Positions 1 through 64,000 of a stretch of 64,000 bases of DNA are shown piece by piece. Numbering within the stretch: position 1 is the stretch's first letter; every line of letters begins with the position of its first letter. A model generated the notes under the pieces. The model searched no databases and was not told where the DNA came from. It saw only the letters and a program-made list of their open reading frames with translations. The stretch is taken from assembly GCF_011769985.2 (NCBI RefSeq), contig NZ_CP039734.2, positions 558,001 to 622,000 of the forward strand, read 5' to 3'. This stretch comes from Sulfurospirillum diekertiae. GTDB lineage: Bacteria > Campylobacterota > Campylobacteria > Campylobacterales > Sulfurospirillaceae. The translations under genes and the position numbers were made by a program.

Positions 1-45
1 AAAATATCTGAAAGTAGTACCATACAACATTATGATAGAGCTTAG
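1..45 (+). CDS. possible 3' end of an upstream gene
   Basis: Frame 1 is open from the window edge to a TAG at 43-45, reading a short tail that ends QHYDRA. It stops 9 nt before the ctp start, and the ctp ribosome-binding site (AGGAG, 44-48) overlaps the stop, as in tightly packed operons. Fourteen codons are too few to name a family, so this could also be chance. Confidence 0.25.
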   Translation, partial: KISESSTIQHYDRA

Positions 46-54
46 GAGATATTT

Positions 55-1212
55 TTGAGACGTTTTTTTGTGTTAGCCTTCACTCTTTTGAGTATGCTTA
101 ATGCTGCCAATACACCAGCATATGATCCTGCGACTTTGTATCAAGAGGTTGTTCAGAAAATTAAAGATGAGTCCATAACTTCTGTTGATGAAAAACGACT
201 GATGAACAGATGTTTGGATGGAATGGTCAATAGTGTTGATCCAAATGGGCGCTATTTGAACGAAGAAGAATATGAAACGTTATACCTCAGTTCTAAAGCA
301 GTAGCTGGAGTTGGACTATTTTTGGCAGAAAAGCATAATCATATCTTTGTAAAATCGGTTGTCGATCACTCTCCTGCACAAAAAGCAAATCTTCAAAAAG
401 ACGATGAAATTGTTCAGATTGATGGAATATTGGTTCGTGACTTAAATTTTGAAGAAGTTGTCGCAGCACTAAGGGGGTCACCCAATACGAAAGTAAAATT
501 AGGTATCTTAAAACCTAATAGTTTTAAATCTATTGAAGTACAAGTCATGCGTAAAGTTGTGACGATTGATTATATTACTTCCTTGATGTTTGAAGGCGAT
601 ATAGCCTATGTTAAGGTAAGTTCTTTTGCACAAAATGCCCTTTTAGAAATGTTAGATGACATACAGTATCTTTATAATCTTCAACACAATAAACTAGACG
701 GAATGATTTTGGATCTTCGCGATAATCCCGGTGGGTATTTCATCAGTGGCATAGCCCTTACGTCACTCTTTTTAGAGAAAGACAAGCCTATCATTAATGT
801 GAAAAGTCGGCACAAAGAAGAAAAAAAGCAGTATATCAATACACCACAAGATTATGACGGAATGGAATATGTTGAAAAAATTGAAGCACTCTCTTTTTTA
901 AAAACCATTCCATTGGTCATTTTAGTCAATAATGACTCCTCTGGTAGTTCTGAAATCGTAGCTTCGGTATTGCAAGAGTATAATCGTGCAATAATTATCG
1001 GCACTCCAACGTTTGGCAAAGATACTTTTGCCACTCTTTTCCCTCTATCTACTACTTCGTCAGCCGTAAAATTTGCAACAGCAAGGTGGAGCACTCCAAA
1101 AGGGAAAAGTGTTTGGCCCAATGGAGTAACACCCAATATTGAGGTTATGCAAGAGAGCGAAGAAGACGATAAACCTTTAAGTGAGGCTTTACGTGTTTTA
1201 AAAAAGAAGTAA
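55..1212 (+). CDS. ctpA: S41-family carboxyl-terminal processing protease
   Basis: Periplasmic serine protease that trims or degrades envelope proteins. It has a signal peptide (about residues 1-18), a PDZ domain (about 82-160) and an S41 peptidase domain (about 175-350). The serine/lysine dyad appears as SSGSSEIVAS (nucleophile near Ser298) and GTPTFGKDT (Lys322). The carboxylate-loop region reads DNPGGYFISG. The start is TTG, chosen because AGGAG lies 6 nt upstream and the signal peptide begins there. At 385 aa it is shorter than many family members (about 430 aa) but complete. It converges with the CheX-like gene and the two stop codons abut, with a small palindrome GAAGTAATTACTTC over both. 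Confidence 0.9.
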   Translation: MRRFFVLAFTLLSMLNAANTPAYDPATLYQEVVQKIKDESITSVDEKRLMNRCLDGMVNSVDPNGRYLNEEEYETLYLSSKAVAGVGLFLAEKHNHIFVKSVVDHSPAQKANLQKDDEIVQIDGILVRDLNFEEVVAALRGSPNTKVKLGILKPNSFKSIEVQVMRKVVTIDYITSLMFEGDIAYVKVSSFAQNALLEMLDDIQYLYNLQHNKLDGMILDLRDNPGGYFISGIALTSLFLEKDKPIINVKSRHKEEKKQYINTPQDYDGMEYVEKIEALSFLKTIPLVILVNNDSSGSSEIVASVLQEYNRAIIIGTPTFGKDTFATLFPLSTTSSAVKFATARWSTPKGKSVWPNGVTPNIEVMQESEEDDKPLSEALRVLKKK

Positions 1213-2265
1213 TTACTTCGTGATAAACATGTAAAATGGTTTTTCATCCAACTGCATATCAATCCAAACGCCATTAGAACCCAAAGTATCGTTAAGGGCA
1301 ACTTGTAAAGAGAGATAGGTTTTAGGAAGTTCAAAGAGCACTTTGAGTTTTTTGTTAGAAAAAATTGCTTTTGCTGAACCTGTAATAATATTACAAAACT
1401 CTGCAACCCCATCAACAATCGCAGCCGTGTCATCTGCTTCAAGGCTCTCTCCTAGCATAGCCTCAAGTGCAATAAGGGCAAGTTCTCTTGGAAATATAAG
1501 AAAGAAAGAACCGGAAATCTCACCTTTAAATTTCATAGCCGCAATAATCACTTGCGGTGGAATTTTTTCATTAAACGGTCTGATCTCGTGTTTGATTTTT
1601 TGAGCTTCAAGACCTGTAATTGTGACGAGGGAATTAACGGCCGTATCAATAAAAACAGGGAGATTCATAATGAGTTGTCTAGAAAGTCCTAAACTTTGTG
1701 TAGCCGAAACTTTGCTTTTTGATTGGTTGATCGCCGTATGGGTAATGGTCATATCGTATTTTTTAGCAGAGGCTTTGAGTTTAAAATCTTCTGCATCATG
1801 GGCATGAACAATCGAATATCCAAGCTTGATAAGTTCACTGGAAATTTTATCAGCATTCTCTTTATCATCATCATAAATCAGTACCGCAAGCTCTTTTTTG
1901 AGCGCACTTGGGTTAAAAAAAAGAAGGGCGGTGTTAATGTTTTGAAAGAGTTTAACCGATGTATTTGCGCTAAGTTTTTTGAGATAGGTAAACGTATCTT
2001 TTTTATAGTCACCAATGGCTATTGGAAGATCAATTGCTTGGCTAAGTTTTTCAAGTTGTGTTACAAGATTTGCAAGGTTTGGATCTTCTTTAACAAAAGG
2101 AGAATAAGGAGCTTCTCTGAGTGAAACAAGAATACCTTTAATGTTTTTTTCTTTCAAAGAAATTTTTTGACCCAAGATCGTATTGCACAAAACTGTATTA
2201 CGGCTCTCAAGAATAGTTTCATTGTAGTTAAAAATTAAAATAGAATGTTGGATGGTGTTTGTCAT
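1213..2265 (-). CDS. CheX/CheC-like chemotaxis phosphatase with degenerate receiver-like domain
   Basis: A 350-aa cytoplasmic protein. Residues about 125-185 resemble a receiver domain with an acidic cluster (IYDDDKEN), but the position where the phospho-accepting Asp is expected reads YDMTITHT, so it probably cannot be phosphorylated. Residues about 200-345 resemble the CheX/CheC phosphatase fold, including the Glu...Asn pair in DGVAEFCNIITGSAK (Glu289, Asn292). CheX-type proteins dephosphorylate CheY-P in chemotaxis. A role in tuning motility signalling is inferred; the N-terminal 120 residues are unrecognised. A second CheX-like gene lies at 53.1 kb. Confidence 0.7.
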   Translation of the reverse strand: MTNTIQHSILIFNYNETILESRNTVLCNTILGQKISLKEKNIKGILVSLREAPYSPFVKEDPNLANLVTQLEKLSQAIDLPIAIGDYKKDTFTYLKKLSANTSVKLFQNINTALLFFNPSALKKELAVLIYDDDKENADKISSELIKLGYSIVHAHDAEDFKLKASAKKYDMTITHTAINQSKSKVSATQSLGLSRQLIMNLPVFIDTAVNSLVTITGLEAQKIKHEIRPFNEKIPPQVIIAAMKFKGEISGSFFLIFPRELALIALEAMLGESLEADDTAAIVDGVAEFCNIITGSAKAIFSNKKLKVLFELPKTYLSLQVALNDTLGSNGVWIDMQLDEKPFYMFITK

Positions 2266-2352
2266 GGACTTCGCTCAACCGTTTTATTAATTAGGATTAT
2301 GAGTATAGATAATAGCACAGAAAGCTTTTAATTTGGTTGAAATGATCTAAGG

Positions 2353-2358
2353 TATAAT
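2353..2358 (+). promoter_or_regulatory. sigma-70 -10 box before the unknown 2394 gene
   Basis: TATAAT, about 36 nt before the start codon, in an AT-rich gap between divergent genes. No clear -35 box, as is usual in Campylobacterota. Confidence 0.5.
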
Positions 2359-2393
2359 ACAAGCTTACAAAAATTAAGAGGTATAAAAAGTCG

Positions 2394-2846
2394 ATGAAAT
2401 CTCATTTTGTGGACATTGATAACGCAGTTAAACACTATGTTGCCAATGAAATTGACATTGAAAAAAATAAGGAACTCGAAGAGCTGATATTTTTTTCAAG
2501 TTATACAATTAAATTTGATGTTTTTAAGAAAGCAACGAATAAATTAAAAAAAGTATTGCATCAAAGCCTTCCTCATGAGATGCACATGTGGGAGGTTGAT
2601 GCCTTGTATGTCATTCAAAAATATCAGCTTGAAATTGATTATGGCAGTGCACGTTATACCTATTTACTTCGTGCTCTTCTCAAAGGACAAATAAAAATCA
2701 ATGAAGCTGTGATGAAGCATTTTGTACAATTATGTAAAAGAGCACACTCGTTAGAGTATGTTCAAAGTCGGGCAGAACAGATCTATCGGCTTTTGTTTGA
2801 GGAGATGGAAAAAATAGATATGCGTAAAAGTTCATCATCACTTTAG
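2394..2846 (+). CDS. hypothetical protein (150 aa)
   Basis: I do not recognise the family. The protein is soluble, rich in Lys/Glu and mostly helical, with no signal peptide, membrane segment or Cys motif. Start is ATG after AAGAGGT. It sits alone between the CheX-like gene (divergent) and pyk; a separate promoter precedes pyk, so co-transcription is not needed. Codon use matches the neighbours, which supports a real gene. Confidence 0.6.
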   Translation: MKSHFVDIDNAVKHYVANEIDIEKNKELEELIFFSSYTIKFDVFKKATNKLKKVLHQSLPHEMHMWEVDALYVIQKYQLEIDYGSARYTYLLRALLKGQIKINEAVMKHFVQLCKRAHSLEYVQSRAEQIYRLLFEEMEKIDMRKSSSSL

Positions 2847-2868
2847 GTGTTACATGTAAGGCTTATGA

Positions 2869-2874
2869 TATAAT
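2869..2874 (+). promoter_or_regulatory. extended -10 promoter of pyk
   Basis: TGATATAAT (extended -10, TGnTATAAT), about 54 nt before the pyk start. The iterated palindrome TTACATGTAA at 2850-2859 falls between the expected -35 and -10 positions, so any protein bound there would affect this promoter. Confidence 0.55.
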
Positions 2875-2927
2875 TTGGTAACAATAAAGTGATACAATTG
2901 AACTCATTTTGAAAGAAGGAACTAAAG

Positions 2928-4373
2928 ATGGATAAAAAGACAAAAATCCTAGCAACCGTTGGCCCAGCAAGTGATAGTGTAGAGATTTTAGAAGGATTAA
3001 TTAATGCTGGCGTAAACGTATTTCGTCTCAATTTTAGCCATGGTACTCATGAGTATCATGCAAGTACGCTAGCAAAAATAAGAGAAGCAGAAAAAAATGC
3101 ACAGAAAAAAGTAGGTGTTTTACAGGATATTTGTGGTCCTAAAATTCGTGTTGGAAAGCTTGAAGAAGATTTTTACCTTGAAGAGGGAGATAAGCTTTAT
3201 TTCACCAAAGAGCAGATTGTTGGTAAAAAATTAGAAGAGGGTAAGTATGAGCTCTGCATCAATCAGCCTCAAATCTTAGATATGCTTAAAGAAGATGAAT
3301 ATATCTATTTGTATGATGGTAATATTCGTGCACGTGTGATTGAAGCAGGCGATAAAATTGTCACTGAGATTGAAAATAGCGGTAAACTTTCTTCTAATAA
3401 AGGCGTTAATTTTCCAAATACTGTTATTAATATTGAAGTTATCACACCAAAAGATGAAGCGGATCTTTTGTGGGGTGCTCAGCATGGTGTTGACTTCGTA
3501 GCCGTCTCTTTTGTCCAAAGTGCTAAAGATGTTTTACATGCAAGAAGAATTCTTAAAGAGCATAAATCTCGTGCACATATTTTTGCAAAAATTGAGAAGT
3601 TTGATGCTGTTGAAAAAATTGATGAAATTTTAGCTGTAAGTGATGGCATTATGGTCGCTAGGGGAGATCTTGGCATAGAAGTACCTTACTATAAAGTACC
3701 TAGTATTCAAAAAAGGTTAATTGCCAAAGCAAATGCTGCTTCAAAGCCCGTTATTACTGCAACGCAAATGCTTCTTTCCATGGCTGAAAAAGAGATGGCA
3801 ACACGCGCTGAAATTAGTGATGTCGCAAATGCCGTTCTTGATGGAACCGATGCGGTCATGCTTTCCGAAGAGAGTGCAATTGGCAAAAATCCAATTCATG
3901 TTGTTGAAGTCATGGCCAATACGATTAGAGAGACTGAGATGATTTATCCTTATGGTAAATTTGAGGTTTATCCTTTCTTGGACGAAACAGATATCATCTC
4001 CTCATCTACCGCACGTTTGGCAGATCGTTTAGGTGTTGAAGCGATGATCTCACTCACCAGTTCAGGAAAATCTGCTAAAAAATTGGCACGATATCGTATC
4101 AAAGCGGATATTTATGCTGTAACGCATGATGAACGTACAGCACGTTCGTTAACGATTGCATGGGGTATCAAACCAATTATGAATATAGAAGCAAGTAATC
4201 TTAATATGATGCTTGGTAAAACACTTCAAAAAGGAATTGAGCGAGGATTGATTGATAAAGAAAAAACCTATATCGTAGCAGCGGGTTATCCAGCAGGCGT
4301 TGAAGGTAGTACTAACTTTATTCGCATCTTAAAAAAGGCTCAAATCGAATATTATACTGATATGGTCTTGTAA
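2928..4373 (+). CDS. pyk: pyruvate kinase
   Basis: Converts phosphoenolpyruvate and ADP to pyruvate and ATP in the cytoplasm. The full 481-aa length fits bacterial pyruvate kinases. It starts MDKKTKILATVGPAS, has the catalytic-lysine region IFAKIEKFDAVE (about 222-233), the metal-binding MVARGDLGIEVPY and the KPVITATQML motif. ATG is preceded by GAAGGA. It has its own extended -10 promoter and is followed by a strong intrinsic terminator, so it is monocistronic. Confidence 0.97.
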   Translation: MDKKTKILATVGPASDSVEILEGLINAGVNVFRLNFSHGTHEYHASTLAKIREAEKNAQKKVGVLQDICGPKIRVGKLEEDFYLEEGDKLYFTKEQIVGKKLEEGKYELCINQPQILDMLKEDEYIYLYDGNIRARVIEAGDKIVTEIENSGKLSSNKGVNFPNTVINIEVITPKDEADLLWGAQHGVDFVAVSFVQSAKDVLHARRILKEHKSRAHIFAKIEKFDAVEKIDEILAVSDGIMVARGDLGIEVPYYKVPSIQKRLIAKANAASKPVITATQMLLSMAEKEMATRAEISDVANAVLDGTDAVMLSEESAIGKNPIHVVEVMANTIRETEMIYPYGKFEVYPFLDETDIISSSTARLADRLGVEAMISLTSSGKSAKKLARYRIKADIYAVTHDERTARSLTIAWGIKPIMNIEASNLNMMLGKTLQKGIERGLIDKEKTYIVAAGYPAGVEGSTNFIRILKKAQIEYYTDMVL

Positions 4374-4379
4374 GTTTTT

Positions 4380-4414
4380 AATATAGCCAAAAAGCTTTGC
4401 TTTTTGGCTATATT
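4380..4414 (+). terminator. terminator hairpin after pyk
   Basis: A perfect 16-bp stem (4380-4395 with 4399-4414) closed by a TTT loop. The 3' arm contains five T in a row, and an AT-rich tract follows. The stem is long and symmetric, so it could also stop transcription from the other strand. Confidence 0.85.
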
Positions 4415-4574
4415 AGGTATTTTTGTAATGTGACAGTTCTCTCTAAAAAGCCAAACTATCGCATTTTCTGTCGAACTGTGACAAACTAAGTGGGTTTTAT
4501 TTTAATATTACCTTAAAGAAGGTTTAGGTAGAATCCATACCTCAAAATAAATCTCTCCCAAGAAGGACATACGC

Positions 4575-4883
4575 ATGTATGCAATTATAAAAAATGGCGG
4601 GAAGCAGTATAAAGTTCAAGAAGGCGACTATTTAAATGTCGATAGACTTGACGCTCAGCCAAAAGAGAAAATCGTAGTGACGGAAGTTTTAGCTGTGAAC
4701 AATGGCGAACTCAAAGTGGGTGCCCCATTCGTCAATGGTGCTACAGTAGAACTTGAAGTTGTTACTGAAGGCAAAGATAAAAAAGTTATTACTTTCAAAA
4801 AACGAAGACGTAAAGATTCAAAAGTCAAACGTGGTTTTAGAAGACAATATACTAGAGTAAAAGTTGTAAGCATTAAAGCTTAA
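4575..4883 (+). CDS. rplU: 50S ribosomal protein L21
   Basis: Large-subunit protein that binds 23S rRNA. 102 aa, the normal length, starting [18 protein letters not shown] and ending in the basic tract [23 protein letters not shown] follows AAGAAGGA. It heads the rplU-rpmA pair. The 160-nt gap upstream holds TAGAAT as a possible -10 and an imperfect inverted repeat GTGACAGTTC/GAACTGTGAC (about 4430-4485) that could be regulatory. Confidence 0.98.
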
Positions 4884-4900
4884 CCTACCTATAGAATTCT

Positions 4901-4993
4901 GCCAACTTCAGTTGGCTAGCTTTAGTGCCGTAGTGGCTAACGTAGCTTGAAGAGCTTGCTTTTTAAGCGTGTAACGGAGTTTTTCAAAACTCC
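4901..4993 (+). repeat. three-hairpin intergenic element, copy A (rplU-rpmA gap)
   Basis: Contains a first hairpin GCCAAC-TTCA-GTTGGC (about 4901-4917), a short hairpin GTGCC...GGC, the conserved word CGTAG, a second hairpin of 22 nt whose arms CTTGAAGAG and CTTTTTAAG pair over 9 bp only if two G-U pairs are allowed, then CGTGTAACGG. A further stem CGGAGTTTT/AAAACTCCG follows (4974-4993). The same order recurs at 24.95 kb and 41.87 kb. G-U pairs favour an RNA structure; its function is unknown, and a partial terminator or processing site within the ribosomal-protein operon is possible. Confidence 0.5.
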
Positions 4994-5023
4994 GATTTAA
5001 GATACAAAAATTAGGAGTAACCA

Positions 5024-5284
5024 ATGGCTCACAAGAAAGGTCAAGGAAGTACCCAGAATAATAGAGACTCAGCTGGACGTAGACTGGGTGTTAAAAAATT
5101 TGGTGGTGAGTTCGTACGTGCAGGCAATATTATTATTCGCCAACGTGGAACAAAAGTACATGTAGGCAATAACGTAGGTATTGGCGTTGATCACACAATC
5201 TACGCATTAATCGATGGTTTTGTACAATTCCAACGTAAAGATAAAATCAGAAATAAAGTTTCTGTTATCCCCGCAAGCTTGTAA
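5024..5284 (+). CDS. rpmA: 50S ribosomal protein L27
   Basis: Large-subunit protein near the peptidyl-transferase centre. 86 aa, starting [18 protein letters not shown], with conserved [11 protein letters not shown] and [10 protein letters not shown]. There is no Firmicutes-type cleavable N-terminal extension. ATG is preceded by TTAGGAG. A strong terminator follows directly, ending the operon. Confidence 0.98.
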
Positions 5285-5290
5285 TTTAAA

Positions 5291-5320
5291 GGTGGAGTGC
5301 GCTCCACCCTCTTTTTTTTC
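5291..5320 (+). terminator. terminator after rpmA
   Basis: Stem GGTGGAG-TGCG-CTCCACC (5291-5308) followed by CTC and a run of eight or nine T. This is a textbook intrinsic terminator, 6 nt after the rpmA stop. Confidence 0.92.
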
Positions 5321-5403
5321 CTCAAAAATAAAAATACCTCTAATGATTATACATTTACATGTAATGATTAAAGGTATTATTCTACATACAAAAGGTTTTT
5401 ACG

Positions 5404-6510
5404 ATGTTTATAGACAATGTAGCACTCACACTAAGCTCTGGCAAAGGCGGCCCTGGTTGTGTCTCTTTCCGTAGAGAAAAACATGTTATCCAAGGTGGTC
5501 CTGATGGTGGCGATGGTGGACGAGGTGGCAATGTCTATTTTGAAGTGGATAAAAATACGCATACCCTTTCACATTTTCGAAACAATCAACACCTTAAAGC
5601 AAAAAATGGCGAACCAGGAATGGGAAAAAAAATGTACGGTAAAATGGGTGAACATTTAATTGTTACCGTCCCTCCTGGAACGCAAGTTTTAGATGTCGAA
5701 ACAGGTGAAGTGCTTTTAGATCTTTTAGACGATACAGATAAAAAGCTTTTTTTAGAAGGCGGAATGGGAGGGCTGGGCAATACACACTTTAAAAGTTCCA
5801 CCAACCAGCGTCCTGAATTCGCTCAACCTGGACGTCCTGGGATTACCAAAGAGATAAAATTAGAACTTAAATTGATCGCTGATGTTGGGTTGGTCGGTTT
5901 TCCTAATGTGGGAAAATCAACATTGATTTCAGTTGTTTCCAATGCGCAGCCTGAAATTGCAAATTATGAGTTTACAACTATCACACCAAAACTAGGTGTT
6001 GTGGTCACGGATGATTATCGCTCCTATGTTATGGCGGATATTCCCGGAATTATTGAGGGTGCAAGTGAAGGTAAAGGGCTTGGTATTGAGTTCTTGCGCC
6101 ACATTGAGCGTACAAAATTTTTACTTTTTATGGTGGATCTTGCCAATTACCGTGATCTTAAAGAGCAGTATTACACACTTAAACAAGAGTTACGAAAATT
6201 TTCTGAAAAACTTTCACTCCGTGATTACGCCATTGCGCTTACTCGTTGCGATACATTAAGCTCTGAAGAGATTAACCAAAAAGTAGATGCTTTCTTAGGA
6301 CTTCTTGACCTTGAACCGAATGAATTATCTCAAAAGTATAAAACGCGTGAAGATTTACATACATATTGCCAAGATGTGCATGAAAGGGAGAGAGCCTTAC
6401 CATTCTTTGTAATGCCAATCTCTTCGGTCTCTAAAATTAATATAGATCCTATCAAGTATGCCCTATCTGATGTTATTACAAAGGTACGTGATGAGAAGAG
6501 TAGTCGTTAA
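5404..6510 (+). CDS. obgE: Obg family GTPase (ribosome assembly)
   Basis: GTPase that acts in 50S assembly and stress control. Residues 1-158 form the glycine-rich Obg fold ([12 protein letters not shown]); the G domain follows, with Walker [10 protein letters not shown], switch [18 protein letters not shown] and the base-recognition region TRCD. 368 aa. ATG follows a long AT leader that contains one TTACATGTAA (5355-5364) flanked by TAATGATTA repeats. The 3' end overlaps proB by 20 nt. Confidence 0.96.
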
Positions 6511-7258
6511 GGTTGGCACACATGTGCTTAGCGATCAAAACGGTTTATGTGAAGAGCGTATTTTAAATTTAGTTGAATTTTTAGTAGCGCTCATGAAAAA
6601 CCATGAAGTGATTTTAGTCTCTTCGGGTGCTGTAGCTGCTGGGTACTCTATTTTAAAACTTGATAAAAAAATGCTTCATAACCGCCAAGCAATCGCCGCA
6701 GTAGGGCAACCACAACTGATGGCAACCTATAACGAAAAATTAGAAAAATTTGGGAAAAGTGGCGCACAACTTCTTTTAACGGCAGATGACTTTGACTCAC
6801 GAAAACGCTGTTTTCATGCTAAATGTACCATTGATACCCTTCTTGATAATGGTATTCTCCCTATCATTAATGAGAATGATGCAACAGCGACGGAAGAACT
6901 TGTTTTTGGAGATAATGATCAACTTTCTTCCAGAGTTGCCTACTATTTTGGGGCAGACATGTTAATCTTGCTCTCCGATATTGATGGCTACTATGATAAG
7001 GATCCTCATAAACACGCGGATGCAAGCATGCGTAAAATTGTCCATGAGATTGATCCAGCAGAACTTGAAATGGAAAAATCAACCAATTTTGCGTTTGCAA
7101 CGGGCGGTATTGTCACCAAACTTAAAGCCGCAGACTTTTTGTTAGAGCGTAAAAAATCGATGTTTATTGCCAGTGGTTTTGATTTAAGCGATGTCAAAAG
7201 TTATATGATAGAGGGCATTCATAAAGGTGGAACACTCTTTACATGTAAAACGCTGTAA
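6491..7258 (+). CDS. proB: glutamate 5-kinase
   Basis: First step of proline synthesis: phosphorylates L-glutamate. 255 aa, with the kinase domain only; the PUA domain found in many ProB proteins is absent, as in Campylobacter. The N terminus [15 protein letters not shown] fixes the start at ATG 6491, overlapping the obgE end. Motifs: [20 protein letters not shown], GTDNDxLS-like [12 protein letters not shown], and [10 protein letters not shown]. The last codons contain a TTACATGTAA copy (7239-7248) read as TCK. Confidence 0.93.
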
Positions 7259-7333
7259 GAGAGAATTTCTTCGATTTTATAGCGTTAAAACCGAAGTGTT
7301 TATGTGAAGAATGAACATATACGAAGGATTAAA

Positions 7334-8251
7334 ATGCGCATAGTCTTTATGGGAACCCCTGCTTATGCAACAACGATTTTAGAAGCACTTTTAAAAAACT
7401 CTGACTGTGAAGTTATACTATTAGTAACACAAGAAGATAAGCCTGTTGGACGAAAACAGACGCTCACTCCTCCTCATATCAAAGCATGGCTTTTAGAACA
7501 CGATTTACATGTAGAAATTTATCAGCCAAAATCTTTACGCACAGAAGAAGCTCACATCAAAATAGCGCAATTAAAGCCTGATTATATTGTAGTGGCGGCA
7601 TATGGGCAGATATTACCTAAAAACATTCTTTCCATTGCTCCTTGCATTAACTTGCATGCATCGCTACTCCCAAAATATCGAGGTGCAAGTCCAATTCAAT
7701 CAACACTGTTAGCCAATGAAACCTATGCAGGTGTGACCTCTATGCTTATGGAAGAAGGTTTAGATACAGGTGCCATGTTGGGTTTTTCATATCTCAAAAT
7801 TAAACCAGAGCATAATGCTCCTATGCTGTTTGATCTCCTTGCGGATGCCGCAGCCAAGCTAATCATTATGACACTTCAAAATTTCCCCTTGCTGGCTCCA
7901 CTGGGTCAAGTAAGCGCTAATGCAACCCATTGTAAAAAGATCAAAAAAGAAGATGGCCTTGTATCATTCGACCAAAGTGCACAGTCTATCGTTACTCGGT
8001 ACAAAGCACTCACCCCTTGGCCTGGTGTATTTTTAGATTCAGGATTGAAACTTCTTGATCTTGAGTTGTACAGTGATGGAGAAGAGACTCTTTCAGGCGT
8101 TATTAAAGAGATCAAAGCTGAAGGTGTTGTTGTTACATGTAAAAAGGGTGCATTGTTGCTTAAAACACTTCAGCCTATCTCCAAAAATGCAATGAATGCA
8201 CTGGATTATATTCGAGGTAAAAGGTTAAATAGTGGTTATACATTGGTTTGA
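7334..8251 (+). CDS. fmt: methionyl-tRNA formyltransferase
   Basis: Formylates initiator Met-tRNA. 305 aa starting MRIVFMGTPAYATTIL; ATG 7334 is preferred over an upstream in-frame GTG because GAAGGA lies 6 nt before it and the protein then starts at the Rossmann fold. The catalytic signature NLHASLLPKYRGASPIQ and the downstream EEGLDTGAML are present. Overlaps birA by 20 nt. Holds one perfect iterated palindrome (8133) and one near copy (7505). Confidence 0.95.
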   Translation: MRIVFMGTPAYATTILEALLKNSDCEVILLVTQEDKPVGRKQTLTPPHIKAWLLEHDLHVEIYQPKSLRTEEAHIKIAQLKPDYIVVAAYGQILPKNILSIAPCINLHASLLPKYRGASPIQSTLLANETYAGVTSMLMEEGLDTGAMLGFSYLKIKPEHNAPMLFDLLADAAAKLIIMTLQNFPLLAPLGQVSANATHCKKIKKEDGLVSFDQSAQSIVTRYKALTPWPGVFLDSGLKLLDLELYSDGEETLSGVIKEIKAEGVVVTCKKGALLLKTLQPISKNAMNALDYIRGKRLNSGYTLV

Positions 8252-8867
8252 TACTTTAGATTCTACTCATCAATATCTCCTTAGCTCTCTTCGCGAAGGT
8301 ACACTTCTTGCACCATGTGCCATTGGAGCTACCAAACAGACAAATGGTATTGGGAGCAGAGGTAATAGTTGGATTGGTGAAGTTGGAAATTTTTTTTTCT
8401 CATTTTGTGTAGAAGAGAAACAGTTACCTCCTGATTTACCATTAGCTTCTAGCTCTATCTATTTTTCTGCTTTAATGAAGCAGGTTTTAGAAGAGCAAGG
8501 CTCGAAAATATGGTTAAAATGGCCCAATGATTTTTACTGTGATACGAAAAAAATTGGAGGGATGATTACCACGAAAACGGGTGCAAATATTGTCTGCTCA
8601 GTAGGACTCAATATTAGCATTTCACCTAAAGATTTTGGAACTTTAGATATCATCGTCACACCAAATGCTTTAGCCAATGATTTAATTCAAAAGGTTGAGG
8701 AAAACATATCGTGGAAGAAAGTTTTTAGTAAATATAAGATAGAATTTGATCTAAATCGAAATTTTTCTTTCCATTTAGATGGCAAATTGGTCTCGTTACG
8801 TGATGCGATATTGTGTGATGATGGCTCTATAGAGCTAGAAAATAAAAAGGTGTACAGTTTACGATGA
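8232..8867 (+). CDS. birA: biotin--[acetyl-CoA-carboxylase] ligase
   Basis: Attaches biotin to the carboxyl-carrier protein, the partner of AccD encoded in this window. 211 aa and catalytic domain only: the DNA-binding helix-turn-helix of E. coli BirA is absent, so it is not a repressor. Motifs: IGSRGNSWIG (the GRGRxGRxW loop, diverged), LKWPNDFY and KKIGGMIT. Starts at GTG inside the fmt end; stop overlaps parA by 4 nt (ATGA). Confidence 0.9.
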   Translation: MVIHWFDTLDSTHQYLLSSLREGTLLAPCAIGATKQTNGIGSRGNSWIGEVGNFFFSFCVEEKQLPPDLPLASSSIYFSALMKQVLEEQGSKIWLKWPNDFYCDTKKIGGMITTKTGANIVCSVGLNISISPKDFGTLDIIVTPNALANDLIQKVEENISWKKVFSKYKIEFDLNRNFSFHLDGKLVSLRDAILCDDGSIELENKKVYSLR

Positions 8868-9649
8868 GTGAGATTATAGCGATAGCAAATCAAAAGGGTG
8901 GTGTTGGTAAAACAACGACCGCTATCAATTTGGCTGCCTCCTTAGCAGTTGCTGAAAAGCGCGTGTTATTGATCGATATTGACCCTCAAGCCAATGCTAC
9001 AACAGGCCTTGGTTTTCACAGAAGTGACTATGAATACAATATCTATCACGTTCTTATCGGCAGAAAGCGTCTCTCGCAAGTCATTCTTGAGACATCACTT
9101 TCAACGTTACATGTAGCACCGTCCAATATTGGTCTAGTAGGTGTTGAAAAAGAGTTTTATGACAATAATACGAAAGGGCGCGAGCTCATTTTGAAAACAA
9201 AAATTGAAGAGATTAAAGATCAATATGATTACATTATTATTGATTCACCGCCGGCACTTGGAAGTATTACCATTAATGCTTTAAGTGCAGCAAATTCCGT
9301 CATTATTCCTATCCAGTGCGAATTTTTTGCATTAGAGGGTTTGGCACAATTACTGAATACCGTGAAATTGATTAAAAAAACAATTAATCCGACACTTGAA
9401 ATTAAAGGTTTTTTACCCACGATGTATAGCACACAAAACAATCTTTCTAAGCAAGTTTTTGCTGACCTTAAAGAACATTTTAAAAGTAAATTGTTTGTTG
9501 ACAAAGAGAGTGCTTCCTATGTAGTGATTCCTCGTAATATTAAACTTGCAGAATCTCCAAGCTTTGGCAAACCAATTATTTTATACGATGTAGAATCTCC
9601 TGGTTCTAAAGCGTACCAAAATCTTGCTAATTCGATTTTAGTGAGTTAA
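8864..9649 (+). CDS. parA: ParA/Soj chromosome-partitioning ATPase
   Basis: Walker-type ATPase that moves ParB-bound origins apart. 261 aa with the deviant Walker A KGGVGKTTTAINLA (about residues 11-24) and Walker B YIIIDSPPALG. Start overlaps the birA stop (ATGA). Downstream parB is its partner. I see no parS-like 16-mer in the window, but the family site would normally lie close to oriC, which may be elsewhere. Confidence 0.95.
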   Translation: MSEIIAIANQKGGVGKTTTAINLAASLAVAEKRVLLIDIDPQANATTGLGFHRSDYEYNIYHVLIGRKRLSQVILETSLSTLHVAPSNIGLVGVEKEFYDNNTKGRELILKTKIEEIKDQYDYIIIDSPPALGSITINALSAANSVIIPIQCEFFALEGLAQLLNTVKLIKKTINPTLEIKGFLPTMYSTQNNLSKQVFADLKEHFKSKLFVDKESASYVVIPRNIKLAESPSFGKPIILYDVESPGSKAYQNLANSILVS

Positions 9650-9653
9650 TGTG

Positions 9654-10508
9654 ATGAGCGCAAAAAAGGTCTTAGGACGAGGGTTAAGTGCTATTATAGA
9701 TGATGTTGAAGAAGCCTATAAACAAGATATTGAGCAGGCTAAAGATTTAGTGCGCGAAATTGATGTTGAGCGCATTTCTCCCAACCCTTATCAACCACGT
9801 ACACATTTTAATGAAGTTGCCTTAAAAGAGCTGAGCGAATCAATTAAGCGTCATGGATTACTACAACCTATTATTGTTGTAGCAAAAGATGATAATTATA
9901 TGCTATTAGCAGGTGAACGTCGTTTACGTGCTAGTAAACTCGCTGGCTTAACTAAAATTAAAGCGATTGTTGCAGACATCGAATCAAAAAATCTGCGTGA
10001 ATTAGCGCTGATTGAAAATATCCAAAGAGAAGATCTTAATCCTGTAGAGCTTGCCGTTGCTTATAAGGAACTTATTGAAGAGTATAAAATAACTCAAGAT
10101 GGACTCTCGGAGATTATTCACAAAAGTCGTACTCAAATTACAAATACAATTCGTTTGTTAAGCCTCAGTGAGCAAACTAAAAAATATCTTGCTGAAGGCA
10201 TTCTCTCTCAAGGTCATGCCAAAGTGCTTGTAGGACTGGAACCTAAAGATGAAGAGACGATTGTTAACACCATTTTAGGTCAAAAGCTTAGTGTTCGCGA
10301 AACCGAAGCCTTGGTTAAAAAACTAAAAAGCACAGACGAAACGAGTGGTAAAAAAGAAAAAATCATTTCTGCTATTCCTGAAGAACTTCAAACACTCAAA
10401 AGCAGACTCAAAGAGCTTGGTTTTGAGGCTACACCAAAAGCCAATACCATTACAATTTATTTTAAAAACGGTGAAGCAATCTGTACTTTTTTGGAGCAAT
10501 TGAAGTAA
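9654..10508 (+). CDS. parB: ParB/Spo0J chromosome-partitioning protein
   Basis: CTPase and DNA-binding protein that loads at parS. 284 aa: N-terminal ParB domain with NPYQPR and LAGERRLRASKLAG (the GERR CTP-binding box), a central helix-turn-helix, and a C-terminal dimerisation region. In-frame GTG at 9651 directly precedes ATG 9654; ATG is preferred. Four nt separate it from parA, so the pair is co-transcribed. The atp operon promoter follows. Confidence 0.95.
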   Translation: MSAKKVLGRGLSAIIDDVEEAYKQDIEQAKDLVREIDVERISPNPYQPRTHFNEVALKELSESIKRHGLLQPIIVVAKDDNYMLLAGERRLRASKLAGLTKIKAIVADIESKNLRELALIENIQREDLNPVELAVAYKELIEEYKITQDGLSEIIHKSRTQITNTIRLLSLSEQTKKYLAEGILSQGHAKVLVGLEPKDEETIVNTILGQKLSVRETEALVKKLKSTDETSGKKEKIISAIPEELQTLKSRLKELGFEATPKANTITIYFKNGEAICTFLEQLK

Positions 10509-10558
10509 TAATATTAGTTGTTTTGGTTAATTTAATAAACGATTTTCCTTTGCTGTGT

Positions 10559-10564
10559 TACAAT
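10559..10564 (+). promoter_or_regulatory. extended -10 promoter of the ATP synthase operon
   Basis: TGTTACAAT (TGn plus TACAAT) about 87 nt before the first atp gene, in the 142-nt parB-atp gap. The upstream sequence is T-rich, as in Campylobacterota promoters. No terminator is evident after parB, so some readthrough is likely. Confidence 0.5.
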
Positions 10565-10650
10565 TCGCGCAAAATTTTGATACAGCAATCTTGTTTGTGC
10601 TAAAAAATCTTAAAAATTGAGTCTGATCTCGAGCTAAAGGAGCAAGAAAT

Positions 10651-11073
10651 ATGTTGGATATTATCCCAGCACTGTTACTGGTGACTGGAACTGTATTTTT
10701 AGTTTTGTTAATACTTCTTAACAAAACACTTTATAGACCCCTTCTGGAGTTTATCGACAATAGAAATAACTCTATTAATCGTGACTTAGAAAATGCAGGG
10801 AAAAATGCCAGTGACGTTGTAGCCTACTATAAAGAAGTAGAAACGATTTTGTCTGAGGGCAAAATGGAAGCAGCTAAAATTAGAGAAGCTGCACTGAGTG
10901 AAGCAAAAGAAAAAGCTGCAAAAAAAATTGAACAAAAAAAGAGTGATCTTGAAGTTCAAAGCGTAGTATTCTTCAAAGCTTTAGAGTCAGAAAAAGATGA
11001 GTTTAAAAATGGTCTGTTGGCACAAATGCCTCTCTTCAAAGAGAGTATTTCTGCTAAACTGAGCCATATTTAA
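10651..11073 (+). CDS. atpF': F0F1 ATP synthase subunit B'
   Basis: Peripheral-stalk subunit of the membrane ATP synthase. 140 aa: one N-terminal membrane helix (about 5-25), then a long charged helical stretch rich in Lys/Glu/Ala. Two different b-type genes in tandem (b' then b) is the Campylobacter arrangement. ATG follows AAAGGAG. Subunits a and c are not in this operon. Confidence 0.88.
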   Translation: MLDIIPALLLVTGTVFLVLLILLNKTLYRPLLEFIDNRNNSINRDLENAGKNASDVVAYYKEVETILSEGKMEAAKIREAALSEAKEKAAKKIEQKKSDLEVQSVVFFKALESEKDEFKNGLLAQMPLFKESISAKLSHI

Positions 11074-11086
11074 AAGGAGTATGTGG

Positions 11087-11602
11087 ATGAAAATGAACTA
11101 TATTTTATTTTTATTAGCTCCAATAGCACTATTTGCTAATGCGGGTGAAAGTGATGGTGCAAGCGATATCATCCCCCGAACCATCAACTTTTTAATCTTT
11201 GCTGCAATTATGTACTATTATGTTGCCGATGCTGCTAAGCAATGGTATTGTGGACGTAAAAACGAAATTGCAACAAAATTGGATTCTATTCAGGTAAAAC
11301 TTAAAGAATCAAATAGTAAAAAAGAGAATGCCCTTCTAAAAGTTGAGGAAGCAAAAGCGAATGCAAGAGCTCTTGTTGAAACAGCAAAAAAAGAGGCGAT
11401 TCTTTTAAGTGATAAAATAGCACAAGAAGCAGATGCTGAGATTGCAAATTTGTCAAAAACATTTGAAGATCGTATTGGTGTTGAACGTCGTAAAATGCAA
11501 AGAACGATTGTATGTGAAGTTTTAGATGAGATGTTCAAAGAAGGATCTATCTCTTTAGATAATGATGAGATGGTTAAAATTGTCAATAAGAAGGTTGCAT
11601 AA
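11087..11602 (+). CDS. atpF: F0F1 ATP synthase subunit B
   Basis: Second peripheral-stalk subunit. About 171 aa, with an N-terminal signal-like hydrophobic segment (ILFLLAPIALFANA), a second membrane helix (INFLIFAAIMYYYV) and a long coiled helical tail. ATG 11087 is chosen because GGAG ends 7 nt upstream; an in-frame ATG at 11081 would sit directly on the Shine-Dalgarno. The stop shares one base with the atpH start (TAATG). Confidence 0.9.
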   Translation: MKMNYILFLLAPIALFANAGESDGASDIIPRTINFLIFAAIMYYYVADAAKQWYCGRKNEIATKLDSIQVKLKESNSKKENALLKVEEAKANARALVETAKKEAILLSDKIAQEADAEIANLSKTFEDRIGVERRKMQRTIVCEVLDEMFKEGSISLDNDEMVKIVNKKVA

Positions 11603-12132
11603 TGAGTGGAGCGATAGCAAAAAAATATGTTAATGCTCTCATGAGTGGATGTACGGATAGTGAACTTACAGAAGTTTATGGCGTATTGGTTCAATTGGTT
11701 GAGGCATTTAAGCTAGAGAAGTTTATTAACATTATTCTTTCACCAGACGTAACATCAAAATCGAAAGAAGAGTTGGTTCTCTCTTTGGTTGATACTAAAA
11801 ACATAAAATTCCAAAATTTGATTAAATTGATTAATAGTAACGATCGATTAAAATTGATCCCACATATGGCTAAAGAGCTTAAATATCAACTCTCTTTGAA
11901 AAACAATAGTTTTGAAGGTAGTGTATCAACTAACTTTAAAATGAGCCAAACGCAAGTTGCTATGTTAGAAGAAAATTTCAGTAAAAAATTTAACGCTAAA
12001 GTCAATTTAAATGCCAATGCAAATGCGTATCCGGGGATTAAAGTTGAGTTAGATGATTTAGGTGTTGAAGTAAGCTTTTCTCTTGAGCGACTTAAAGCTC
12101 AAATGACAGAGCATATTTTAAAAGCAATTTAA
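11602..12132 (+). CDS. atpH: F0F1 ATP synthase subunit delta
   Basis: Links the F1 head to the stalk. 176 aa with the family pattern: N-terminal helical bundle starting MSGAIAKKYVNAL and C-terminal PGIKVELDDLGVEVSFSLER (gives a GG-like turn then the DxxxDxS-like strand). Start codon overlaps the atpF stop by one base, implying translational coupling. Sits between the b subunit and alpha, the standard place. Confidence 0.93.
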   Translation: MSGAIAKKYVNALMSGCTDSELTEVYGVLVQLVEAFKLEKFINIILSPDVTSKSKEELVLSLVDTKNIKFQNLIKLINSNDRLKLIPHMAKELKYQLSLKNNSFEGSVSTNFKMSQTQVAMLEENFSKKFNAKVNLNANANAYPGIKVELDDLGVEVSFSLERLKAQMTEHILKAI

Positions 12133-12167
12133 TAATACATAGATAAAAGAAAGTTAAGGAGTAATGT

Positions 12168-13685
12168 GTGGGAGCAAAAATGAAAGCTGACGAAATCAGT
12201 TCAATCATTAAAGAGCGTATTGAAAACTTTGAGCTTAATGTTGATATCGAAGAGACAGGAAAAGTTATTTCTGTCGCTGATGGTGTTGCCAATGTTTATG
12301 GTTTGAAAAACGTTATGGCCGGTGAAATGGTTGAGTTTGAGAATGGCGAGAGAGGAATGGCATTAAACCTTGAAGAATCAAGTGTTGGTATCGTTGTCCT
12401 TGGTAGTTGTACTGATATCAAAGAAGGTTCATCTGTTAAAAGATTATCAAAACTTTTACGTGTACCTGTGGGTGAAGCATTGGTTGGTCGTGTTGTTAAC
12501 TCATTAGGCGATCCTATTGATGCTAAAGGGCCTATTAATTCAACCGAAACACGTTTCGTTGAAGAAAAAGCGCATGGTATTATGGCACGTAAATCCGTCC
12601 ATGAACCACTCCAAACGGGTATTAAAGCGATTGATGCGCTTGTTCCAATTGGTCGAGGACAAAGAGAGCTTATTATCGGTGATAGACAAACGGGTAAAAC
12701 AACGATTGCAATTGATGCTATCATCAATCAAAAAGGTCAAAATGTTACATGTATTTATGTAGCGATTGGTCAAAAACAATCTACCGTTGCACAAGTGGTT
12801 AAAAAACTTGAAGAACACGGTGCAATGGATTATACTATTATTGTCAATGCAGGTGCCAGTGATTCAGCAGCAATGCAGTTCTTAGCACCATATACAGGCG
12901 TTTCTATGGGTGAGTATTTTAGAGACAGCGGTAAGCATGCCCTTATCGTTTACGATGATCTTTCAAAACATGCTGTTGCTTATCGTGAAATGTCATTGAT
13001 TTTAAGACGTCCTCCAGGTCGTGAAGCGTACCCAGGCGATGTTTTCTATCTACACTCAAGACTTCTTGAGCGTGCTGCAAAAGTTAACGATGAATTAGGT
13101 GCAGGTTCTTTGACTGCTCTTCCAATTATTGAAACACAAGCTGGTGACGTATCAGCGTATATTCCAACTAACGTTATTTCAATTACAGATGGTCAAATTT
13201 TCTTGGAATCCGACCTCTTTAACTCAGGTATTCGCCCAGCAATTAACGTTGGTCTATCTGTTTCTCGTGTTGGTGGTGCAGCACAAATTAAAGCAACCAA
13301 ACAAGTTGCAGGTACAATGAGACTTGACCTTGCTCAATATCGTGAGCTTCAAGCATTTGCACAATTTGCAAGTGATCTTGATGAATCAAGCCGTAAACAA
13401 TTAGAGCGTGGTCAACGAATGGTTGAACTCTTGAAACAGCCTCCTTATGCGCCAATTCCTGTTGAAAAACAAGTTTTGATTATTTTTGCAGGTGCTAAAG
13501 GGTACTTAGATAGTATTGACGTCAAGTCAGTAGGTCGTTTTGAAGCGGAACTTAACTCTTATGTTGAAGCGAAGTATGCAGATATTTTTGAACAACTTAA
13601 AGCTAAAAAAGCGATTGATAAAGAGCTTGAAGAGCTACTACATAAGGCATTGAGCGAGTTTAAAGCGACGTTTGCAGTCAAGTAA
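12168..13685 (+). CDS. atpA: F0F1 ATP synthase subunit alpha
   Basis: Non-catalytic nucleotide-binding subunit of F1. 505 aa, with Walker [30 protein letters not shown] and the arginine-finger region [10 protein letters not shown]. The GTG start at 12168 gives [18 protein letters not shown], which resembles related Campylobacterota proteins; ATG 12180 with GGAG 5 nt upstream is an alternative. Contains a near copy of the iterated palindrome (12745). Confidence 0.96.
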
Positions 13686-13694
13686 GGATAAGCT

Positions 13695-14579
13695 ATGGCA
13701 AACCTTAAAGAGATAAAGAGAAAAATCAAGAGTGTTCAAAATACTCAAAAGACGACACGGGCTATGAAGCTTGTTTCCACTGCAAAGTTGAAACGAGCAG
13801 AAATGGCTGCAAAGCAATCACGTGTGTATGCCGTTAAGATTAACGAAGTGCTCTCTGAAATTGCATATAAAATTAATCAGTACAAAAATGGTGCTGCTGA
13901 AAGTCGTTTCTTTGATAAAAATGAAACTCCAAGCACGATAGATGTTATTTTTGTGACAGCAGATAAAGGATTGTGCGGTGGCTTTAATATTCAAACGATT
14001 AAAGCTGTTCGTAACCTTTTAACTGAAAATACAGAGAAAAAAGTGACGGTTAGACTTCGTGCTGTTGGAAGAAAAGGTATGGCGTTTTTCAATTTTCAAG
14101 GAACTGAACTTTTGACCTCTTATGCAGGTGTAAGTTCATCTCCAAGCTATGAAAAAGCACAAGAAATTATTCAAAGTGCCATTAATGATTTTGTCGAAGG
14201 TAAAACAGATAAAGTTATCTTAGTCCATAATGGTTACAAAAATATGATTTCACAGGAGTTAAAAATCGTGGATGTTGTACCTGTACAATCTCCTCTTGAG
14301 ACACTTGAAACGAGCTCTTTAATGGAATTAGAGCCTGATGAGAGTGGTGAAGAGATTTTGGACTCATTGTTACAAAAATATTTTGAATTCAATATGTATT
14401 ATGCATTGGTTGATTCATTAGCGGCTGAACACAGCGCACGTATGCAAGCAATGGAAAATGCAACAAATAACGCCAAAGAACGTGTGGGTATTTTAACTTT
14501 GGCATACAATAAAGCTAGACAAGAGTCTATTACTACTGAACTCATTGAGATCATCAGTGGTGTAGAATCTATGAAATAA
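13695..14579 (+). CDS. atpG: F0F1 ATP synthase subunit gamma
   Basis: Central rotor shaft. 294 aa; N-terminal helix [19 protein letters not shown] followed by [16 protein letters not shown], the central domain with [11 protein letters not shown], and the C-terminal helix [17 protein letters not shown] 9 nt after the atpA stop with AAGGA upstream. Confidence 0.97.
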
Positions 14580-16010
<1,431 letters not shown>

Positions 16011-16029
16011 GAAGCGATAAGGTTAAAAA

Positions 16030-16425
16030 ATGAATACATTAAAATTAGAAATTGTGACTCCAACAGGTCAAATTTTTGCTAACGATGTAAAGAGTGTTAC
16101 GCTTCCAGGCAAAGAGGGTGAGTTTGGTGTTTTACCAAATCACGCCTCTTTAGTAACGCTATTACAAGCAGGCGTAATTGATATTGAGCTTAAAGATGGC
16201 AATCATGATGTTGTTGCGATTAATTGGGGTCATGTCAAAGTCGATGAAAATTCTGTAACTGTTTTAGCTGATTGTGCTGTCTCAATTGGTGGAACTACTG
16301 AAAGTGAAGTAGCAAAATCTCTAGAAGCTGCTAAGCAACTTCTAGAGAGCATTAGTGACTCAGATGTCGCTATTGCTATGGCTACAGCAAAAATCGACTC
16401 AATTGCAAAAACAAGGAAGTTTTAA
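16030..16425 (+). CDS. atpC: F0F1 ATP synthase subunit epsilon
   Basis: Rotor and inhibitory subunit. 131 aa: N-terminal beta sandwich (LEIVTPTGQIFANDVKSV, LPGKEGEFGVLPNHA) and a short C-terminal helical part. ATG follows AAGG. The last atp gene; tolQ starts 5 nt after its stop, so the ATP synthase and Tol genes probably share transcripts. Confidence 0.95.
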   Translation: MNTLKLEIVTPTGQIFANDVKSVTLPGKEGEFGVLPNHASLVTLLQAGVIDIELKDGNHDVVAINWGHVKVDENSVTVLADCAVSIGGTTESEVAKSLEAAKQLLESISDSDVAIAMATAKIDSIAKTRKF

Positions 16426-16430
16426 ATCTT

Positions 16431-17018
16431 ATGTCATCATTTGAATTATTTTTGAACTATTTTGCAAGAAGTGGTTTTTTTACGTGGGTGATTTTGATCT
16501 GGCTATCTGCTTATTTTATCATAACATGTGGTATCTTCTTTAGTAGGTATCTTTACTTGGGTTATTGGCTTTCAATTGAAAAAAATTCGCTAGAGTCAAT
16601 GCTCATGGGGGCTAAGAATGTACGTGATGATTCAATTCTGAGAAAATGTTCAAGTGCAGCAGGCGCTTCAGAAAAACTTTTGAATGTATGTAAAAATGTT
16701 GCTGAAAAAAATGCAACCAGCGGTTTATGGATGCTTTCTATTATTGCCTCAACAGCACCTTTTATTGGATTGTTTGGAACGGTTGTTTCAATTTTGCAAA
16801 CATTTAGTGGACTTGGCCAATCAGGTAGTGCATCTCTTGGTGTAATAGCTCCAGCAATTAGTGAAGCCTTAGTTGCAACAGCTACAGGCATTTTTGTAGC
16901 TATACCCGCATACAGTACAAACCTCTTTCTTCGAAGAAAAGCTTATGAAGTGATTGTCTATGTACAAAGAGAAGTAGATATTTTGCTCTCTGCAAACGAA
17001 ACAAGACGAGATAGCTAA
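16431..17018 (+). CDS. tolQ: TolQ/ExbB/MotA-type proton-channel protein
   Basis: Inner-membrane motor subunit that uses the proton gradient. 195 aa with three membrane helices; the family-defining second/third helix region reads TAPFIGLFGTVVSILQTF and LVATATGIFVAIPAYS. Its place before a TolR-like gene, a TonB/TolA-like gene, tolB and pal indicates TolQ rather than siderophore ExbB, although C. jejuni annotations use exbB for this gene. Confidence 0.88.
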   Translation: MSSFELFLNYFARSGFFTWVILIWLSAYFIITCGIFFSRYLYLGYWLSIEKNSLESMLMGAKNVRDDSILRKCSSAAGASEKLLNVCKNVAEKNATSGLWMLSIIASTAPFIGLFGTVVSILQTFSGLGQSGSASLGVIAPAISEALVATATGIFVAIPAYSTNLFLRRKAYEVIVYVQREVDILLSANETRRDS

Positions 17019-17019
17019 C

Positions 17020-17412
17020 ATGATGAGTCAATTGGATGAAGTACCAGAACTAAACATTACTCCGCTTGTGGATATTATGTTGGTACTCCTCGCCATTTTA
17101 ATGGTAACAACACCTGCATTAGTTTATGAAGAGGTGATTAAACTTCCCGATGGTAGTAAATCAGCTGTTGTTAGTAAACTTCCTGAACTTGAAATTCGGG
17201 TAACGAAAGATAAAAAAGTCTACATAAAAAGTGATAGCTTTACTCTTGCTGAATTTCCTGATAGTTTTATGATGCAAAAAAGTAAATATCCACTTAAGAG
17301 CATTGTTTATATTAAAGCTGATGAAGGTCTCTCATATAAAGATGTCATGTTTGTGCTCAAAACAATTAAGCAGGCTGGTTTTACGAACGTATCTTTAGAA
17401 ACGAATGGATAA
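17020..17412 (+). CDS. tolR: TolR/ExbD-type motor protein
   Basis: Partner of TolQ. 130 aa: short cytoplasmic N terminus with ELNITPLVDIMLVLLAILM, where the Asp within the membrane helix (Asp18 or so) is the conserved proton-carrying residue, followed by a small periplasmic domain. ATG 17020 or the adjacent in-frame ATG 17023. One nt after the tolQ stop. Confidence 0.9.
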   Translation: MMSQLDEVPELNITPLVDIMLVLLAILMVTTPALVYEEVIKLPDGSKSAVVSKLPELEIRVTKDKKVYIKSDSFTLAEFPDSFMMQKSKYPLKSIVYIKADEGLSYKDVMFVLKTIKQAGFTNVSLETNG

Positions 17413-17417
17413 ATACT

Positions 17418-18194
17418 GTGTCGAGTGTGAATAGATATGCCTCTTTTGGATGGACTTTGTCCATCCTTCTCTATATATGTCTTTTAGTTGGTCTCGCTTA
17501 TGTTTTAAGCTCTCAAAAAGATACTATCAAAAATTATACTTCAAACAAAGATCCTATGAATGTTGCTTTGGTTGAGCGCAAAAAGAATGACTCAGAAAAG
17601 CCAAAAGAGGAACGAAAAAAAGAAGAGGTCCAAAAACCAGTTGAAAAACCGGCAGAAAAACCTGTCTCTGAAGATAAAAAAGTTGCTTCTTCTCCAAAAG
17701 AAGCTGTAAAGAGCCAATCACTTAGAGGTCTCTTTGAGGATATTAATACTTCCAAATTACCTCCTGATGCAAAAGAACAGAAAAAAGACCAAACTACGCC
17801 AACACGTATCAAACCGAATAAAGAAGAGACAAAAGAAAAAAGTGAGAATGCAGCATCTAAAATTGCTAACTCATTGAACTTTTCTGAGCAAAAACATTCA
17901 ATTGATACTAAAAAAGGTGGAGAGTATGACCCTTTCATTGGTAAAGTACAAGAAATCTTAGAAGAAAATTGGCAAAAGACGATTGATACAGAAAATGGAA
18001 ATGTCGCTAAGGTTGTAATCAAAGTAAGTGATCGAGGAACCTTTAGTTATAAAATAGTTTCTTTGTCTTATAATAATGAATTTAACACGAAACTCAAAGA
18101 ATTCTTAAAAGCTATGGAAAGTGTAGAATTTCCAAAGTACGAAAAAGGACCACTTTTTGAGATGCAGGTTGAATTTAAAGATATAAAGGAGTAA
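17418..18194 (+). CDS. tolA: TolA/TonB-like energy-transducing protein
   Basis: Spans the periplasm and couples TolQR to TolB/Pal. 258 aa with an N-terminal membrane anchor (about residues 10-30), a long Lys/Glu/Pro linker (about 50-150) and a C-terminal TonB-like domain (about 165-258; VQEILEENWQKTID, VEFPKYEKGP). GTG start 5 nt after the tolR stop. Sequence alone cannot separate TolA from TonB; the gene order decides. Confidence 0.82.
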   Translation: MSSVNRYASFGWTLSILLYICLLVGLAYVLSSQKDTIKNYTSNKDPMNVALVERKKNDSEKPKEERKKEEVQKPVEKPAEKPVSEDKKVASSPKEAVKSQSLRGLFEDINTSKLPPDAKEQKKDQTTPTRIKPNKEETKEKSENAASKIANSLNFSEQKHSIDTKKGGEYDPFIGKVQEILEENWQKTIDTENGNVAKVVIKVSDRGTFSYKIVSLSYNNEFNTKLKEFLKAMESVEFPKYEKGPLFEMQVEFKDIKE

Positions 18195-18197
18195 AAC

Positions 18198-19466
18198 ATG
18201 ATCAAAAAAATAGTTGCTTTCTTCTTTTTAACAATTTTTGCATATGCTTCAGATGCAACAGTAGAAATTGTAAAAAAAATAGATGTGCTACCCAAAATTG
18301 CGGTACAAGATGCAAGTCCAAAAAATGTTGATTTGGAATTTAGAAAAAGTTTTTTTAAACTTATTGCAGGAGATTTGCGCGTTAGTAGCCATTTTAATGT
18401 ACTTGACGAATATTTGCAAAGTAGTTATGAAGGGGGACCTTTAGAAAATTTTCTATCAGATAAAAAAGTAGATATGATTTTGCGTTTTAGTTTAGGTCAA
18501 GATTTTAATACGGCATCCGCAAATGTAAAATTGATTAATGCTAAAACGGGTGCAACAACTTTTGAAAAATCGTATAGTATTAGTGATAAAAAAAGAAACC
18601 CATTTTTGGCACATAAAATTGTTGTTGATGCAAATGATCAAGTGGGTGCACCTTCGGTCAAATGGATGGAGCAATCAGTTTTATTTGCACGGTATACAGA
18701 AGCAAAAAAAAGTGAAATTGTCATTTCAGATTATACACTCAGCTATCAAAAATTGATTGTTTCTGGTGGTCTAAATGTCTTTCCTAAATGGGCGAATACA
18801 GAACAAAGTGCATTTTTTTACACTTCCTATAATGGCGCTGAACCAACTATCTACAGGTATGATTTAAAAGATGGGAGTAGAAAAAGTATTATTTCAAGTT
18901 CTGGAATGCTTGTTTGCTCTGATATTTCAAAAGATGGTAATAAGTTACTTCTGACGATGGCACCTAAAGATCATCCAGATATTTATTTGTATGATTTGCA
19001 GAGTAGAAAAATCACTAAAATTACTGATTATGCAGGTATTAATGTGAATGGAAACTTTATCGATAATGATAAACGCATCGCCTTTGTTTCTGATCGACTA
19101 GGAAATCCTGATATATTTGCACAAGGAATTTATGATAAAAGCTTTGAAAAGCTCGTTTATCATGGAAAAAATAAGAATTCAATCTCAACCTATGATAATT
19201 ATATTGTTTACTCAAGTAGAGAAGGGGATAGTGAATTTGGACGAAATACTTTTAATCTCTATTTAATTTCAACAAAAACAGATTATCTTAGACAATTGAC
19301 TGCATCTGGAGAAAATCTTTATCCACGTTTTTCGCAAGATCCTGATACTATTATGTTTATAAAACAATTTGGAAATCAGAGTGCTTTGGGGATAATTCGA
19401 CTAAATGCAAACAAAACATATCAGTTTCCGTTAAAAATAGGTAAACTTCAGTCAATAGACTGGTGA
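18198..19466 (+). CDS. tolB: Tol-Pal system beta-propeller protein TolB
   Basis: Periplasmic protein that binds Pal. 422 aa: signal peptide (about 1-17, ending AYAS), N-terminal domain with VDMILRFSLGQDF, then repeated beta-propeller blades (e.g. DISKDGNKLLLTM, KRIAFVSDRLGNPDI, YDNYIVYSSREGD). ATG 3 nt after tolA, with AAGGAG. Followed by a separate promoter for pal. Confidence 0.93.
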   Translation: MIKKIVAFFFLTIFAYASDATVEIVKKIDVLPKIAVQDASPKNVDLEFRKSFFKLIAGDLRVSSHFNVLDEYLQSSYEGGPLENFLSDKKVDMILRFSLGQDFNTASANVKLINAKTGATTFEKSYSISDKKRNPFLAHKIVVDANDQVGAPSVKWMEQSVLFARYTEAKKSEIVISDYTLSYQKLIVSGGLNVFPKWANTEQSAFFYTSYNGAEPTIYRYDLKDGSRKSIISSSGMLVCSDISKDGNKLLLTMAPKDHPDIYLYDLQSRKITKITDYAGINVNGNFIDNDKRIAFVSDRLGNPDIFAQGIYDKSFEKLVYHGKNKNSISTYDNYIVYSSREGDSEFGRNTFNLYLISTKTDYLRQLTASGENLYPRFSQDPDTIMFIKQFGNQSALGIIRLNANKTYQFPLKIGKLQSIDW

Positions 19467-19485
19467 TTTTTTTAAAAAAATGTGG

Positions 19486-19491
19486 TATAAT
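19486..19491 (+). promoter_or_regulatory. extended -10 promoter of pal
   Basis: TGGTATAAT, about 42 nt before the pal start, behind a run of seven T then seven A. It gives pal its own, probably strong, transcription inside the tol operon, which suits a highly abundant lipoprotein. Confidence 0.65.
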
Positions 19492-19532
19492 TCCGAAGTT
19501 TTTAAATTTGAACTTTTAAAAAGGATCTAATA

Positions 19533-20036
19533 ATGGGTAAATTAGCTTTAACAAGCTTAGCGGTAGCGGTTTTGGTTTTAACAGGTTGTAGCCAAAAAAG
19601 TCCAGAAGTCGATATGACTAAAGGAACTGGTGATACAAAAGGTGCTGGTGTAAATGATGGCATGAGTGCACTTCAAAAATTGATTGCTTCTTTAGAAGCT
19701 AATTCTAAAACAATCTATTTTGATTTTGACAAATATAATGTCAGAAAAGACCAACAAGCAAATATTGATGCAAACGCTGCATTATTCAACTCTGCAGAGG
19801 CAAAAAGCTTCTCAATCAAAGTTGAAGGTAACTGTGATGAATTCGGTACTGACGAATACAACTACGCACTTGGTCTTAAAAGAGCAAAAAGTGTTAAAGA
19901 TGGTTTAGTTGCTAAAGGTATGGTTGCAGATAGAATTACAGTTGTAAGTTATGGTGAGAGCAATCCTGCTAGTACAGAGCACAATAAAGAAGCTTGGGCT
20001 AAAAACAGAAGAGCAGAATTTAAAGTACTTCCATAA
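19533..20036 (+). CDS. pal: peptidoglycan-associated lipoprotein
   Basis: Outer-membrane lipoprotein that binds peptidoglycan (Omp18 in Campylobacter). 167 aa: lipoprotein signal with lipobox LTGC (Cys19), linker, then an OmpA-like domain (about 55-167) with IYFDFDKYNVR, GNCDEFGTDEYNYALGLKRA and NRRAEF. ATG follows AAAAGGA. Confidence 0.96.
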   Translation: MGKLALTSLAVAVLVLTGCSQKSPEVDMTKGTGDTKGAGVNDGMSALQKLIASLEANSKTIYFDFDKYNVRKDQQANIDANAALFNSAEAKSFSIKVEGNCDEFGTDEYNYALGLKRAKSVKDGLVAKGMVADRITVVSYGESNPASTEHNKEAWAKNRRAEFKVLP

Positions 20037-20046
20037 TCTTTATTGA

Positions 20047-20997
20047 ATGAAAAAACAAATTCTTCTATTTTCGATAGCATTGCTGCCTCTGGCAGCGCTA
20101 TCGAATGAACCCTCAGCCTTTGGTAGTAATACAAATGATGTTGATAGTAGCAGTGCCACTACGTCTTATAGTAATACTGTTAGTGTAAGTGACAAAAAGT
20201 ATTTCCAAAATAATCAGAAAACAATATCTTCTACTTCCAATGATAATCTTAGTTCAACAAAAACTGATCAAGGTAGTATTTCTTCTGAACAATATGAAGG
20301 TATGCGATCAGTTGTTGATAGTTATGCAAGTAAAATTGCTAAACAAGATGATAAAATGCGACAACTCGAAGAGGAAAATAAAAAACTCAGAGAGTATGTT
20401 GAAGAAAATCGTAAAATTCAAGCGGATAACCAAGAGAAAATAAAGACAGTTGTTGGAGAACTTGGAACATTAATTGATTCCATTAATAAAAATTATGTTC
20501 CAAAAGATAAATTTGATCAACTTGCTAATGAAGTAAGAGGTGGGAAAAGTGCTTCTAAAACAGCTACTCCCGCAATTGATTCTACAAAAAAAGACACTGT
20601 GAAGGAAACTCCTCCTGCGACTAAAGTAATTTCTGCAAAAGAACTTAGCACAAAAGATAGTGCCACATTGACAAAAGAGGCAGATGATTTACTTGAGAAA
20701 AAATCATATTCAGAAGCACAAGCCCTTTATACAGAACTTTTACATCGCAATTACAAGCCTGCTAAAACAAATTTTAGTTTAGGCGAAGCAGCTTATAACC
20801 AAAAAGCTTATTCTACTGCTATTGAACATTATAAAGCAAGTATTACTGCATCGGATAAAGCAGCTTATACTCCAGCACTTTTATATCATACAGGTGTTTC
20901 ATTTGAAAAGCTTGGAAAAGCTAAAGAAGCACAAGGTTTTTATAAAGCTCTCAAAGATGGATACCCTGATTCTCCAGAAGCAAAAAAAGTAAAATAG
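20047..20997 (+). CDS. cpoB: Tol-Pal accessory protein CpoB/YbgF
   Basis: Periplasmic coordinator of cell-wall synthesis and outer-membrane constriction. 316 aa: signal peptide (about 1-19, ALS), a Ser/Thr-rich region, a coiled coil (about 92-135, Glu/Lys/Gln-rich) and C-terminal TPR-like repeats (about 205-316). Starts 10 nt after pal. A 109-nt gap with TAGAAT (-10-like) separates it from slyD. Confidence 0.88.
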   Translation: MKKQILLFSIALLPLAALSNEPSAFGSNTNDVDSSSATTSYSNTVSVSDKKYFQNNQKTISSTSNDNLSSTKTDQGSISSEQYEGMRSVVDSYASKIAKQDDKMRQLEEENKKLREYVEENRKIQADNQEKIKTVVGELGTLIDSINKNYVPKDKFDQLANEVRGGKSASKTATPAIDSTKKDTVKETPPATKVISAKELSTKDSATLTKEADDLLEKKSYSEAQALYTELLHRNYKPAKTNFSLGEAAYNQKAYSTAIEHYKASITASDKAAYTPALLYHTGVSFEKLGKAKEAQGFYKALKDGYPDSPEAKKVK

Positions 20998-21106
20998 TTT
21001 TTTTTATACATTTTCTTGCACAAAAAATAGACTTAACAATTTCTCCTAAGGGCATATACAACAAATATATGTTAGAATCTTATGTTTATAAATTAAGGGA
21101 GAAAAT

Positions 21107-21739
21107 ATGAGTATTAGTGATAATCAAGTAGTTTCAATCCATTATGAGCTTAGAAATGTTGATAATGGTGAAATTTTAGATAGTAATCTTAATGCAGCGC
21201 CACTTTCTTTTATTGTTGGAAAAGGTCAAATTATTCCAGGATTAGAAGAAAAAATTAAAGAGCTTAAAGCTGGTGATAACGCTGATATTAAAGTAGTTGC
21301 AGCTGATGCCTATGGCATTTATGATGAAAATGCTGTCCAAACATTACCAAAAGAGCAATTTGCTGGTCTTGAGCTTCAAGCAGGCATGACACTTTATGGT
21401 CAAGGTGAACATGGTGAGACAGTTCAAGTTATTGTCAAAAACTTTAATGATGAGACTGTTGAAATCGATTTTAACCATCCTTTAGCAGGTCAAGATCTTT
21501 TATTCGCAATTAGTATTTTAGAAGTACGTGATGCAACAGCAGATGAGCTTCTAAATGGCTATGTTGGTGGTGGACACAGTTGTGGTTGTGGTGCAGGTGG
21601 ATGCGGTTCACATGACCATGATGAAGAAGGAGAGTGTTGTGGTGGACATGATCATGGACATGACCACGAACACGGTGAAGGTGGATGCTGCGGCGGCGAA
21701 AGTCACTCACATGGTGGCGGATGTTGTGGATCACACTAA
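21107..21739 (+). CDS. slyD: FKBP-type peptidyl-prolyl isomerase SlyD with Cys/His tail
   Basis: Folding helper and nickel/zinc-binding protein. 210 aa: FKBP core (about 1-70) with the inserted-in-flap chaperone domain (about 70-125), then a tail (about 150-210) of Gly, His and Cys with several GHDHGHDHEH and GGCCGG blocks. Such tails deliver nickel to hydrogenase and urease in other bacteria. The tail's repetitive DNA is also open in other frames on both strands. The next gene starts inside it. Confidence 0.95.
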   Translation: MSISDNQVVSIHYELRNVDNGEILDSNLNAAPLSFIVGKGQIIPGLEEKIKELKAGDNADIKVVAADAYGIYDENAVQTLPKEQFAGLELQAGMTLYGQGEHGETVQVIVKNFNDETVEIDFNHPLAGQDLLFAISILEVRDATADELLNGYVGGGHSCGCGAGGCGSHDHDEEGECCGGHDHGHDHEHGEGGCCGGESHSHGGGCCGSH

Positions 21740-22490
21740 TTATATAGCAAAGTCTAGAGCCTCTATGGAGGCTCTTAAGTCTGCAAATCTTCTTAAAAGT
21801 GTTACAATCAATGCACTTATCTTAGGTGAAAGTGGTGTAGGGAAACAAAGTCTTGCTAGTCATATTGTTTCAGCACCTATTGTCGATGCAAGTGCCTTTA
21901 ATGAGCTGTTAGTACTCATTGAAACCAACAGCAGTCTTATTGTTAAAAACTTTCATAAAATTACTAATTATAAAAAACTTAAAATTGCCCTAGATGTTCA
22001 TAAAACAAGAATTATTGCTACATCAAGCTTGCCTATAAGCGAAGCACTCATGGATGAATTTTTTAGTCTTAAAGTTGTCATCCCCCCTTTACGTGAACGT
22101 ATGGAGGATGTGATCCCTTTGATGGAAAAGTTTGCTCAAGAAGCGTGCATGATGTTTGATGGAGAATTTGGTGAAGCTCCTTCGTTAGAGGAAATTGTGC
22201 CAGACTTGAGTAAAAACTGTTATTCTCTGCGACGCTCAGTGTATAATGCTTATTTGATGAACTCCTTTGGAGAAGAAGAGATTTTGGCGATGATGGAGCG
22301 TTTTTTATCCCAACGTATAGGTGGGAGAAATGATTATCGTGAGCTATTGTATCTTTTTGATGTCCCAATGATTAAAAGCGGTTATACCAAGTTTGGTTCA
22401 CAACTTGCTATTAGTGAAAAATTTGGACTTAATCGAAACACCCTACGTAAAAAAATCAACGATTACAAAGATAGATTAAAAATAGACTAG
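21726..22490 (+). CDS. truncated NtrC-family AAA protein with Fis-type HTH
   Basis: About 254 aa. It looks like a sigma-54 activator core cut down: Walker A GESGVGKQSL, a late-core stretch VVIPPLRERMEDVIPLMEKFA, and a C-terminal Fis-type helix-turn-helix (LAISEKFGLNRNTLRKKI). The GAFTGA loop that contacts sigma-54 and a receiver domain are both missing, and the segment between Walker A and PPLRER is much shorter than usual. It probably binds DNA but should not activate sigma-54. Start uncertain: GTG 21726 inside slyD is assumed; ATG 21711 and ATG 21765 are alternatives. It likely shares the slyD transcript. Confidence 0.6.
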   Translation: MDHTNYIAKSRASMEALKSANLLKSVTINALILGESGVGKQSLASHIVSAPIVDASAFNELLVLIETNSSLIVKNFHKITNYKKLKIALDVHKTRIIATSSLPISEALMDEFFSLKVVIPPLRERMEDVIPLMEKFAQEACMMFDGEFGEAPSLEEIVPDLSKNCYSLRRSVYNAYLMNSFGEEEILAMMERFLSQRIGGRNDYRELLYLFDVPMIKSGYTKFGSQLAISEKFGLNRNTLRKKINDYKDRLKID

Positions 22491-22547
22491 ATGTTTACCT
22501 TGTAGTAAGTCTGCAAAGTTTACATGTAAAATATAAAAGGTTAATCA

Positions 22548-23471
22548 ATGAATAATAGTATCTTTATATTCCCTGGACAAGGCAGCCAAAAAGTTGGTAT
22601 GGGAAAAGATTTTTATGATCATTCATCCATTGCAAAAGAGATGATTGAAAAAGCAAGCCAGAGAGTAAGCTTTGACTTTACAACGCTTCTATTTGAAGAA
22701 AATGATAGATTAGATCAAACAGAGTTTGCACAACCTGCTATTTTATTAGTCAGCCTTATTGCTCATCGTCTTTTTGTGGAACAGTGTAAAGTGGTGCCTA
22801 AAGTAGTTCTAGGTCACTCCTTAGGAGAGTTTTCTGCTTTGAGTGCAGCTGGTGCTATGGATTATTTGGATGCTGTAGAGCTTGTACACCAACGCGGTCT
22901 TTTGATGAAAAAAGCATGTGAAGGCATTAATGCTGGAATGATGGCGCTTCTTGGCTTAGATGATGCAAGTGTTGAAAATCTTACATGTAAAGAGCGTGAA
23001 CTGGGTAAAAAAGTTTGGGCAGCAAATTACAATGGTGATGGACAAATTGTGATTGCAGGTAATCGTGATGATTTAATATCTTTAGAGCCACTTTTTAAAG
23101 AGGCAGGTGCTAAAAAATCAGTGCTACTCCCTATGTCTGTAGCAAGTCACTGTCCACTTTTAAGTTCGGCTCAATCAAAACTTGAAGTTTATTTAGACCA
23201 ATGGCTTAAAGAGAGTTTCACAACGCCTATTATCTCCAATGTAACCGCATCTGAATACCAAAGCAAAGCTGAGGCGAAAATACTTCTATCCCAGCAGCTT
23301 ATTTCACCTGTAAAATATAAACAATCCATTTTACATGTAGAATCATCAACAGACGCTTTTATTGAATTTGGTGGCTCAGTGCTTAAAGGTCTTAATAAAC
23401 GGATCACTCAAAAACCAACACATAGTATTACTGATATGAAAAGTTTAGAAGAAGTGCTAGCACTTTTGTAA
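22548..23471 (+). CDS. fabD: malonyl-CoA:ACP transacylase
   Basis: Loads malonyl groups onto acyl carrier protein for fatty-acid synthesis. 307 aa with FPGQGSQKVGMG at the N terminus and the nucleophile motif GHSLGEFSAL (Ser about 92). ATG follows AAAAGG; one TTACATGTAA lies 19 nt upstream of the start (22520) and another is inside the gene (22981). Confidence 0.96.
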   Translation: MNNSIFIFPGQGSQKVGMGKDFYDHSSIAKEMIEKASQRVSFDFTTLLFEENDRLDQTEFAQPAILLVSLIAHRLFVEQCKVVPKVVLGHSLGEFSALSAAGAMDYLDAVELVHQRGLLMKKACEGINAGMMALLGLDDASVENLTCKERELGKKVWAANYNGDGQIVIAGNRDDLISLEPLFKEAGAKKSVLLPMSVASHCPLLSSAQSKLEVYLDQWLKESFTTPIISNVTASEYQSKAEAKILLSQQLISPVKYKQSILHVESSTDAFIEFGGSVLKGLNKRITQKPTHSITDMKSLEEVLALL

Positions 23472-23481
23472 AAGGGAAAAA

Positions 23482-24183
23482 ATGAAAATAGCTATTATGG
23501 GTGCAATGGTCGAAGAGATCACACCACTTTTAGAATTTTTTGGAAATTATGAAACGATTGAGTTTGCCAAAAATAGGTACTACGTCACATCGTATAAAGG
23601 TATGGATTTAGTGATAGCTTACAGTAAGATTGGTAAAGTGAATGCTAGTTTGACAGCCTCAACGCTGATTGAAAAATTTGGAGCACAAAAGCTTCTTTTT
23701 TCAGGTGTCGCAGGTGCCCTTAATCCTTCATTAAAAGTGGGTGACTTGCTCGTAGCCACGAAGCTTGCTCAACACGATCTTGATATTACCGCATTCGGTC
23801 ATCCTCATGGTTACGTACCTGAGGGTTCTGTGTATGTTGAAACGGATAAAGCTCTTACCGAAATAGCTAAAAAAGTAGCGTCTGTTCAAAAGATCAAATT
23901 GCTTGAAGGCATTATTGCTACTGGTGATCAATTCATTTGTGATAGTGTAAAAAAAGAGTGGATTCATTCCACTTTCAACGCGGATGCGACTGAAATGGAA
24001 GGTGCTTCGGTTGCGGTTGTTTGCGACGCATTGAAGGTTCCTTTTTGTGTCCTAAGAGCGATTAGCGATGCGGCTGATATGGACGCTGGTTTTAGCTTCG
24101 ATGAATTCTTAGTCAGTTCTGCTAAAGAGAGTGCTCGGTTTATTATCGCGATGCTGGACGAACTTACGTATGATCACCATTAG
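23482..24183 (+). CDS. mtnN: 5'-methylthioadenosine/S-adenosylhomocysteine nucleosidase
   Basis: Splits MTA and SAH (and aminodeoxyfutalosine in menaquinone synthesis in this phylum). 233 aa; N terminus MKIAIMGAMVEEI with the catalytic Glu, substrate region DATEMEGASVAVVC and catalytic Asp in RAISDAAD. Starts 10 nt after fabD with AAGGG; the 3' end overlaps the next gene by 14 nt. Confidence 0.95.
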   Translation: MKIAIMGAMVEEITPLLEFFGNYETIEFAKNRYYVTSYKGMDLVIAYSKIGKVNASLTASTLIEKFGAQKLLFSGVAGALNPSLKVGDLLVATKLAQHDLDITAFGHPHGYVPEGSVYVETDKALTEIAKKVASVQKIKLLEGIIATGDQFICDSVKKEWIHSTFNADATEMEGASVAVVCDALKVPFCVLRAISDAADMDAGFSFDEFLVSSAKESARFIIAMLDELTYDHH

Positions 24184-24922
24184 TAAACGCCTTTTACGCA
24201 TTGCTGGGCGTACCAATGCCCATTACAACCTCATAAAAGAAGGCGATAAGATTTTGCTGGGGCTTAGTGGCGGTAAAGACTCCCTAAGTCTTGCGCATAT
24301 TTTAAAACACATGCAACGTGTCGCTCCATTTGATTTTGAATTTAAAGCCGTTACAATTGCCTATGGGATGGGTGAAGATCTTCAGACGTTGCACAACCAC
24401 TGTATTGAGCATGACATTGATCATGAGATTGTCGATACAAAGATTTTCGATCTTGCACAAGATAAAATACGTGAAAACTCCTCTTTTTGTAGTTTTTTTT
24501 CACGCATGAGACGAGGAGCTCTTTACACCTATGCGCTTGAGCATGGTTACAGTAAATTAGCTCTTGCACATCACCTTGACGATGCCGTAGAGAGCTTTTT
24601 CATGAACTTCTCACACAATGGAGCCCTTCGCTCAATGCCACCCATTTATAAAGCGCAAAATGGCTTATGGGTGATTCGCCCACTTATTCATGTACGAGAG
24701 CGTCAACTGCGTGATTGTGCGATTGATGCTCATATGCCTATTATTGGAGATGAAGCATGTCCTGCGATGCGTTTTGATGTCAAAATGCCCGTGATGCGTG
24801 CCAAAACGAAAGAGATGCTTGTTAACATGGAAAAAGAGAACCCCGATCTTTTTATTTCACTCAAAAAAGCATTTGAGAATATTCAAACAACCAGCTTTAG
24901 CGATGCACGCTTTTTAGAGTAA
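24170..24922 (+). CDS. TtcA-like tRNA thiolation / PP-loop ATPase
   Basis: 250 aa. The PP-loop SGGKDSLSLAH marks an N-type ATP pyrophosphatase like TtcA, which makes 2-thiocytidine in tRNA. TtcA holds a [4Fe-4S] cluster with three Cys; here the first region reads SFCSFFSRMRRG, with Phe where the second Cys of CxxC is expected, and the third reads EACPAMR. One cluster ligand therefore seems missing, so the exact activity is uncertain. ATG overlaps the mtnN end. Confidence 0.75.
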   Translation: MITISKRLLRIAGRTNAHYNLIKEGDKILLGLSGGKDSLSLAHILKHMQRVAPFDFEFKAVTIAYGMGEDLQTLHNHCIEHDIDHEIVDTKIFDLAQDKIRENSSFCSFFSRMRRGALYTYALEHGYSKLALAHHLDDAVESFFMNFSHNGALRSMPPIYKAQNGLWVIRPLIHVRERQLRDCAIDAHMPIIGDEACPAMRFDVKMPVMRAKTKEMLVNMEKENPDLFISLKKAFENIQTTSFSDARFLE

Positions 24923-24949
24923 CGCTTTTAATAAAATCATTTGCAAGAC

Positions 24950-25027
24950 ATTTCTGCTTCGAAAGAAGCAAGTTTCAGTGCACAGCGCAGCGTAGGCTGT
25001 TAGGTTTTACCTAACAGTCGTGTCAAG
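24950..25027 (+). repeat. three-hairpin intergenic element, copy C (TtcA-like/recO gap)
   Basis: First hairpin TGCTTC-GAAA-GAAGCA (24955-24970; a GNRA-type loop), then GTGC-ACAGC-GCA, the word GCGTAG, a perfect 9-bp second hairpin CTGTTAGGT-TTT-ACCTAACAG (24997-25017), then CGTGTCAAGG. It shares its order and backbone with copies at 4.9 and 41.87 kb but has unrelated stem sequences. Lies between convergent genes, so it may also act as terminator. Confidence 0.5.
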
Positions 25028-25028
25028 G

Positions 25029-25661
25029 TTAAAATCCTTCCAATAAAATCTTCCATAGCACATTGATCTGTTCATCATCCAGTGCTATGGTACTTTGTTC
25101 TTCAAAAAGTTGTTTTACATGTAAAAGATCAAAGGTTTGATTCCAAGCACAGGTTTTATGTGCAGGTAAAAAACCTCGAATAAGTGTTAAATCCTCTAAG
25201 ATAGGTTCTTCGCAGTTAAAACAGATAAAATCATCATGTAATCTTCCTTCATATATTAAAAGTTTAATATAGGCTTCTATAGCGATACGTTTAGGATTTT
25301 GTATCTGCCAAATAGATGAACTTAGTTCTAAAAGATCAAAATAAAAACTATCAATTGTTCCTATGTCTTTGAGATGTGTATAAAAAAGCCTGATAAAGGG
25401 TTGCCAGACAAGCATACGTTCTCTTTGATTATTCCAAGGCGTTCCTAAATGCATAATAGAACGAAGTTGCGGCAGCGTGGATTTGAGAGAGGGGATGGCT
25501 TCAAAATCTATTTTATAACCTAAATGAATTGTGGAATGGCGAGCACCGTAAAATCTATAAACCGTTTTAATGCTATTTTGCGTTAAAATGGTGACAATTA
25601 AATCTTCGTCTTTTACACGATTCAAATTGATAATATATCCTTGCATAAGGAATTTTAGCAT
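25029..25661 (-). CDS. recO: DNA repair protein RecO
   Basis: Loads RecA with RecR at gaps. 210 aa, shorter than E. coli RecO but typical here; N-terminal OB-fold starting MLKFLMQGYIINLNRVKD and a C-terminal zinc-like CxxC (CFNCEEP). ATG 25661 has AGGA 9 nt upstream; ATG 25646 (MQGYIIN) is an alternative. Holds one iterated palindrome read as LLHVK. Confidence 0.8.
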   Translation of the reverse strand: MLKFLMQGYIINLNRVKDEDLIVTILTQNSIKTVYRFYGARHSTIHLGYKIDFEAIPSLKSTLPQLRSIMHLGTPWNNQRERMLVWQPFIRLFYTHLKDIGTIDSFYFDLLELSSSIWQIQNPKRIAIEAYIKLLIYEGRLHDDFICFNCEEPILEDLTLIRGFLPAHKTCAWNQTFDLLHVKQLFEEQSTIALDDEQINVLWKILLEGF

Positions 25662-25674
25662 CTCTACATTTCCT

Positions 25675-25760
25675 TATTATTAAAATTTAAAATTAATTAT
25701 AATAATTTATATTTTAAATTTAATTGACAATTAATTTAAAATATGATAAGAAAATAGATC
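25675..25760. other. very AT-rich divergent promoter region (recO/gltB)
   Basis: About 86 nt with almost no G or C, containing interrupted dyads such as TTTAAATTTAATTGACAATT followed by its near-mirror. It separates recO (minus) from gltB (plus) and ends with TATGATAAG, a plausible -10 for gltB. Bent DNA or a regulator site is possible; nothing specific is recognised. Confidence 0.35.
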
Positions 25761-25886
25761 AAACATCGAAAAATAGTGTTTTATTGAAAAATAAGTATTT
25801 TTAATGTATTATCCGCTCGCTTTTAGCTTAAAAATTTGTCAGATTTCGTCAGAATTTTGATGAAAATTCCACAAAAGGCTTGTGAA

Positions 25887-27953
25887 ATGGATCTTATTAC
25901 AGGATTTAAAGACAATTGCGGTTTTGGATTAATCGCAAATATTAAAAACATTCCAACCCATGAAAATGTTGAAGATGCAATCACGGCATTAGAGCGAATG
26001 ATGCACAGAGGCGCTATTGCTGCAGATGGTAAAAGTGGCGATGGTAGCGGACTCCTTTTCTCTATGCCTGCTGAGTTTATGAAAAAAGAAGCACACCAAT
26101 TAGGTGTGGATCTTCCAAAGCAGTTTGCTGTTGCTATGATTTTTTTAACGACAGATGAACAAAAAAGGATTTTTGAAGAGACCTGTGAGCAAAACGATCT
26201 TAAAGTTCTTTTATATCGTGACGTTCCCGTAAAAACCAAAGCCCTTGGAAAATTAGCACTTGATTCACTCCCACAAATCATACAAGTATTTGTAACTTCT
26301 TCTTCCCTCGTTGCAACAAAACGTTTTGAAGCATTGCTATACCTTACTCGTAAAATAGTTGAAAGAAGACTTGCAAGTGAACCTGATTTTTACATTGCTT
26401 CTTTTTCGAGTAAAGTGATTTCGTATAAAGGTTTGGTGATGCCAACTTACATCAAAACCTTTTTCCCAGACTTGAGTGATAGCGATTTTAAAGCAACATT
26501 TGCACTTTTTCACCAACGCTTCTCAACCAATACACTTCCCAAATGGAAACTGGCACAACCTTTTCGTACCCTTGCACACAATGGTGAAATCAACTCTATC
26601 TCAGCCAATCGCTTTAATACGCAGGTTAAAAGTGAGTGCATGAAAAGTAGTATCTTTTCTGATGAAGAGTTACAAAAACTTTACCCATTGACGACGAATG
26701 ATGTGAGCGATAGCGCTAGTTTGGACAATATGTTTGAATTTATGCTCATTAATGGATTTGACTTTTTTAAAGCGGTACGTTCGCTCATTCCTGCTCCATG
26801 GCAAAATGCGCCTCATATGGACTCAGAGCTTCGAGCTTTTTATGAATTTTCAAGTATTAATTTTGAGCCGTGGGACGGACCTGCTGCCATTTCTTTAACC
26901 GATGGTCGTCACATCGCTTGTGTCTTAGATAGAAACGGATTACGTCCTGCTAAATACATCATCACCAAAGATGATCGCATCATCATCTCTTCTGAGTATG
27001 GTGTCTTAGATATTGAAGAAGATAACATTCTTGAACGAGGCAGGTTACAAAGTGGTCAGATGATTGGCGTGGATCTTAAATTTGGTAAGATCATGAAAAA
27101 CGATGACATTAATGATTACCTTAAAAGTTCAAATACCTATACTGAGTGGCTGAACAAAGGGCTTGTTTATTTACAAGAATTTGTAGATATTCCTTTTTCA
27201 AAAACAACAGATTATATACGTGAAAATCTTGAAATAGAACAACGCTATTTTAACATCACCCAAGAAGTTAAAAATATGGTCATCGAACCAATGATGAAAG
27301 ATGGTAAAGAGGGTGTTGGTTCAATGGGCGATGACACGCCAATGGCTGCTTTTAGTCATGTACAACGCAATTTTAGTGACTACTTCAAACAAAAATTTGC
27401 GCAAGTTACCAATCCTCCAATTGACCCTATTCGTGAAAAAGTAGTTATGAGTCTAAATACGAGCTTTGGAGAGATTCGCAATATCTTAGATGAAGATCAA
27501 GAACATGCTATTCGTATTAAATCAATTTCACCAATATTGATGCAAGAAAAATTTGAACTCTTAGACTCTTTTGGTGATCCAAGCAAAGCACGTTATAAAG
27601 ATGAATATAAAAATCGCTACTTCTCAACACTTTTTGAAGACAATCTCAAAGGTAGTCTGGAGGATTTAGCGTATGACATTGCACAAGCGGTTAAAAATGA
27701 GGGTATTCGTATTATTTTCTTGGATGATCGTGGAATAAATGCAAAACTTAAACCAATACCGATGCTTTTAGTCATTGGTCGTGTTAACCAAGTGCTTCTC
27801 GATGAAGGTGTACGCTCATTGACTTCGATTATAGCAATTTCTGGAGAGGCACTTGACACACATTCATGTTCTTGCATGATTGGCTTTGGTGCAAGTGCTA
27901 TTTATCCTTATTTACTCTATGGTACCATCTTAGATGAATGTAAAAAAAAGTGA
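25887..27953 (+). CDS. gltB: glutamate synthase large subunit, N-terminal part (frameshifted)
   Basis: Glutaminase (class II amidotransferase) and central domains of GltB. ATG 25887 is preferred (AAGG 8 nt upstream); it leaves a short propeptide before the nucleophile Cys in FKDNCGFGLIA. Other motifs: MMHRGAIAADGKSGDGSG, FHQRFSTNTLPKW and AHNGEINS. The reading frame stops at CKKK-TGA immediately after a run of eight A (27942-27949). The missing half continues in the +1 frame: removing one A would fuse the two into a roughly 1480-aa GltB, the normal size. Confidence 0.85.
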   Translation: MDLITGFKDNCGFGLIANIKNIPTHENVEDAITALERMMHRGAIAADGKSGDGSGLLFSMPAEFMKKEAHQLGVDLPKQFAVAMIFLTTDEQKRIFEETCEQNDLKVLLYRDVPVKTKALGKLALDSLPQIIQVFVTSSSLVATKRFEALLYLTRKIVERRLASEPDFYIASFSSKVISYKGLVMPTYIKTFFPDLSDSDFKATFALFHQRFSTNTLPKWKLAQPFRTLAHNGEINSISANRFNTQVKSECMKSSIFSDEELQKLYPLTTNDVSDSASLDNMFEFMLINGFDFFKAVRSLIPAPWQNAPHMDSELRAFYEFSSINFEPWDGPAAISLTDGRHIACVLDRNGLRPAKYIITKDDRIIISSEYGVLDIEEDNILERGRLQSGQMIGVDLKFGKIMKNDDINDYLKSSNTYTEWLNKGLVYLQEFVDIPFSKTTDYIRENLEIEQRYFNITQEVKNMVIEPMMKDGKEGVGSMGDDTPMAAFSHVQRNFSDYFKQKFAQVTNPPIDPIREKVVMSLNTSFGEIRNILDEDQEHAIRIKSISPILMQEKFELLDSFGDPSKARYKDEYKNRYFSTLFEDNLKGSLEDLAYDIAQAVKNEGIRIIFLDDRGINAKLKPIPMLLVIGRVNQVLLDEGVRSLTSIIAISGEALDTHSCSCMIGFGASAIYPYLLYGTILDECKKK

Positions 27954-30312
27954 AATGGGTTCTTATGAGATTAGAACGAAACTCAAAAATGTGAATCATG
28001 CTCTTGGCCAAGGGCTTTTAAAAGTTATGTCAAAGATGGGTATTGCAACGCTTGCGTCATATCGAAATTCTGCATTATTTGATGTGTTAGGTCTTGGAAA
28101 AGATGTCGTTCATGAATGTTTTGACGGTGCAATTTCTCTTATTCCTGGTCTTGGTTATGAGGATATTGAAGAGCGTTTAAGTCGTAATCATCATCATGCG
28201 TATGAGCTTAATTTGACTAAAAAACTTTTCCCATTAGAAATTGGTGGATTTTATAAATATATTGATGGGCAAGAGCATCATGACTACCATCCTAATGCTA
28301 TCCATGCGATTCATAAAGCTACGATGAGTGGTGAGAAAAAGGATTTTCAAGAGTTTACGAAGCTAATCAATAATCGTGGACTAAAAATGATCAGAGATTT
28401 TTTTGAACTTAAATCTGATCGCGAGCCTATTACGTTAGATAAAGTAGAGTCTAAAGAAGCTATCTTTAAACGTTTTTCAACTGCTGCCATGAGTTTGGGT
28501 TCCATCTCTCCTGAAGCGCATGAAGCTTTGGGCGAAGCGATGAATAAAATTGGTGGTATGAGCAACTCTGGTGAAGGTGGTGAATCGCCTGAACGTCTTA
28601 AAAGTAATAAAAACTCACGTATTAAACAGATCGCATCGGGTCGTTTTGGTGTGACTCCTGAGTATTTGCGCTCTGCTACAGAGATTCAGATTAAAGTAGC
28701 GCAAGGGGCAAAACCAGGTGAAGGCGGACAACTTCCAGGGCATAAAGTAACGCCTCTTATTGCAAGCCTTCGTTACACTATTCCAGGTGTGACATTAATT
28801 TCACCGCCACCACATCATGATATTTATTCGATTGAGGATTTGGCACAGCTTATTTTCGATATGAAGCAGATCAATCCCGAAGCGATTATTACCGTTAAAC
28901 TGGTTTCCACTGCGGGTGTTGGAACGATTGCCGCAGGTGTTGCCAAAGCGTATGCTGATAAAATCATCATCTCCGGCGGCGACGGTGGTACGGGTGCTGC
29001 ACCACTGACTTCTATCAAATTTGCGGGAAATCCTTGGGAAATTGGTTTAAGTGAAGCCCATAATGCCCTTAAAGCAAACCATTTACGGGATAGTGTTCAT
29101 CTTCAAACCGATGGTGGTTTAAAAACAGGTTTAGATGTCATTAAAGCCGCTCTTTTGGGTGCAGAGAGTTATGCGTTTGGCACACTCTCGTTGACGATCA
29201 TTGGTTGTAAAGTGCTTCGTGTCTGTCACTTAAACCGCTGTTCAGTAGGCGTGGCAACACAAGATGAGAAATTAAGAGAGCATTTTGTTGGAACAGTAGA
29301 TAAACTCATCAATTTCTTTACGCTCCTAGCGGAAGACGTGAGAGAAATACTTGCGCATCTTGGTTACACACGGATGGAAGATATTATCGGACGAAGTGAT
29401 CTTTTGAGTGTGATTGATGATGCCTTTGCGAAAAAATTTGATTTTTCTTCTATTCTTATGAGATTGGAAGGTCCAAATACCCACAATGGTAAGTCCAATG
29501 ATCCATTTGATAAAAATGAATTTGAAAAAGAGATTTTAAAAGACGTCTATAAAGTGATTGAAAATCCAGATGAAAAAATTGTGATGCATAAAAGTATTTG
29601 CAATACCAATCGTAGTTTTGGAACACTCATCAGTGGTGAAATTGCGAAATTTTACGGTAACAAAGGTCTTAAAGATGACAGTATCGTCTTTCGACTCAAT
29701 GGTGTTGCTGGACAATCATTAGGGGCATTTTTAGCCAATGGTATTAGCATCAACCTTAAAGGGACAGCAAATGATTATGTGGGCAAAGGTATGAACGGTG
29801 GAAAAATCGTTATTGCCCCAAAATACCAAGGTCGAGGTTACTCTTGTGCTGGTAATACCTGTTTGTATGGCGCAACCGGTGGCAAGCTTTATATTGCTGG
29901 TAATGTTGGAGAACGCTTCTGTGTTAGAAACTCCGGTGCAACGTCTGTCGTTGAAGGTACGGGAGATCATGCGTGCGAATATATGACCGGCGGTGTGGTT
30001 GCCATTCTCGGCGATACGGGTGTAAACTTTGGCGCTGGTATGACGGGTGGTGTCGCATTTGTTTACGATGAAACTCGTGATTTTATTGATAAACTCAACC
30101 AAGAGCTTGTCATCGCAGAGCGTATTGATACGGATGATATGGATGAAGCACGCCACTTCCTTAAGCGTTTACTTAGAACACATATTAATGAAACAGCAAG
30201 CTTTAAAGCAACACAAATTTTAGAGAATTTCCGCCACGCGGTAAGAGATTTTTGGATAGTGCGACCTAAAGATATGACGAAGGTGCCACTCAATCCGGAG
30301 CAAGGAGACTAA
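27934..30312 (+). CDS. gltB: glutamate synthase large subunit, C-terminal part (frameshifted)
   Basis: FMN-binding synthase domain and the C-terminal beta-helix of GltB. Visible: GGESPERLKSNKNSRIKQ, the synthase loop KPGEGGQLPGHKV, the 3Fe-4S Cys pattern CKVLRVCHLNRC, and glycine repeats of the GXGXG domain (GATGGKLYIAGN, GDHACEYMTGG). The frame opens at ATG 27934 (overlapping the first part by 20 nt) or ATG 27955, but neither has a clear ribosome-binding site. It is most simply the rest of one gene split by an indel in an A8 tract. Confidence 0.85.
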   Translation: MNVKKSEMGSYEIRTKLKNVNHALGQGLLKVMSKMGIATLASYRNSALFDVLGLGKDVVHECFDGAISLIPGLGYEDIEERLSRNHHHAYELNLTKKLFPLEIGGFYKYIDGQEHHDYHPNAIHAIHKATMSGEKKDFQEFTKLINNRGLKMIRDFFELKSDREPITLDKVESKEAIFKRFSTAAMSLGSISPEAHEALGEAMNKIGGMSNSGEGGESPERLKSNKNSRIKQIASGRFGVTPEYLRSATEIQIKVAQGAKPGEGGQLPGHKVTPLIASLRYTIPGVTLISPPPHHDIYSIEDLAQLIFDMKQINPEAIITVKLVSTAGVGTIAAGVAKAYADKIIISGGDGGTGAAPLTSIKFAGNPWEIGLSEAHNALKANHLRDSVHLQTDGGLKTGLDVIKAALLGAESYAFGTLSLTIIGCKVLRVCHLNRCSVGVATQDEKLREHFVGTVDKLINFFTLLAEDVREILAHLGYTRMEDIIGRSDLLSVIDDAFAKKFDFSSILMRLEGPNTHNGKSNDPFDKNEFEKEILKDVYKVIENPDEKIVMHKSICNTNRSFGTLISGEIAKFYGNKGLKDDSIVFRLNGVAGQSLGAFLANGISINLKGTANDYVGKGMNGGKIVIAPKYQGRGYSCAGNTCLYGATGGKLYIAGNVGERFCVRNSGATSVVEGTGDHACEYMTGGVVAILGDTGVNFGAGMTGGVAFVYDETRDFIDKLNQELVIAERIDTDDMDEARHFLKRLLRTHINETASFKATQILENFRHAVRDFWIVRPKDMTKVPLNPEQGD

Positions 30313-30313
30313 G

Positions 30314-31696
30314 ATGCAAAATTTTATTAATGAAGAGAGATGCGAGCCTAGAAAACGCTCAAGCGGAGATAGAGTCAAAGATTTTAAAGAAATTTATGAA
30401 GTTTTGAGTAAAGAAGACGCCTCTTTGCAAGCGGATCGTTGTATCCAGTGTGGTGATCCTTTTTGTCATAGCAAATGCCCTTTGCATAATTACATTCCTT
30501 TTTGGCTCAAAGCAACCAGTGCCATGAAGCGCGATCTTGCGTTTAATCTCTCCAATGAGAGCAATCCGTATCCTGAGATTACAGGGCGTATTTGTCCACA
30601 AGATCGTTTATGCGAAGGGGATTGTACACTGAACGACGGGCATGGTGCCATTACGATTGGCGCGATTGAGACCTTTATTTCTGAAGAGGGCTTTAAAAAA
30701 GGTCTTAAACCTACTTTCCCAGGTATTACGACCAAGAAAAAAGTCGCTATCATTGGTGCGGGACCTGCGGGTCTTGCATGTGCAACTTATCTTCTAAGAG
30801 CGGGTATTGCCGTCAGTATGTATGAGAGACAAAATAGGGCTGGTGGACTTTTAACGTATGGGATTCCTGGTTTTAAGCTTGATAAAGAAGTCGTAGCACG
30901 TCGTGTGAGATGGCTTCAAGACGCAGGTATGACGTTACATGTAAACACAAATGTCGGTAAAGACATTAGCTTTGATGAGATTGCCCATAGTCATGATGCA
31001 CTCTTTTTAAGCATAGGAGCTGAAAATCCTCGCAAAGCCAATGTTACCAATGAAAATGCAAATGGTGTCTTTATGGCAATTGATTTTTTACGCTCTATTC
31101 AGAAAAAACTTTTCAGCGAGAGTTACGATAAAAAATTTGAAGTCAAAGGTAAAAATGTCGTGGTCATTGGTGGTGGTGATACGGCAATGGATTGTTTACG
31201 AACGTCCATTCGTGAAGGTGCCAAAAGTGTGACTTGCCTTTATAGACGCGATAAATACAATATGCCAGGCTCAAAAAAAGAGTTTAAAAATGCCATTGAA
31301 GAGGGTGCAGAGTTTGTCTATAACGTTACGCCAAAAGAGATTTTAGTCAACTCTGATGGACAAGTGATCGGGATTGATATGAATAAAACCATCCTAGGTG
31401 CGAAAGATGCCAACTGCCGTCAATGTGTTGAAATTGTTAAAGGTGGCGAATTTAGGGTAGATGCGGATGTCATTATATTTGCCCTTGGATTTACTCCAGC
31501 CGTTCCGACTTTCTTAGCTGAAAATGGCATTGAAGTTTCAAAAACAGGCGTCATTGTGGTTAATAGTGAATATCAAACAACGAAATCAGGTGTTTATGCA
31601 GGTGGGGATTGTAAGCGGGGTTCTGACCTGGTTGTTACGGCAGCAAAAGAGGGTAAAGAAGCCGCATTGCACATGATTAAAAAATTGCTTGGATAA
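30314..31696 (+). CDS. gltD: glutamate synthase small subunit
   Basis: NADPH-dependent flavoprotein that feeds electrons to GltB. 460 aa: N-terminal Fe-S region (RCIQCGDPFCHSKCPLHNYI, ICPQDRLCEGDC), an FAD-binding GAGPAGLACA and an NAD(P)H-binding GGGDTAMDCLR. Starts 1 nt after gltB. An intact gltD favours a gltB that is or recently was functional. Confidence 0.96.
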   Translation: MQNFINEERCEPRKRSSGDRVKDFKEIYEVLSKEDASLQADRCIQCGDPFCHSKCPLHNYIPFWLKATSAMKRDLAFNLSNESNPYPEITGRICPQDRLCEGDCTLNDGHGAITIGAIETFISEEGFKKGLKPTFPGITTKKKVAIIGAGPAGLACATYLLRAGIAVSMYERQNRAGGLLTYGIPGFKLDKEVVARRVRWLQDAGMTLHVNTNVGKDISFDEIAHSHDALFLSIGAENPRKANVTNENANGVFMAIDFLRSIQKKLFSESYDKKFEVKGKNVVVIGGGDTAMDCLRTSIREGAKSVTCLYRRDKYNMPGSKKEFKNAIEEGAEFVYNVTPKEILVNSDGQVIGIDMNKTILGAKDANCRQCVEIVKGGEFRVDADVIIFALGFTPAVPTFLAENGIEVSKTGVIVVNSEYQTTKSGVYAGGDCKRGSDLVVTAAKEGKEAALHMIKKLLG

Positions 31697-31699
31697 TAC

Positions 31700-32425
31700 G
31701 TGAGCTTTATTGAATCCGCACTGCAAGCGAACAGAGAGCTCTTTCAGCTTTTACATGTAAAAGGGTTGGAAGAGTCTCATTATCAATCTTTTGCGCTTGG
31801 AGCAGGAGGAGATGTGAGTTCAGGCATTGATCTGGTGGCAGAAAAAATTTTTATTCATTACCTTTTGCCGTTTGGAACGATTGTATCCGAGGAGAGTGGG
31901 GTGATTGAAAATCCTACTTCCTCTATTCGTATTGTACTTGACCCCATAGATGGCAGTGATAATCTGCTTTCAAATATTCCTTATTATGGCACCTCTATTG
32001 CCTATTTTGAAAATGATAAATGCACTAAAGCAGTCATTACTAATCTTGCCAATGGCGATATTTTTATCAAAGATGAAATGGGTTTGCGCCGTGGAAAATT
32101 AGAAAAAAATACCTTGAGTCTGGTTACATGTAATGCTTTTTCAAAGGTGGGAATTTTTGAGCGATCTTACTGTTCACTTAAGGTACATGACACGCTCAAA
32201 ATTGCTAAAATTAAGTACCGTTCTCCTGGTGCTTTTGCCCTCTCTCTAGCTTATGCACACGATGTTTCGTTTGTTTTGTATGAAGGTAAAATGCGCACGT
32301 ATGATATAGAAGCGGGGCTCTTTATGTGTGAGGATCTTTACACGTTTTGTGAAGGCGATATTTTCCTTGTAAGCAAAGATAAGGAAATTTTTGCTAAAAT
32401 AAAAAGTTTATTTATAAGCAATTAG
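31700..32425 (+). CDS. inositol monophosphatase family phosphatase
   Basis: Mg2+-dependent sugar/inositol/nucleotide phosphatase of the IMPase/CysQ fold. 241 aa with VSEESG and DPIDGSDNLLSNIPYYGTSI (metal-binding DPIDGSxN). GTG start 3 nt after gltD. Substrate cannot be told from sequence. It carries two TTACATGTAA copies (31751, 32124), the densest in any gene here. Confidence 0.8.
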   Translation: MSFIESALQANRELFQLLHVKGLEESHYQSFALGAGGDVSSGIDLVAEKIFIHYLLPFGTIVSEESGVIENPTSSIRIVLDPIDGSDNLLSNIPYYGTSIAYFENDKCTKAVITNLANGDIFIKDEMGLRRGKLEKNTLSLVTCNAFSKVGIFERSYCSLKVHDTLKIAKIKYRSPGAFALSLAYAHDVSFVLYEGKMRTYDIEAGLFMCEDLYTFCEGDIFLVSKDKEIFAKIKSLFISN

Positions 32426-32447
32426 CTTTAAAAGAGGATAAAAACTT

Positions 32448-33326
32448 ATGCGATTTGCAGAAATTTTCTCTAAGATCCGAAAAGCACAATCTACCCCAAG
32501 CGAAGCTCCAAGCCATTGGGTTAAGTGTAGTGCGTGCCAATCATTAATGTATTATAAAGAGATTGAACAACGTTTTAATGTATGCCCTAAATGCGGTTTT
32601 CATATGCGTATCTCAGCAAAACAACGTATTGAACAATTATGTGATGAAGGTAGTTTTGTTGAGTTTGATACCAATTTAGTGCCGATTGATCCTCTTAAAT
32701 TCGTGGATAAAAAATCGTATAAAAAACGTATTGAAGAGGCGCAAGAAAAGACAGGTAATAATTCGTCAGTTGCTTGTGGTTCATGTCGTATTGATGGTGT
32801 GAATGCACAAATTGTTGTTTTTGATTTTGCCTTTATGGGTGGAAGTTTAGGCTCTGTTGAAGGGGAAAAAATCGTTCGTGCCATCAACCGCGCTATGGCC
32901 AATAAAGAAGGTTTAGTGATCGTAAGTGCCAGTGGTGGCGCACGTATGCAAGAGAGTACATTTTCATTACTTCAAATGTCTAAAACTTCCGCTGCTCTTG
33001 CCAAACTAGCGGATGCTAAATTACCGTATATTTCCATTCTTACCGATCCAACCATGGGAGGGGTCAGTGCATCGTTTGCCTTTTTGGGCGATATAATCAT
33101 GGCAGAGCCAGGTGCTCTGGTTGGGTTTGCTGGACAAAGAGTGATTAAACAGACCATTGGTGCCGATCTACCAGAAGGATTCCAGAAAGCAGAGTTTTTA
33201 CTTGAACATGGTTTAATTGATATGATTGTTACCCGTACTGATATGAAAAAAGTGGTAGCAGATCTGTTAAAGCTTTTGGGTGAGAGTTGTAAAAATGATG
33301 CATTTGAGCTAAGACTCAAAGCATGA
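32448..33326 (+). CDS. accD: acetyl-CoA carboxylase carboxyltransferase subunit beta
   Basis: Transfers CO2 from carboxybiotin to acetyl-CoA. 292 aa: N-terminal zinc ribbon (CSAC...CPKC, about residues 28-50) and the crotonase-like carboxyltransferase domain with SASGGARMQE, TDPTMGGVSASFA and GFAGQRVI. ATG follows AGAGGA. Overlaps rlmH by 4 nt (ATGA). Confidence 0.97.
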   Translation: MRFAEIFSKIRKAQSTPSEAPSHWVKCSACQSLMYYKEIEQRFNVCPKCGFHMRISAKQRIEQLCDEGSFVEFDTNLVPIDPLKFVDKKSYKKRIEEAQEKTGNNSSVACGSCRIDGVNAQIVVFDFAFMGGSLGSVEGEKIVRAINRAMANKEGLVIVSASGGARMQESTFSLLQMSKTSAALAKLADAKLPYISILTDPTMGGVSASFAFLGDIIMAEPGALVGFAGQRVIKQTIGADLPEGFQKAEFLLEHGLIDMIVTRTDMKKVVADLLKLLGESCKNDAFELRLKA

Positions 33327-33778
33327 ATGTAAAGGTCTTTACGATCGAAAAGAGCAGCGATAAAGCATTAGATGCTATCGCGTGCGAATACACCAAGATG
33401 ATTTCTCGCTTTGCTAAAGTTGAAGAAATTAAGATTTTTAATAAGCAAATCGCGACAGCACAAATGATCGGAGAGAAAGAAGCTAAGATTTCCTACACAA
33501 AAGCGTATGAATCCCATTTAAAAGGGTACAATGTCGCACTTGATGTAGAAGGTGAACAGCTAAGCAGCGAACAATTTAGTTCTCTCTTTGATCAAGATGT
33601 TACGATTAATTTTTTTATCGGCGGTGCTTTTGGGTTTGAAGATGCCTTTTTAGGTAAAACTCAAAAGATTATAAGTTTAAGTAGATTAACATATGCGCAC
33701 AAAATCGCGAAGGTGGTTTTATTTGAACAGATTTATAGGGGATTGTGTATAAAAAACAACCATCCCTATCATAAATAG
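33323..33778 (+). CDS. rlmH: 23S rRNA (pseudouridine1915-N3)-methyltransferase
   Basis: SPOUT methyltransferase acting on 70S ribosomes. 151 aa; C-terminal knot region INFFIGGAFGFED and SLSRLTYAHKIAKVVLFEQIYRG, both family hallmarks. Start overlaps the accD stop. Confidence 0.92.
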   Translation: MNVKVFTIEKSSDKALDAIACEYTKMISRFAKVEEIKIFNKQIATAQMIGEKEAKISYTKAYESHLKGYNVALDVEGEQLSSEQFSSLFDQDVTINFFIGGAFGFEDAFLGKTQKIISLSRLTYAHKIAKVVLFEQIYRGLCIKNNHPYHK

Positions 33779-33783
33779 TTGAT

Positions 33784-33789
33784 TATAAT
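33784..33789 (+). promoter_or_regulatory. -10 box before the DksA-like gene
   Basis: TATAAT 43 nt before the start codon, in the 53-nt gap after rlmH. Confidence 0.5.
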
Positions 33790-33831
33790 GTAGGTTTATT
33801 TCAGGTCAATTTTTTGTAAAGGAAACAAAGG

Positions 33832-34191
33832 ATGAGAGAGCACGAGCTAAAGCATTTCGAAGACCTTCTGAAAGAGAGAAGAGTCCAAATTAAAAAGAAT
33901 ATTGAAGACTCCATGCGGGAAATCAATGATCTTAAAGATACCGATGTCGGTGATGAAGCAGATCATGCTTCGGTCAGTACAGACCGTATGATCGAGCAGG
34001 CTATCAGTACACAACAAATGAAAGAGCTTAGCGAGATAGAATTTGCACTTAATAAAATCAGAAATGGCAGTTACGGCATTTGTGAAATGTGCGAAGAGGA
34101 AATTGGTTTTCAAAGACTCAAAGTTAAGCCACATGCACGTTATTGCATCGTATGCCGTGAGATTATTGAAAAATCAGCAAAAAATAAGTAG
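33832..34191 (+). CDS. dksA: DksA/TraR-family zinc-finger protein
   Basis: RNA-polymerase secondary-channel regulator of the stringent response. 119 aa: N-terminal coiled coil with DVGDEADHAS (the DxxDxA tip) and a C-terminal four-Cys zinc finger, CEMC...CIVC (about residues 86-110). ATG follows AAAGGA. Confidence 0.92.
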   Translation: MREHELKHFEDLLKERRVQIKKNIEDSMREINDLKDTDVGDEADHASVSTDRMIEQAISTQQMKELSEIEFALNKIRNGSYGICEMCEEEIGFQRLKVKPHARYCIVCREIIEKSAKNK

Positions 34192-34201
34192 GTAGGAAGA
34201 C

Positions 34202-35212
34202 ATGGGAATCAAACGCTATTTTCTTGTATCACTAATTTATATGTTAGCTATTGGACTTTATGTCTATAGTTTTAATGGTGGCAGCACTACACTTGAGCTG
34301 TTTAGTTTCTCAATGACTCTACCTGTAGCGTTTTGGATTGTTCTTCCCATTTTATTTTTGGTTATTGGTTCTATCGGGCATTTGGTATTTTATAATTTTA
34401 AAGATTTTTTGTACAAAAGAGCATTGAAAAAAGATAATGAACTCTTTCAAGAAGCGACTAAAAATCGTATTTTGGGAGAAGAAGTTACGACTTCTTATAA
34501 AACAGAAGGTTTTAAATTTGCAGGTAAAGTTCTTCAATGTATGCGCTTTGATCCAGCTCTCCCTACAACGTTTCTTGAAGAAGATGTTGCTAAGGTATGT
34601 GCCCTAGCCGTCAGTGTCGCCAATGGTAATTATGAAGATCTTAAAAAATACAGATTGGCTAAAGCAAACCCTCTTGTCATTCAAAACAGTATTAATCGCC
34701 TTAAAGTTGAACCGCGTTTTGCGCTTGAAGTATTGAAAAATTGTAAAGAGCTTGATAATGAACTCTGCCGTCAAGCATATGATGCGTTGATTGGTTTTGC
34801 AAGCTTTAATGAAATTAAACGATATGATTTTCCACCAGAAAAACGTACTTTCCGTCGCATGATGGAGCGTTATTTGGATGCTGATGACAGTTTTGATATG
34901 GATATAAAATCCATTGAAGATATGTTAGAGCATTTCAATGCAGATCGTGCAGATTACCTTGAACTAGCCCATGAAATCAAAATTAAACTCACCCCAGATG
35001 CACTCATCGCACTCTTTGAAAAACTTTACAATTCTAAAGGTGCGGTTGCAGCGGATGCATACTTGTATGTACTTTATGATCTTCAGATGATTGATAAAAT
35101 TCGTGATCTTTTACTCAACTCTGATCCTGAAGATTTTGTGAAATTTAAAACCATTCTATTTTTACGAGATCATGGCAGAAATATTGATATCGAAAAATTC
35201 TTGCGTTTATGA
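34202..35212 (+). CDS. membrane protein of unknown function with helical-repeat domain
   Basis: I do not recognise a named family. 336 aa: two membrane helices (about 5-22 and 38-62) then a soluble domain of about 270 residues built of helices, with Leu/Ala-rich repeats that resemble HEAT- or TPR-like arrays. It sits between dksA and dus, 10 nt and -4 nt away, so it is part of that operon. Confidence 0.75.
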   Translation: MGIKRYFLVSLIYMLAIGLYVYSFNGGSTTLELFSFSMTLPVAFWIVLPILFLVIGSIGHLVFYNFKDFLYKRALKKDNELFQEATKNRILGEEVTTSYKTEGFKFAGKVLQCMRFDPALPTTFLEEDVAKVCALAVSVANGNYEDLKKYRLAKANPLVIQNSINRLKVEPRFALEVLKNCKELDNELCRQAYDALIGFASFNEIKRYDFPPEKRTFRRMMERYLDADDSFDMDIKSIEDMLEHFNADRADYLELAHEIKIKLTPDALIALFEKLYNSKGAVAADAYLYVLYDLQMIDKIRDLLLNSDPEDFVKFKTILFLRDHGRNIDIEKFLRL

Positions 35213-36147
35213 TTCATGAGATAGACTTTAGTAAGGGCATTTTAGCCCTTGCACCTCTTGCTGGTTTTACCGACCTTCCATTTCGTTCTGTTGTTAAAAA
35301 ATTTGGGGCAGATGTCACTTTTTCTGAAATGATCAGTGCCAATGCGCTGCGTTATGGTTCCGAAAAAACCTTTAAAATGCTCACCAAATCGCCTTTAGAA
35401 ACACCCTACATTGTACAAATTGCAGGATCTGATTTAGTGTCGATTAAAGAGGCTGTGCTAGCCCTGAATGATATTGAGGGTATTGATGGGATTGATCTAA
35501 ACTGTGGATGTCCTGTGCCTAAGATTATCTCCCAAGAAGCAGGTTCATCACTGCTACTGAACCTTCCGCATATGCAAAAAATCATTGAGACGATTAAGAC
35601 TTATTCTAACAAACGCTACACCAGTGCTAAAGTACGACTAGGCTTTACGACCAAAATTCCTGAAGAGATTGCAAAGGCATGTGAGAGTGCTGGAGTTGAT
35701 TTTATGAGTATGCACGGACGTACACGTGCAGGAGCGTATAAAGCGGAAGTTGACTATCAAGCCATAGCGCGAGCACGTGCGTCTGTTAAAATCCCTCTGA
35801 TCGCCAATGGCGACATCGTTAGCTATGAAAAAGCGTTACATGTAAAAGAGGTCACAGGATGCAACAGCTTGATGATTGGGCGAGGTGCTGTTGGAAATCC
35901 ATGGATTTTTTACCAAATCAAAAATGAACTGTCTCATGTGGAAAAAACAAAAATTTTAGAAATAGTGCTAGAGCATTATGATGCCATGATAGATTTTTAC
36001 GGTGAAAAAGGACTTGCTATTTTTCGTAAGCATTTACATACGTACTCAAAAGGGTTTCGTGAAGCGTCTGAATTTAGAGATAAAATTAACCGCATTGAAG
36101 ATGAAGTGCTTATGCGAGAAGCGATTGCAACTTTTTTTGCTCAATAG
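35209..36147 (+). CDS. dusB: tRNA-dihydrouridine synthase
   Basis: FMN enzyme that reduces uridines in the tRNA D-loop. 312 aa: APLAGFTDLPFRSVVKKFGA, the catalytic-Cys motif DLNCGCPVPKI, KVRLGF and SMHGRTRAG with GNGDI-type IANGDIVS. Starts inside the previous stop (ATGA). DusB assignment rests on general similarity; Dus would be the safe name. One LHVK palindrome (35836). Confidence 0.9.
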   Translation: MIHEIDFSKGILALAPLAGFTDLPFRSVVKKFGADVTFSEMISANALRYGSEKTFKMLTKSPLETPYIVQIAGSDLVSIKEAVLALNDIEGIDGIDLNCGCPVPKIISQEAGSSLLLNLPHMQKIIETIKTYSNKRYTSAKVRLGFTTKIPEEIAKACESAGVDFMSMHGRTRAGAYKAEVDYQAIARARASVKIPLIANGDIVSYEKALHVKEVTGCNSLMIGRGAVGNPWIFYQIKNELSHVEKTKILEIVLEHYDAMIDFYGEKGLAIFRKHLHTYSKGFREASEFRDKINRIEDEVLMREAIATFFAQ

Positions 36148-36503
36148 CCATCATCAAAGCCTTGCGCTTTGTGTTTATCCTTTTTATAACTCCCTCGATA
36201 TTTCTCTTTCTCCAGTAAATTAGCCTCTTTTAAGAGACGTTTGTGCGTCTCTTCAATGTCTATCTCTTCGAGGTTAACAATGCTATTAGAAACCAAGGTA
36301 ACGTAATTTTGCAATAAATTGGTATAGGTAGAATCAAGTCTTACAGGTTCAACCTTTTGCAATGTTTTAAGCCCTTTCTCTGCACGCTTGACAAACAAAA
36401 GAAAATCAAAATTTTCATTTTTAAGCGCATTGACACAGCTGCCCATAAAGCGTTCCAATGCTCTAATGTATTTAACCCGTGCGTCTTTATCGTTAATGTT
36501 CAT
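36141..36503 (-). CDS. hypothetical protein (120 aa)
   Basis: Not recognised. A charged, helical protein with no signal peptide or membrane segment; the C-terminal 30 residues are strongly basic (KEKYRGSYKKDKHK). Its 3' end overlaps the dus end by 7 nt (convergent). It starts 4 nt inside the AEC remnant, so the two were an operon. Confidence 0.6.
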   Translation of the reverse strand: MNINDKDARVKYIRALERFMGSCVNALKNENFDFLLFVKRAEKGLKTLQKVEPVRLDSTYTNLLQNYVTLVSNSIVNLEEIDIEETHKRLLKEANLLEKEKYRGSYKKDKHKAQGFDDGY

Positions 36504-37428
36504 GGTAAATTGATGATATTAAGATAGTGTAAAAGGTTGCTGATAAGAATAAAAAAGGGTATGAAAATCAGCGATGTAAAAAAAACAAGTACGGTGACAT
36601 CCAAAGGTCTGCACTCATACAATGCCGCTAAATTGACGTTGGTAACAGCCAGAGGCACAACCAGTTCAATAAAAATAAGTGTGGCAACCATGGGTTCTAA
36701 ATTAAGCAAGCCAAACAAGATAACGCCTGCAATCAGAGGGGTAATAATGAACTTAATAAGGCTTACATGTAAAAGAAGTTTGGTGTTAATATCGCGCAAT
36801 TTAATATTGTAAAGGTACATACCAAAAATGACCAGTTGAATAACCATCGTGCAGTATGCGCCCATTTCCAAAGGCTTTTGCATCGCAGGATGAAGATGAA
36901 TGTCGAAAATATTCATAAAAAGTGCAATGCTAGCAAACCAGATGACCGGTAATTTCAATGTTAAAAAGTGATTGTTTGATGCTAAAGTTACCTCTGGAGT
37001 AGAAAAAGACACCGAGGGTATAAACGATAAAAACATTGGTGATGTTGATCATACTCATGTATAAAATAGAGTCATCGCCAAAAAGTGCGATACCTAAAGG
37101 AATACCAAGATTGCCCGTATTGCCAATGATAACACAGATCGTGATGATGGATTTTTCTTTAATGTCCTCTTTAAAGAAAATCAATGCAATCACGGAACTG
37201 ATGAGGACACACATTAAAGAGATAGGCTAAATACCAAAAAGGCGCTTGAAGCAGTGAAAAATCAATGGGTCGGCTTGAGAGTCCCCAGAAAGAGAGCATT
37301 GGCTGTAAAAAGTAGATGGAAAGAAGGATCATTCCTTTTTCATTCATCTCCTCTTTAAGCATTCGTTTTGCCATAAAGCCTAGCAAAATGAAGGCGTAAA
37401 TAGACAAAATGGAAATAGCTATGGTCAT
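36500..37428 (-). pseudogene. AEC (auxin efflux carrier) family transporter, two frameshifts
   Basis: Three overlapping pieces in different frames together match the intact AEC protein at 43980-44903 almost end to end. Piece 1 (37428-37171) ends after LLQAPFWYLAYLF; comparison with LLQVPFYYVLIS in the paralog shows about 22 extra nt near 37217-37238. Piece 2 (37214-36930) carries the IGNTGNLGIPLGIALFG motif and leaves frame near 36950, where a 2-nt loss (or 1-nt gain) replaces VKLPVIW. Piece 3 (37036-36500) completes the C-terminal membrane helices. Family members are 10-TM exporters. Confidence 0.85.
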
Positions 37429-37434
37429 AAGCTC

Positions 37435-38301
37435 TTAACGTGTCTCATCATAAGGAGTGTAATCCGCTGAAGCCTTATTTTTATACGTGCTGAGTTTATT
37501 GTCTTGAATTTTGAGGTAGTCATCTAAGCGCCTACGGTTCTCTTCAAAAACTTTTTCAAAATCGTTATCATCCTTAACTTCACCATTTTGAAATTTTTCC
37601 AATAGAACATTGGAATTTCCTGTCATGACAAGGTAGCGTATGGTTCCGTATTCAAACAGCACCACGCTATTTTGGTTGTCAATCTGTTTTTTATGAAGCA
37701 CATTGACCTCTTGTTGTGTCCCTGTTTTTGGGTTAAATAACCACGATTTGCCATTGCCACCTTTGGCCGACATAGGCTTAAGTGTTTGGATGCCAAGGCG
37801 TCTTTTAATCCAAAACATCAGTACAACTAAGGCGAGTAAAACAATGATAACGAGAATGTAGCGGGTATCAATAAAATCCGTTGAAGACGTCGATGATGTA
37901 GGGAGCGGTGAAGTGACAGCATCTGAGCTTTGTGTAGGACCTTGCATAATGCTACTTCGTATGCGAAGTCCAAAGCCATCAACCGTTTTAGAGGCAACAA
38001 CACTGACTTTTTTATCGCTTTTGAGCACCACTTTGAGGGTATTGTTTTTTTCTGGAATAATAGTAAGTTCTTGAATAATATTGGAGTTAATGCTCTTTTC
38101 GATCATCTTATCGTAGCCAAGATCATTGATGGTGAGCGTCATAGTCGTGGCATCACTTTTTTGAGAGATACTACCTTCATGCGGAGCATCAAACGAGAGC
38201 ATAATATCGACACGGTCACTTCGCTCATAAACGTTATACGTTAACAAATTGGAAGCACTTACCCATGACCATAATGCTAAAAGTGCAAAGAAAATTCTCA
38301 T
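37435..38301 (-). CDS. fliO: FliO-like flagellar export assembly protein
   Basis: 288 aa: signal peptide (about 1-16), a periplasmic AMIN-like beta domain (about 20-115), a Ser/Thr linker, one membrane helix (about 147-167) and a cytoplasmic part with VVLFEYGTIRYLVMTGNSNVLLE that resembles FliO. In C. jejuni the gene after fliN encodes a transmembrane FliO-type protein. It starts 4 nt inside fliN. Role: stabilising FliP in the export gate. Name by context and weak similarity. Confidence 0.65.
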   Translation of the reverse strand: MRIFFALLALWSWVSASNLLTYNVYERSDRVDIMLSFDAPHEGSISQKSDATTMTLTINDLGYDKMIEKSINSNIIQELTIIPEKNNTLKVVLKSDKKVSVVASKTVDGFGLRIRSSIMQGPTQSSDAVTSPLPTSSTSSTDFIDTRYILVIIVLLALVVLMFWIKRRLGIQTLKPMSAKGGNGKSWLFNPKTGTQQEVNVLHKKQIDNQNSVVLFEYGTIRYLVMTGNSNVLLEKFQNGEVKDDNDFEKVFEENRRRLDDYLKIQDNKLSTYKNKASADYTPYDETR

Positions 38302-38609
38302 AGATTCTCTTTTTTGAAGTATTGGATGACGGTTTTGGAGTCTAAAATTTCATTGATACGAATGGCGAGGTTTTTCTCGTACACCATAACCTCTCCTTTA
38401 CCAAAGATTTTGTTGTTAATGTAGAGTTCAACACTTTCACCGGCAGGTTTTTCAAGGTCAATGACAGAACCTTTTTCAAGTTTTAAAAGCTTTTGAATCG
38501 TAATATTGGTCGTGCCAAGTTCCGCCACAAAATCAACACTAATGTCTAAAAGATTTTCAAAACCGGAGAGAAGTTTGCGTGCGACATACTCTTGATCGAC
38601 TGCGTCCAA
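38298..38609 (-). CDS. fliN: flagellar motor switch protein FliN
   Basis: C-ring component controlling rotation and export. 103 aa; the SpoA/SpoIID-type core is clear: VAELGTTNITIQKLLKLEKG, SVIDLEKPAGESVELYINN, FGKGEVMVYEKNLAIRI. A sigma-54-type promoter lies 34 nt upstream, matching the class-II flagellar regulation of Campylobacterota. Confidence 0.92.
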   Translation of the reverse strand: MDAVDQEYVARKLLSGFENLLDISVDFVAELGTTNITIQKLLKLEKGSVIDLEKPAGESVELYINNKIFGKGEVMVYEKNLAIRINEILDSKTVIQYFKKENL

Positions 38610-38640
38610 TGCTATTCCTTTACAGATGGTTAAGCTAACA

Positions 38641-38658
38641 AAGCAAAAACTCTTCCAA
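38641..38658 (-). promoter_or_regulatory. sigma-54 promoter of fliN-fliO
   Basis: On the minus strand TTTGGAAGAGTTTTTGCTTT: GG at 38656-38655, ten bases, then GC at 38644-38643. This is the Campylobacter flagellar form GGAA-N6-TTGC. Start site would be about 22 nt before the ATG. Confidence 0.75.
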
Positions 38659-38740
38659 ACCTTGGTGTATACGTCTTATTATAGTTTATTTTGTTTAAAT
38701 TGTTTATTAAGGTATGAGATGCTTAGCGCATTGTTTCTAT

Positions 38741-38756
38741 TGGCATAACTTTTGCA
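38741..38756 (+). promoter_or_regulatory. sigma-54 promoter of the MoxR/VWA operon
   Basis: TTGGCATAACTTTTGCATAA: GG at 38742-38743, exactly ten bases, GC at 38754-38755. The form TGGCAT...TTGCA matches the general (nif/glnA-like) consensus TGGCAC-N5-TTGCA, better than the flagellar form. It lies 42 nt before the first gene, with one TTACATGTAA copy between (38770). Confidence 0.8.
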
Positions 38757-38797
38757 TAACATCTTACGTTTACATGTAAAGATTTTAAAGGGTGATA

Positions 38798-38986
38798 ATG
38801 GGAAAATTTGAAGCAAAAATAAAAGAAGAGGTGATGCAAAATCTCTTCAACGACACCACCAAAATGTATGAAATGATCGAAACCCGTTTTATTCTGGATG
38901 ATGCCTCTCGTAGCGCACTCATTGCACTGTGCAACCAGTTTAACAATGACCTCTCTTTGTTGCTCAAAGAGAGTAAACTTGCGTAA
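38798..38986 (+). CDS. small helical protein, first gene of the MoxR/VWA operon
   Basis: 62 aa, starting MGKFEAKIKEEVMQNLF. Not recognised; amphipathic, mostly helical, one Cys. ATG follows AAAGGG. It is the first gene after the sigma-54 promoter and ends 9 nt before the MoxR gene, so it is likely co-expressed and perhaps an adaptor. Confidence 0.65.
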   Translation: MGKFEAKIKEEVMQNLFNDTTKMYEMIETRFILDDASRSALIALCNQFNNDLSLLLKESKLA

Positions 38987-38995
38987 GGTTGTGTG

Positions 38996-40003
38996 ATGAT
39001 CACACCTGCCATTGGAACAACTGAACTTTACAAACAACTCAGTGTTTTACTCAAAACCGATACGCCTGTTTTTTTGCACGGGAGCCCTGGCATTGGGAAA
39101 TCCTACATCGTCAATGACATCGCCAAACAAGAGGGGCTTGAAATCATGGATGTGCGCCTCAGCCAACTCGACGCGGTGGATTTACGGGGAATCCCCACCA
39201 TCAAAGAGCATCAAACCGTTTGGATGCCGCCTGTTTTTTTGCCCACTGATGCCAAGAGTGAGGGCATTTTGTTTTTAGATGAGCTCAACTCTGCACCGCT
39301 TTCGGTGCAAGCGGCGATTTATCAGCTGGTACTGGATCGTAAAATTGGCGAATATAGCCTTCCCAAAGGGTGGCGCATCGTTTGTGCGGGCAATAAAATC
39401 AATGACAAAGGCATTGTCTTTAAACTCCCTTCACCTTTAAGTAACCGCATGGTGCATCTGGTGCTAGAGGCAAAATTTGATGACTTTAAACTTTGGGCGA
39501 TGAAACATGATGTGCATCATTTTATCATCGGTTTTTTAGCCTTTCGCCCCGATCTTTTAAGTTCTGAAATTCCCTCTTATACCGAGACAAATCCTGCTTT
39601 TTGCTCTCCACGAGCGTGGAATATGCTCTCCCATATCCTTAAAAATACCACTGACATTCACAGTATTCATCCCATTATTTACGGCACCATCGGCTATGCC
39701 GCGGGGGTTGAGTTTATTGCGTTTGTCAATGTCTATAAAACACTGCCCGATGTTGACGCTATCTTAGCGGGCGAGACACTAGGAATCCCCAATGAGCCCA
39801 GTGCGTTGTATGCGCTCTGCGCCGCACTGATTGAACGCTACACGGTGCTTTCTCAAGCGGAACATCTTTTGGCGTACTCTAAACATCTGCCGACTGAGTT
39901 TGCGGTGATGCTCATCAAAGACTTGATTATCAAAGATGAAGAGATCGCCACGCTAGAGAGTTTTGATGCATGGATGGAGCGTTATGGCGACTACATCATC
40001 TGA
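38996..40003 (+). CDS. MoxR-type AAA+ ATPase
   Basis: 335 aa: Walker A GSPGIGKSYIVND (about residues 29-41), Walker B GILFLDELNSAP and a sensor region AGNKINDKG, then the C-terminal lid. MoxR proteins, paired with VWA-domain partners, act as chaperones that activate metalloenzymes (NirQ/NorD, CbbQ/CbbO, RavA/ViaA are known pairs). Here the partner is the next gene. AAGG lies 7 nt before the chosen ATG. Confidence 0.9.
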   Translation: MITPAIGTTELYKQLSVLLKTDTPVFLHGSPGIGKSYIVNDIAKQEGLEIMDVRLSQLDAVDLRGIPTIKEHQTVWMPPVFLPTDAKSEGILFLDELNSAPLSVQAAIYQLVLDRKIGEYSLPKGWRIVCAGNKINDKGIVFKLPSPLSNRMVHLVLEAKFDDFKLWAMKHDVHHFIIGFLAFRPDLLSSEIPSYTETNPAFCSPRAWNMLSHILKNTTDIHSIHPIIYGTIGYAAGVEFIAFVNVYKTLPDVDAILAGETLGIPNEPSALYALCAALIERYTVLSQAEHLLAYSKHLPTEFAVMLIKDLIIKDEEIATLESFDAWMERYGDYII

Positions 40004-41180
40004 GTTGCACAAAGCGTTGTTTGAGAGAATACGCATTCATTTTCTCTTTAACCATCCTTTTTTGTCAGTCCTTGCGCTCTCCGTTCCGACACGCTATATC
40101 ACGAATGCCAAAAGTGCGTTTCAAACGGATGGCTTTTCGCTGAGCATTGATGAAGAAAAACTCTCACGTTACAGCGAAGAGGAGATTATTTATCTCTACG
40201 CACACACGTTGTTGCATATTGTTTTAAAGCACCCAGCACGTCGAAAAGCGCGTGAAGAACTCGTTTGGAATCAAAGTTGTGACGTGGTTATCAACCTTAT
40301 TTTAAGCGAGTTTGACCACGTGGGTGTAATGCCAAGTGATGAGATTTTCGATGCCGATATGAGCGGTCTCAGCGTGGAAGAGGTGTACGAGATCCTTTAC
40401 AAAGAGCAAGAGAAACAGCCCAGTTCTGAGAAAGATGAAAACGAAAAGCAGAAGTCGTTTATTTACGATGAAACCAAGCACGACCTTGAAAGCTCCAACG
40501 AGAGTCTGCAAAGCTCCGAGGCGAAGGAAAAGCTTGATAATATCATCATTCAAGCACTCAGCATTGCCAAGCAAGCGACGAAAGCCTACGACAGTTTGCG
40601 CATTGAAATCGACACTTTACTCAAACCAAACATTGACCTCTACGATGTTCTTAAAGAGTTTTTGATTACAGCACTTTTTGAAAAAACCGTGACGTATAAC
40701 AGGCCTAATCGTAAGTATTTTCAACAAGGCATTTACCTGCCCAGTACGCACAAAAGTAAGGAGCAGTTGGAGCTTATTATCGCGATTGACAGCTCTGGAA
40801 GCGTGAGTTTAGACGAGTATCAAACCTTTTTGGGCATCGTCAAAGAGGTGTGCGAATCGTTTTACGAATACAGCGTGACGCTGTTGCCCTTTGATTTACA
40901 TGTAAAAGAAGAGCTCATCGTCAGTTTTGATAGTTTCAATCCAATCAACTCTGAAAATCTCTTTATTCCCAAAAGCGATGGCGGGACGAATTTTAATGCC
41001 GTTTTGGATTTTATCGATACCCATTATGCTATTCGAAGCGAGCAGTTGTTGATGGTACTTAGCGATGGCGAGTTTGACATTGGGCGTTCTTTGGTGTGCG
41101 AGACGCTTTTTGTTTTGAGTCAGAAAAAAAATGGTGCAAAGTTTGAGCGGTATGGAAGAGTTATCCAATTTAACTTATAA
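39984..41180 (+). CDS. VWA-domain protein with DUF2201 putative metallopeptidase region
   Basis: 398 aa. N-terminal half resembles DUF2201, with a HTLLHIVLKHPARR helix (HxxxH-like, possible metal site) at about residues 75-90; an acidic/Ser linker (about 145-180); a C-terminal VWA-like domain with complete MIDAS motif DSSGS, GGTNF and LSDGEFDIG. Starts 20 nt inside the MoxR gene. It is the presumed substrate-binding partner of the AAA+ ring. One LHVK palindrome (40896). Confidence 0.85.
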   Translation: MATTSSELHKALFERIRIHFLFNHPFLSVLALSVPTRYITNAKSAFQTDGFSLSIDEEKLSRYSEEEIIYLYAHTLLHIVLKHPARRKAREELVWNQSCDVVINLILSEFDHVGVMPSDEIFDADMSGLSVEEVYEILYKEQEKQPSSEKDENEKQKSFIYDETKHDLESSNESLQSSEAKEKLDNIIIQALSIAKQATKAYDSLRIEIDTLLKPNIDLYDVLKEFLITALFEKTVTYNRPNRKYFQQGIYLPSTHKSKEQLELIIAIDSSGSVSLDEYQTFLGIVKEVCESFYEYSVTLLPFDLHVKEELIVSFDSFNPINSENLFIPKSDGGTNFNAVLDFIDTHYAIRSEQLLMVLSDGEFDIGRSLVCETLFVLSQKKNGAKFERYGRVIQFNL

Positions 41181-41859
41181 AGAGGAAGTCGATGCCCTCA
41201 AAGACGCGCCCGATTTTGAAGCGTTGGGCGATGCGCGCTACATTCATCATAGCGACATGGAAGCGAGATTGTATTGGGCATTTTGCAGACCGAGTGGCTC
41301 GCATCCAGACCAGATTAGCGATGCTGAACCGCTTGTTTCCATTATGGCATTCAATCATTCACGCTTAGGTGCCTTAGAGCGATTTGAGCGCTTGCATCCT
41401 GATGTGATTCGCAACGAAGAGCTTCGCGTGAAGATTAAAAATCGAACGCGCATGCTTTTTCGCGCCCTTGTCGATAGTGACTTTAGCGAACTCAATGCGG
41501 TTTTAGAACGCGTGCCTATCTTTTTACCCGTAGCGATGGATCAGCTCAAAAATGGGCGCAAATGGAATGACATCGAAGCCAATTTAGTTGAAGCATCTCG
41601 GTTCATTCGCACCGCCGAAGCGCTTTTAGATGAGGTGGCTTGGGAAGCTCTTTTTCTCAAACTCAAAGTCATTGAAGAGAGTTCGGTGGATGATCTCAAA
41701 GCGTATTTACAGTATGCCATTGAGTACAAGAGAGAAATTGATGCACGTTTGTTAACGTACATTCACGATGAAACTTTAACGTGGATTGCACAGAGTTCTT
41801 TGCATCTTTTGCAAAAAAAAGCGATGGAAAAATTAACACAGGCATTAATAACGCGATAA
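41131..41859 (+). CDS. helical protein, paralog 1 of MoxR-operon pair
   Basis: 242 aa (235 if ATG 41152 is used). Unrecognised. Its second half aligns by eye with the next protein: KIKNRTRMLFRALVDSDFSEL against KIKKRTATLFQVLIDGDLKEL, and HLLQKKAMEKLTQ against HLLQQKIIEKELLK. Predicted all-helical and acidic, no membrane segment. It overlaps the VWA gene by 50 nt. A scaffold or substrate-adaptor role for the AAA+ machine is inference. Confidence 0.7.
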   Translation: MVQSLSGMEELSNLTYKEEVDALKDAPDFEALGDARYIHHSDMEARLYWAFCRPSGSHPDQISDAEPLVSIMAFNHSRLGALERFERLHPDVIRNEELRVKIKNRTRMLFRALVDSDFSELNAVLERVPIFLPVAMDQLKNGRKWNDIEANLVEASRFIRTAEALLDEVAWEALFLKLKVIEESSVDDLKAYLQYAIEYKREIDARLLTYIHDETLTWIAQSSLHLLQKKAMEKLTQALITR

Positions 41860-41872
41860 AATACATAAAAAA

Positions 41873-41957
41873 GCACCAAAGGTGCGCGGGCACTCCGCCG
41901 AGGAGAACATAGCGTTAGCGTAGCTTTTAGAGCTTGGCTCTAAAGGCGTATAAAGGA
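41873..41957 (+). repeat. three-hairpin intergenic element, copy B (within MoxR operon)
   Basis: First hairpin GCACC-AAA-GGTGC (41873-41885), then CTCC-GCCGA-GGAG, GCGTTAGCGTAG, a 22-nt second hairpin (arms CTTT-AGAGC/GCTCTAAAG with one bulged T, 41924-41945), then GCGTATAAAGG and the start codon of the next gene 9 nt later. AAAGG of the element is that gene's ribosome-binding site, so folding could change translation. Same architecture as copies at 4.9 and 24.95 kb; the closest match is copy A. Confidence 0.55.
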
Positions 41958-41965
41958 TTGAAATT

Positions 41966-42529
41966 ATGGACGAAGCGTTTGATCTGAAGCATTTTGAGAC
42001 GTTTTTAGGCGAATCAAACAGTGAAGGTGGCCATTGGGATAAGATCAAAAAGCGTACGGCAACCCTGTTTCAAGTGCTTATTGATGGAGATTTAAAAGAG
42101 TTGGTGTTTGTACTGAAGCATTATCCGCAATATACGGAACTGGTGTGTGAGCATTTTCGTTATTTGTACAACTATTCCGAACAGAGTGCGGACATCTTTG
42201 CGGCATCGAAGCTTTTGTACATGAGTGAAGCGTACCACCAAAAGCAATTTGTGCGCAATCTTTTGCGCAAACTTGAAAAGATCGAAACGTATGAGCTTTC
42301 ACAGATTAAAACCTTGATTCATTTTTTGGTAGAGCATCAAGAGCGCTTGCATCCGATCATCATCAGTTACTATAAAGCGGAGATTGTAGCGCATTTGAGA
42401 AGTGGCAATTACCATCTGTTACAGCAAAAAATCATCGAAAAAGAGCTTTTAAAATTACATGTAAAGAGCGATTTTGACTTTGGTGCGAAAGATAGAGACG
42501 CCTCGTTAGACATTCCTTACATGGTTTAG
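41966..42529 (+). CDS. helical protein, paralog 2 of MoxR-operon pair
   Basis: 187 aa, related to the 242-aa protein upstream but lacking its N-terminal ~75 residues. Helical, no membrane segments. AAAGG ribosome-binding site belongs to hairpin element B. One LHVK palindrome (42455). The stop is 13 nt before the sigma-54 promoter of the nifO-like gene, so the operon probably ends here or reads on. Confidence 0.7.
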   Translation: MDEAFDLKHFETFLGESNSEGGHWDKIKKRTATLFQVLIDGDLKELVFVLKHYPQYTELVCEHFRYLYNYSEQSADIFAASKLLYMSEAYHQKQFVRNLLRKLEKIETYELSQIKTLIHFLVEHQERLHPIIISYYKAEIVAHLRSGNYHLLQQKIIEKELLKLHVKSDFDFGAKDRDASLDIPYMV

Positions 42530-42542
42530 GCTACAATCAGTA

Positions 42543-42558
42543 TGGCATGGCATTTGCA
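42543..42558 (+). promoter_or_regulatory. sigma-54 promoter of the nifO-like gene
   Basis: ATGGCATGGCATTTGCATA: GG at 42544-42545, exactly ten bases, then GC at 42556-42557. The TGGCAT...TTGCA pattern is nearly identical to the promoter at 38741. It lies 30 nt before the ATG and inside the tail of the operon spacer. No obvious NifA TGT-N10-ACA site is visible upstream. Confidence 0.82.
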
Positions 42559-42587
42559 TAGAGCCCTCTAAACGCAAAGGAGTGATA

Positions 42588-43013
42588 ATGTTTTCAACGA
42601 CGCCAAAGCAGGTCATCTTTTACGAAAAAATAGGTTGTAGCGGCAATGCACGTCAAAAAGCACTTTTACGTGAATACGGTGTTTCATTTGAAGTGCGAAG
42701 CCTTTTGGATACGCCTTGGGATGTACCCACATTGGAGTCTTTTTTTCACGGATTAACTCCCCAAGAGATGCTCAACCCTTTTGCGCCACAACTCAAAGAG
42801 GGAACGTTTACATTAGAAGATTACACCAAAGAGAGTCTTATCGAAAAGATGGTGAGCGAGCCTATCTTAATCCGTCGGCCACTCTTACAAATAGGTGATG
42901 TCAAGCTCTGCGGTTTCGATATTCCACGGCTAAATTTGCTTTTACATGTAAAGATGCCAACACCCCAAAATATCAACGCCTGTTTAAGCAGTGACGCATG
43001 CAGCAATGCTTAG
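42588..43013 (+). CDS. nifO: ArsC/Spx-family thioredoxin-fold protein, NifO-like (nitrogenase-associated)
   Basis: 141 aa thioredoxin-fold protein: IFYEKIGCSGNARQKALLREYG (given here as IFYEKIGCSGNARQ), then RRPLLQIGDVKLCGFD. Arsenate reductases of this fold have Cys12 in CxxxxxR; here the single CSGNARQ Cys and the TPQEMLNPFAPQLKEG region match the nitrogenase-associated subfamily (NifO). ATG has AAAGGAG 5 nt upstream, and a sigma-54 promoter precedes it. A role in oxygen or metal handling for nitrogenase is possible; ordinary arsenate reduction is not excluded. Confidence 0.7.
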   Translation: MFSTTPKQVIFYEKIGCSGNARQKALLREYGVSFEVRSLLDTPWDVPTLESFFHGLTPQEMLNPFAPQLKEGTFTLEDYTKESLIEKMVSEPILIRRPLLQIGDVKLCGFDIPRLNLLLHVKMPTPQNINACLSSDACSNA

Positions 43014-43297
43014 AGTATATCTGTAAAGAGTTTGAAAAGGTCAAAGACTATTTGCATGCACCAACTCCTACCAAAGAGCTGATTATTAACAATCTTTTTG
43101 CCAATTTTATGCACTGCTTTTCGGAGTACCCATTCGAAAAGAAGCGTTATCCCAAAGAGTTTTTAGAAAGTGCCAATCTTTACAATGCAGGCGATGCGGT
43201 CATGCTCAAACGTTTTGAAGATATTGGAATGCGTTATTTGCTGTTGAGTGATTTTTACGATTATGTAAAAATCACTCATTTGTACCGTAAAGTCTAG
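42998..43297 (+). CDS. hypothetical protein (99 aa), after nifO-like
   Basis: Not recognised. A small helical protein, 16-nt overlap with the nifO-like gene, so translationally coupled. It contains several acidic/aromatic residues (FEKVKDYLHAP, RYLLLSDFYDYVK) and no Cys-rich motif. It converges with the carbonic-anhydrase-like gene, overlapping by 4 nt. Confidence 0.6.
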   Translation: MQQCLEYICKEFEKVKDYLHAPTPTKELIINNLFANFMHCFSEYPFEKKRYPKEFLESANLYNAGDAVMLKRFEDIGMRYLLLSDFYDYVKITHLYRKV

Positions 43298-43878
43298 TCT
43301 TCCTTAAGGCTTGAGAGTTTAGCACAGAGCTTTTGTGTGACTCTTTTAGTGGTTGCTTCATCACGATCGAGTCCGTAAACACTGAGAGGAAAATTGAGAG
43401 GTTTTTGGATGCGCCAGATGCACTCATGCTCTTCTGTTGGAAGTATCTCCGCAGGATTGCCTACAGCGACCCAGCCAATAGGAACCATACTGCCCGGTTT
43501 GATGTGCGATTTGATGTGAACCACTGCGCCAATGCGAATTTCACTGCGCGCGCCGACATGAGAAGCATGTAAAACAGAGGCGCTGGTCGCAACAAATACT
43601 TCCTCTTCCAAAACACAGCCAACGACATGGGCATGTGGACCGATCAGACAGTTGTTCGCAATGGTTAAGGGGTGATTATCAAGGCTTCGAAGTACGGCAT
43701 TTTCCATGATAACACACTCTTCGCCAATAGTAATTGACCCACCTTCTGCGATGATTTGCGCTCCAAACATGATGCGAACATTCGCACCGATGGTGACATT
43801 GCCATAGACCATGGCGTTAGGCGCTATATACGCGGTAGGGTCGATGCGTGGGGATACGCCTTGATGACTTGAGATCAT
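43294..43878 (-). CDS. gamma-carbonic-anhydrase-like hexapeptide-repeat protein
   Basis: 194 aa left-handed beta-helix, with hexapeptide repeats at about residues 10-140 (PTAYIAPNAMVYGNVTIG, IMENAVLRSL, HAHVVGCVLEEEVFV). Three-His metal site expected for gamma carbonic anhydrase is partly visible (HxxxxH in SLDNHPL / GPHAHVVGC). ATG 43878 has AAAGGA-like GGAAA about 6 nt upstream and is preferred over an upstream in-frame ATG 43929. Confidence 0.72.
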   Translation of the reverse strand: MISSHQGVSPRIDPTAYIAPNAMVYGNVTIGANVRIMFGAQIIAEGGSITIGEECVIMENAVLRSLDNHPLTIANNCLIGPHAHVVGCVLEEEVFVATSASVLHASHVGARSEIRIGAVVHIKSHIKPGSMVPIGWVAVGNPAEILPTEEHECIWRIQKPLNFPLSVYGLDRDEATTKRVTQKLCAKLSSLKED

Positions 43879-43979
43879 ACAGTTTCCTTTTGATAGCACA
43901 GATACGTGTGGGTGAGATAAAATAAACATGAAATTATACTGCTAAGCGAGGCAAATAAAGCTATAAAAAAAATAAATTT

Positions 43980-44903
43980 TTAGAGTGAAACGATATGAAA
44001 ATAGTGTAAAAGATAGCTAATAAACATAAGATACGGGATGAAAATAAATGAAGTAAAAAAAACCAATGAAGCTACGTCAACAGGCTTGCAGTCGTAGATG
44101 GCGGCGACATTGATATTATTGAGTGCCAAAGGCATGATAAGCTGAATCAGTAAGATGGCTGCGACTAAGGGTTCGAGTGGAAGAAGATAAAAGAGTATCC
44201 ACGCACTGAGTAAAGGTGCGAAGATAAACTTCACAAGGTTTACATGTAAAAGCAATTTATAATTGAGCGCTTTGATTTTGACATTGCACAGATACATACC
44301 AAAAACGATGAGTTGAAGCACGATCATACAGTATGCACCCATCTCCAATGACTTAAAAATCGTCGGTGGAATCTGAACATGCGCAAAATTGAGCGCGAGG
44401 GCGATGAATGACGCCCAGATGACAGGAAGTTTGACGATGTTGAGCAGTGAAGCTTTGAGATTGGATGTGCCACCAGAGTAGAAGAAAACGCCCAAAGTGT
44501 AAGTCATAAAGGTATTGGCAACGCTGATCATACTGGTGTAGATGATCGATTCCTCACCAAAGAGCGCAATGCCCAAAGGAATGCCAAGATTGCCCGTATT
44601 GCCAATGGCGACAGCAATGCTCATGATCGCTTTTTCTTTGTCATCGCTAAAAAAAAGTCGCGCAAAAATATAGCCAAGAAAGATCGTTATACATGAGATC
44701 AGCACATAATAAAACGGTACTTGCAGTAAAGAGAGCGTAATTTGTTTAGTAGAAAGCCCCCAAAAAGAAAAAATGGGGTGTAGAAAATAGACGGTAATAA
44801 TGCTCATGCCGCGCTCTTGTATCTGCTCTTTAAAGATTTTTTTCGCGATAAACCCAAAGAGAATAAAAACATAAATCGACAAGATCGCAACAACGATATT
44901 CAT
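43980..44903 (-). CDS. AEC (auxin efflux carrier) family transporter, intact
   Basis: 307 aa, about ten membrane helices in two bundles; the signature IGNTGNLGIPLGIALFGEESI lies near the middle (written here in two parts: IGNTGNLGIPLG and IALFGEES). Likely exports organic acids or similar solutes; the substrate is unknown. Closely related to the broken gene at 36.5-37.4 kb. A TTACATGTAA lies 12 nt upstream of its start (44916) and another inside (44240). Confidence 0.85.
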   Translation of the reverse strand: MNIVVAILSIYVFILFGFIAKKIFKEQIQERGMSIITVYFLHPIFSFWGLSTKQITLSLLQVPFYYVLISCITIFLGYIFARLFFSDDKEKAIMSIAVAIGNTGNLGIPLGIALFGEESIIYTSMISVANTFMTYTLGVFFYSGGTSNLKASLLNIVKLPVIWASFIALALNFAHVQIPPTIFKSLEMGAYCMIVLQLIVFGMYLCNVKIKALNYKLLLHVNLVKFIFAPLLSAWILFYLLPLEPLVAAILLIQLIMPLALNNINVAAIYDCKPVDVASLVFFTSFIFIPYLMFISYLLHYFHIVSL

Positions 44904-45010
44904 GACAAAGACTCTTTACATGTAACGATTTTTAAAAAGGTATTGTAACGAAAATAAGAGCCAAAAGATTTACTCTTTCGTGCTACAATGAAATAAAAAA
45001 AGAAGACACT

Positions 45011-45493
45011 ATGAAAGAGTTTATCGCCAACATTCGAACTGCCATCATCGGAACACTGGACGCAAAAGGAGATCCCTTTAGCTCGTACGCCCCTTACGTG
45101 TATGACAACAACCGTTTTTACGTCTACATTTCCGACATTGCCACGCATGCCAAAAATATTCAACGAAATCCCAAAGCATCACTTTTTTTCGTGGAAGATG
45201 AGAGCAAAACCGAAAACTTATTTGCCAGAAAACGCGTCTCGTTGCAATGCGATAGCACCAAAATCGTCCGTTGGACAGAGCGTTTTGAAGAAGTGCTGGG
45301 TTTGTTTGCGAAAAAATTTGATGCCAAAATGGTAAACACGCTCAAAAAAATGACCGACTTTAATCTGTACGAATTCAAAGTGACTTACGGCGAAGCAACC
45401 TTTGGGTTTGGTAAAGCCTATTTTGTCGGTGGAGAAAATATGGACGAACTCATAGCGCGAACCGGCGATAACCCGCATCATGGGGTGAAGTAA
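45011..45493 (+). CDS. HugZ-like split-barrel flavin/heme protein
   Basis: 160 aa of the pyridoxamine-phosphate-oxidase-like split barrel. N terminus IRTAIIGTLDAKGDPFSSYAPY and NPKASLFFVEDE match HugZ, the heme-degrading enzyme of Helicobacter and Campylobacter; a C-terminal HH (NPHHGVK) could be the heme ligand region. Alternative: another FMN-binding protein of the fold. Confidence 0.75.
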   Translation: MKEFIANIRTAIIGTLDAKGDPFSSYAPYVYDNNRFYVYISDIATHAKNIQRNPKASLFFVEDESKTENLFARKRVSLQCDSTKIVRWTERFEEVLGLFAKKFDAKMVNTLKKMTDFNLYEFKVTYGEATFGFGKAYFVGGENMDELIARTGDNPHHGVK

Positions 45494-45564
45494 AACGCTT
45501 TACATGTAAAGATAAAAACCTAGAAAAAGTAGCCTCATTTTGTTGACGTGAAATAACCGCTGTT

Positions 45565-46149
45565 TTAAAAAAGATGTTGATTTTGCTTTAATACACTAAA
45601 AAGCGATGTGATTGTGTTGTCGTAGATTGCTTTATCTTTCATCGCTTTTGTCGATAAAATGGCTCCTTCAACCACACTGAGTATAAAGAGTGATAAATTG
45701 TACGATGAGGTGCATTCCAATTCATGGTGCTCAATGGCTTTGATAAGAATTTTTTCTATAGTTTCTCTGAGGCGTTCGTATCGTTCTTTCAATAAAAGCG
45801 CAAAATCCGCATCAATGTTGGACATCTCTTGTATGAGGTTGGCTAACGGACAGCCTCTTTCGCAAATAATAGGGTATGACGTCAGTAACATGGTTTGAAA
45901 ATGCTCTAAATACAAAGAGTGATGGTTTAAAACATCTTCGTATCTGGTGCCAAAGACTTCCTTGGTTTTCTCTTTGATGGCGGCTAAAACCATCTCTTTT
46001 TTATTTTCAAAGAAATGATACATCGAGCCTTTATTCAATCCCGCTTTTTTTAATATTTTCAGTACAGAAGCCCCTTGATAGCCATTGGTATACACTTCTT
46101 CAAACGTAATTTCCAATAATAATGTTCTAGTATCTTTTTCTTTCGCCAT
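45565..46149 (-). CDS. TetR/AcrR-family transcriptional repressor
   Basis: 194 aa: N-terminal helix-turn-helix (FEEVYTNGYQGASVLKILKKAGLNKGSMYHFFENK, core LKKAGLNKGSMYHFFENKKE) and ligand-binding helices. Divergent from a fabF-like gene; two dyad operators lie in the shared promoter, so autoregulation and control of the fabF-like operon are expected. The ligand is unknown. Confidence 0.9.
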   Translation of the reverse strand: MAKEKDTRTLLLEITFEEVYTNGYQGASVLKILKKAGLNKGSMYHFFENKKEMVLAAIKEKTKEVFGTRYEDVLNHHSLYLEHFQTMLLTSYPIICERGCPLANLIQEMSNIDADFALLLKERYERLRETIEKILIKAIEHHELECTSSYNLSLFILSVVEGAILSTKAMKDKAIYDNTITSLFSVLKQNQHLF

Positions 46150-46183
46150 TGATTTCCTTTACAAGAATTATAGCAGAAAAAAG

Positions 46184-46230
46184 TTGACCTAAAGGTCAAT
46201 AAATGTTATAATACTTGACTTCAAGGTCAA
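46184..46230. promoter_or_regulatory. two TetR operators overlapping the fabF-like promoter
   Basis: Operator 1: TTGACCTAAAGGTCAA (46184-46199), perfect. Operator 2: TTGACTTCAAGGTCAA (46215-46230), one mismatch. Centres are 31 bp apart (three helical turns). A promoter TTGACC (46184) -17 bp- TATAAT (46207-46212) sits with its -35 inside operator 1 and operator 2 just downstream of the -10, so repression by occlusion is readable directly. Confidence 0.85.
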
Positions 46231-46253
46231 GAATAATTTTACAAAGGAATTTT

Positions 46254-47498
46254 ATGAAAAGAGTCGTCATTACAGGAATGGATATGATTACACCTCTGGG
46301 GTATGACATGCAAACGTCATTTGACAATATTATCGCAGGGAAAAGTGGCATAACAACGATCAGCAATTTTGATGCAAGCTCTTTGCCAGTGCATTTTGGA
46401 GGAGAGATCAAAGCGTTTGATGCCTCCATCATTATGAATCCAAAAGATGTTAAAAAAACAGATCGATTTATTCACCTCGGCATTAAAACGGCTATTGAAG
46501 CGTTTAAAGATGCGCATTTTCCAGAAGATGGTAGTATTGATTTTGAGCGTTTTGGCATTGTCGGTGCGAGTGCCATAGGTGGCTTGCCTCGCATTGAAGA
46601 GAGTGCTATCACCTTGCACGAGAAAGGCTCATCGCGGATCTCTCCTTTTTTTATTCCGGCGTCATTGGTAAATTTATTAGGCGGGCATATCGCGATTATG
46701 TTAGGACTCAAAGGTCCCAATCTCTCCTCCTCAACGGCATGTGCCGCGAGCAATCATGCCATCAGTGAAGCGTGCCGAATCATCATGCTAGAGCAAGCCG
46801 ACATCATGCTTGTCACAGGTTCTGAATCCGCCCTTTGCGCTTTAGGTATTTCAGGATTTGCCTCCATGAAATCTCTCTCGACCCATAACGAAAATCCACA
46901 AACCGCGTCACGACCGTTTGATAAGCACCGAGATGGTTTTGTAATGGGCGAAGGTTCGGCAACCTTGGTTTTAGAAGAGTACGAGCATGCCATCAAACGA
47001 AATGCCAAAATTTACGCAGAAATTGTGGGTTTTGCAGAGAGTTGCGATGCCAACCATATCACCACACCTACGGTACAAGGCCCGTTACGGTCGATGCAAC
47101 AAGCGGTCAAAATGGCAGAAAAACGGGATGCGAATTTTGCTTTGGATTATATCAATGCGCATGCAACGTCCACGCCTGTTGGCGATAAAAATGAAACCGA
47201 AGCGATTAAACAACTCTTAGCGGGTAAACCCATACCACCTGTCTCTTCCACCAAAGGTGCAACGGGGCATTGTTTGGGTGCTAGTGGCATGATCGAAGCG
47301 GTGATTACCGTCTTAGCGATGCAAGAGAGCATCTTACCACCGACGATTAACTACACAGAAGCGGATTTGGAAAATCAGTGTGATTTGGACTATGTCCCCA
47401 ATCAGGCACGTGCGCAAAAAATTAAATACGCCATGAGCAACTCGTTTGGTTTTGGTGGAACCAATGGAACGATCATCTTTAAAAATTTAGCGGTTTAG
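46254..47498 (+). CDS. fabF: beta-ketoacyl-ACP synthase II-like
   Basis: 414 aa thiolase-fold condensing enzyme. Cys in SSTACAASNHAIS, two His in NAHATSTPVGD and TKGATGHCLGASG complete the triad, as in FabF/KAS-II. AAAGGA lies 6 nt before the ATG. It is under TetR control, so it is probably an accessory, stress-inducible synthase rather than the housekeeping copy. It leads a group with the next two genes. Confidence 0.88.
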   Translation: MKRVVITGMDMITPLGYDMQTSFDNIIAGKSGITTISNFDASSLPVHFGGEIKAFDASIIMNPKDVKKTDRFIHLGIKTAIEAFKDAHFPEDGSIDFERFGIVGASAIGGLPRIEESAITLHEKGSSRISPFFIPASLVNLLGGHIAIMLGLKGPNLSSSTACAASNHAISEACRIIMLEQADIMLVTGSESALCALGISGFASMKSLSTHNENPQTASRPFDKHRDGFVMGEGSATLVLEEYEHAIKRNAKIYAEIVGFAESCDANHITTPTVQGPLRSMQQAVKMAEKRDANFALDYINAHATSTPVGDKNETEAIKQLLAGKPIPPVSSTKGATGHCLGASGMIEAVITVLAMQESILPPTINYTEADLENQCDLDYVPNQARAQKIKYAMSNSFGFGGTNGTIIFKNLAV

Positions 47499-47506
47499 AG
47501 GAAAAG

Positions 47507-48523
47507 ATGCAAACAATCGCCCAAGCTATACAGGACAAAGCGTATGAATTAGGGTACGAAAAGTGTGGTATTATCCCTTTAAGTATGATGCATGAATTTG
47601 AAGGTAAACTTGAAGAGCGTACAAGGAGTGTTCCTTCCTCATCTGGGTTTTATGAGCGTCAAAAACGCTTGATTGATCCTACGAAAACTTATCCTTGGGC
47701 AAAATCGATTGTCGTTGTCGCCGAGCGATATGGGCAGTATAAACTTCCGAGCAATCTTGCAGGGCATATCGGTAGACCCTATCTGTATGATGCACGGATT
47801 AATGAAAAAACCGAGGAATTTCAAAGAGGACTTTTGTTGGATGCGTATCTCAAAAGTTTAGGATTTCAAACAGCAACAGAGCGAAAGTATGGCTTAGTAG
47901 GGTTGCGTTGGGCAGCGATGAAAGCGGGCTTAGGGATCATTCGTCGTAACAACTTTTTTTACACAGAATCAGGATCGTGGGTGACGTTGTACGCATGGTT
48001 GATTGATGAAGAGATGACGCTTGTGGAAACAAACACCTTACCTTCGTGTCCTGAAAAATGTCAACGTTGCATCACGGCATGTCCTACCAAATCACTTTCA
48101 GCTCCTTATACCATGAATCCAATGCGTTGCATCTCCTTTTTAACAACCTTTGGAGGGCGTGACCTTCCTCATGAACCTTTGGCAAAAAGCTTTGGCGCGT
48201 GTATTTACGGCTGTGATATTTGCCAAGAAGTGTGTCCTATGAATCACAAAAAACTCAGTGATGAAAAAGAGTTCCCCGAACTTTTAGCATTAGCACCTTT
48301 TCTTTCAGCTGAGCGCATTATGGGGATGGACGAAGATTTTTACCGTGAACATATTCAACCCAAGTTTTTTTATCTCTCACCGGATGATCTTTGGAAATGG
48401 AAAGTCAATGTGCTCTGCTTTATGCAAAATAATTATCAAGAAAGTTTTAGACCCTACATTTTAGAGGCTCGCAGTGCTTCACATGAAAAAGTTCGTGAGA
48501 TGGCAAACAGTATAATCTTTTAA
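47507..48523 (+). CDS. QueG-like double [4Fe-4S] protein
   Basis: 338 aa. C-terminal half has two tetracysteine clusters: CPEKCQRCITACPT and CIYGCDICQEVCP. The N-terminal region is of the QueG/reductive-dehalogenase type. Canonical QueG has a GRDYHK-like motif, which I do not see, so epoxyqueuosine reduction is uncertain; a related cobalamin/Fe-S reductase of unknown substrate is as likely. It follows the fabF-like gene by 9 nt, inside the same operon. Confidence 0.7.
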   Translation: MQTIAQAIQDKAYELGYEKCGIIPLSMMHEFEGKLEERTRSVPSSSGFYERQKRLIDPTKTYPWAKSIVVVAERYGQYKLPSNLAGHIGRPYLYDARINEKTEEFQRGLLLDAYLKSLGFQTATERKYGLVGLRWAAMKAGLGIIRRNNFFYTESGSWVTLYAWLIDEEMTLVETNTLPSCPEKCQRCITACPTKSLSAPYTMNPMRCISFLTTFGGRDLPHEPLAKSFGACIYGCDICQEVCPMNHKKLSDEKEFPELLALAPFLSAERIMGMDEDFYREHIQPKFFYLSPDDLWKWKVNVLCFMQNNYQESFRPYILEARSASHEKVREMANSIIF

Positions 48524-48543
48524 TATCCCATAAAGGAGAAATT

Positions 48544-49296
48544 ATGCAACGGTTATTGGAAGGGAAAATCGCTCTTATCACAGGCGGTAGTTCAGGGATT
48601 GGTTTGGCTACGGCTGAAAAGTTTGCTAACGAAGGTGCTTATGTGTTTATCACAGGGCGTGATGCTGTAAAACTCCAAAAAGCCGAACAGCTGATCGGTC
48701 ATGATGTCGTAGCACTTCAAGGCGATGTCGCTGACATGGAGGATTTAGAAAAAATCTTCACTGCCATTCAAGCGCAAAAAGGCAAACTTGACATCGTTTT
48801 TGCCAATGCCGCCGCTGCTGAGACTTCGATGTTGGAGAACATAACGATGGAGCATTATTACCGTGTTTTTGATACCAATGTCAAAGGGACAATTTTCACG
48901 GTACAACGTGCACTACCACTGCTCAGTGATGGTGCAAGTATCATCCTCACCGCATCCAAATCAGCCGTGAAAGGACGAGCAGGCTTTAGCGTTTATTCTG
49001 CGTCCAAAGCCGCCATTCGCAATCTCGCACGCAGTTGGTTGCTGGAGTTAAAAAACCGTCACATTCGCGTCAATGTCATCAGCCCAGGCTCTACCGCAAC
49101 CCAAGGACTTGGAGCACTGTCAGGATCACCCGAAAACGTTGAATCTTTTTTTAACATCCTTAAAGAGCGCGTTCCTCTAGGCCGAATGGGACAACCCCAC
49201 GAAATCGCCGCAGTGGTTGCTTTTATGGCATCAGAAGGGGCAAGTTTTATGAACGGAGCCGACATTCAAATAGACGGCGGTGAAGCACAAATATAG
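48544..49296 (+). CDS. short-chain dehydrogenase/reductase
   Basis: 250 aa, classical SDR: NAD(P) motif TGGSSGIGLATA, DIVFANAAAAE, catalytic Ser/Tyr/Lys (SASKAAI preceded by YSASK), and a C-terminal GADIQIDGGE. Substrate unknown; the FabG-like length and the fabF-like gene upstream hint at a reductase of ketoacyl or similar compounds. A TTACATGTAA follows its stop (49299). Confidence 0.85.
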   Translation: MQRLLEGKIALITGGSSGIGLATAEKFANEGAYVFITGRDAVKLQKAEQLIGHDVVALQGDVADMEDLEKIFTAIQAQKGKLDIVFANAAAAETSMLENITMEHYYRVFDTNVKGTIFTVQRALPLLSDGASIILTASKSAVKGRAGFSVYSASKAAIRNLARSWLLELKNRHIRVNVISPGSTATQGLGALSGSPENVESFFNILKERVPLGRMGQPHEIAAVVAFMASEGASFMNGADIQIDGGEAQI

Positions 49297-49332
49297 GTTT
49301 ACATGTAAAGACAAAATAAAATCAAAACGGGC

Positions 49333-49361
49333 TTGACTTTAATTAGATATCTAATTATAAT
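49333..49361 (+). promoter_or_regulatory. MarR operator inside its own promoter
   Basis: TTGACT (49333-49338), 17-bp spacer, TATAAT (49356-49361). The spacer holds the perfect palindrome AATTAGATATCTAATT (49341-49356). TSS predicted at about 49368, directly at the marR ATG (49369), and no ribosome-binding site is visible, so a leaderless mRNA is likely. Confidence 0.8.
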
Positions 49362-49368
49362 ACTGCTT

Positions 49369-49803
49369 ATGAAAAATCAAAGACTGATAACGCTTTCGAG
49401 CCGATTGGCTGAAAAAGCCAATAAATTTATCATTGCAGAGCTCAAAAAATATGAACTCTCTGACATTGCACCCAGTCATGGCGATATCTTAAGCCTTTTG
49501 TTTGATGGTAACGCTTACGAAATGGGCGAAATTGCCAAAAGAATTCATCGAACCAAACCAACGGTGACGGTTTTGATTGAAAAACTTGAGAAGAGTGGTT
49601 ATGTCGAGCGTATAAAATCAGATGATGACGCCCTTTTTACCCGTGTTTCTTTAACGGCAAAGGGATTTGAATTGAAGCCTTTGTTTGAAACAATTTCTGA
49701 GCGGCTGAACCAATGTGCCTACCAAGGACTCACTGAAGCTGAAGCGATGTTGTTGGAAGTCTTACTTGAAAAAGCTGTCGTTAATTTTGAGAAGAGAGAG
49801 TAA
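49369..49803 (+). CDS. MarR-family transcriptional regulator
   Basis: 144 aa winged-helix protein: YEMGEIAKRIHRTKPTVTVLIEKLEKSGYVER is the DNA-binding core (here: IAKRIHRTKPTVTVLIEKL), and DDDALFTRVSLTAKG the wing. Autoregulated by the operator in its promoter; a second operator lies before the cupin gene. The mRNA is probably leaderless. The signal molecule is unknown. Confidence 0.9.
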   Translation: MKNQRLITLSSRLAEKANKFIIAELKKYELSDIAPSHGDILSLLFDGNAYEMGEIAKRIHRTKPTVTVLIEKLEKSGYVERIKSDDDALFTRVSLTAKGFELKPLFETISERLNQCAYQGLTEAEAMLLEVLLEKAVVNFEKRE

Positions 49804-49814
49804 ATATTTATCTA

Positions 49815-49836
49815 TTTAGTTAGATATCAAACTAAA
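49815..49836 (+). promoter_or_regulatory. second MarR operator before the cupin gene
   Basis: A 22-bp dyad centred on GATATC, with arms TTTAGTT and AACTAAA and a single A/A mismatch. It shares TTAGATATCWAA with the marR operator (49341-49356), so one regulator should read both. About 84 nt before the cupin ATG. Confidence 0.65.
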
Positions 49837-49919
49837 ATTTCAGGAGGGCTTAACAATCGTTATAGATGCATTTTTAAAGTTTTACAAGAAATCATATATC
49901 ACAAATAAAAGGAAAAATT

Positions 49920-50315
49920 ATGAATCCATCAGGAAAAAATTATAGTGTTCGCTCTTTGGGTAATGTAACATCATTAGGTCGTATTGAACTACATGAAGCA
50001 TTAAGTCTTACAGGCTCAGAAGTTACTATCAACGAACTTCCCTCTGGTGTGAGTGTACCTTTTGTCCATGCCCACAAAAATAACGAAGAGGTCTATGTCG
50101 TTTTAAGTGGCAAGGGTTGGCTGTACATTGACGGCGATGAATTTGAGATCAAAGAGGGTGATGCCTTTAGAATTGACCCAAATGGAGCGCGTTGTATCAA
50201 AGCAGATAATGCCTCTACGCTTCGTTTTATCTGCATTCAAGCTAAGGCAAACAGTCTTGAGGGATTTACCCAAACGGATGGAATTCCCGTTGATGTGAAA
50301 CCTTCTTGGCTATAA
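49920..50315 (+). CDS. cupin-fold protein
   Basis: 131 aa single cupin: motif 1 FVHAHKNNEEVYVVLSGKG and motif 2 GDAFRIDPNGARC. The metal-binding His of motif 1 are present (H...H..E). Its substrate is unknown. It lies downstream of a MarR operator and has its own AAAGGA; likely a stress- or signal-responsive gene. Confidence 0.82.
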   Translation: MNPSGKNYSVRSLGNVTSLGRIELHEALSLTGSEVTINELPSGVSVPFVHAHKNNEEVYVVLSGKGWLYIDGDEFEIKEGDAFRIDPNGARCIKADNASTLRFICIQAKANSLEGFTQTDGIPVDVKPSWL

Positions 50316-50325
50316 AGAAGAGATG

Positions 50326-50353
50326 ATTTGCCCTTAAATTAGCAAGGGCAAAT
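50326..50353. terminator. bidirectional terminator between cupin and hypothetical gene
   Basis: Perfect 10-bp stem ATTTGCCCTT / AAGGGCAAAT with an 8-nt loop. T-rich sequence follows on the plus strand, and the convergent hypothetical gene ends 13 nt further on, so it can serve both. Confidence 0.75.
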
Positions 50354-50365
50354 GTTTATTGGCAT

Positions 50366-50770
50366 TTATTTTCTACGTTCACATCTAAGCCATTGAACAT
50401 TATCTTCAACTTTTGAAAGATTCAATTCTTTTCTCAAATTATTACGTAAGCTATTTATTAAAGGGTCAAGTTCAAATTGACCGCCTGCAGCAACAGTAAC
50501 GGCTAAATTTTTTGCAAGTTCAACTTGTTCTTGTGAGCCGAAGAGTTGTATATCAGCAAGAATATTTTCAAGTTTTTCATTTCGCTCATCGGTTAATTCT
50601 CTGTGAGAGACATCATTTGTTAATATTCGATAAGCATTGATAAGGTGTGTTATTGATATTTCTCTTTGTTTGTTTTTTAAATCACGTTTAGCCGTAAAAG
50701 AGTGTGCAATGAGCCATCCAAGAACTGCAAGACAAATTGTTATGATAATTTTAAGATATTCAAGTTCCAT
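50366..50770 (-). CDS. small single-pass membrane protein, unknown
   Basis: 134 aa: one N-terminal membrane helix (about 5-24), then a soluble helical domain. It resembles widespread small hypothetical membrane proteins, but I recognise no named family. Promoter region contains a TTACATGTAA copy 11 nt upstream of the start (50781). Confidence 0.6.
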   Translation of the reverse strand: MELEYLKIIITICLAVLGWLIAHSFTAKRDLKNKQREISITHLINAYRILTNDVSHRELTDERNEKLENILADIQLFGSQEQVELAKNLAVTVAAGGQFELDPLINSLRNNLRKELNLSKVEDNVQWLRCERRK

Positions 50771-50823
50771 CTAAACCCTTTTACATGTAAAATAATTTTA
50801 GCAGTATCTTAACGCAAAAAATA

Positions 50824-50860
50824 AGAGATTTAGCCCTTAAAAATCAAGGGCTAAATCTCT
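50824..50860 (-). terminator. terminator after thiC
   Basis: A 15-bp stem (50824-50838 with 50846-50860, containing AGAGATTTAGCCCTT) with a 7-nt loop. On the thiC strand the stem ends right after the stop codon and is followed by TATTTTTTG. The thiC stop and its neighbours form a TTACATGTAA copy (50861). Confidence 0.85.
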
Positions 50861-52741
<1,881 letters not shown>

Positions 52742-52744
52742 TTA

Positions 52745-52836
52745 TTTCCTACGCTGGCATTACCCAGATCAGGTTCGTGAAACCGCATTAACGGTTTCTT
52801 GGGGTGTGATCTCAGCTTTTTACAGCACCCCCACAG
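52745..52836 (-). ncRNA. TPP riboswitch (THI element) of thiC
   Basis: On the minus strand: GGGGGTGCTG, GCTGAGA, the ACACCC pairing, then CCTGATCTGGGTAATGCCAGCG, i.e. the CUGAGA and CUGAUCUGGGUAAUGCCAGCG-type signatures of thiamine-pyrophosphate aptamers (second split as CCTGATCTGG and GTAATGCCAGCG). It ends 15 nt before the thiC start, close enough to mask the ribosome-binding site (GGAG), so translational control is likely. The P3 arm is extended by GAAACCG/CGGTTTC. Confidence 0.95.
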
Positions 52837-52840
52837 ACTA

Positions 52841-53006
52841 TAGACTTCTTTCATAACCCATTGAAAAAAGAGTATCGTCCATAGCACATCACTTTTCAAA
52901 ACTAAAAACATCGCCATAGCTACGGCTATGACTCAATTTTGAGTTTTAAAAATTAACGCACTTTGAACAAACTCTTTATTTTTTCAAGAGTTATGAAAGA
53001 AGTCTA
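52841..53006. repeat. 166-bp near-palindrome upstream of the TPP riboswitch
   Basis: Outer arms of 17 bp are perfect: TAGACTTCTTTCATAAC (52841-52857) and its complement (52990-53006). Inner arms are imperfect but match along most of their length (e.g. AAAACT...CATAGC against its mirror), and the centre is a CATAGC-TACG-GCTATG hairpin (about 52914-52931). It looks like a small inverted-repeat element or an evolved cruciform. The left arm contains TATAGT (minus strand), the best -10 for thiC. The rest of the gap (53007-53132) holds only one TTACATGTAA (53120) and nothing else I can name. Confidence 0.7.
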
Positions 53007-53132
53007 ACGGTAAACAATTAAAAAAGAATTTGATTATACAGAGCTATGCAAAGAGGTGACTTAAGAAAAAAAGTTGGATTGGAAAAAGTAAGAATTTAGT
53101 AAAGATACGTTTCGATTGTTTACATGTAAAGC

Positions 53133-53549
53133 TTATCGGCCTATGACAAAGGTGCTGTTGTTGATGGTATAGAGCAAAGATTCTTCCAGTTTGATAGGCA
53201 GAGGAGCAGAGACATTGCCTAAAAATTCAGGCATATTGAGTTGATAGTCGCTGTTAGGGTTTTGTCCTTGGAGAATGACTTTAGCAGAGCCGATAATTTG
53301 ATTGGCGATCTCTTTGAGGAGGTCATCCAAGTCATCTTCGCAGAGATTTTCTTCAAAGAGGAGATTTTTAGCAATTTCGTTCAGCGTTGCTTTCTCAAAA
53401 AAGAGATACCAAATATGCTCACACTCATTTTCGATCAAAGCAATAGCAGAGCCATAAAATTGTCCGCCTAGATTCTCCACAAAGTGTGGAATTTCACATA
53501 AAATAGTTGAACAAAAGTTTTCAGTCGCTTCAATCACAGCTTGCTTCAT
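53133..53549 (-). CDS. CheX-like chemotaxis phosphatase
   Basis: 138 aa, single CheX/CheC domain: LLKEIANQIIGSAKVILQG carries the Glu and Asn of the family, and AIALIENECEHIWYLFFEKATL the core sheet. ATG 53549 has AAAGGG about 7 nt upstream; an upstream in-frame ATG 53579 is less likely. Probably dephosphorylates a CheY; it is not next to other chemotaxis genes. Confidence 0.75.
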   Translation of the reverse strand: MKQAVIEATENFCSTILCEIPHFVENLGGQFYGSAIALIENECEHIWYLFFEKATLNEIAKNLLFEENLCEDDLDDLLKEIANQIIGSAKVILQGQNPNSDYQLNMPEFLGNVSAPLPIKLEESLLYTINNSTFVIGR

Positions 53550-53750
53550 TGCTAACCCTTTAATATGCGCTATTGGCACATTATAGATTAATATAATTAA
53601 ATTATGTATTAAAGAAAATACTCAGCAGAAATGTATTTTCAAAAAGGGATAATTCTTTACATGTAATCACTTTTTATACCAATAGTGGCGATAATTTTTT
53701 TGAAAAACGCTACAATGACGCTTCGATTTTTTACAAAGTAAGGGAATTTT

Positions 53751-55046
53751 ATGCATGCAAAAGGGCTTTCACGAGGCTTGAAAAATAGACATGTCCAACT
53801 TATTGCATTGGGCGGAGCTATTGGAACAGGCTTGTTTTTGGGGGTTTCTACAACCGTTCAACTTACAGGTCCCGCGGTACTTTTAGGGTACGCGTTGGGT
53901 GGATTTATTGCATTTATGATTATGCGTCAACTGGGCGAAATGGTCGTCGAGGAGCCCGTTGCCGGCTCATTTAGCCATTTTGCAAACAAATACTGGCATC
54001 CGTTTGCGGGCTTTGCATCGGGTTGGAACTACTGGATTTTGTATGTTTTAGTCGGTATGGCAGAACTGACTGCCATCGGTACGTTTGTACACTTTTGGCT
54101 TCCCAATGTTCCAACATGGGCATCAGCGGCATTTTTCTTTATTTTGGTCAACCTTGTCAATTTAGTGAATGTTCGCATTTACGGCGAATTTGAGTTTTGG
54201 TTTTCCATCATCAAAGTAGCGGCGATTATCTCCATGATCGCGTTTGGTAGTTACTTACTCATCAGTGGAAACGGTGGTGAGACGGCTCATTTTAGTAACC
54301 TTTGGGCACTAGAGGGTGGATTTTTCCCACACGGTATCAAGGGTTTTTTAATGGCGATGGTGTTCATCATGTTCTCCTTTGGTGGACTTGAGCTGATCGG
54401 TATTGCCGCTGCTGAGACGGATGATCCAAGTCATACGATTCCACGCGCGACCAATCAAGTTATTTACCGGATTCTTATCTTTTACATTGGCGCACTGGCG
54501 GTTCTTCTTTCTCTCATGCCATGGATGAACATGACCAAAGATGTGACCCCATTTGTCATGGTATTTAGCAGTTTAAATGAAAACTTTGTCGCGCATGTAC
54601 TCAACGCCATCGTTTTAACAGCGGCACTTTCCGTCTATAACAGCGGTGTTTATTCTAACTCACGTATGCTGTTTGGCTTAGCCGCGCAGGGTAATGCTCC
54701 TAAAATGCTGATGAAATTAAACGACAAAGGTGTTCCTGTTAATGCCGTACTTTTCTCTGCACTGATTACGGGTAGTTGTGTTGCGCTGAACTATTTTATG
54801 CCCGAAGATGCGTTTAAATTTTTAATGGCACTCGTGGTCTCTGCATTGGTCGTCAACTGGTTTATGATCAGCTTTGCGCACCTCAAATTTCGTTATGCGA
54901 AGATCAAAGAGGGTGTTGTCCCTAAATTTAAAGCGTTTTGGTTTCCTGTTGGCAACATCATCTGCATTCTTTTCTTTGCGATGATCTTGGTTATTATGCT
55001 GTTCATTGATGGCATTAATATCTCTGTTTACCTCATTCCTGCATAG
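53751..55046 (+). CDS. amino-acid permease (APC superfamily)
   Basis: 431 aa with 12 membrane helices. N-terminal LIALGGAIGTGLFLGVSTTVQ and the family's SGWNYWILY region place it with the AroP/ProY/GabP group. The substrate cannot be fixed from sequence. Start ATG; GGGAAT upstream. TTACATGTAA lies upstream (53657) and a hairpin built of two such motifs follows (55095-55130). Confidence 0.88.
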   Translation: MHAKGLSRGLKNRHVQLIALGGAIGTGLFLGVSTTVQLTGPAVLLGYALGGFIAFMIMRQLGEMVVEEPVAGSFSHFANKYWHPFAGFASGWNYWILYVLVGMAELTAIGTFVHFWLPNVPTWASAAFFFILVNLVNLVNVRIYGEFEFWFSIIKVAAIISMIAFGSYLLISGNGGETAHFSNLWALEGGFFPHGIKGFLMAMVFIMFSFGGLELIGIAAAETDDPSHTIPRATNQVIYRILIFYIGALAVLLSLMPWMNMTKDVTPFVMVFSSLNENFVAHVLNAIVLTAALSVYNSGVYSNSRMLFGLAAQGNAPKMLMKLNDKGVPVNAVLFSALITGSCVALNYFMPEDAFKFLMALVVSALVVNWFMISFAHLKFRYAKIKEGVVPKFKAFWFPVGNIICILFFAMILVIMLFIDGINISVYLIPA

Positions 55047-55094
55047 ATCGCACTCCTTGCGCTTGGGTACAAACTTTCTCGCAAATAACCTCTT

Positions 55095-55130
55095 GGTCTT
55101 TACATGTCAAAGTGTTTACATGTAAAGACC
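55095..55130. terminator. compound hairpin built from two iterated palindromes
   Basis: Arms GGTCTTTACATG (55095-55106) and CATGTAAAGACC (55119-55130) pair over 12 bp around a 12-nt loop. The arms contain a near copy TTTACATGTCAAA and a perfect TTACATGTAA (55116). It lies between the permease and the TauE-like gene. It may terminate permease transcription, though it has no T-run on the plus strand. Confidence 0.5.
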
Positions 55131-55216
55131 ACTTTCTTGTGGTAACTCTTCGTTTAAATCGTTTATTAAGAGCGGTTGAAGTACAATCCAACATCTTGTA
55201 ATTAAAGTTGGCATAG

Positions 55217-55966
55217 ATGTTAGTAGTCCTTGGGCTATTTGGAATTATTGTAGGGTTTTGCTCTGGCTTCTTTGGTATTGGTGGTGGAACTATTTTAGTT
55301 CCTACGCTCATTTATCTTGGATTTGATATTAAAGTTGCTATTGGTATATCGGTGATGCAGATGATTTTTAGTTCAATGTTCGGATCGTACCACAATCATA
55401 AAGCGGGTGTTTTAGCTTTAAACAGTGGCATGATTTTAGGACTAGGTGCCTTAATTGGTGCGGCATTTAGTGGTGCGATAGTGAATGCATTACCTCATTT
55501 GGCTTTATTAATCCTGTTCGCGTTTACTTTATTGATTTCGATTTATAAAATGTTTACGGCAACACTCGAAAGTTATCTCCTTCCCAATGAATCGAAAAGT
55601 CTTTTATTAATAATTGGTATCGTGGTGGGAGCTATTTCTATTAGTACGGGAACAGGCGGAGCCATTTTTTTAACGCCAGCTTTAGTTGGATTCTTGCATT
55701 GGGATATTAAAAAAGCAGTTGGAACCACGCTATTTTTTGTGATTTTTGCTTCAATTTCAGGATTTATTAGTCTTGCGGCACACGGTTTGGTGGAATACGA
55801 CGTAGGTGCTGTTATAAGTATCGGATCGGTTATTGGCGTCTATTTTGGCGTTAAGCTTTCCCATCGTATGGTAAAAAAAGTACAAAAACGAGCTTTGCTT
55901 ATTTTGTATGTGGTTATGTTTTTATTAACCCTCAATAAAATTTTAAGTGAGATGAATATTCTATGA
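55217..55966 (+). CDS. TauE/SafE-family sulfite or sulfonate exporter
   Basis: 249 aa with about eight membrane helices. Glycine-rich duplicated motifs GFCSGFFGIGGGTI and ISTGTGGAIFLTP mark the family. The stop overlaps the uvrA ATG (ATGA), so they are co-transcribed. Substrate likely an oxidised sulfur compound by family; not proven. Confidence 0.85.
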   Translation: MLVVLGLFGIIVGFCSGFFGIGGGTILVPTLIYLGFDIKVAIGISVMQMIFSSMFGSYHNHKAGVLALNSGMILGLGALIGAAFSGAIVNALPHLALLILFAFTLLISIYKMFTATLESYLLPNESKSLLLIIGIVVGAISISTGTGGAIFLTPALVGFLHWDIKKAVGTTLFFVIFASISGFISLAAHGLVEYDVGAVISIGSVIGVYFGVKLSHRMVKKVQKRALLILYVVMFLLTLNKILSEMNIL

Positions 55967-58782
55967 TCAAAATTTACGGCGCTAGAGAAAATAATCTTAA
56001 AAATATCAATTTGGAAATTCCAAAAAATAAGCTTGTGGTTTTTACGGGCTTAAGTGGAAGTGGTAAAAGTACCTTGGCGTTTGATACGCTTTATGCAGAA
56101 GGGCAACGCCGCTATATCGAATCGCTTTCGTCGTATGCGAGACAGTTTTTGGATCGTGTGGGCAAACCCGATGTCGATAAAATCGAAGGGTTAACGCCTG
56201 CGATTGCGATTGATCAAAAAACGACGAGTAAAAACCCGCGCTCAACGGTGGGAACGATTACGGAAATCTATGATTACCTGCGCTTGCTTTATGCGCGTGT
56301 GGGAAAACAGCACTGTCATTTGTGTGGCAAAGAGATTTCTCAGATGTCGGTGGCAGATATTATCGAGCAGGTATTAAAACTTCCTCCTGAAACGAAACTT
56401 TCCATCTTAGCGCCATTGGTGCGTGAGAAAAAAGGTAGTTTTGCGGATATGATCGAGTCTTTACGTCACAAAGGTTATGTGCGCGCTTTGATTGATGGTG
56501 TGATGGTCCGTTTGGATGAAGAAGTCGAGCTTTTAAAAACCAAAAAACATACGATTAAAGTCATTATCGATCGTGTGGTGGTGCGTGATGAAAATAGAGA
56601 CCGTATTGCGACCGACATTGAAAAAGCACTTTTGGAGAGTTATGGTGAAGTGGAACTAGACATCTCCAATGCTGAAGAAGTAGGGCTAACAACATCGCAT
56701 ATTCATTACAGTGAGCATTTGGCGTGTTTTGATTGTAAGATCAGTTTTGAACCCCTCGAACCACTTTCCTTTTCGTTTAACTCACCCAAAGGAGCATGCC
56801 CAACATGCGATGGTTTGGGCATTCGCTATACGTTGGATCTTAAAAAAATCATCAATGAGCATGTAAGCATCGAAGAGGGTGCGATTAAAATCTTTTACGG
56901 ATTTAACAAAAGTTTTTACGCTAAATTCTTACAAGCTTTTTGTGAGGCTGCGGGTATTAATACCAAAATACCATATGAAGAGTTAGAAGAGCACCAACAA
57001 AAAGCCATTTTGCACGGTGGGGTGGAAGATGCGACCTTCTTTTGGAAAAAACATAAGCTAATTCGTAAATGGGAAGGTGTCATCAAAATCGCTTACGATA
57101 TGCTCAAAGATGAAAAAGAGTTGGGTGATTATATGAGCGAAAAGACGTGCGACACGTGTGGTGGGTATCGTCTGAAAAAAGAGAGTCTAGCGGTTCGTTT
57201 AGCTAAGAAAAACATCGCCGATATTTTGGAATTCCCCATCGATCAGTGTTTAGCTTTTTTCCAAGACGAGAAAAATTTTGCTTCGATGAAACCACAGCAG
57301 AAGATGATTTCTGAGCCTATTTTAAAAGAGATCAAAGAGCGTCTGTTTTTCTTGTTTGACGTAGGATTAGGCTATATCAGTTTAGGACGAGATGCTAGAA
57401 CGATCAGTGGCGGTGAGGCGCAGCGTATTCGTATTGCTTCGCAAATTGGCAGTGGGCTAACAGGTGTCATGTATGTGCTCGATGAACCTAGCATTGGTCT
57501 GCATGAGAGAGATACGCTTAAACTCATCCGAACGCTTCGCAGTTTGCAGAAAAAAGGCAATTCGGTGATTGTCGTTGAACACGATAAAGAGACGATTAAA
57601 ACGGCTGATTTCATTGTCGACATAGGACCAGGGGCTGGAAAATTTGGAGGTGAAGTGGTCTTTCAAGGTACCAATGAAGAGCTTTTAAAAAGCAATACGC
57701 TCACCGCGCAATACCTTAACGGCACGAAAGTCATTCACTACCGCAAGAACCGCAAGCAAGAGCGTTGGATAGAGCTTAATCATGTTACGATCAACAATAT
57801 TCAAAACCTTGATGTCAAAATTCCTTTAGGCAATCTTGTCGCCATTACAGGAGTGAGCGGTAGTGGTAAAAGCTCACTCATTCTTCAGACCTTGCTTCCT
57901 GTTGCCAAAGAGTATCTTAACCGCGCGAAAAAAGTGAACAAAGTCGCGGGGGTTGAATGCATTGGTCTCGATCAACTCGATAAAGTCATTTATCTGGATC
58001 AAAGCCCTATTGGCAGGACTCCACGAAGTAATCCTGCAACGTATACAGGCGTGATGGATGAGATTCGTGCACTGTTCGCTAAAACCAAAGAGGCTCAGAT
58101 AAGAGGCTACAATGTGGGACGATTTTCGTTTAACGTTAAAGGTGGACGTTGTGAAAAGTGCCAAGGTGATGGTGAAATTAAGATTGAGATGCACTTTTTA
58201 CCCGACATTATGGTCAAGTGTGATGTCTGTAAAGGTCAACGCTACAACGCACAAACATTAGAGATTAAGTATAAAGGGAAGTCTATCTCGGATGTTCTCA
58301 ATATGAGTGTGGATGAAGCCTATGACTTTTTTAAAGCTATTCCTAAAATTAACCAAAAAATTCAAACACTCTCCGATGTTGGTTTGGGGTATATCACCTT
58401 AGGTCAAAATGCTGTGACATTGAGTGGTGGTGAGGCACAACGTATTAAACTAGCCAAAGAGCTGAGCAAGAAGGATACAGGCAATACATTGTATGTTTTG
58501 GACGAGCCAACGACAGGTTTACACTTCGCTGATGTGGACAGACTGGTAAAAGTGTTACACCATCTCACAGATATGGGTAACAGTGTATTGGTCATTGAAC
58601 ATAATATGGATGTCATCAAAAATGCAGATTATATGATTGATATGGGACCCGATGGAGGAAGCTACGGAGGGCGTATTATCGCAGTTGGAACGCCTTTTGA
58701 AGTTGCACAAGATGCCTCAAAAACAGAAAGTTATACGGGAAAATTTTTAGCACAGGAACTAGCATCAGAGAAGAAATCCTAA
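55963..58782 (+). CDS. uvrA: excinuclease ABC subunit A
   Basis: DNA-damage sensor of nucleotide-excision repair. 939 aa: two ABC-ATPase modules, Walker A GLSGSGKSTLAF and GVSGSGKSSLIL, signatures ISGGEAQRIRIAS and LSGGEAQRIKLA, and zinc fingers CHLC...CFDC and CEKC...CDVC. Full length. Overlaps the TauE-like gene by 4 nt. Confidence 0.98.
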   Translation: MIKIYGARENNLKNINLEIPKNKLVVFTGLSGSGKSTLAFDTLYAEGQRRYIESLSSYARQFLDRVGKPDVDKIEGLTPAIAIDQKTTSKNPRSTVGTITEIYDYLRLLYARVGKQHCHLCGKEISQMSVADIIEQVLKLPPETKLSILAPLVREKKGSFADMIESLRHKGYVRALIDGVMVRLDEEVELLKTKKHTIKVIIDRVVVRDENRDRIATDIEKALLESYGEVELDISNAEEVGLTTSHIHYSEHLACFDCKISFEPLEPLSFSFNSPKGACPTCDGLGIRYTLDLKKIINEHVSIEEGAIKIFYGFNKSFYAKFLQAFCEAAGINTKIPYEELEEHQQKAILHGGVEDATFFWKKHKLIRKWEGVIKIAYDMLKDEKELGDYMSEKTCDTCGGYRLKKESLAVRLAKKNIADILEFPIDQCLAFFQDEKNFASMKPQQKMISEPILKEIKERLFFLFDVGLGYISLGRDARTISGGEAQRIRIASQIGSGLTGVMYVLDEPSIGLHERDTLKLIRTLRSLQKKGNSVIVVEHDKETIKTADFIVDIGPGAGKFGGEVVFQGTNEELLKSNTLTAQYLNGTKVIHYRKNRKQERWIELNHVTINNIQNLDVKIPLGNLVAITGVSGSGKSSLILQTLLPVAKEYLNRAKKVNKVAGVECIGLDQLDKVIYLDQSPIGRTPRSNPATYTGVMDEIRALFAKTKEAQIRGYNVGRFSFNVKGGRCEKCQGDGEIKIEMHFLPDIMVKCDVCKGQRYNAQTLEIKYKGKSISDVLNMSVDEAYDFFKAIPKINQKIQTLSDVGLGYITLGQNAVTLSGGEAQRIKLAKELSKKDTGNTLYVLDEPTTGLHFADVDRLVKVLHHLTDMGNSVLVIEHNMDVIKNADYMIDMGPDGGSYGGRIIAVGTPFEVAQDASKTESYTGKFLAQELASEKKS

Positions 58783-58873
58783 AATATGTTCCCTTTAGTA
58801 ACGTTTTTTAGTGGAAAAAATATCACAGTACCTTTTACATGTAAATCTACATAATATAGACATATCTTTTCAT

Positions 58874-58879
58874 TATAAT
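58874..58879 (+). promoter_or_regulatory. -10 box before the first symporter gene
   Basis: TATAAT, 31 nt before the GTG start, 29 nt downstream of a TTACATGTAA copy (58835-58844). Confidence 0.5.
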
Positions 58880-58910
58880 CGGTTCATCAAAAAAACGAAA
58901 AGGATGTTTC

Positions 58911-60230
58911 GTGGAAAAAACCGTGAATGTGAAGAAAAAAGATTGGATGCACTATACGATAAAAAGCTTGGCCTTTTGGGTTATTTTTGGCATTATCGCA
59001 GGTATTGCTCTTGGTATGGTTGATCCTAAACTGGCAACGCAAGCAAAGCCAGGAATTGATTGGTTTATTCAAGCGTTGAAATGGCTTGTTGGACCGATTA
59101 TCTTCTTAACCATTATTTCAGGTATTGTTGGACTTGAAAGTCTTAAAGAAGTTGGTTCAATTGGATTAAAAGCATTAATCTATTTTGAAATCGTAAGTAC
59201 CTTTGCGTTGGCAATCGGTGTACTTTTTGGAAATATGTTTGGACCTGGACATGGAATGAACCTTTCCGTTGATTCGCTAGATCCTAAAAGTGTTGCTAAA
59301 TTTACAAGCACGGGTGACGTTGGGTCTATATGGTCTATCCTCAAAAATGCAGTTCCAAGTGACCCTATTACACCATTTCTGAATGGTAATACACTTCAAG
59401 TATTAACGATGGCATTGGTTTTAGCCATTTTGATCGCTGCTTTTGGTGGAAAACATAAAGCTACTATTTTGAAACCACTTGAAATTGTTCAAAACTTTTT
59501 CTTCAAAATCTTAACGATTTTGATGTGGTTAAGCCCTATCGCATCTTTTAGTGCGATGGCATTTTTGATCGGTAAATTTGGTATTGCTTCTTTGATCAAT
59601 ATGGCAAGTTTATTGGGTGTTATGGCTATCTCTGTACTTGCATTTGTTTTTGGTGTCCTTGGTATTATTATGGCAATCTTCAAAATCAATATTTTCAAAT
59701 TTATGCGCTTTATCGCTAAAGAGGTATTGATTGTATTTGCAACGTCATCCAGTGAATCTGCATTGGCTCCATTGATGCGTCGTCTAGAAGCCGCTGGTGT
59801 AAGCAGAGGAACAACAGGTCTTGTTATTCCAACGGGGTATTCATTTAACCTTGATTGTACGAACATCTATCTTTCACTCTCCATTATCTTTATTTCTCAA
59901 GCGTTCAATATTCCATTGACCCTTGGTGAAGAGTTAAGTATCATCTTCATTTTGATGGTTACCTCAAAAGGTGCTGTAGGTGTAACAGGTTCTGGTTTTA
60001 TCGTTCTTGCAGGAACTTTGTCTGCCATGGGTGGCGCAATTCCTGTGGTAACGGTTGCGGTACTTCTTGGTGTTGATAAATTCATGAGCGAAATGAGAGC
60101 GGTAGGTAACCTTTGTGGTAATGCGGTTGCTGCTGTTGTTGTTGGTGCTTGGGATAAACAGATCGATATGGATAAATTCAGATACGCATTAGATCATCCA
60201 GAGAGTGTTGAAGACACAATTCCTGGTTAA
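58911..60230 (+). CDS. dicarboxylate/amino-acid:cation symporter (copy 1)
   Basis: 439 aa DAACS transporter (GltP/DctA fold), with SSSESALAPLMRRLEAAG, PTGYSFNLDCTNIYLSLS and TSKGAVGVTGSGFIV. GTG start, AAAGGA upstream. Imports C4-dicarboxylates or glutamate/aspartate. Next to a paralog 227 nt downstream. A terminator with a GGTCAATGA stem follows. Confidence 0.85.
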   Translation: MEKTVNVKKKDWMHYTIKSLAFWVIFGIIAGIALGMVDPKLATQAKPGIDWFIQALKWLVGPIIFLTIISGIVGLESLKEVGSIGLKALIYFEIVSTFALAIGVLFGNMFGPGHGMNLSVDSLDPKSVAKFTSTGDVGSIWSILKNAVPSDPITPFLNGNTLQVLTMALVLAILIAAFGGKHKATILKPLEIVQNFFFKILTILMWLSPIASFSAMAFLIGKFGIASLINMASLLGVMAISVLAFVFGVLGIIMAIFKINIFKFMRFIAKEVLIVFATSSSESALAPLMRRLEAAGVSRGTTGLVIPTGYSFNLDCTNIYLSLSIIFISQAFNIPLTLGEELSIIFILMVTSKGAVGVTGSGFIVLAGTLSAMGGAIPVVTVAVLLGVDKFMSEMRAVGNLCGNAVAAVVVGAWDKQIDMDKFRYALDHPESVEDTIPG

Positions 60231-60243
60231 TCAATTTTTATAC

Positions 60244-60290
60244 GGTCAATGAGGTGTTACAATTACTTCATTGACCTCTTTCTTTTTAAT
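60244..60290 (+). terminator. terminator after first symporter gene
   Basis: Stem GGTCAATGA/TCATTGACC (60244-60252 with 60268-60276), loop 15 nt, then TCTTTCTTTTT. Separates the two paralogous symporters. Confidence 0.8.
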
Positions 60291-60456
60291 ATAATTTCCC
60301 CCCTTTTCTTTAAAAAATCTCATTAAAATCCCTTTTCGTATGCCATAATAAATCATATATCATAAAACACTTTGCAAATCACATCTTAAGTTTTCGTAGA
60401 AATTACGCATCGGTTATAGAGCTTAGACTGGTTTTAAAGTATCAAAAGGGTCTTCG

Positions 60457-61785
60457 TTGAACAGAGTGAGCAAGAAAAAGGGAAGTAAGAAAGATTGGAA
60501 GCACTATACCGTTAAAAGTTTGGCTTTTTGGGTGATCGTCGCTATTATCGCAGGTGTGACCTTTGGTGTGATGGATCCAGAGAATGCTATCAAGGCAAAA
60601 CCTGGAATTGACTGGTTTATTCAAGTTTTGAAATGGCTTGTTGGACCGATTATCTTTTTAACGATTATTACGGGTATTGTTGGGCTTGAAAGCCTTAAAG
60701 AAGTTGGCTCCATTGGTATTAAAGCATTTATCTATTTTGAGATAGTGAGTACATTTGCTCTTGCCATTGGTGTTTTATTTGGTAATATTCTCCGCCCGGG
60801 GGAGGGAATGAATCTCTCCATTGAATCCTTAGACGCTTCTAGTATTGAAAGTTTTACGCAGGTAAAACAGGAGGTAGGTTCAGCATGGAGCATTCTCAGA
60901 CATGCCATTCCTAATGATCCTATTTCACCATTTTTACACGGGGATACGCTCCAAGTGCTCACAATGGCACTTTTCTTTGCAATCCTTCTTTCTGCTTTTG
61001 GTGGAAAACATAAAATCACGATTTTAAAACCTTTAGAAAAAGCGCAAAACTTTTTCTTTAAAATTTTAACATTGATCATGTGGTCAAGCCCTATTGCAAG
61101 CTTTAGTGCTATGGCATTTTTGATTGGTAAGTTTGGACTATCATCACTCCTGGGTATGGCAAATTTATTGGCCGTTATGTTCGTTTCGGTTCTTGCATTT
61201 ACCTTTGGCGTGCTAGGTGTTATTTTATGGTTTTATAAAATTAATGTTTTCAAATTTATGCGTTACATTGCAAAAGAAGTCTTAATTGTCTTTGCAACTT
61301 CTTCAAGTGAAGCAGCGCTCGCTCCGCTAATGAGAAGGCTTGAGGCTGCGGGTGTTAGTAGAGGAACAACAGGGCTTGTTATTCCAACAGGTTACTCATT
61401 TAACCTTGGGTGTACCAATATTTATCTTGCACTTTCTATTATCTTTCTGTCTCAAGCATTCAATGTGCCTTTGACTTTGAGTGAGCAGATGAGCATCATT
61501 CTTATTTTGATGGTGACATCAAAAGGGGCGGTAGGGGTTACGGGTTCAGGCATTATTATCCTTGCGGGAACTTTGTCGGCAATGGGTGGTGCGATCCCTG
61601 TCGCAACGGTTGCAGTTTTGCTCGGAGTGGATAAATTTATGAGTGAAATGAGAGCTGTTGGTAACCTTTGTGGTAACGCTGTTGCCACTGTTTTTGTTGG
61701 CGTTTGGGACAAGCAGATTGACATGAAAAAATTTAAACATGCATTGGATAACCCTGATAGTATTGATGATGGGATTCCTAGTTAA
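60457..61785 (+). CDS. dicarboxylate/amino-acid:cation symporter (copy 2)
   Basis: 442 aa, close paralog of the previous gene; most residues are identical by eye, including SSSEAALAPLMRRLEAAG and PTGYSFNLGCTNIYLALS. The Asp-to-Gly change in LDC/LGC lies in a substrate-binding region, so substrates may differ. TTG start (AAAGGG upstream) or GTG 60466. Ends with a strong terminator. Confidence 0.85.
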   Translation: MNRVSKKKGSKKDWKHYTVKSLAFWVIVAIIAGVTFGVMDPENAIKAKPGIDWFIQVLKWLVGPIIFLTIITGIVGLESLKEVGSIGIKAFIYFEIVSTFALAIGVLFGNILRPGEGMNLSIESLDASSIESFTQVKQEVGSAWSILRHAIPNDPISPFLHGDTLQVLTMALFFAILLSAFGGKHKITILKPLEKAQNFFFKILTLIMWSSPIASFSAMAFLIGKFGLSSLLGMANLLAVMFVSVLAFTFGVLGVILWFYKINVFKFMRYIAKEVLIVFATSSSEAALAPLMRRLEAAGVSRGTTGLVIPTGYSFNLGCTNIYLALSIIFLSQAFNVPLTLSEQMSIILILMVTSKGAVGVTGSGIIILAGTLSAMGGAIPVATVAVLLGVDKFMSEMRAVGNLCGNAVATVFVGVWDKQIDMKKFKHALDNPDSIDDGIPS

Positions 61786-61797
61786 ACCTTTGTTACT

Positions 61798-61828
61798 CCA
61801 ATGAGGAGCTCTCCTCATTGGATTTTTA
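61798..61828 (+). terminator. terminator after second symporter gene
   Basis: Perfect 10-bp stem CCAATGAGGA/TCCTCATTGG with GCTC loop (61798-61821), then ATTTTTACT. Stops the symporter transcript before the HDOD gene. Confidence 0.88.
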
Positions 61829-61840
61829 CTTAAACCTCGC

Positions 61841-61846
61841 TATAAT
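61841..61846 (+). promoter_or_regulatory. -10 box before the HDOD gene
   Basis: TATAAT 27 nt before the ATG, directly after a terminator. Confidence 0.5.
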
Positions 61847-61872
61847 CAAACAAATTAATAAAGAGAGCTGAC

Positions 61873-62682
61873 ATGCTAGAAGAAATTGCTGAGCGCATCA
61901 AAGCACTTCCTCCCCTCCCTAAAAGTTTTCATCAGATGACGCTCATTTGCCAAGACCCAAATGCGAGTTCAGCAGACCTTGCACGGGTCATTGAAGAAGA
62001 TCCTATGATGGTTGCTAACTTATTGAAAGTCGCTAATTCTCCTTTATATAACTTTAGGCGAGAGATTAAAAGTGTACTACAAGCCGTGAGCCTTTTTGGA
62101 ATGTCTACTACACGTTCTTTAGTGACGGATATGTCGATTAAAAAATTGTTACAAGTCGATATGGCACCATATGGTGTTACGCCTGAAGAGTTTGCTGCTA
62201 TCTCAGGATTGCAAAGCGCCTTGATGGTTCAGTGGTACAGCAAGATTGATGCAACGAAAGCAGATTTTCTTTTTCTGGCGGCACTTTTGCAAGAGACCGG
62301 TAAAATTCTGATTGCCGATGAAATTGTCAAAAATGATGAAATGTATCAATTCCGTTCTGAAATTGAAAATAGTAACAATATCGCTGATGTTGAAAAAATG
62401 TTTGTCAGAATGACGAGCAGTGAAGTGGCGGGGCTTATTTTTAAACATTGGAAATTTGAAGATAAAATGGTACACGCGATTGAATACGTTGATGCTCTTG
62501 GGGTTGCTCCTTTAGACATTCGCCCTTATGCGGTTGCGCTAAAAGTGGTTAAAACGGCTATCCCTATTAATGCACCACTCAGTGAGCGAAGTATCAACCT
62601 TGCTTTGAATATTCTTGAAAAAGAAAAACTTGATAAACAAGCATTTCTTGAGGTTGTGACAAAACTCAAAGAATACTACTAA
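61873..62682 (+). CDS. HDOD-domain signalling protein
   Basis: 269 aa, one HDOD domain (about residues 10-205): IAERIKALPPLPKSFHQM, NLLKVANSPLYNF, VSLFGMSTTRSLV. HDOD proteins are catalytically dead HD phosphodiesterase relatives that act as scaffolds in signalling. The polA gene follows with a TTACATGTAA (62687) between. Confidence 0.85.
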   Translation: MLEEIAERIKALPPLPKSFHQMTLICQDPNASSADLARVIEEDPMMVANLLKVANSPLYNFRREIKSVLQAVSLFGMSTTRSLVTDMSIKKLLQVDMAPYGVTPEEFAAISGLQSALMVQWYSKIDATKADFLFLAALLQETGKILIADEIVKNDEMYQFRSEIENSNNIADVEKMFVRMTSSEVAGLIFKHWKFEDKMVHAIEYVDALGVAPLDIRPYAVALKVVKTAIPINAPLSERSINLALNILEKEKLDKQAFLEVVTKLKEYY

Positions 62683-62707
62683 CTTCTTACATGTAAAAGG
62701 TATTTCC

Positions 62708-64000
62708 GTGAAAATTCTTACAATTATTGATACATTTGGTTTCTTTTTTAGGAACTACTATGCGCTTCCACAACTGCGCAATACTCAAGGTTTTCCTACA
62801 GGACTTCTCACAGGATTTGCCAATTTTATTTATGCGATTAAGAATGAGCACGATACCGATTATCTACTGTTTGCGCTCGATAGTAAAGGCAAAAATTTTC
62901 GTCATACACTAGACCCTAACTACAAAGCAAACCGTCCCGAAGTCCCCGAAGATTTAAGGCGTCAACTTCCTGTAGCTATCTCTTGGATTGAGAAAATGGG
63001 CTTTAAATGCTATGCGCAAGAGGGGTATGAGGCGGATGATGTCATCGCATCTGCAGTACGTTTTGCGAAAAGCCATGATATTAAAGTGCGTATTGTCACC
63101 CACGATAAAGATTTGTATCAACTCATTGATGATGGCATGGTAGTGATTTATGATCCGATGAAAAAGATGGAGATTGATACGGAAAAATGTTTTGAAAAAT
63201 TTGGTGTTTATCCTAATAAAATTAATGAATATTTAGCGCTCGTGGGTGATGTTGCCGATAATATTCCCGGTGTAAAAGGCATTGGCCCAAAGGGAGCTAA
63301 AAAACTTTTGGATGATTATGGAACAATCGAAAATGTGTATGAAAACCTTGAACGTATAGGGAACCCTCGTGTTCAAGCGATGCTCGAAGAAGGACGTGAA
63401 AAAGCCTTTTTAAGCAAACAACTGGTTCGTCTGGATGATTCGCTTAACATCGCTGATAAGTTCGATGCATTTCATTTTCCTTGCGATAATCCCCTCATCA
63501 ATATAACCGATGAACTTGAAAAGTATGAGCTACGTCATATGCTCTCTCGTGTAAGAAATGAGTCTTTACATGTAAAGTCAAAAGAGGCGCCAAGTAACAG
63601 TTTTAATGCAATTTTATTGGATGATACCAAGATGTTGTTTAACATCATAGAAGGCATTGAAGAAGACGCTATAGTCGCGTTTGATACAGAGACAAATGCA
63701 TTGGATGCATACAATGCAAAGATCGTTGGATTCTCTTTTGCAACTAATACGCATGAGGCATATTATGTGCCTATCGGACATCACTATTTGGGAGTAGGCG
63801 ATCAAATTGCATTAGCCGATGCGAAGAAAGCACTGGAAGCACTTTTTACTCACAAAATTGTTGGACAAAATCTCAAATTTGATTTGGCTGTCATTGAAAA
63901 TAATTTTGGCATTAAAGATGTTGCTATTTATGCGGACACGATGCTTCTTGCATGGCTTCTTAATCCTGAAACCAATGTCGGTCTTGATACGCTCTCCCTT
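62708..64000 (+). CDS. polA: DNA polymerase I (partial, runs off right edge)
   Basis: 431 codons are present and open at the window end. 5' nuclease domain: LTIIDTFGFFFRNYYALP, FALDSKGKNFRH, YEADDVIASAVRFA, VGDVADNIPGVKGIGPKGAKKLL; then the start of the 3'-5' exonuclease domain (VAFDTETNALDAYNAKIVG, given as FDTETNALDAYN). GTG start with AAAAGG 7 nt upstream. The C-terminal polymerase domain lies outside. One LHVK palindrome (63566) between the domains. Confidence 0.96.
   Translation, partial: MKILTIIDTFGFFFRNYYALPQLRNTQGFPTGLLTGFANFIYAIKNEHDTDYLLFALDSKGKNFRHTLDPNYKANRPEVPEDLRRQLPVAISWIEKMGFKCYAQEGYEADDVIASAVRFAKSHDIKVRIVTHDKDLYQLIDDGMVVIYDPMKKMEIDTEKCFEKFGVYPNKINEYLALVGDVADNIPGVKGIGPKGAKKLLDDYGTIENVYENLERIGNPRVQAMLEEGREKAFLSKQLVRLDDSLNIADKFDAFHFPCDNPLINITDELEKYELRHMLSRVRNESLHVKSKEAPSNSFNAILLDDTKMLFNIIEGIEEDAIVAFDTETNALDAYNAKIVGFSFATNTHEAYYVPIGHHYLGVGDQIALADAKKALEALFTHKIVGQNLKFDLAVIENNFGIKDVAIYADTMLLAWLLNPETNVGLDTLSL

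Follow-up and report, generated by a model that had tools for sequence, protein, structure and literature searches.

What role could a perfect palindrome serve that recurs 28 times in the 64-kb stretch of DNA analysed here (the window)? The initial annotation had counted 28 exact copies of TTACATGTAA between positions 2850 and 63575, and our recount agrees (Table 1), whereas dinucleotide shuffles gave a mean of 0.07 and a maximum of 2. Among the window's 10-bp palindromes TTACATGTAA ranks first, followed by two with 3 copies each; its frequent extension, also noted in that annotation, was borne out by 16 copies of the longer form TTTACATGTAAA, and its preferred context is CTTTACATGTAAAG. The window's composition (A 0.313, T 0.301, C 0.174, G 0.212) is close to that assumed earlier. 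The whole genome (2.78 Mb) holds 1220 copies, above expectation as in the window, versus 8 for the reversed control word; the shuffles, this control and the counts of other palindromes rule out chance or composition as the source of the abundance. The sites are not evenly spaced, the first 100 chromosomal ones fitting an exponential (CV 1.01, KS p 0.63), and ACATGT is not avoided outside them (18.1 per 100 kb vs 15.7 for TGTACA, outside the 10-mer, 824 kb). Chi and KOPS are strand-oriented and non-palindromic while TTACATGTAA reads identically on both strands, which excludes both and agrees with the earlier argument against a strand-biased, KOPS-like role.

Table 1. Copies of TTACATGTAA in the window, with their setting and their state in the genomes compared.
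Site	Position	Strand	Setting	State in compared genomes
1	2850..2859	.	Gap, 3 nt past stop codon	Intact in G015, G008, G013; unaligned in G014
2	5355..5364	.	Gap	
3	7239..7248	.	Within called gene, frame 1	
4	8133..8142	.	Within called gene, frame 1	
5	22520..22529	.	Gap; ends 14.4-kb site-free stretch	
6	22981..22990	.	Within called gene, frame 1	
7	25115..25124	.	Within called gene, frame 0	
8	30935..30944	.	Within glutamate-synthase-small-subunit-like gene, frame 0	
9	31751..31760	.	Within called gene, frame 0	
10	32124..32133	.	In gene of site 9, frame 1	
11	35836..35845	.	Within called gene, frame 0	
12	36763..36772	.	Within called gene, frame 0	Sole intact one of 21 aligned in G009
13	38770..38779	.	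Divergent gap	
14	40896..40905	.	Within called gene, frame 0	
15	42455..42464	.	Within called gene, frame 0	
16	42942..42951	.	Within called gene, frame 0	
17	44240..44249	.	Within called gene, frame 0	
18	44916..44925	.	Divergent gap	
19	45500..45509	.	Convergent gap	
20	49299..49308	.	Gap, 2 nt past stop codon	Unaligned in all 5 compared genomes
21	50781..50790	.	Gap	
22	50861..50870	.	Its first TTA forms the thiC stop codon (minus strand)	
23	53120..53129	.	Gap	
24	53657..53666	.	Divergent gap	
25	55116..55125	.	Gap, uvrA 847 bp downstream	
26	58835..58844	.	Gap, 52 nt past uvrA	
27	62687..62696	.	Gap, 4 nt past stop codon	
28	63566..63575	.	Within called gene, frame 0	Intact in G008, G013, G014; one mismatch in G015

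Enrichment confined to this one window, a possibility raised at the outset, is ruled out by the genome-wide count together with the enrichment in relatives among the Campylobacterota: all 22 congeners searched carry 49–1496 copies. By UvrA identity the host is of Sulfurospirillum type, in line with the placement in Campylobacterota by the initial annotation. Outside the genus, the word is also abundant in parts of the family and in 3 of 12 genomes from one further family; in the order's remaining 144 genomes the count is 9 or lower. Nearly all alignable sites stay in place across the species that carry what we term the type-A methylase (at least 62% to the enzyme of this genome; type B, about 46–56%; the split was set in this analysis). 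Aligned window sites are intact at 26/27 in G015, 19/21 in G008, 20/22 in G013 and 18/19 in G014 (alignment of 79% identity), against a background of 49%, 22%, 22% and 14% identical aligned 10-mers, and at 1/21 in G009, with a background of 18%; unaligned sites are omitted from these counts (1 in G015, 7 in G008, 6 in G013, 9 in G014 and 7 in G009). The place of site 26 is covered in 13 type-A genomes, this one included; 10 of them have the exact word there and 3 differ from it by one letter. One-letter deviations concentrate in the outermost letters (36 vs 8 for the control), the other four positions showing 8–12 vs 3–9. A 100-kb sample of G009 held no substitute palindrome, and flank preference differs by genus, samples of G023 and G138 favoring CTTACATGTAAG.

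The initial annotation had offered three options: a palindrome linked to methylation or repair, a nucleoid-protein site, or a self-DNA signal. The genome encodes a methylase with a D12 (PF02086) domain and its catalytic motifs, lying between a response-regulator domain protein and a transglutaminase-like protein; DPPYN, like the D, F and two G of motif I, is invariant in all nine aligned enzymes, and the type-A gene adjoins the same transglutaminase-like gene in 8/8 compared genomes (own included). The gene is absent, with both flanking sides kept, from six congeners (G002, G009, G010, G011, G020 and G021), which have lower site density and more sites wrecked by one letter. Phylogenetic regression on a single-gene tree, with two weakly supported placements, associates methylase presence with +289 sites/Mb (p 2.4e-5, n=22), and with +313 sites/Mb (p 3e-6, n=18) in genomes at least 90% complete. 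A link between methylase presence and site density within the genus is supported, with exceptions: G017 (99% complete), in which a genome search found no D12 methylase of any kind, has 934 copies without the type-A enzyme and G001 (86% complete) has 840, density being reduced in neither, and G018 (77% complete, no type-A enzyme) is of intermediate density. G159 (340 copies) and G026 (567 copies) also lack the enzyme. Type-B enzymes occur in site-poor genomes with 1–23 copies (G025, G031, G033, G035, G037, G040, G075 and G089). The methylation idea stands as an association across congeners, to which G017 and G001 are exceptions. That G017, G001, G159 and G026 retain sites fits a passenger methylase whose disappearance coincided with loss of a separate reader gene in the same lineages, and our profiling covered five gene families or proteins; we consider such coincidence rather unlikely, as the association holds after phylogenetic correction, albeit on a single-gene tree, and the presumed methylase target sits at the dyad.

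In 5 of 11 phage records the homologue is named "ulcer associated adenine specific DNA (methyltransferase)", which we take to be the name of H. pylori HpyIM. HpyIM methylates CATG. Other plasmid and phage homologues accompany AlwI- or FokI-type systems or carry the names LlaI or FokI, and these ties make CATG an uncertain target. A search for N6_N4 methylases (PF01555) drew a blank in this genome and in 10 of 19 further ones; MT-A70 (PF05063) had no match in 55 genomes, a search made uninformative by 14 controls that also lacked a match.

The DNA around the sites has a structure of its own. Its A+T content rises and falls with a period of ~11.2 bp that is phased on the dyad; the pattern is symmetric by construction, the two sides having been pooled because a palindrome lacks orientation, and left and right flanks of a site correlate at +0.13 in A+T. 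The flanks do not covary, left and right bases pairing about as often as when shuffled, which excludes an RNA hairpin as the main role, and the arms are longer by at least 6 bp at 8 of 366 sites. Phasing is not inherent in the 14-mer, being absent in 80 viral loci among the matches listed: in-phase values were −0.019 ± 0.007 (168 half-flanks) at listed loci with at most two sites and 0.019 ± 0.012 (52 half-flanks) at the seven with at least three. The reversed 8-mer ATGTACAT in this genome gave 0.033 in antiphase (30 half-flanks). No phasing was detectable around sites in G138 or G159. G009 has lost its site at 33 places, and there the phase mostly remains (0.049 ± 0.010; source genomes, 0.060), which shared ancestry may explain. 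Together these data establish TTACATGTAA as a chromosome-wide duplex-DNA site amid helically phased, AT-modulated DNA. The earlier suggestion of a protein site gains from the phased, non-covarying flanks of this duplex site. Elhai's proposal for HIP1, in which methylation-biased mismatch repair makes and keeps the palindrome like a ratchet and no reader of its own is involved, accommodates the association of methylase with density and also the clustering of deviations at the outermost letters, as reported for HIP1 (PMC4390886). Such a ratchet is improbable here: it should create sites at many places, yet sites are fixed over large divergence, it leaves phasing over more than 100 bp unexplained, and ACATGT is not enriched outside the sites.

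Placement relative to genes, called with a purpose-made simple caller, is uneven. The initial annotation had described sites in genes and gaps, on no fixed side of genes; the first part holds, but gaps, and convergent gaps above all, are preferred. Of 371 sampled sites, 139 lie outside called genes, where only 10% of the sequence is, and 232 inside. Among gaps of 15–100 bp a site is present in 29/47 convergent, 24/170 codirectional and 4/17 divergent ones (convergent vs codirectional, p 3e-10). A signal that acts in RNA where genes end, such as a transcription terminator, would account for this bias and for the few sites with longer arms; the 232 sites within genes and the flank bases that pair no more than shuffled ones make it very improbable.

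The main rival of an uptake mark is a gyrase- or nucleoid-type wrapping site, that is, a preferred site of wrapping or cleavage by gyrase or a clade-specific nucleoid protein where transcription-driven supercoils collect. The preference for convergent gaps and the ~11.2-bp oscillation both fit, the latter resembling the E. coli gyrase motif, which passages of PMC6379681 describe as symmetric, 130 bp long and with a GC period of 10.75 bp, cleavage sites being enriched downstream of highly transcribed operons. The title of PMC3325230 terms H. pylori a pathogen without topoisomerase IV, which also speaks for a role in topology. The gyrase motif shares phased flank base content and gene-end bias with our sites, which differ in their strict core, their period (11.2 vs 10.75) and their longer reach. 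We regard a topology site as possible but doubtful: its 10-bp core is near-absolute where the gyrase motif is degenerate, site loss accompanies methylase loss, G009 offers no replacement palindrome in the 100-kb sample, G138 and G159 sites lack detectable phasing, and a stretch resembling the ATP synthase operon region is site-free.

Copy number, phasing, conservation and rarity in most methylase-free species suggest a genome-wide "self" or chromosome-handling signal. Our main reading is a putative methylase-linked, genome-wide protein-binding site, with a probability of about 0.7. The sites would be read by a dimeric DNA-binding protein, and the methylase may act on the adenine of the central CATG, thereby marking or keeping them. 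Such a mark would most likely serve to flag self DNA in natural transformation, and the phased flanks may ease DNA bending at entry. This more specific version, a HIP1-like system with methylase-linked sites as a self-DNA mark for uptake, is tentative and, judged from sequence, falls somewhat short of even odds. A ComEC domain is present in 52/55 genomes, this one included, and is no rarer in site-poor ones; competence genes, as sampled by ComEC, hence do not set rich and poor genomes apart.

Known uptake signals, the USS of Pasteurellaceae and the DUS of Neisseriaceae, are short non-palindromic words iterated about every 2 kb. Our sites are alike in spacing, and AT-rich regions at helical intervals recur in the USS: PMC12616744 places them about two helical turns downstream and reports that they are thought to aid kinking. 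The genus-specific flanks (CTTACATGTAAG in G023 and G138) slightly resemble DUS/USS dialects. The perfect palindrome, the longer phased flanks and the different word set our sites apart, the uptake role being a prediction. We can imagine, with considerable doubt, a self-DNA system unlike DUS/USS, in which a methylated palindrome amid ~200–300 bp of phased, bendable DNA, at ~1,200 per genome and individually selected, would meet a dimeric receptor, with flank dialects at genus level and repeated joint loss with the methylase. In C. jejuni, of the same order, the CtsM motif RAATTY is a different word from TTACATGTAA and, to our knowledge, is not known to be iterated. It is a short methylated word used as a self mark in uptake: according to PMC8468864, the first uptake step needs DNA with the methylated motif, and CtsM methylates a short motif, printed there as RATTY.

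The comparison with HIP1 (GCGATCGC, cyanobacteria) drawn in the initial annotation is apt in part. Both are palindromes iterated far above expectation, with deviations in the outer letters, site-rich genomes without methylase and genomes with few sites; the word here is TTACATGTAA and not HIP1 itself (GCGATCGC with inner GATC, CGATCG). We know of no agreed function for HIP1. In Elhai's study, inner-word methylases are generally present, some rich genomes lack one, deviations fall mostly in outer letters, the word is rare or absent in some genomes, and the methylases seem needed in some strains (Elhai, 2015, PMC4390886). By contrast, the methylase here is not essential, since several lineages lack it, and the word is a 10-mer, AT-rich and centred on CATG, that occurs in a Campylobacterota host and has helically phased flanks and a convergent-gap bias. 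Among the literature matches listed, none dealt with TTACATGTAA or with an iterated palindrome in Campylobacterota. The present case thus adds an independent iterated palindrome in a phylum other than that of HIP1, and its natural loss lineages, together with a candidate methylase whose locus is fixed, conservation of individual sites and helical phasing, make the role of such palindromes directly testable in culturable bacteria.

Sites are sparse in some stretches. Contig C2 has 4 vs 17.5 expected, and two integrase-bearing stretches (27.8 kb), picked for being site-poor, have 0 vs 12.2 expected, scarcities that fit our main reading. In the window, no site lies within 8143–22519, where gene sizes look like those of an ATP synthase operon region. 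Site-poor DNA is not always mobile: polysaccharide genes lie in L098, and L099 contains the secY/murE region.

What our data show best is that TTACATGTAA is a genome-wide putative protein site, constrained site by site and linked to a methylase. The initial annotation's count of 28 exact copies in the window was borne out (shuffled sequence gives 0.07), and in the whole genome, two contigs totalling 2,777,717 bp, the word occurs 1220 times versus 8 for the reversed word used as control, with 371 sites in an 824-kb chromosome sample that includes the window. Across this genome and 198 relatives, copy number is 49–1496 in each of 22 congeners and 6–733 in the family's other genera (20 genomes), of which genus g4 has 6–23 with exceptions of 97 and 87. 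Another family, f17 (12 genomes), contains genomes with 367, 340 and 48 copies and nine with at most 10, its genus g21 having 340 in one species versus 0–10 in six; the order's remaining 144 genomes have at most 9 each. In one relative (G036), 22 perfect copies accompany 358 one-mismatch copies versus 65 in the control. Among 80 UvrA loci compared, the window's UvrA is 91 and 98% identical to those of two Sulfurospirillum sp. MAGs (L102, L130) and at most 80% identical to the other 78, including a third Sulfurospirillum MAG (L108, 79%; 3.6 kb, 0 copies). TTACATGTAA is present in 7 of the 80, and more than once only in L102 (14), L130 (3) and L104, a Campylobacterales MAG (9).

Single sites are strongly conserved between species. 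Counting only alignable sites among the window's 28, 26/27 are intact in G015 (92% identity) versus 49% of aligned 10-mers, 19/21 in G008 (84%; a gap accounts for one of the two misses) and 20/22 in G013 (84%), each versus 22%, and 18/19 in G014 (79%) versus 14%. In G009 (82%), 1/21 is intact and 14 carry 3 or 4 mismatches. Thirteen genomes, own included, encode the type-A D12 methylase and have DNA covering the place +49 to +56 after uvrA; ten of them carry an exact site there and three a copy with one mismatch. G001 also has a site there, and G017 has one at +5; the place has no site in G009, G020, G021, G002, G010 or G011, and G010 and G011 keep a perfect site upstream of uvrA.

Two related D12 adenine methylases are encoded in the genome (see table). 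Type A is found in 14 of 23 genus genomes (G000, the own genome, and G003–G008, G012–G016, G019 and G022; in two pieces in G006), which have 869–1496 sites. Genomes without it have 840 (G001, 86% complete), 605 (G002), 49 (G009), 412 (G010), 168 (G011), 934 (G017), 608 (G018, 77% complete), 238 (G020) and 411 (G021). A transglutaminase-like gene adjoins the type-A gene in 8/8 loci compared and a response-regulator gene lies on its other side in 5/8. Both neighbours are present with no methylase between them in G002, G009, G010, G011, G020 and G021; of these, G002 and G021 encode type B at a different locus, and G009 and G011 encode other D12 proteins. The G018 contig ends at this locus, and the transglutaminase-like neighbour was not found in G001 or G017. 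On the S. diekertiae plasmid pSDIE1 (L348), a related D12 methylase is annotated only as small pieces and is apparently broken.

Coordinates of the methylase genes and of site-free stretches with mobile-type genes
Feature	Location	Length	Identity to type A	Remarks
Type-A D12 methylase	C1:2481820-2482794	325 aa		chromosome
Type-B D12 methylase	contig C2	346 aa	54%	
Site-free stretch	L091:1-15083			integrase, FtsK- and nickase-like genes
Site-free stretch	L096:1-12738			integrase and anti-restriction genes

Methylase-less genomes fall on several branches of the UvrA tree, two placements being weakly supported. By phylogenetic regression, methylase presence is associated with 289 more sites/Mb (p 2.4e-5; 22 genomes, G018 being left out for want of a full UvrA) or 313 more sites/Mb (p 3e-6) in the 18 genomes at least 90% complete; Mann-Whitney tests gave p 6e-4 and 1.3e-4. 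The ratio of one-mismatch excess to perfect copies is 0.12–0.25 across 13 of the type-A genomes, with G007 at 0.42, 0.7–3.4 in the six genomes with an empty methylase locus and 0.46 in G018. It is low without type A in G001 (0.15) and G017 (0.29); these two, together with G026 and G159, show that more than the methylase must be involved.

The core is nearly absolute in the own genome: one-letter variants outnumber the control only at its end letters (36 vs 8) and are close to it at the other positions. Just outside it stands A (T on the other side) at 81% of sites, then G (C on the other side) at 51%; flank preference varies by genus, and the sampled G023 and G138 DNA favours CTTACATGTAAG. Left and right flank bases pair about as often as in a shuffled set, so that the site looks to be read as duplex DNA. 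Around the dyad, A+T oscillates with a period of ~11.2 bp, AA/TT being in phase and GC/CG in antiphase. Its amplitude is 0.086 at 8–40 bp, 0.048 at 40–75, 0.026 at 75–110 (best period 12.25 bp), 0.022 at 110–145 and 0.011 at 145–190 bp (standard error approximately 0.004–0.005). Phasing reaches 110 bp at genic and intergenic sites alike and at 110–145 bp is clear only at genic ones (0.031 vs 0.013 ± 0.007). Both flanks were pooled, making the profile symmetric by construction; per-site A+T of left and right flanks correlates at +0.13, which disfavours a one-sided feature. Over 15–100 bp, sites give 0.052, and control positions matched for their strong/weak pattern (4474 half-flanks) give 0.005. 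Sites are also phased in G004 (0.074 ± 0.010) and in ten pooled loci, eight from type-A congeners and two from MAGs (0.070 ± 0.006), more weakly in G023 (0.050, 40 half-flanks) and G024 (0.067, 20 half-flanks), and not detectably in G138 (0.018 ± 0.010) or G159 (0.014 ± 0.011). Site pairs within 60 bp number 22 versus 8.4 expected in the 824-kb sample; they favour a spacing of 21–22 bp (6 of the 22), close to twice the 11.2-bp period.

In the same sample, 139/371 sites lie outside called genes, in just 10% of the sequence, and 185/847 genes hold a site. Genic sites use frame 0 (140) and frame 1 (82), and 10 use the third frame, which introduces a stop codon. Among 15–100 bp gaps, 29/47 convergent, 24/170 codirectional and 4/17 divergent ones carry a site (convergent vs codirectional, Fisher p 3e-10). 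This convergent bias and the long A+T phasing favour the chief rival to an uptake role, a gyrase-like or nucleoid wrapping site.

We favour DNA uptake as the inferred function for three reasons: in one bacterium of this order, uptake relies on a short methylated word that marks self DNA (PMC8468864), the palindrome system can be lost, and sites are scarce in mobile DNA. AT tracts spaced by helical turns are likewise a trait of the Pasteurellaceae uptake word USS (PMC12616744). Two stretches with mobile-type genes, inspected because they are poor in sites, have 0 sites in 27.8 kb (12.2 expected); two other site-poor stretches carry polysaccharide genes and the secY/murE region, respectively. 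Contig C2 has 4 sites versus 17.5 expected. This contig (L082, L083, L190; 39.9 kb, GC 0.36), perhaps a plasmid, bears the type-B gene followed by a frame that by eye resembles a transposase. Window 8143-22519 (14.4 kb) has zero sites and, judged from gene sizes and order, may be an ATP synthase operon region.

The TTACATGTAA system works like HIP1, the cyanobacterial iterated palindrome, and shares its main traits, but it is not HIP1, whose methylase trait it shows only in part. Nor is it any known DUS or USS, and among the literature matches listed we found no description of it. Other iterated words occur in relatives. In genus g21, the non-palindromic 8-mer CTCACGCA, a candidate Chi- or KOPS-like word, occurs 28 times in 100 kb in G058 (L058-L062; 1.5 expected, reversed control 2) and 8 times in 20 kb in G114 (L079; 0.4 expected), TGCGTGAG being biased to the G-rich strand (19:9 and 6:2). 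Another g21 genome, G159, lacks CTCACGCA in 100 kb and carries the palindrome TTACATGTAA instead. G025 (L048-L052) has just 7 copies of TTACATGTAA and is enriched in TATCATGA (38 vs 11 expected) and ATCATGAT (23 vs 7.6 expected), likewise centred on CATG.

Follow-up and report, generated by a model that had tools for sequence, protein, structure and literature searches.

A MoxR/VWA system with its own helical protein family that probably helps build or protect nitrogenase in Campylobacterota

Introduction

Nitric oxide reductase, Rubisco, CO dehydrogenase, and respiratory complexes are all served by known MoxR/VWA machines. In one of these, NorQD, a finger of the VWA protein is lodged in the pore of MoxR, and as ATP is turned over the adaptor twists and opens the client for metal (PMC13036017, PMC9976466). 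A second pair, CoxDE, acts at a Mo/Cu site (PMC4240915). On the side of nitrogen fixation, NifQ is the Mo donor (PMC11605450), and NifO in Azotobacter has been tied to Mo allocation and distribution (PMC5249018). No nitrogenase-serving MoxR/VWA machine is described in the open-licence literature searched.

The window analyzed here, a stretch of 64,000 nucleotides from Sulfurospirillum diekertiae, contains five same-strand genes 3′ of a −24/−12 promoter element that encode such a pair together with three helical proteins. The system probably helps build or protect nitrogenase and appears to be undescribed, the former because within Campylobacterota it is confined to genomes with nif genes. Searches of open-licence full texts on MoxR or VWA proteins together with nitrogenase or nif genes found no description of it, in agreement with an earlier sequence-only reading that knew of no system of this composition, and one published Campylobacterales genome study gives a nif gene list without it. 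The MoxR/VWA chaperone class is thus known, while a nitrogen-fixation-specific form with its own helical family appears to be undescribed.

Organization of the Operon and Its Products

The features of the locus are collected in Table 1. All five reading frames proposed by the sequence-only reading (a 62-aa protein, a MoxR ATPase, a DUF2201/VWA protein, and two helical proteins) are present.

Table 1. Coordinates of the operon, its adjoining features, and a decayed counterpart in another genome (window positions unless a locus is named)
Feature	Position	Strand	Remarks
Sigma-54 (−24/−12) promoter TGGCATAACTTTTGCA	38741..38756	+	57 bases 5′ of first ATG; score 16/16
62-aa helical protein	38798..38986	+	no Pfam/NCBIfam family
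MoxR-class AAA+ ATPase, 335 aa	38996..40003	+	AAA_5, E = 3e-7
DUF2201_N + DUF2201 VWA protein, 398 aa	39984..41180	+	DUF2201_N, 1e-28; DUF2201, 9e-7
Helical protein 1 (hel1, "hel242"), 235 aa from conserved start	41152..41859	+	no family
Interspersed repeat between the hel1 and hel2 genes, outside the system	41868..41959		19 genome places match
Helical protein 2 (hel2, "hel187"), 187 aa	41966..42529	+	homologous to hel1
Second sigma-54 promoter TGGCATGGCATTTGCA, 5′ of nifO-like gene	42543..42558	+	exact pattern match
NifO-like ArsC-family protein	42588..43013	+	TIGR01616, E = 4e-29, 101 bits, below 109 cut-off
99-aa unnamed protein, overlaps nifO-like gene	42998..43297	+	no family
Decaying nif accessory cluster of genome G256	L203 (G256:C1:1413000-1429000)		frame changes and truncations throughout

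The MoxR-class ATPase retains its Walker A (GSPGIGKS), Walker B (ILFLDE), and sensor-1 (AGN) motifs, and its nearest solved chains are midasin (1e-16, a partial match) and NorQ (9e-5). The MIDAS of the VWA protein, described as intact from the outset, is complete, with DxSxS, T, and D invariant across 17 homologues. Instead of HExxH, every aligned homologue carries HTLLH or a similar motif. Since the catalytic glutamate is absent from all aligned relatives, peptidase activity is not expected of the VWA protein, and a metallopeptidase role for DUF2201 was rejected. The profile of the VWA protein finds no solved relative, an NCBIfam search with 17 family members returns no match, and the similarity of the VWA domain to VWA_CoxE is weak (E = 0.0035; 17.2 bits, below the cut-off of 26.4).

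The 62-aa protein is kept just 5′ of moxR in part of the family, with 39–56% identity in other families. The start of hel1 was set by its orthologues; a longer open reading frame begins at 41131. AlphaFold2 models hel1 with a mean pLDDT of 94. The kinship of the two larger helical proteins, suspected earlier, is borne out by profile comparison (hhalign probability 99.7%, E = 9e-27, 159 columns): hel2 corresponds to the C-terminal two thirds of hel1, which has an additional N-terminal part, and the C terminus of hel2 is a strongly conserved tail, A-x-DRD-x5-IPYM. Neither protein matches Pfam or NCBIfam; among 44 homologues of hel1 scanned against Pfam, there is only one weak, isolated match. 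Fold searches of the helical proteins found no relative in the PDB with Foldseek (best E 0.22 and 0.77) or in BFVD (best E 0.27), and the best VIA-align Z of 7.1 falls inside the range expected of helical models.

The repeat between hel1 and hel2 is ~90–100 bp long and is missing at the corresponding spot in genomes G022 and G023. Relatives of the 99-aa protein that overlaps the nifO-like gene adjoin nif accessory operons in other families.

Three further observations concern the window at large. The palindrome TTTACATGTAAA (for example at 38769-38780, 40895-40906, and 42941-42952) has 29 matches with at most one mismatch versus 0.5 expected; Sulfurospirillum loci carry it at ~60–550 copies per Mb, and 267 kb from other families contain none. 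Only 16 of the 28 copies of its 10-base core lie in open reading frames, though these cover >90% of the window. A permease-like gene at 36500-37428 is divided among three overlapping reading frames and forms a single 309-aa frame in a genome of the same species (L105:5706-6635), which suggests either a frameshifted gene or a sequencing error. Two adjoining, closely similar transporter genes at 58911-61785 (439 and 442 aa) are apparently a tandem duplication.

Promoters and Sigma-54 Control

The promoter of the operon, first described as near-perfect, is in fact perfect. Exact matches to TGGCAY-N5-TTGCW number 18 in the 2.78 Mb genome versus one for the reversed control pattern, and for this reason the element TGGCATAACTTTTGCA at 38741 is not a chance occurrence. 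Two of the 18 matches lie at this locus, one 5′ of the MoxR/VWA operon and the other, TGGCATGGCATTTGCA, 5′ of the adjacent nifO-like gene, which is consequently under the same promoter type, as had been claimed. The other Sulfurospirillum copies of the operon that were examined also have a −24/−12 element in front, and that of nifO scores at least 14/16 near −39 to −46 in most Sulfurospirillum copies. The claim of sigma-54 control therefore stands for Sulfurospirillum and fails beyond it: the promoter is kept only among the Sulfurospirillum copies and is not found before most other orthologues, so that sigma-54 control was rejected as a defining trait of the system.

Within the window, no NifA upstream site TGT-N10-ACA lies in the 1500 bases 5′ of moxR. 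The genome's own nifH likewise has none, and this consensus may therefore not apply in Sulfurospirillum. Its nifH carries a weaker GG-N10-GC element that is common to the nine Sulfurospirillum nifH loci with a located start. The genome has genes for NifA-type activators, one of which lies ~37 kb from nifH.

Co-occurrence with Nitrogen Fixation

In S. diekertiae, nifHDK lie ~490 kb from the operon (nifD and nifK being named by eye from sequence). In a sample of 397 Campylobacterota genomes, orthologues of the VWA protein (at least 37% identity) are found in 32, spread over 12 genera and four families. The hel1 profile finds exactly these 32 genomes plus one, G256, with broken remnants, and hel2 is found in 27 of the 32.

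The co-occurrence with nif that the sequence-only reading had put forward as a check is strong. Either nifH or nifQ is present in all 32 genomes with the system and in 43 of the 365 others (p = 1e-26). Taken by itself, nifH is found in 31 of these genomes. In the remaining one, G411, nifQ is present and the operon lies on a short contig together with flavodiiron and NifQ genes, so the missing nifH is likely an assembly gap. As related genomes are not independent, two reduced tests were performed, and the association persists both at the level of genera (12 of 12 nif-positive, p = 7e-7) and within a single genus, g13 (9 of 9, p = 3e-5). Genomes with only distant DUF2201 paralogues, which served as a control, show no association with nif (odds ratio 0.97). 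On plasmids, no helical protein is found, and the VWA protein is represented among the matches listed only at ~22–27% identity.

The 43 nif-positive genomes without the system, among them most Sulfurospirillum, indicate that it is accessory and that nitrogenase can mature without it. Almost every nif-positive genome has nifQ, with or without the system, so nifQ does not need the system and failed as a discriminator between the two groups.

Genome G256, in which neither nifH nor nifQ is matched, retains a cluster of nifA, SagB, ferredoxin, flavodiiron protein, moxR, VWA, and hel1 genes that is broken throughout. Such decay, seen in one genome, is what relaxed selection after a loss of nitrogen fixation would produce. 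An association of the system with nitrogen fixation as such is very probable.

Gene Neighborhoods

A hel1-pattern scan of 84,980 prokaryotic genomes returned 51 loci, all from Campylobacterota; three of them have records that are generic ("bacterium") or misnamed, with neighborhoods of the same type. The conserved core consists of MoxR, the VWA protein, and hel1; the genes for the 62-aa protein and hel2 often lie elsewhere or are absent. The supposition that the five genes are conserved together thus holds for the moxR/VWA/hel1 core, and the five-gene composition is not fixed. At one locus (L128), moxR and the VWA gene are fused into a single reading frame of 738 aa.

Most loci have nifQ upstream and/or nifO downstream of the core. 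Counted over the 51 loci, nifQ is present in 30, nifO in 31, and nifA in 19, and nifA and nifT often adjoin. The fullest arrangement is that of Sulfurimonas and Sulfuricurvum, which begins with nifT, a divergent nifA, a redoxin gene, often an ankyrin gene, and a SagB-type nitroreductase gene; continues with genes for a ~105-aa protein, a 2Fe-2S ferredoxin, and a flavodiiron protein, followed by nifQ; and ends with moxR, VWA, hel1, an 80-aa HTH-like protein, and nifO. Many loci share the order flavodiiron protein, nifQ, moxR, VWA, hel1, HTH-like gene, nifO. In Arcobacteraceae and Sulfurospirillum, hel2 and/or nifO with the 99-aa gene come after the core or lie nearby, and in Arcobacteraceae a hemerythrin gene often lies 5′ of the core. 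In another locus type, the neighbors of the core are nifB, a homocitrate-synthase-like (nifV) gene, and ferredoxin genes.

In Sulfurospirillum genomes without the system, nifO and the 99-aa gene occupy the corresponding chromosomal position and have the same genes on either side; the five genes are therefore a removable unit there. In one locus (L117:7264-10062, genome G034), an rpoN gene encoding Sigma54 domains lies directly 5′ of nifQ and nifO. A second, distant MoxR/DUF2201 pair (~44%/22% identity) occurs in the region of the nif-linked pair in loci L089, L093, L094, L097, L153, L160, L162, L166, and L170.

Proposed Function

The sequence-only reading held that the operon might mature or protect nitrogenase or another metalloenzyme. 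Co-occurrence, placement in nif operons, and the decay in G256 sustain the link to nitrogenase; between maturation and protection, sequence does not decide. The preferred reading, with a probability of roughly 0.45, is that the system may be a diazotrophy-dedicated AAA+ remodeling chaperone for molybdenum/FeMo-cofactor maturation of nitrogenase. By analogy with NorQD, MoxR would form an ATP-driven hexamer and the DUF2201/VWA protein would be its adaptor, holding the target via the MIDAS. Together with its paralogue hel2, hel1 would be a third component that matches the motor to the client. The most likely client would belong to the molybdenum/FeMo-cofactor line of nitrogenase (NifQ, NifEN, or apo-NifDK), and its remodeling would admit metal or cofactor, in the way known from NorQD and nitric oxide reductase.

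Several observations speak for maturation. With nifQ and nifO as neighbors, the locus points to a supply of molybdenum; hel1 and the VWA orthologue share identical genome sets; and a MoxR–VWA gene fusion exists. In addition, MoxR/VWA pairs already known insert metals, as do NorQD (PMC13036017, PMC9976466) and, at a Mo/Cu site, CoxDE (PMC4240915). Against it, the redoxin, flavodiiron protein, and hemerythrin encoded in the same stretches suit protection equally.

Protection or repair is the main rival, although a rather unlikely one. Here the motor would restore or shield nitrogenase, or a partner of it, upon damage or inhibition by oxygen, NO, or reactive species. The same stretches hold genes for redoxin (21 loci), flavodiiron protein (29), SagB-type nitroreductase (21), 2Fe-2S ferredoxin (10), and hemerythrin (6), and an accessory distribution suits a condition-dependent role. 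The core itself, however, is directly flanked by nifQ, the HTH-like gene, and nifO rather than by redox genes, with the flavodiiron gene next but one.

The linkage of nifO (31 of the 51 loci) and nifA (19), with the tie of Azotobacter NifO to Mo distribution (PMC5249018), would also suit a regulatory system that controls nitrogenase activity, the sharing of Mo with other molybdoenzymes (with NifO), or NifA/sigma-54. Yet characterized MoxR/VWA pairs work on enzyme complexes, and the five proteins contain no regulatory domain in Pfam or NCBIfam, which makes regulation improbable. Less probable still is that the system serves another enzyme, one that only accompanies nif in this phylum, with the flavodiiron protein and the SagB-like enzyme as examples: their genes are frequent neighbors, but neither adjoins the Sulfurospirillum copies or most of those in Arcobacteraceae, where nifO often does. 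A conflict (defense) system of the ternary type, an architecture in which a third component joins MoxR and vWA (PMC7159879), is highly improbable and was rejected, given that PADLOC matches none of the five proteins, that Pfam and PADLOC reveal no third component, effector, or variable domain in the helical proteins, and that the tie to nif genomes is strict.

Should the preferred maturation reading hold in its full form, the operon would encode the first nitrogenase-dedicated AAA+/VWA motor, with a new helical client-adaptor family, which opens an assembly protein for molybdenum/FeMo-cofactor transfer; this stronger statement is put forward tentatively. To our knowledge, an ATP-driven mechanical opening step is absent from the model pathways of nitrogenase assembly. 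If true, a motor-driven step in the maturation or repair of nitrogenase would be new biochemistry, and the system would be a candidate part for making nitrogenase work in other hosts. The nif association is specific enough for single-deletion tests.

Comparison with Known Systems

Among the closest described systems is NorQ–NorD, which serves the insertion of non-haem iron in nitric oxide reductase. Shared with it is a MoxR-class ATPase gene adjoining that of a VWA partner with an intact MIDAS, and NorQ is one of the few solved chains that the ATPase matches significantly. The present system differs in that the partner is a DUF2201 protein and not of the NorD family, in its third, helical component, and in its neighbors, which are nif and not nor genes. 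CoxD–CoxE is likewise a MoxR-like and VWA pair and serves a molybdenum-containing enzyme (PMC4240915), but its VWA protein belongs to a different family, and the stretches read here have a nif context and hold no cox genes. RavA–ViaA and CbbQ–CbbO resemble the system in that they, too, are MoxR/VWA chaperones with an accessory role for metabolic enzyme complexes; no family match to either was found, and their clients are respiratory complexes and Rubisco. The general DUF2201/MoxR pairs of Campylobacterota (44%/22% identity) have the same domain make-up and sometimes occupy the same region; unlike the present system, they are not associated with nif. With the nifB-fdxN-nifO-nifQ operon of Azotobacter, the loci have in common that nifO and nifQ occur together, there for the supply of Mo to FeMo-co (PMC5249018, PMC11605450). 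What sets the Sulfurimonas-type operons apart is that moxR, VWA, hel1, and the HTH-like gene stand between nifQ and nifO.
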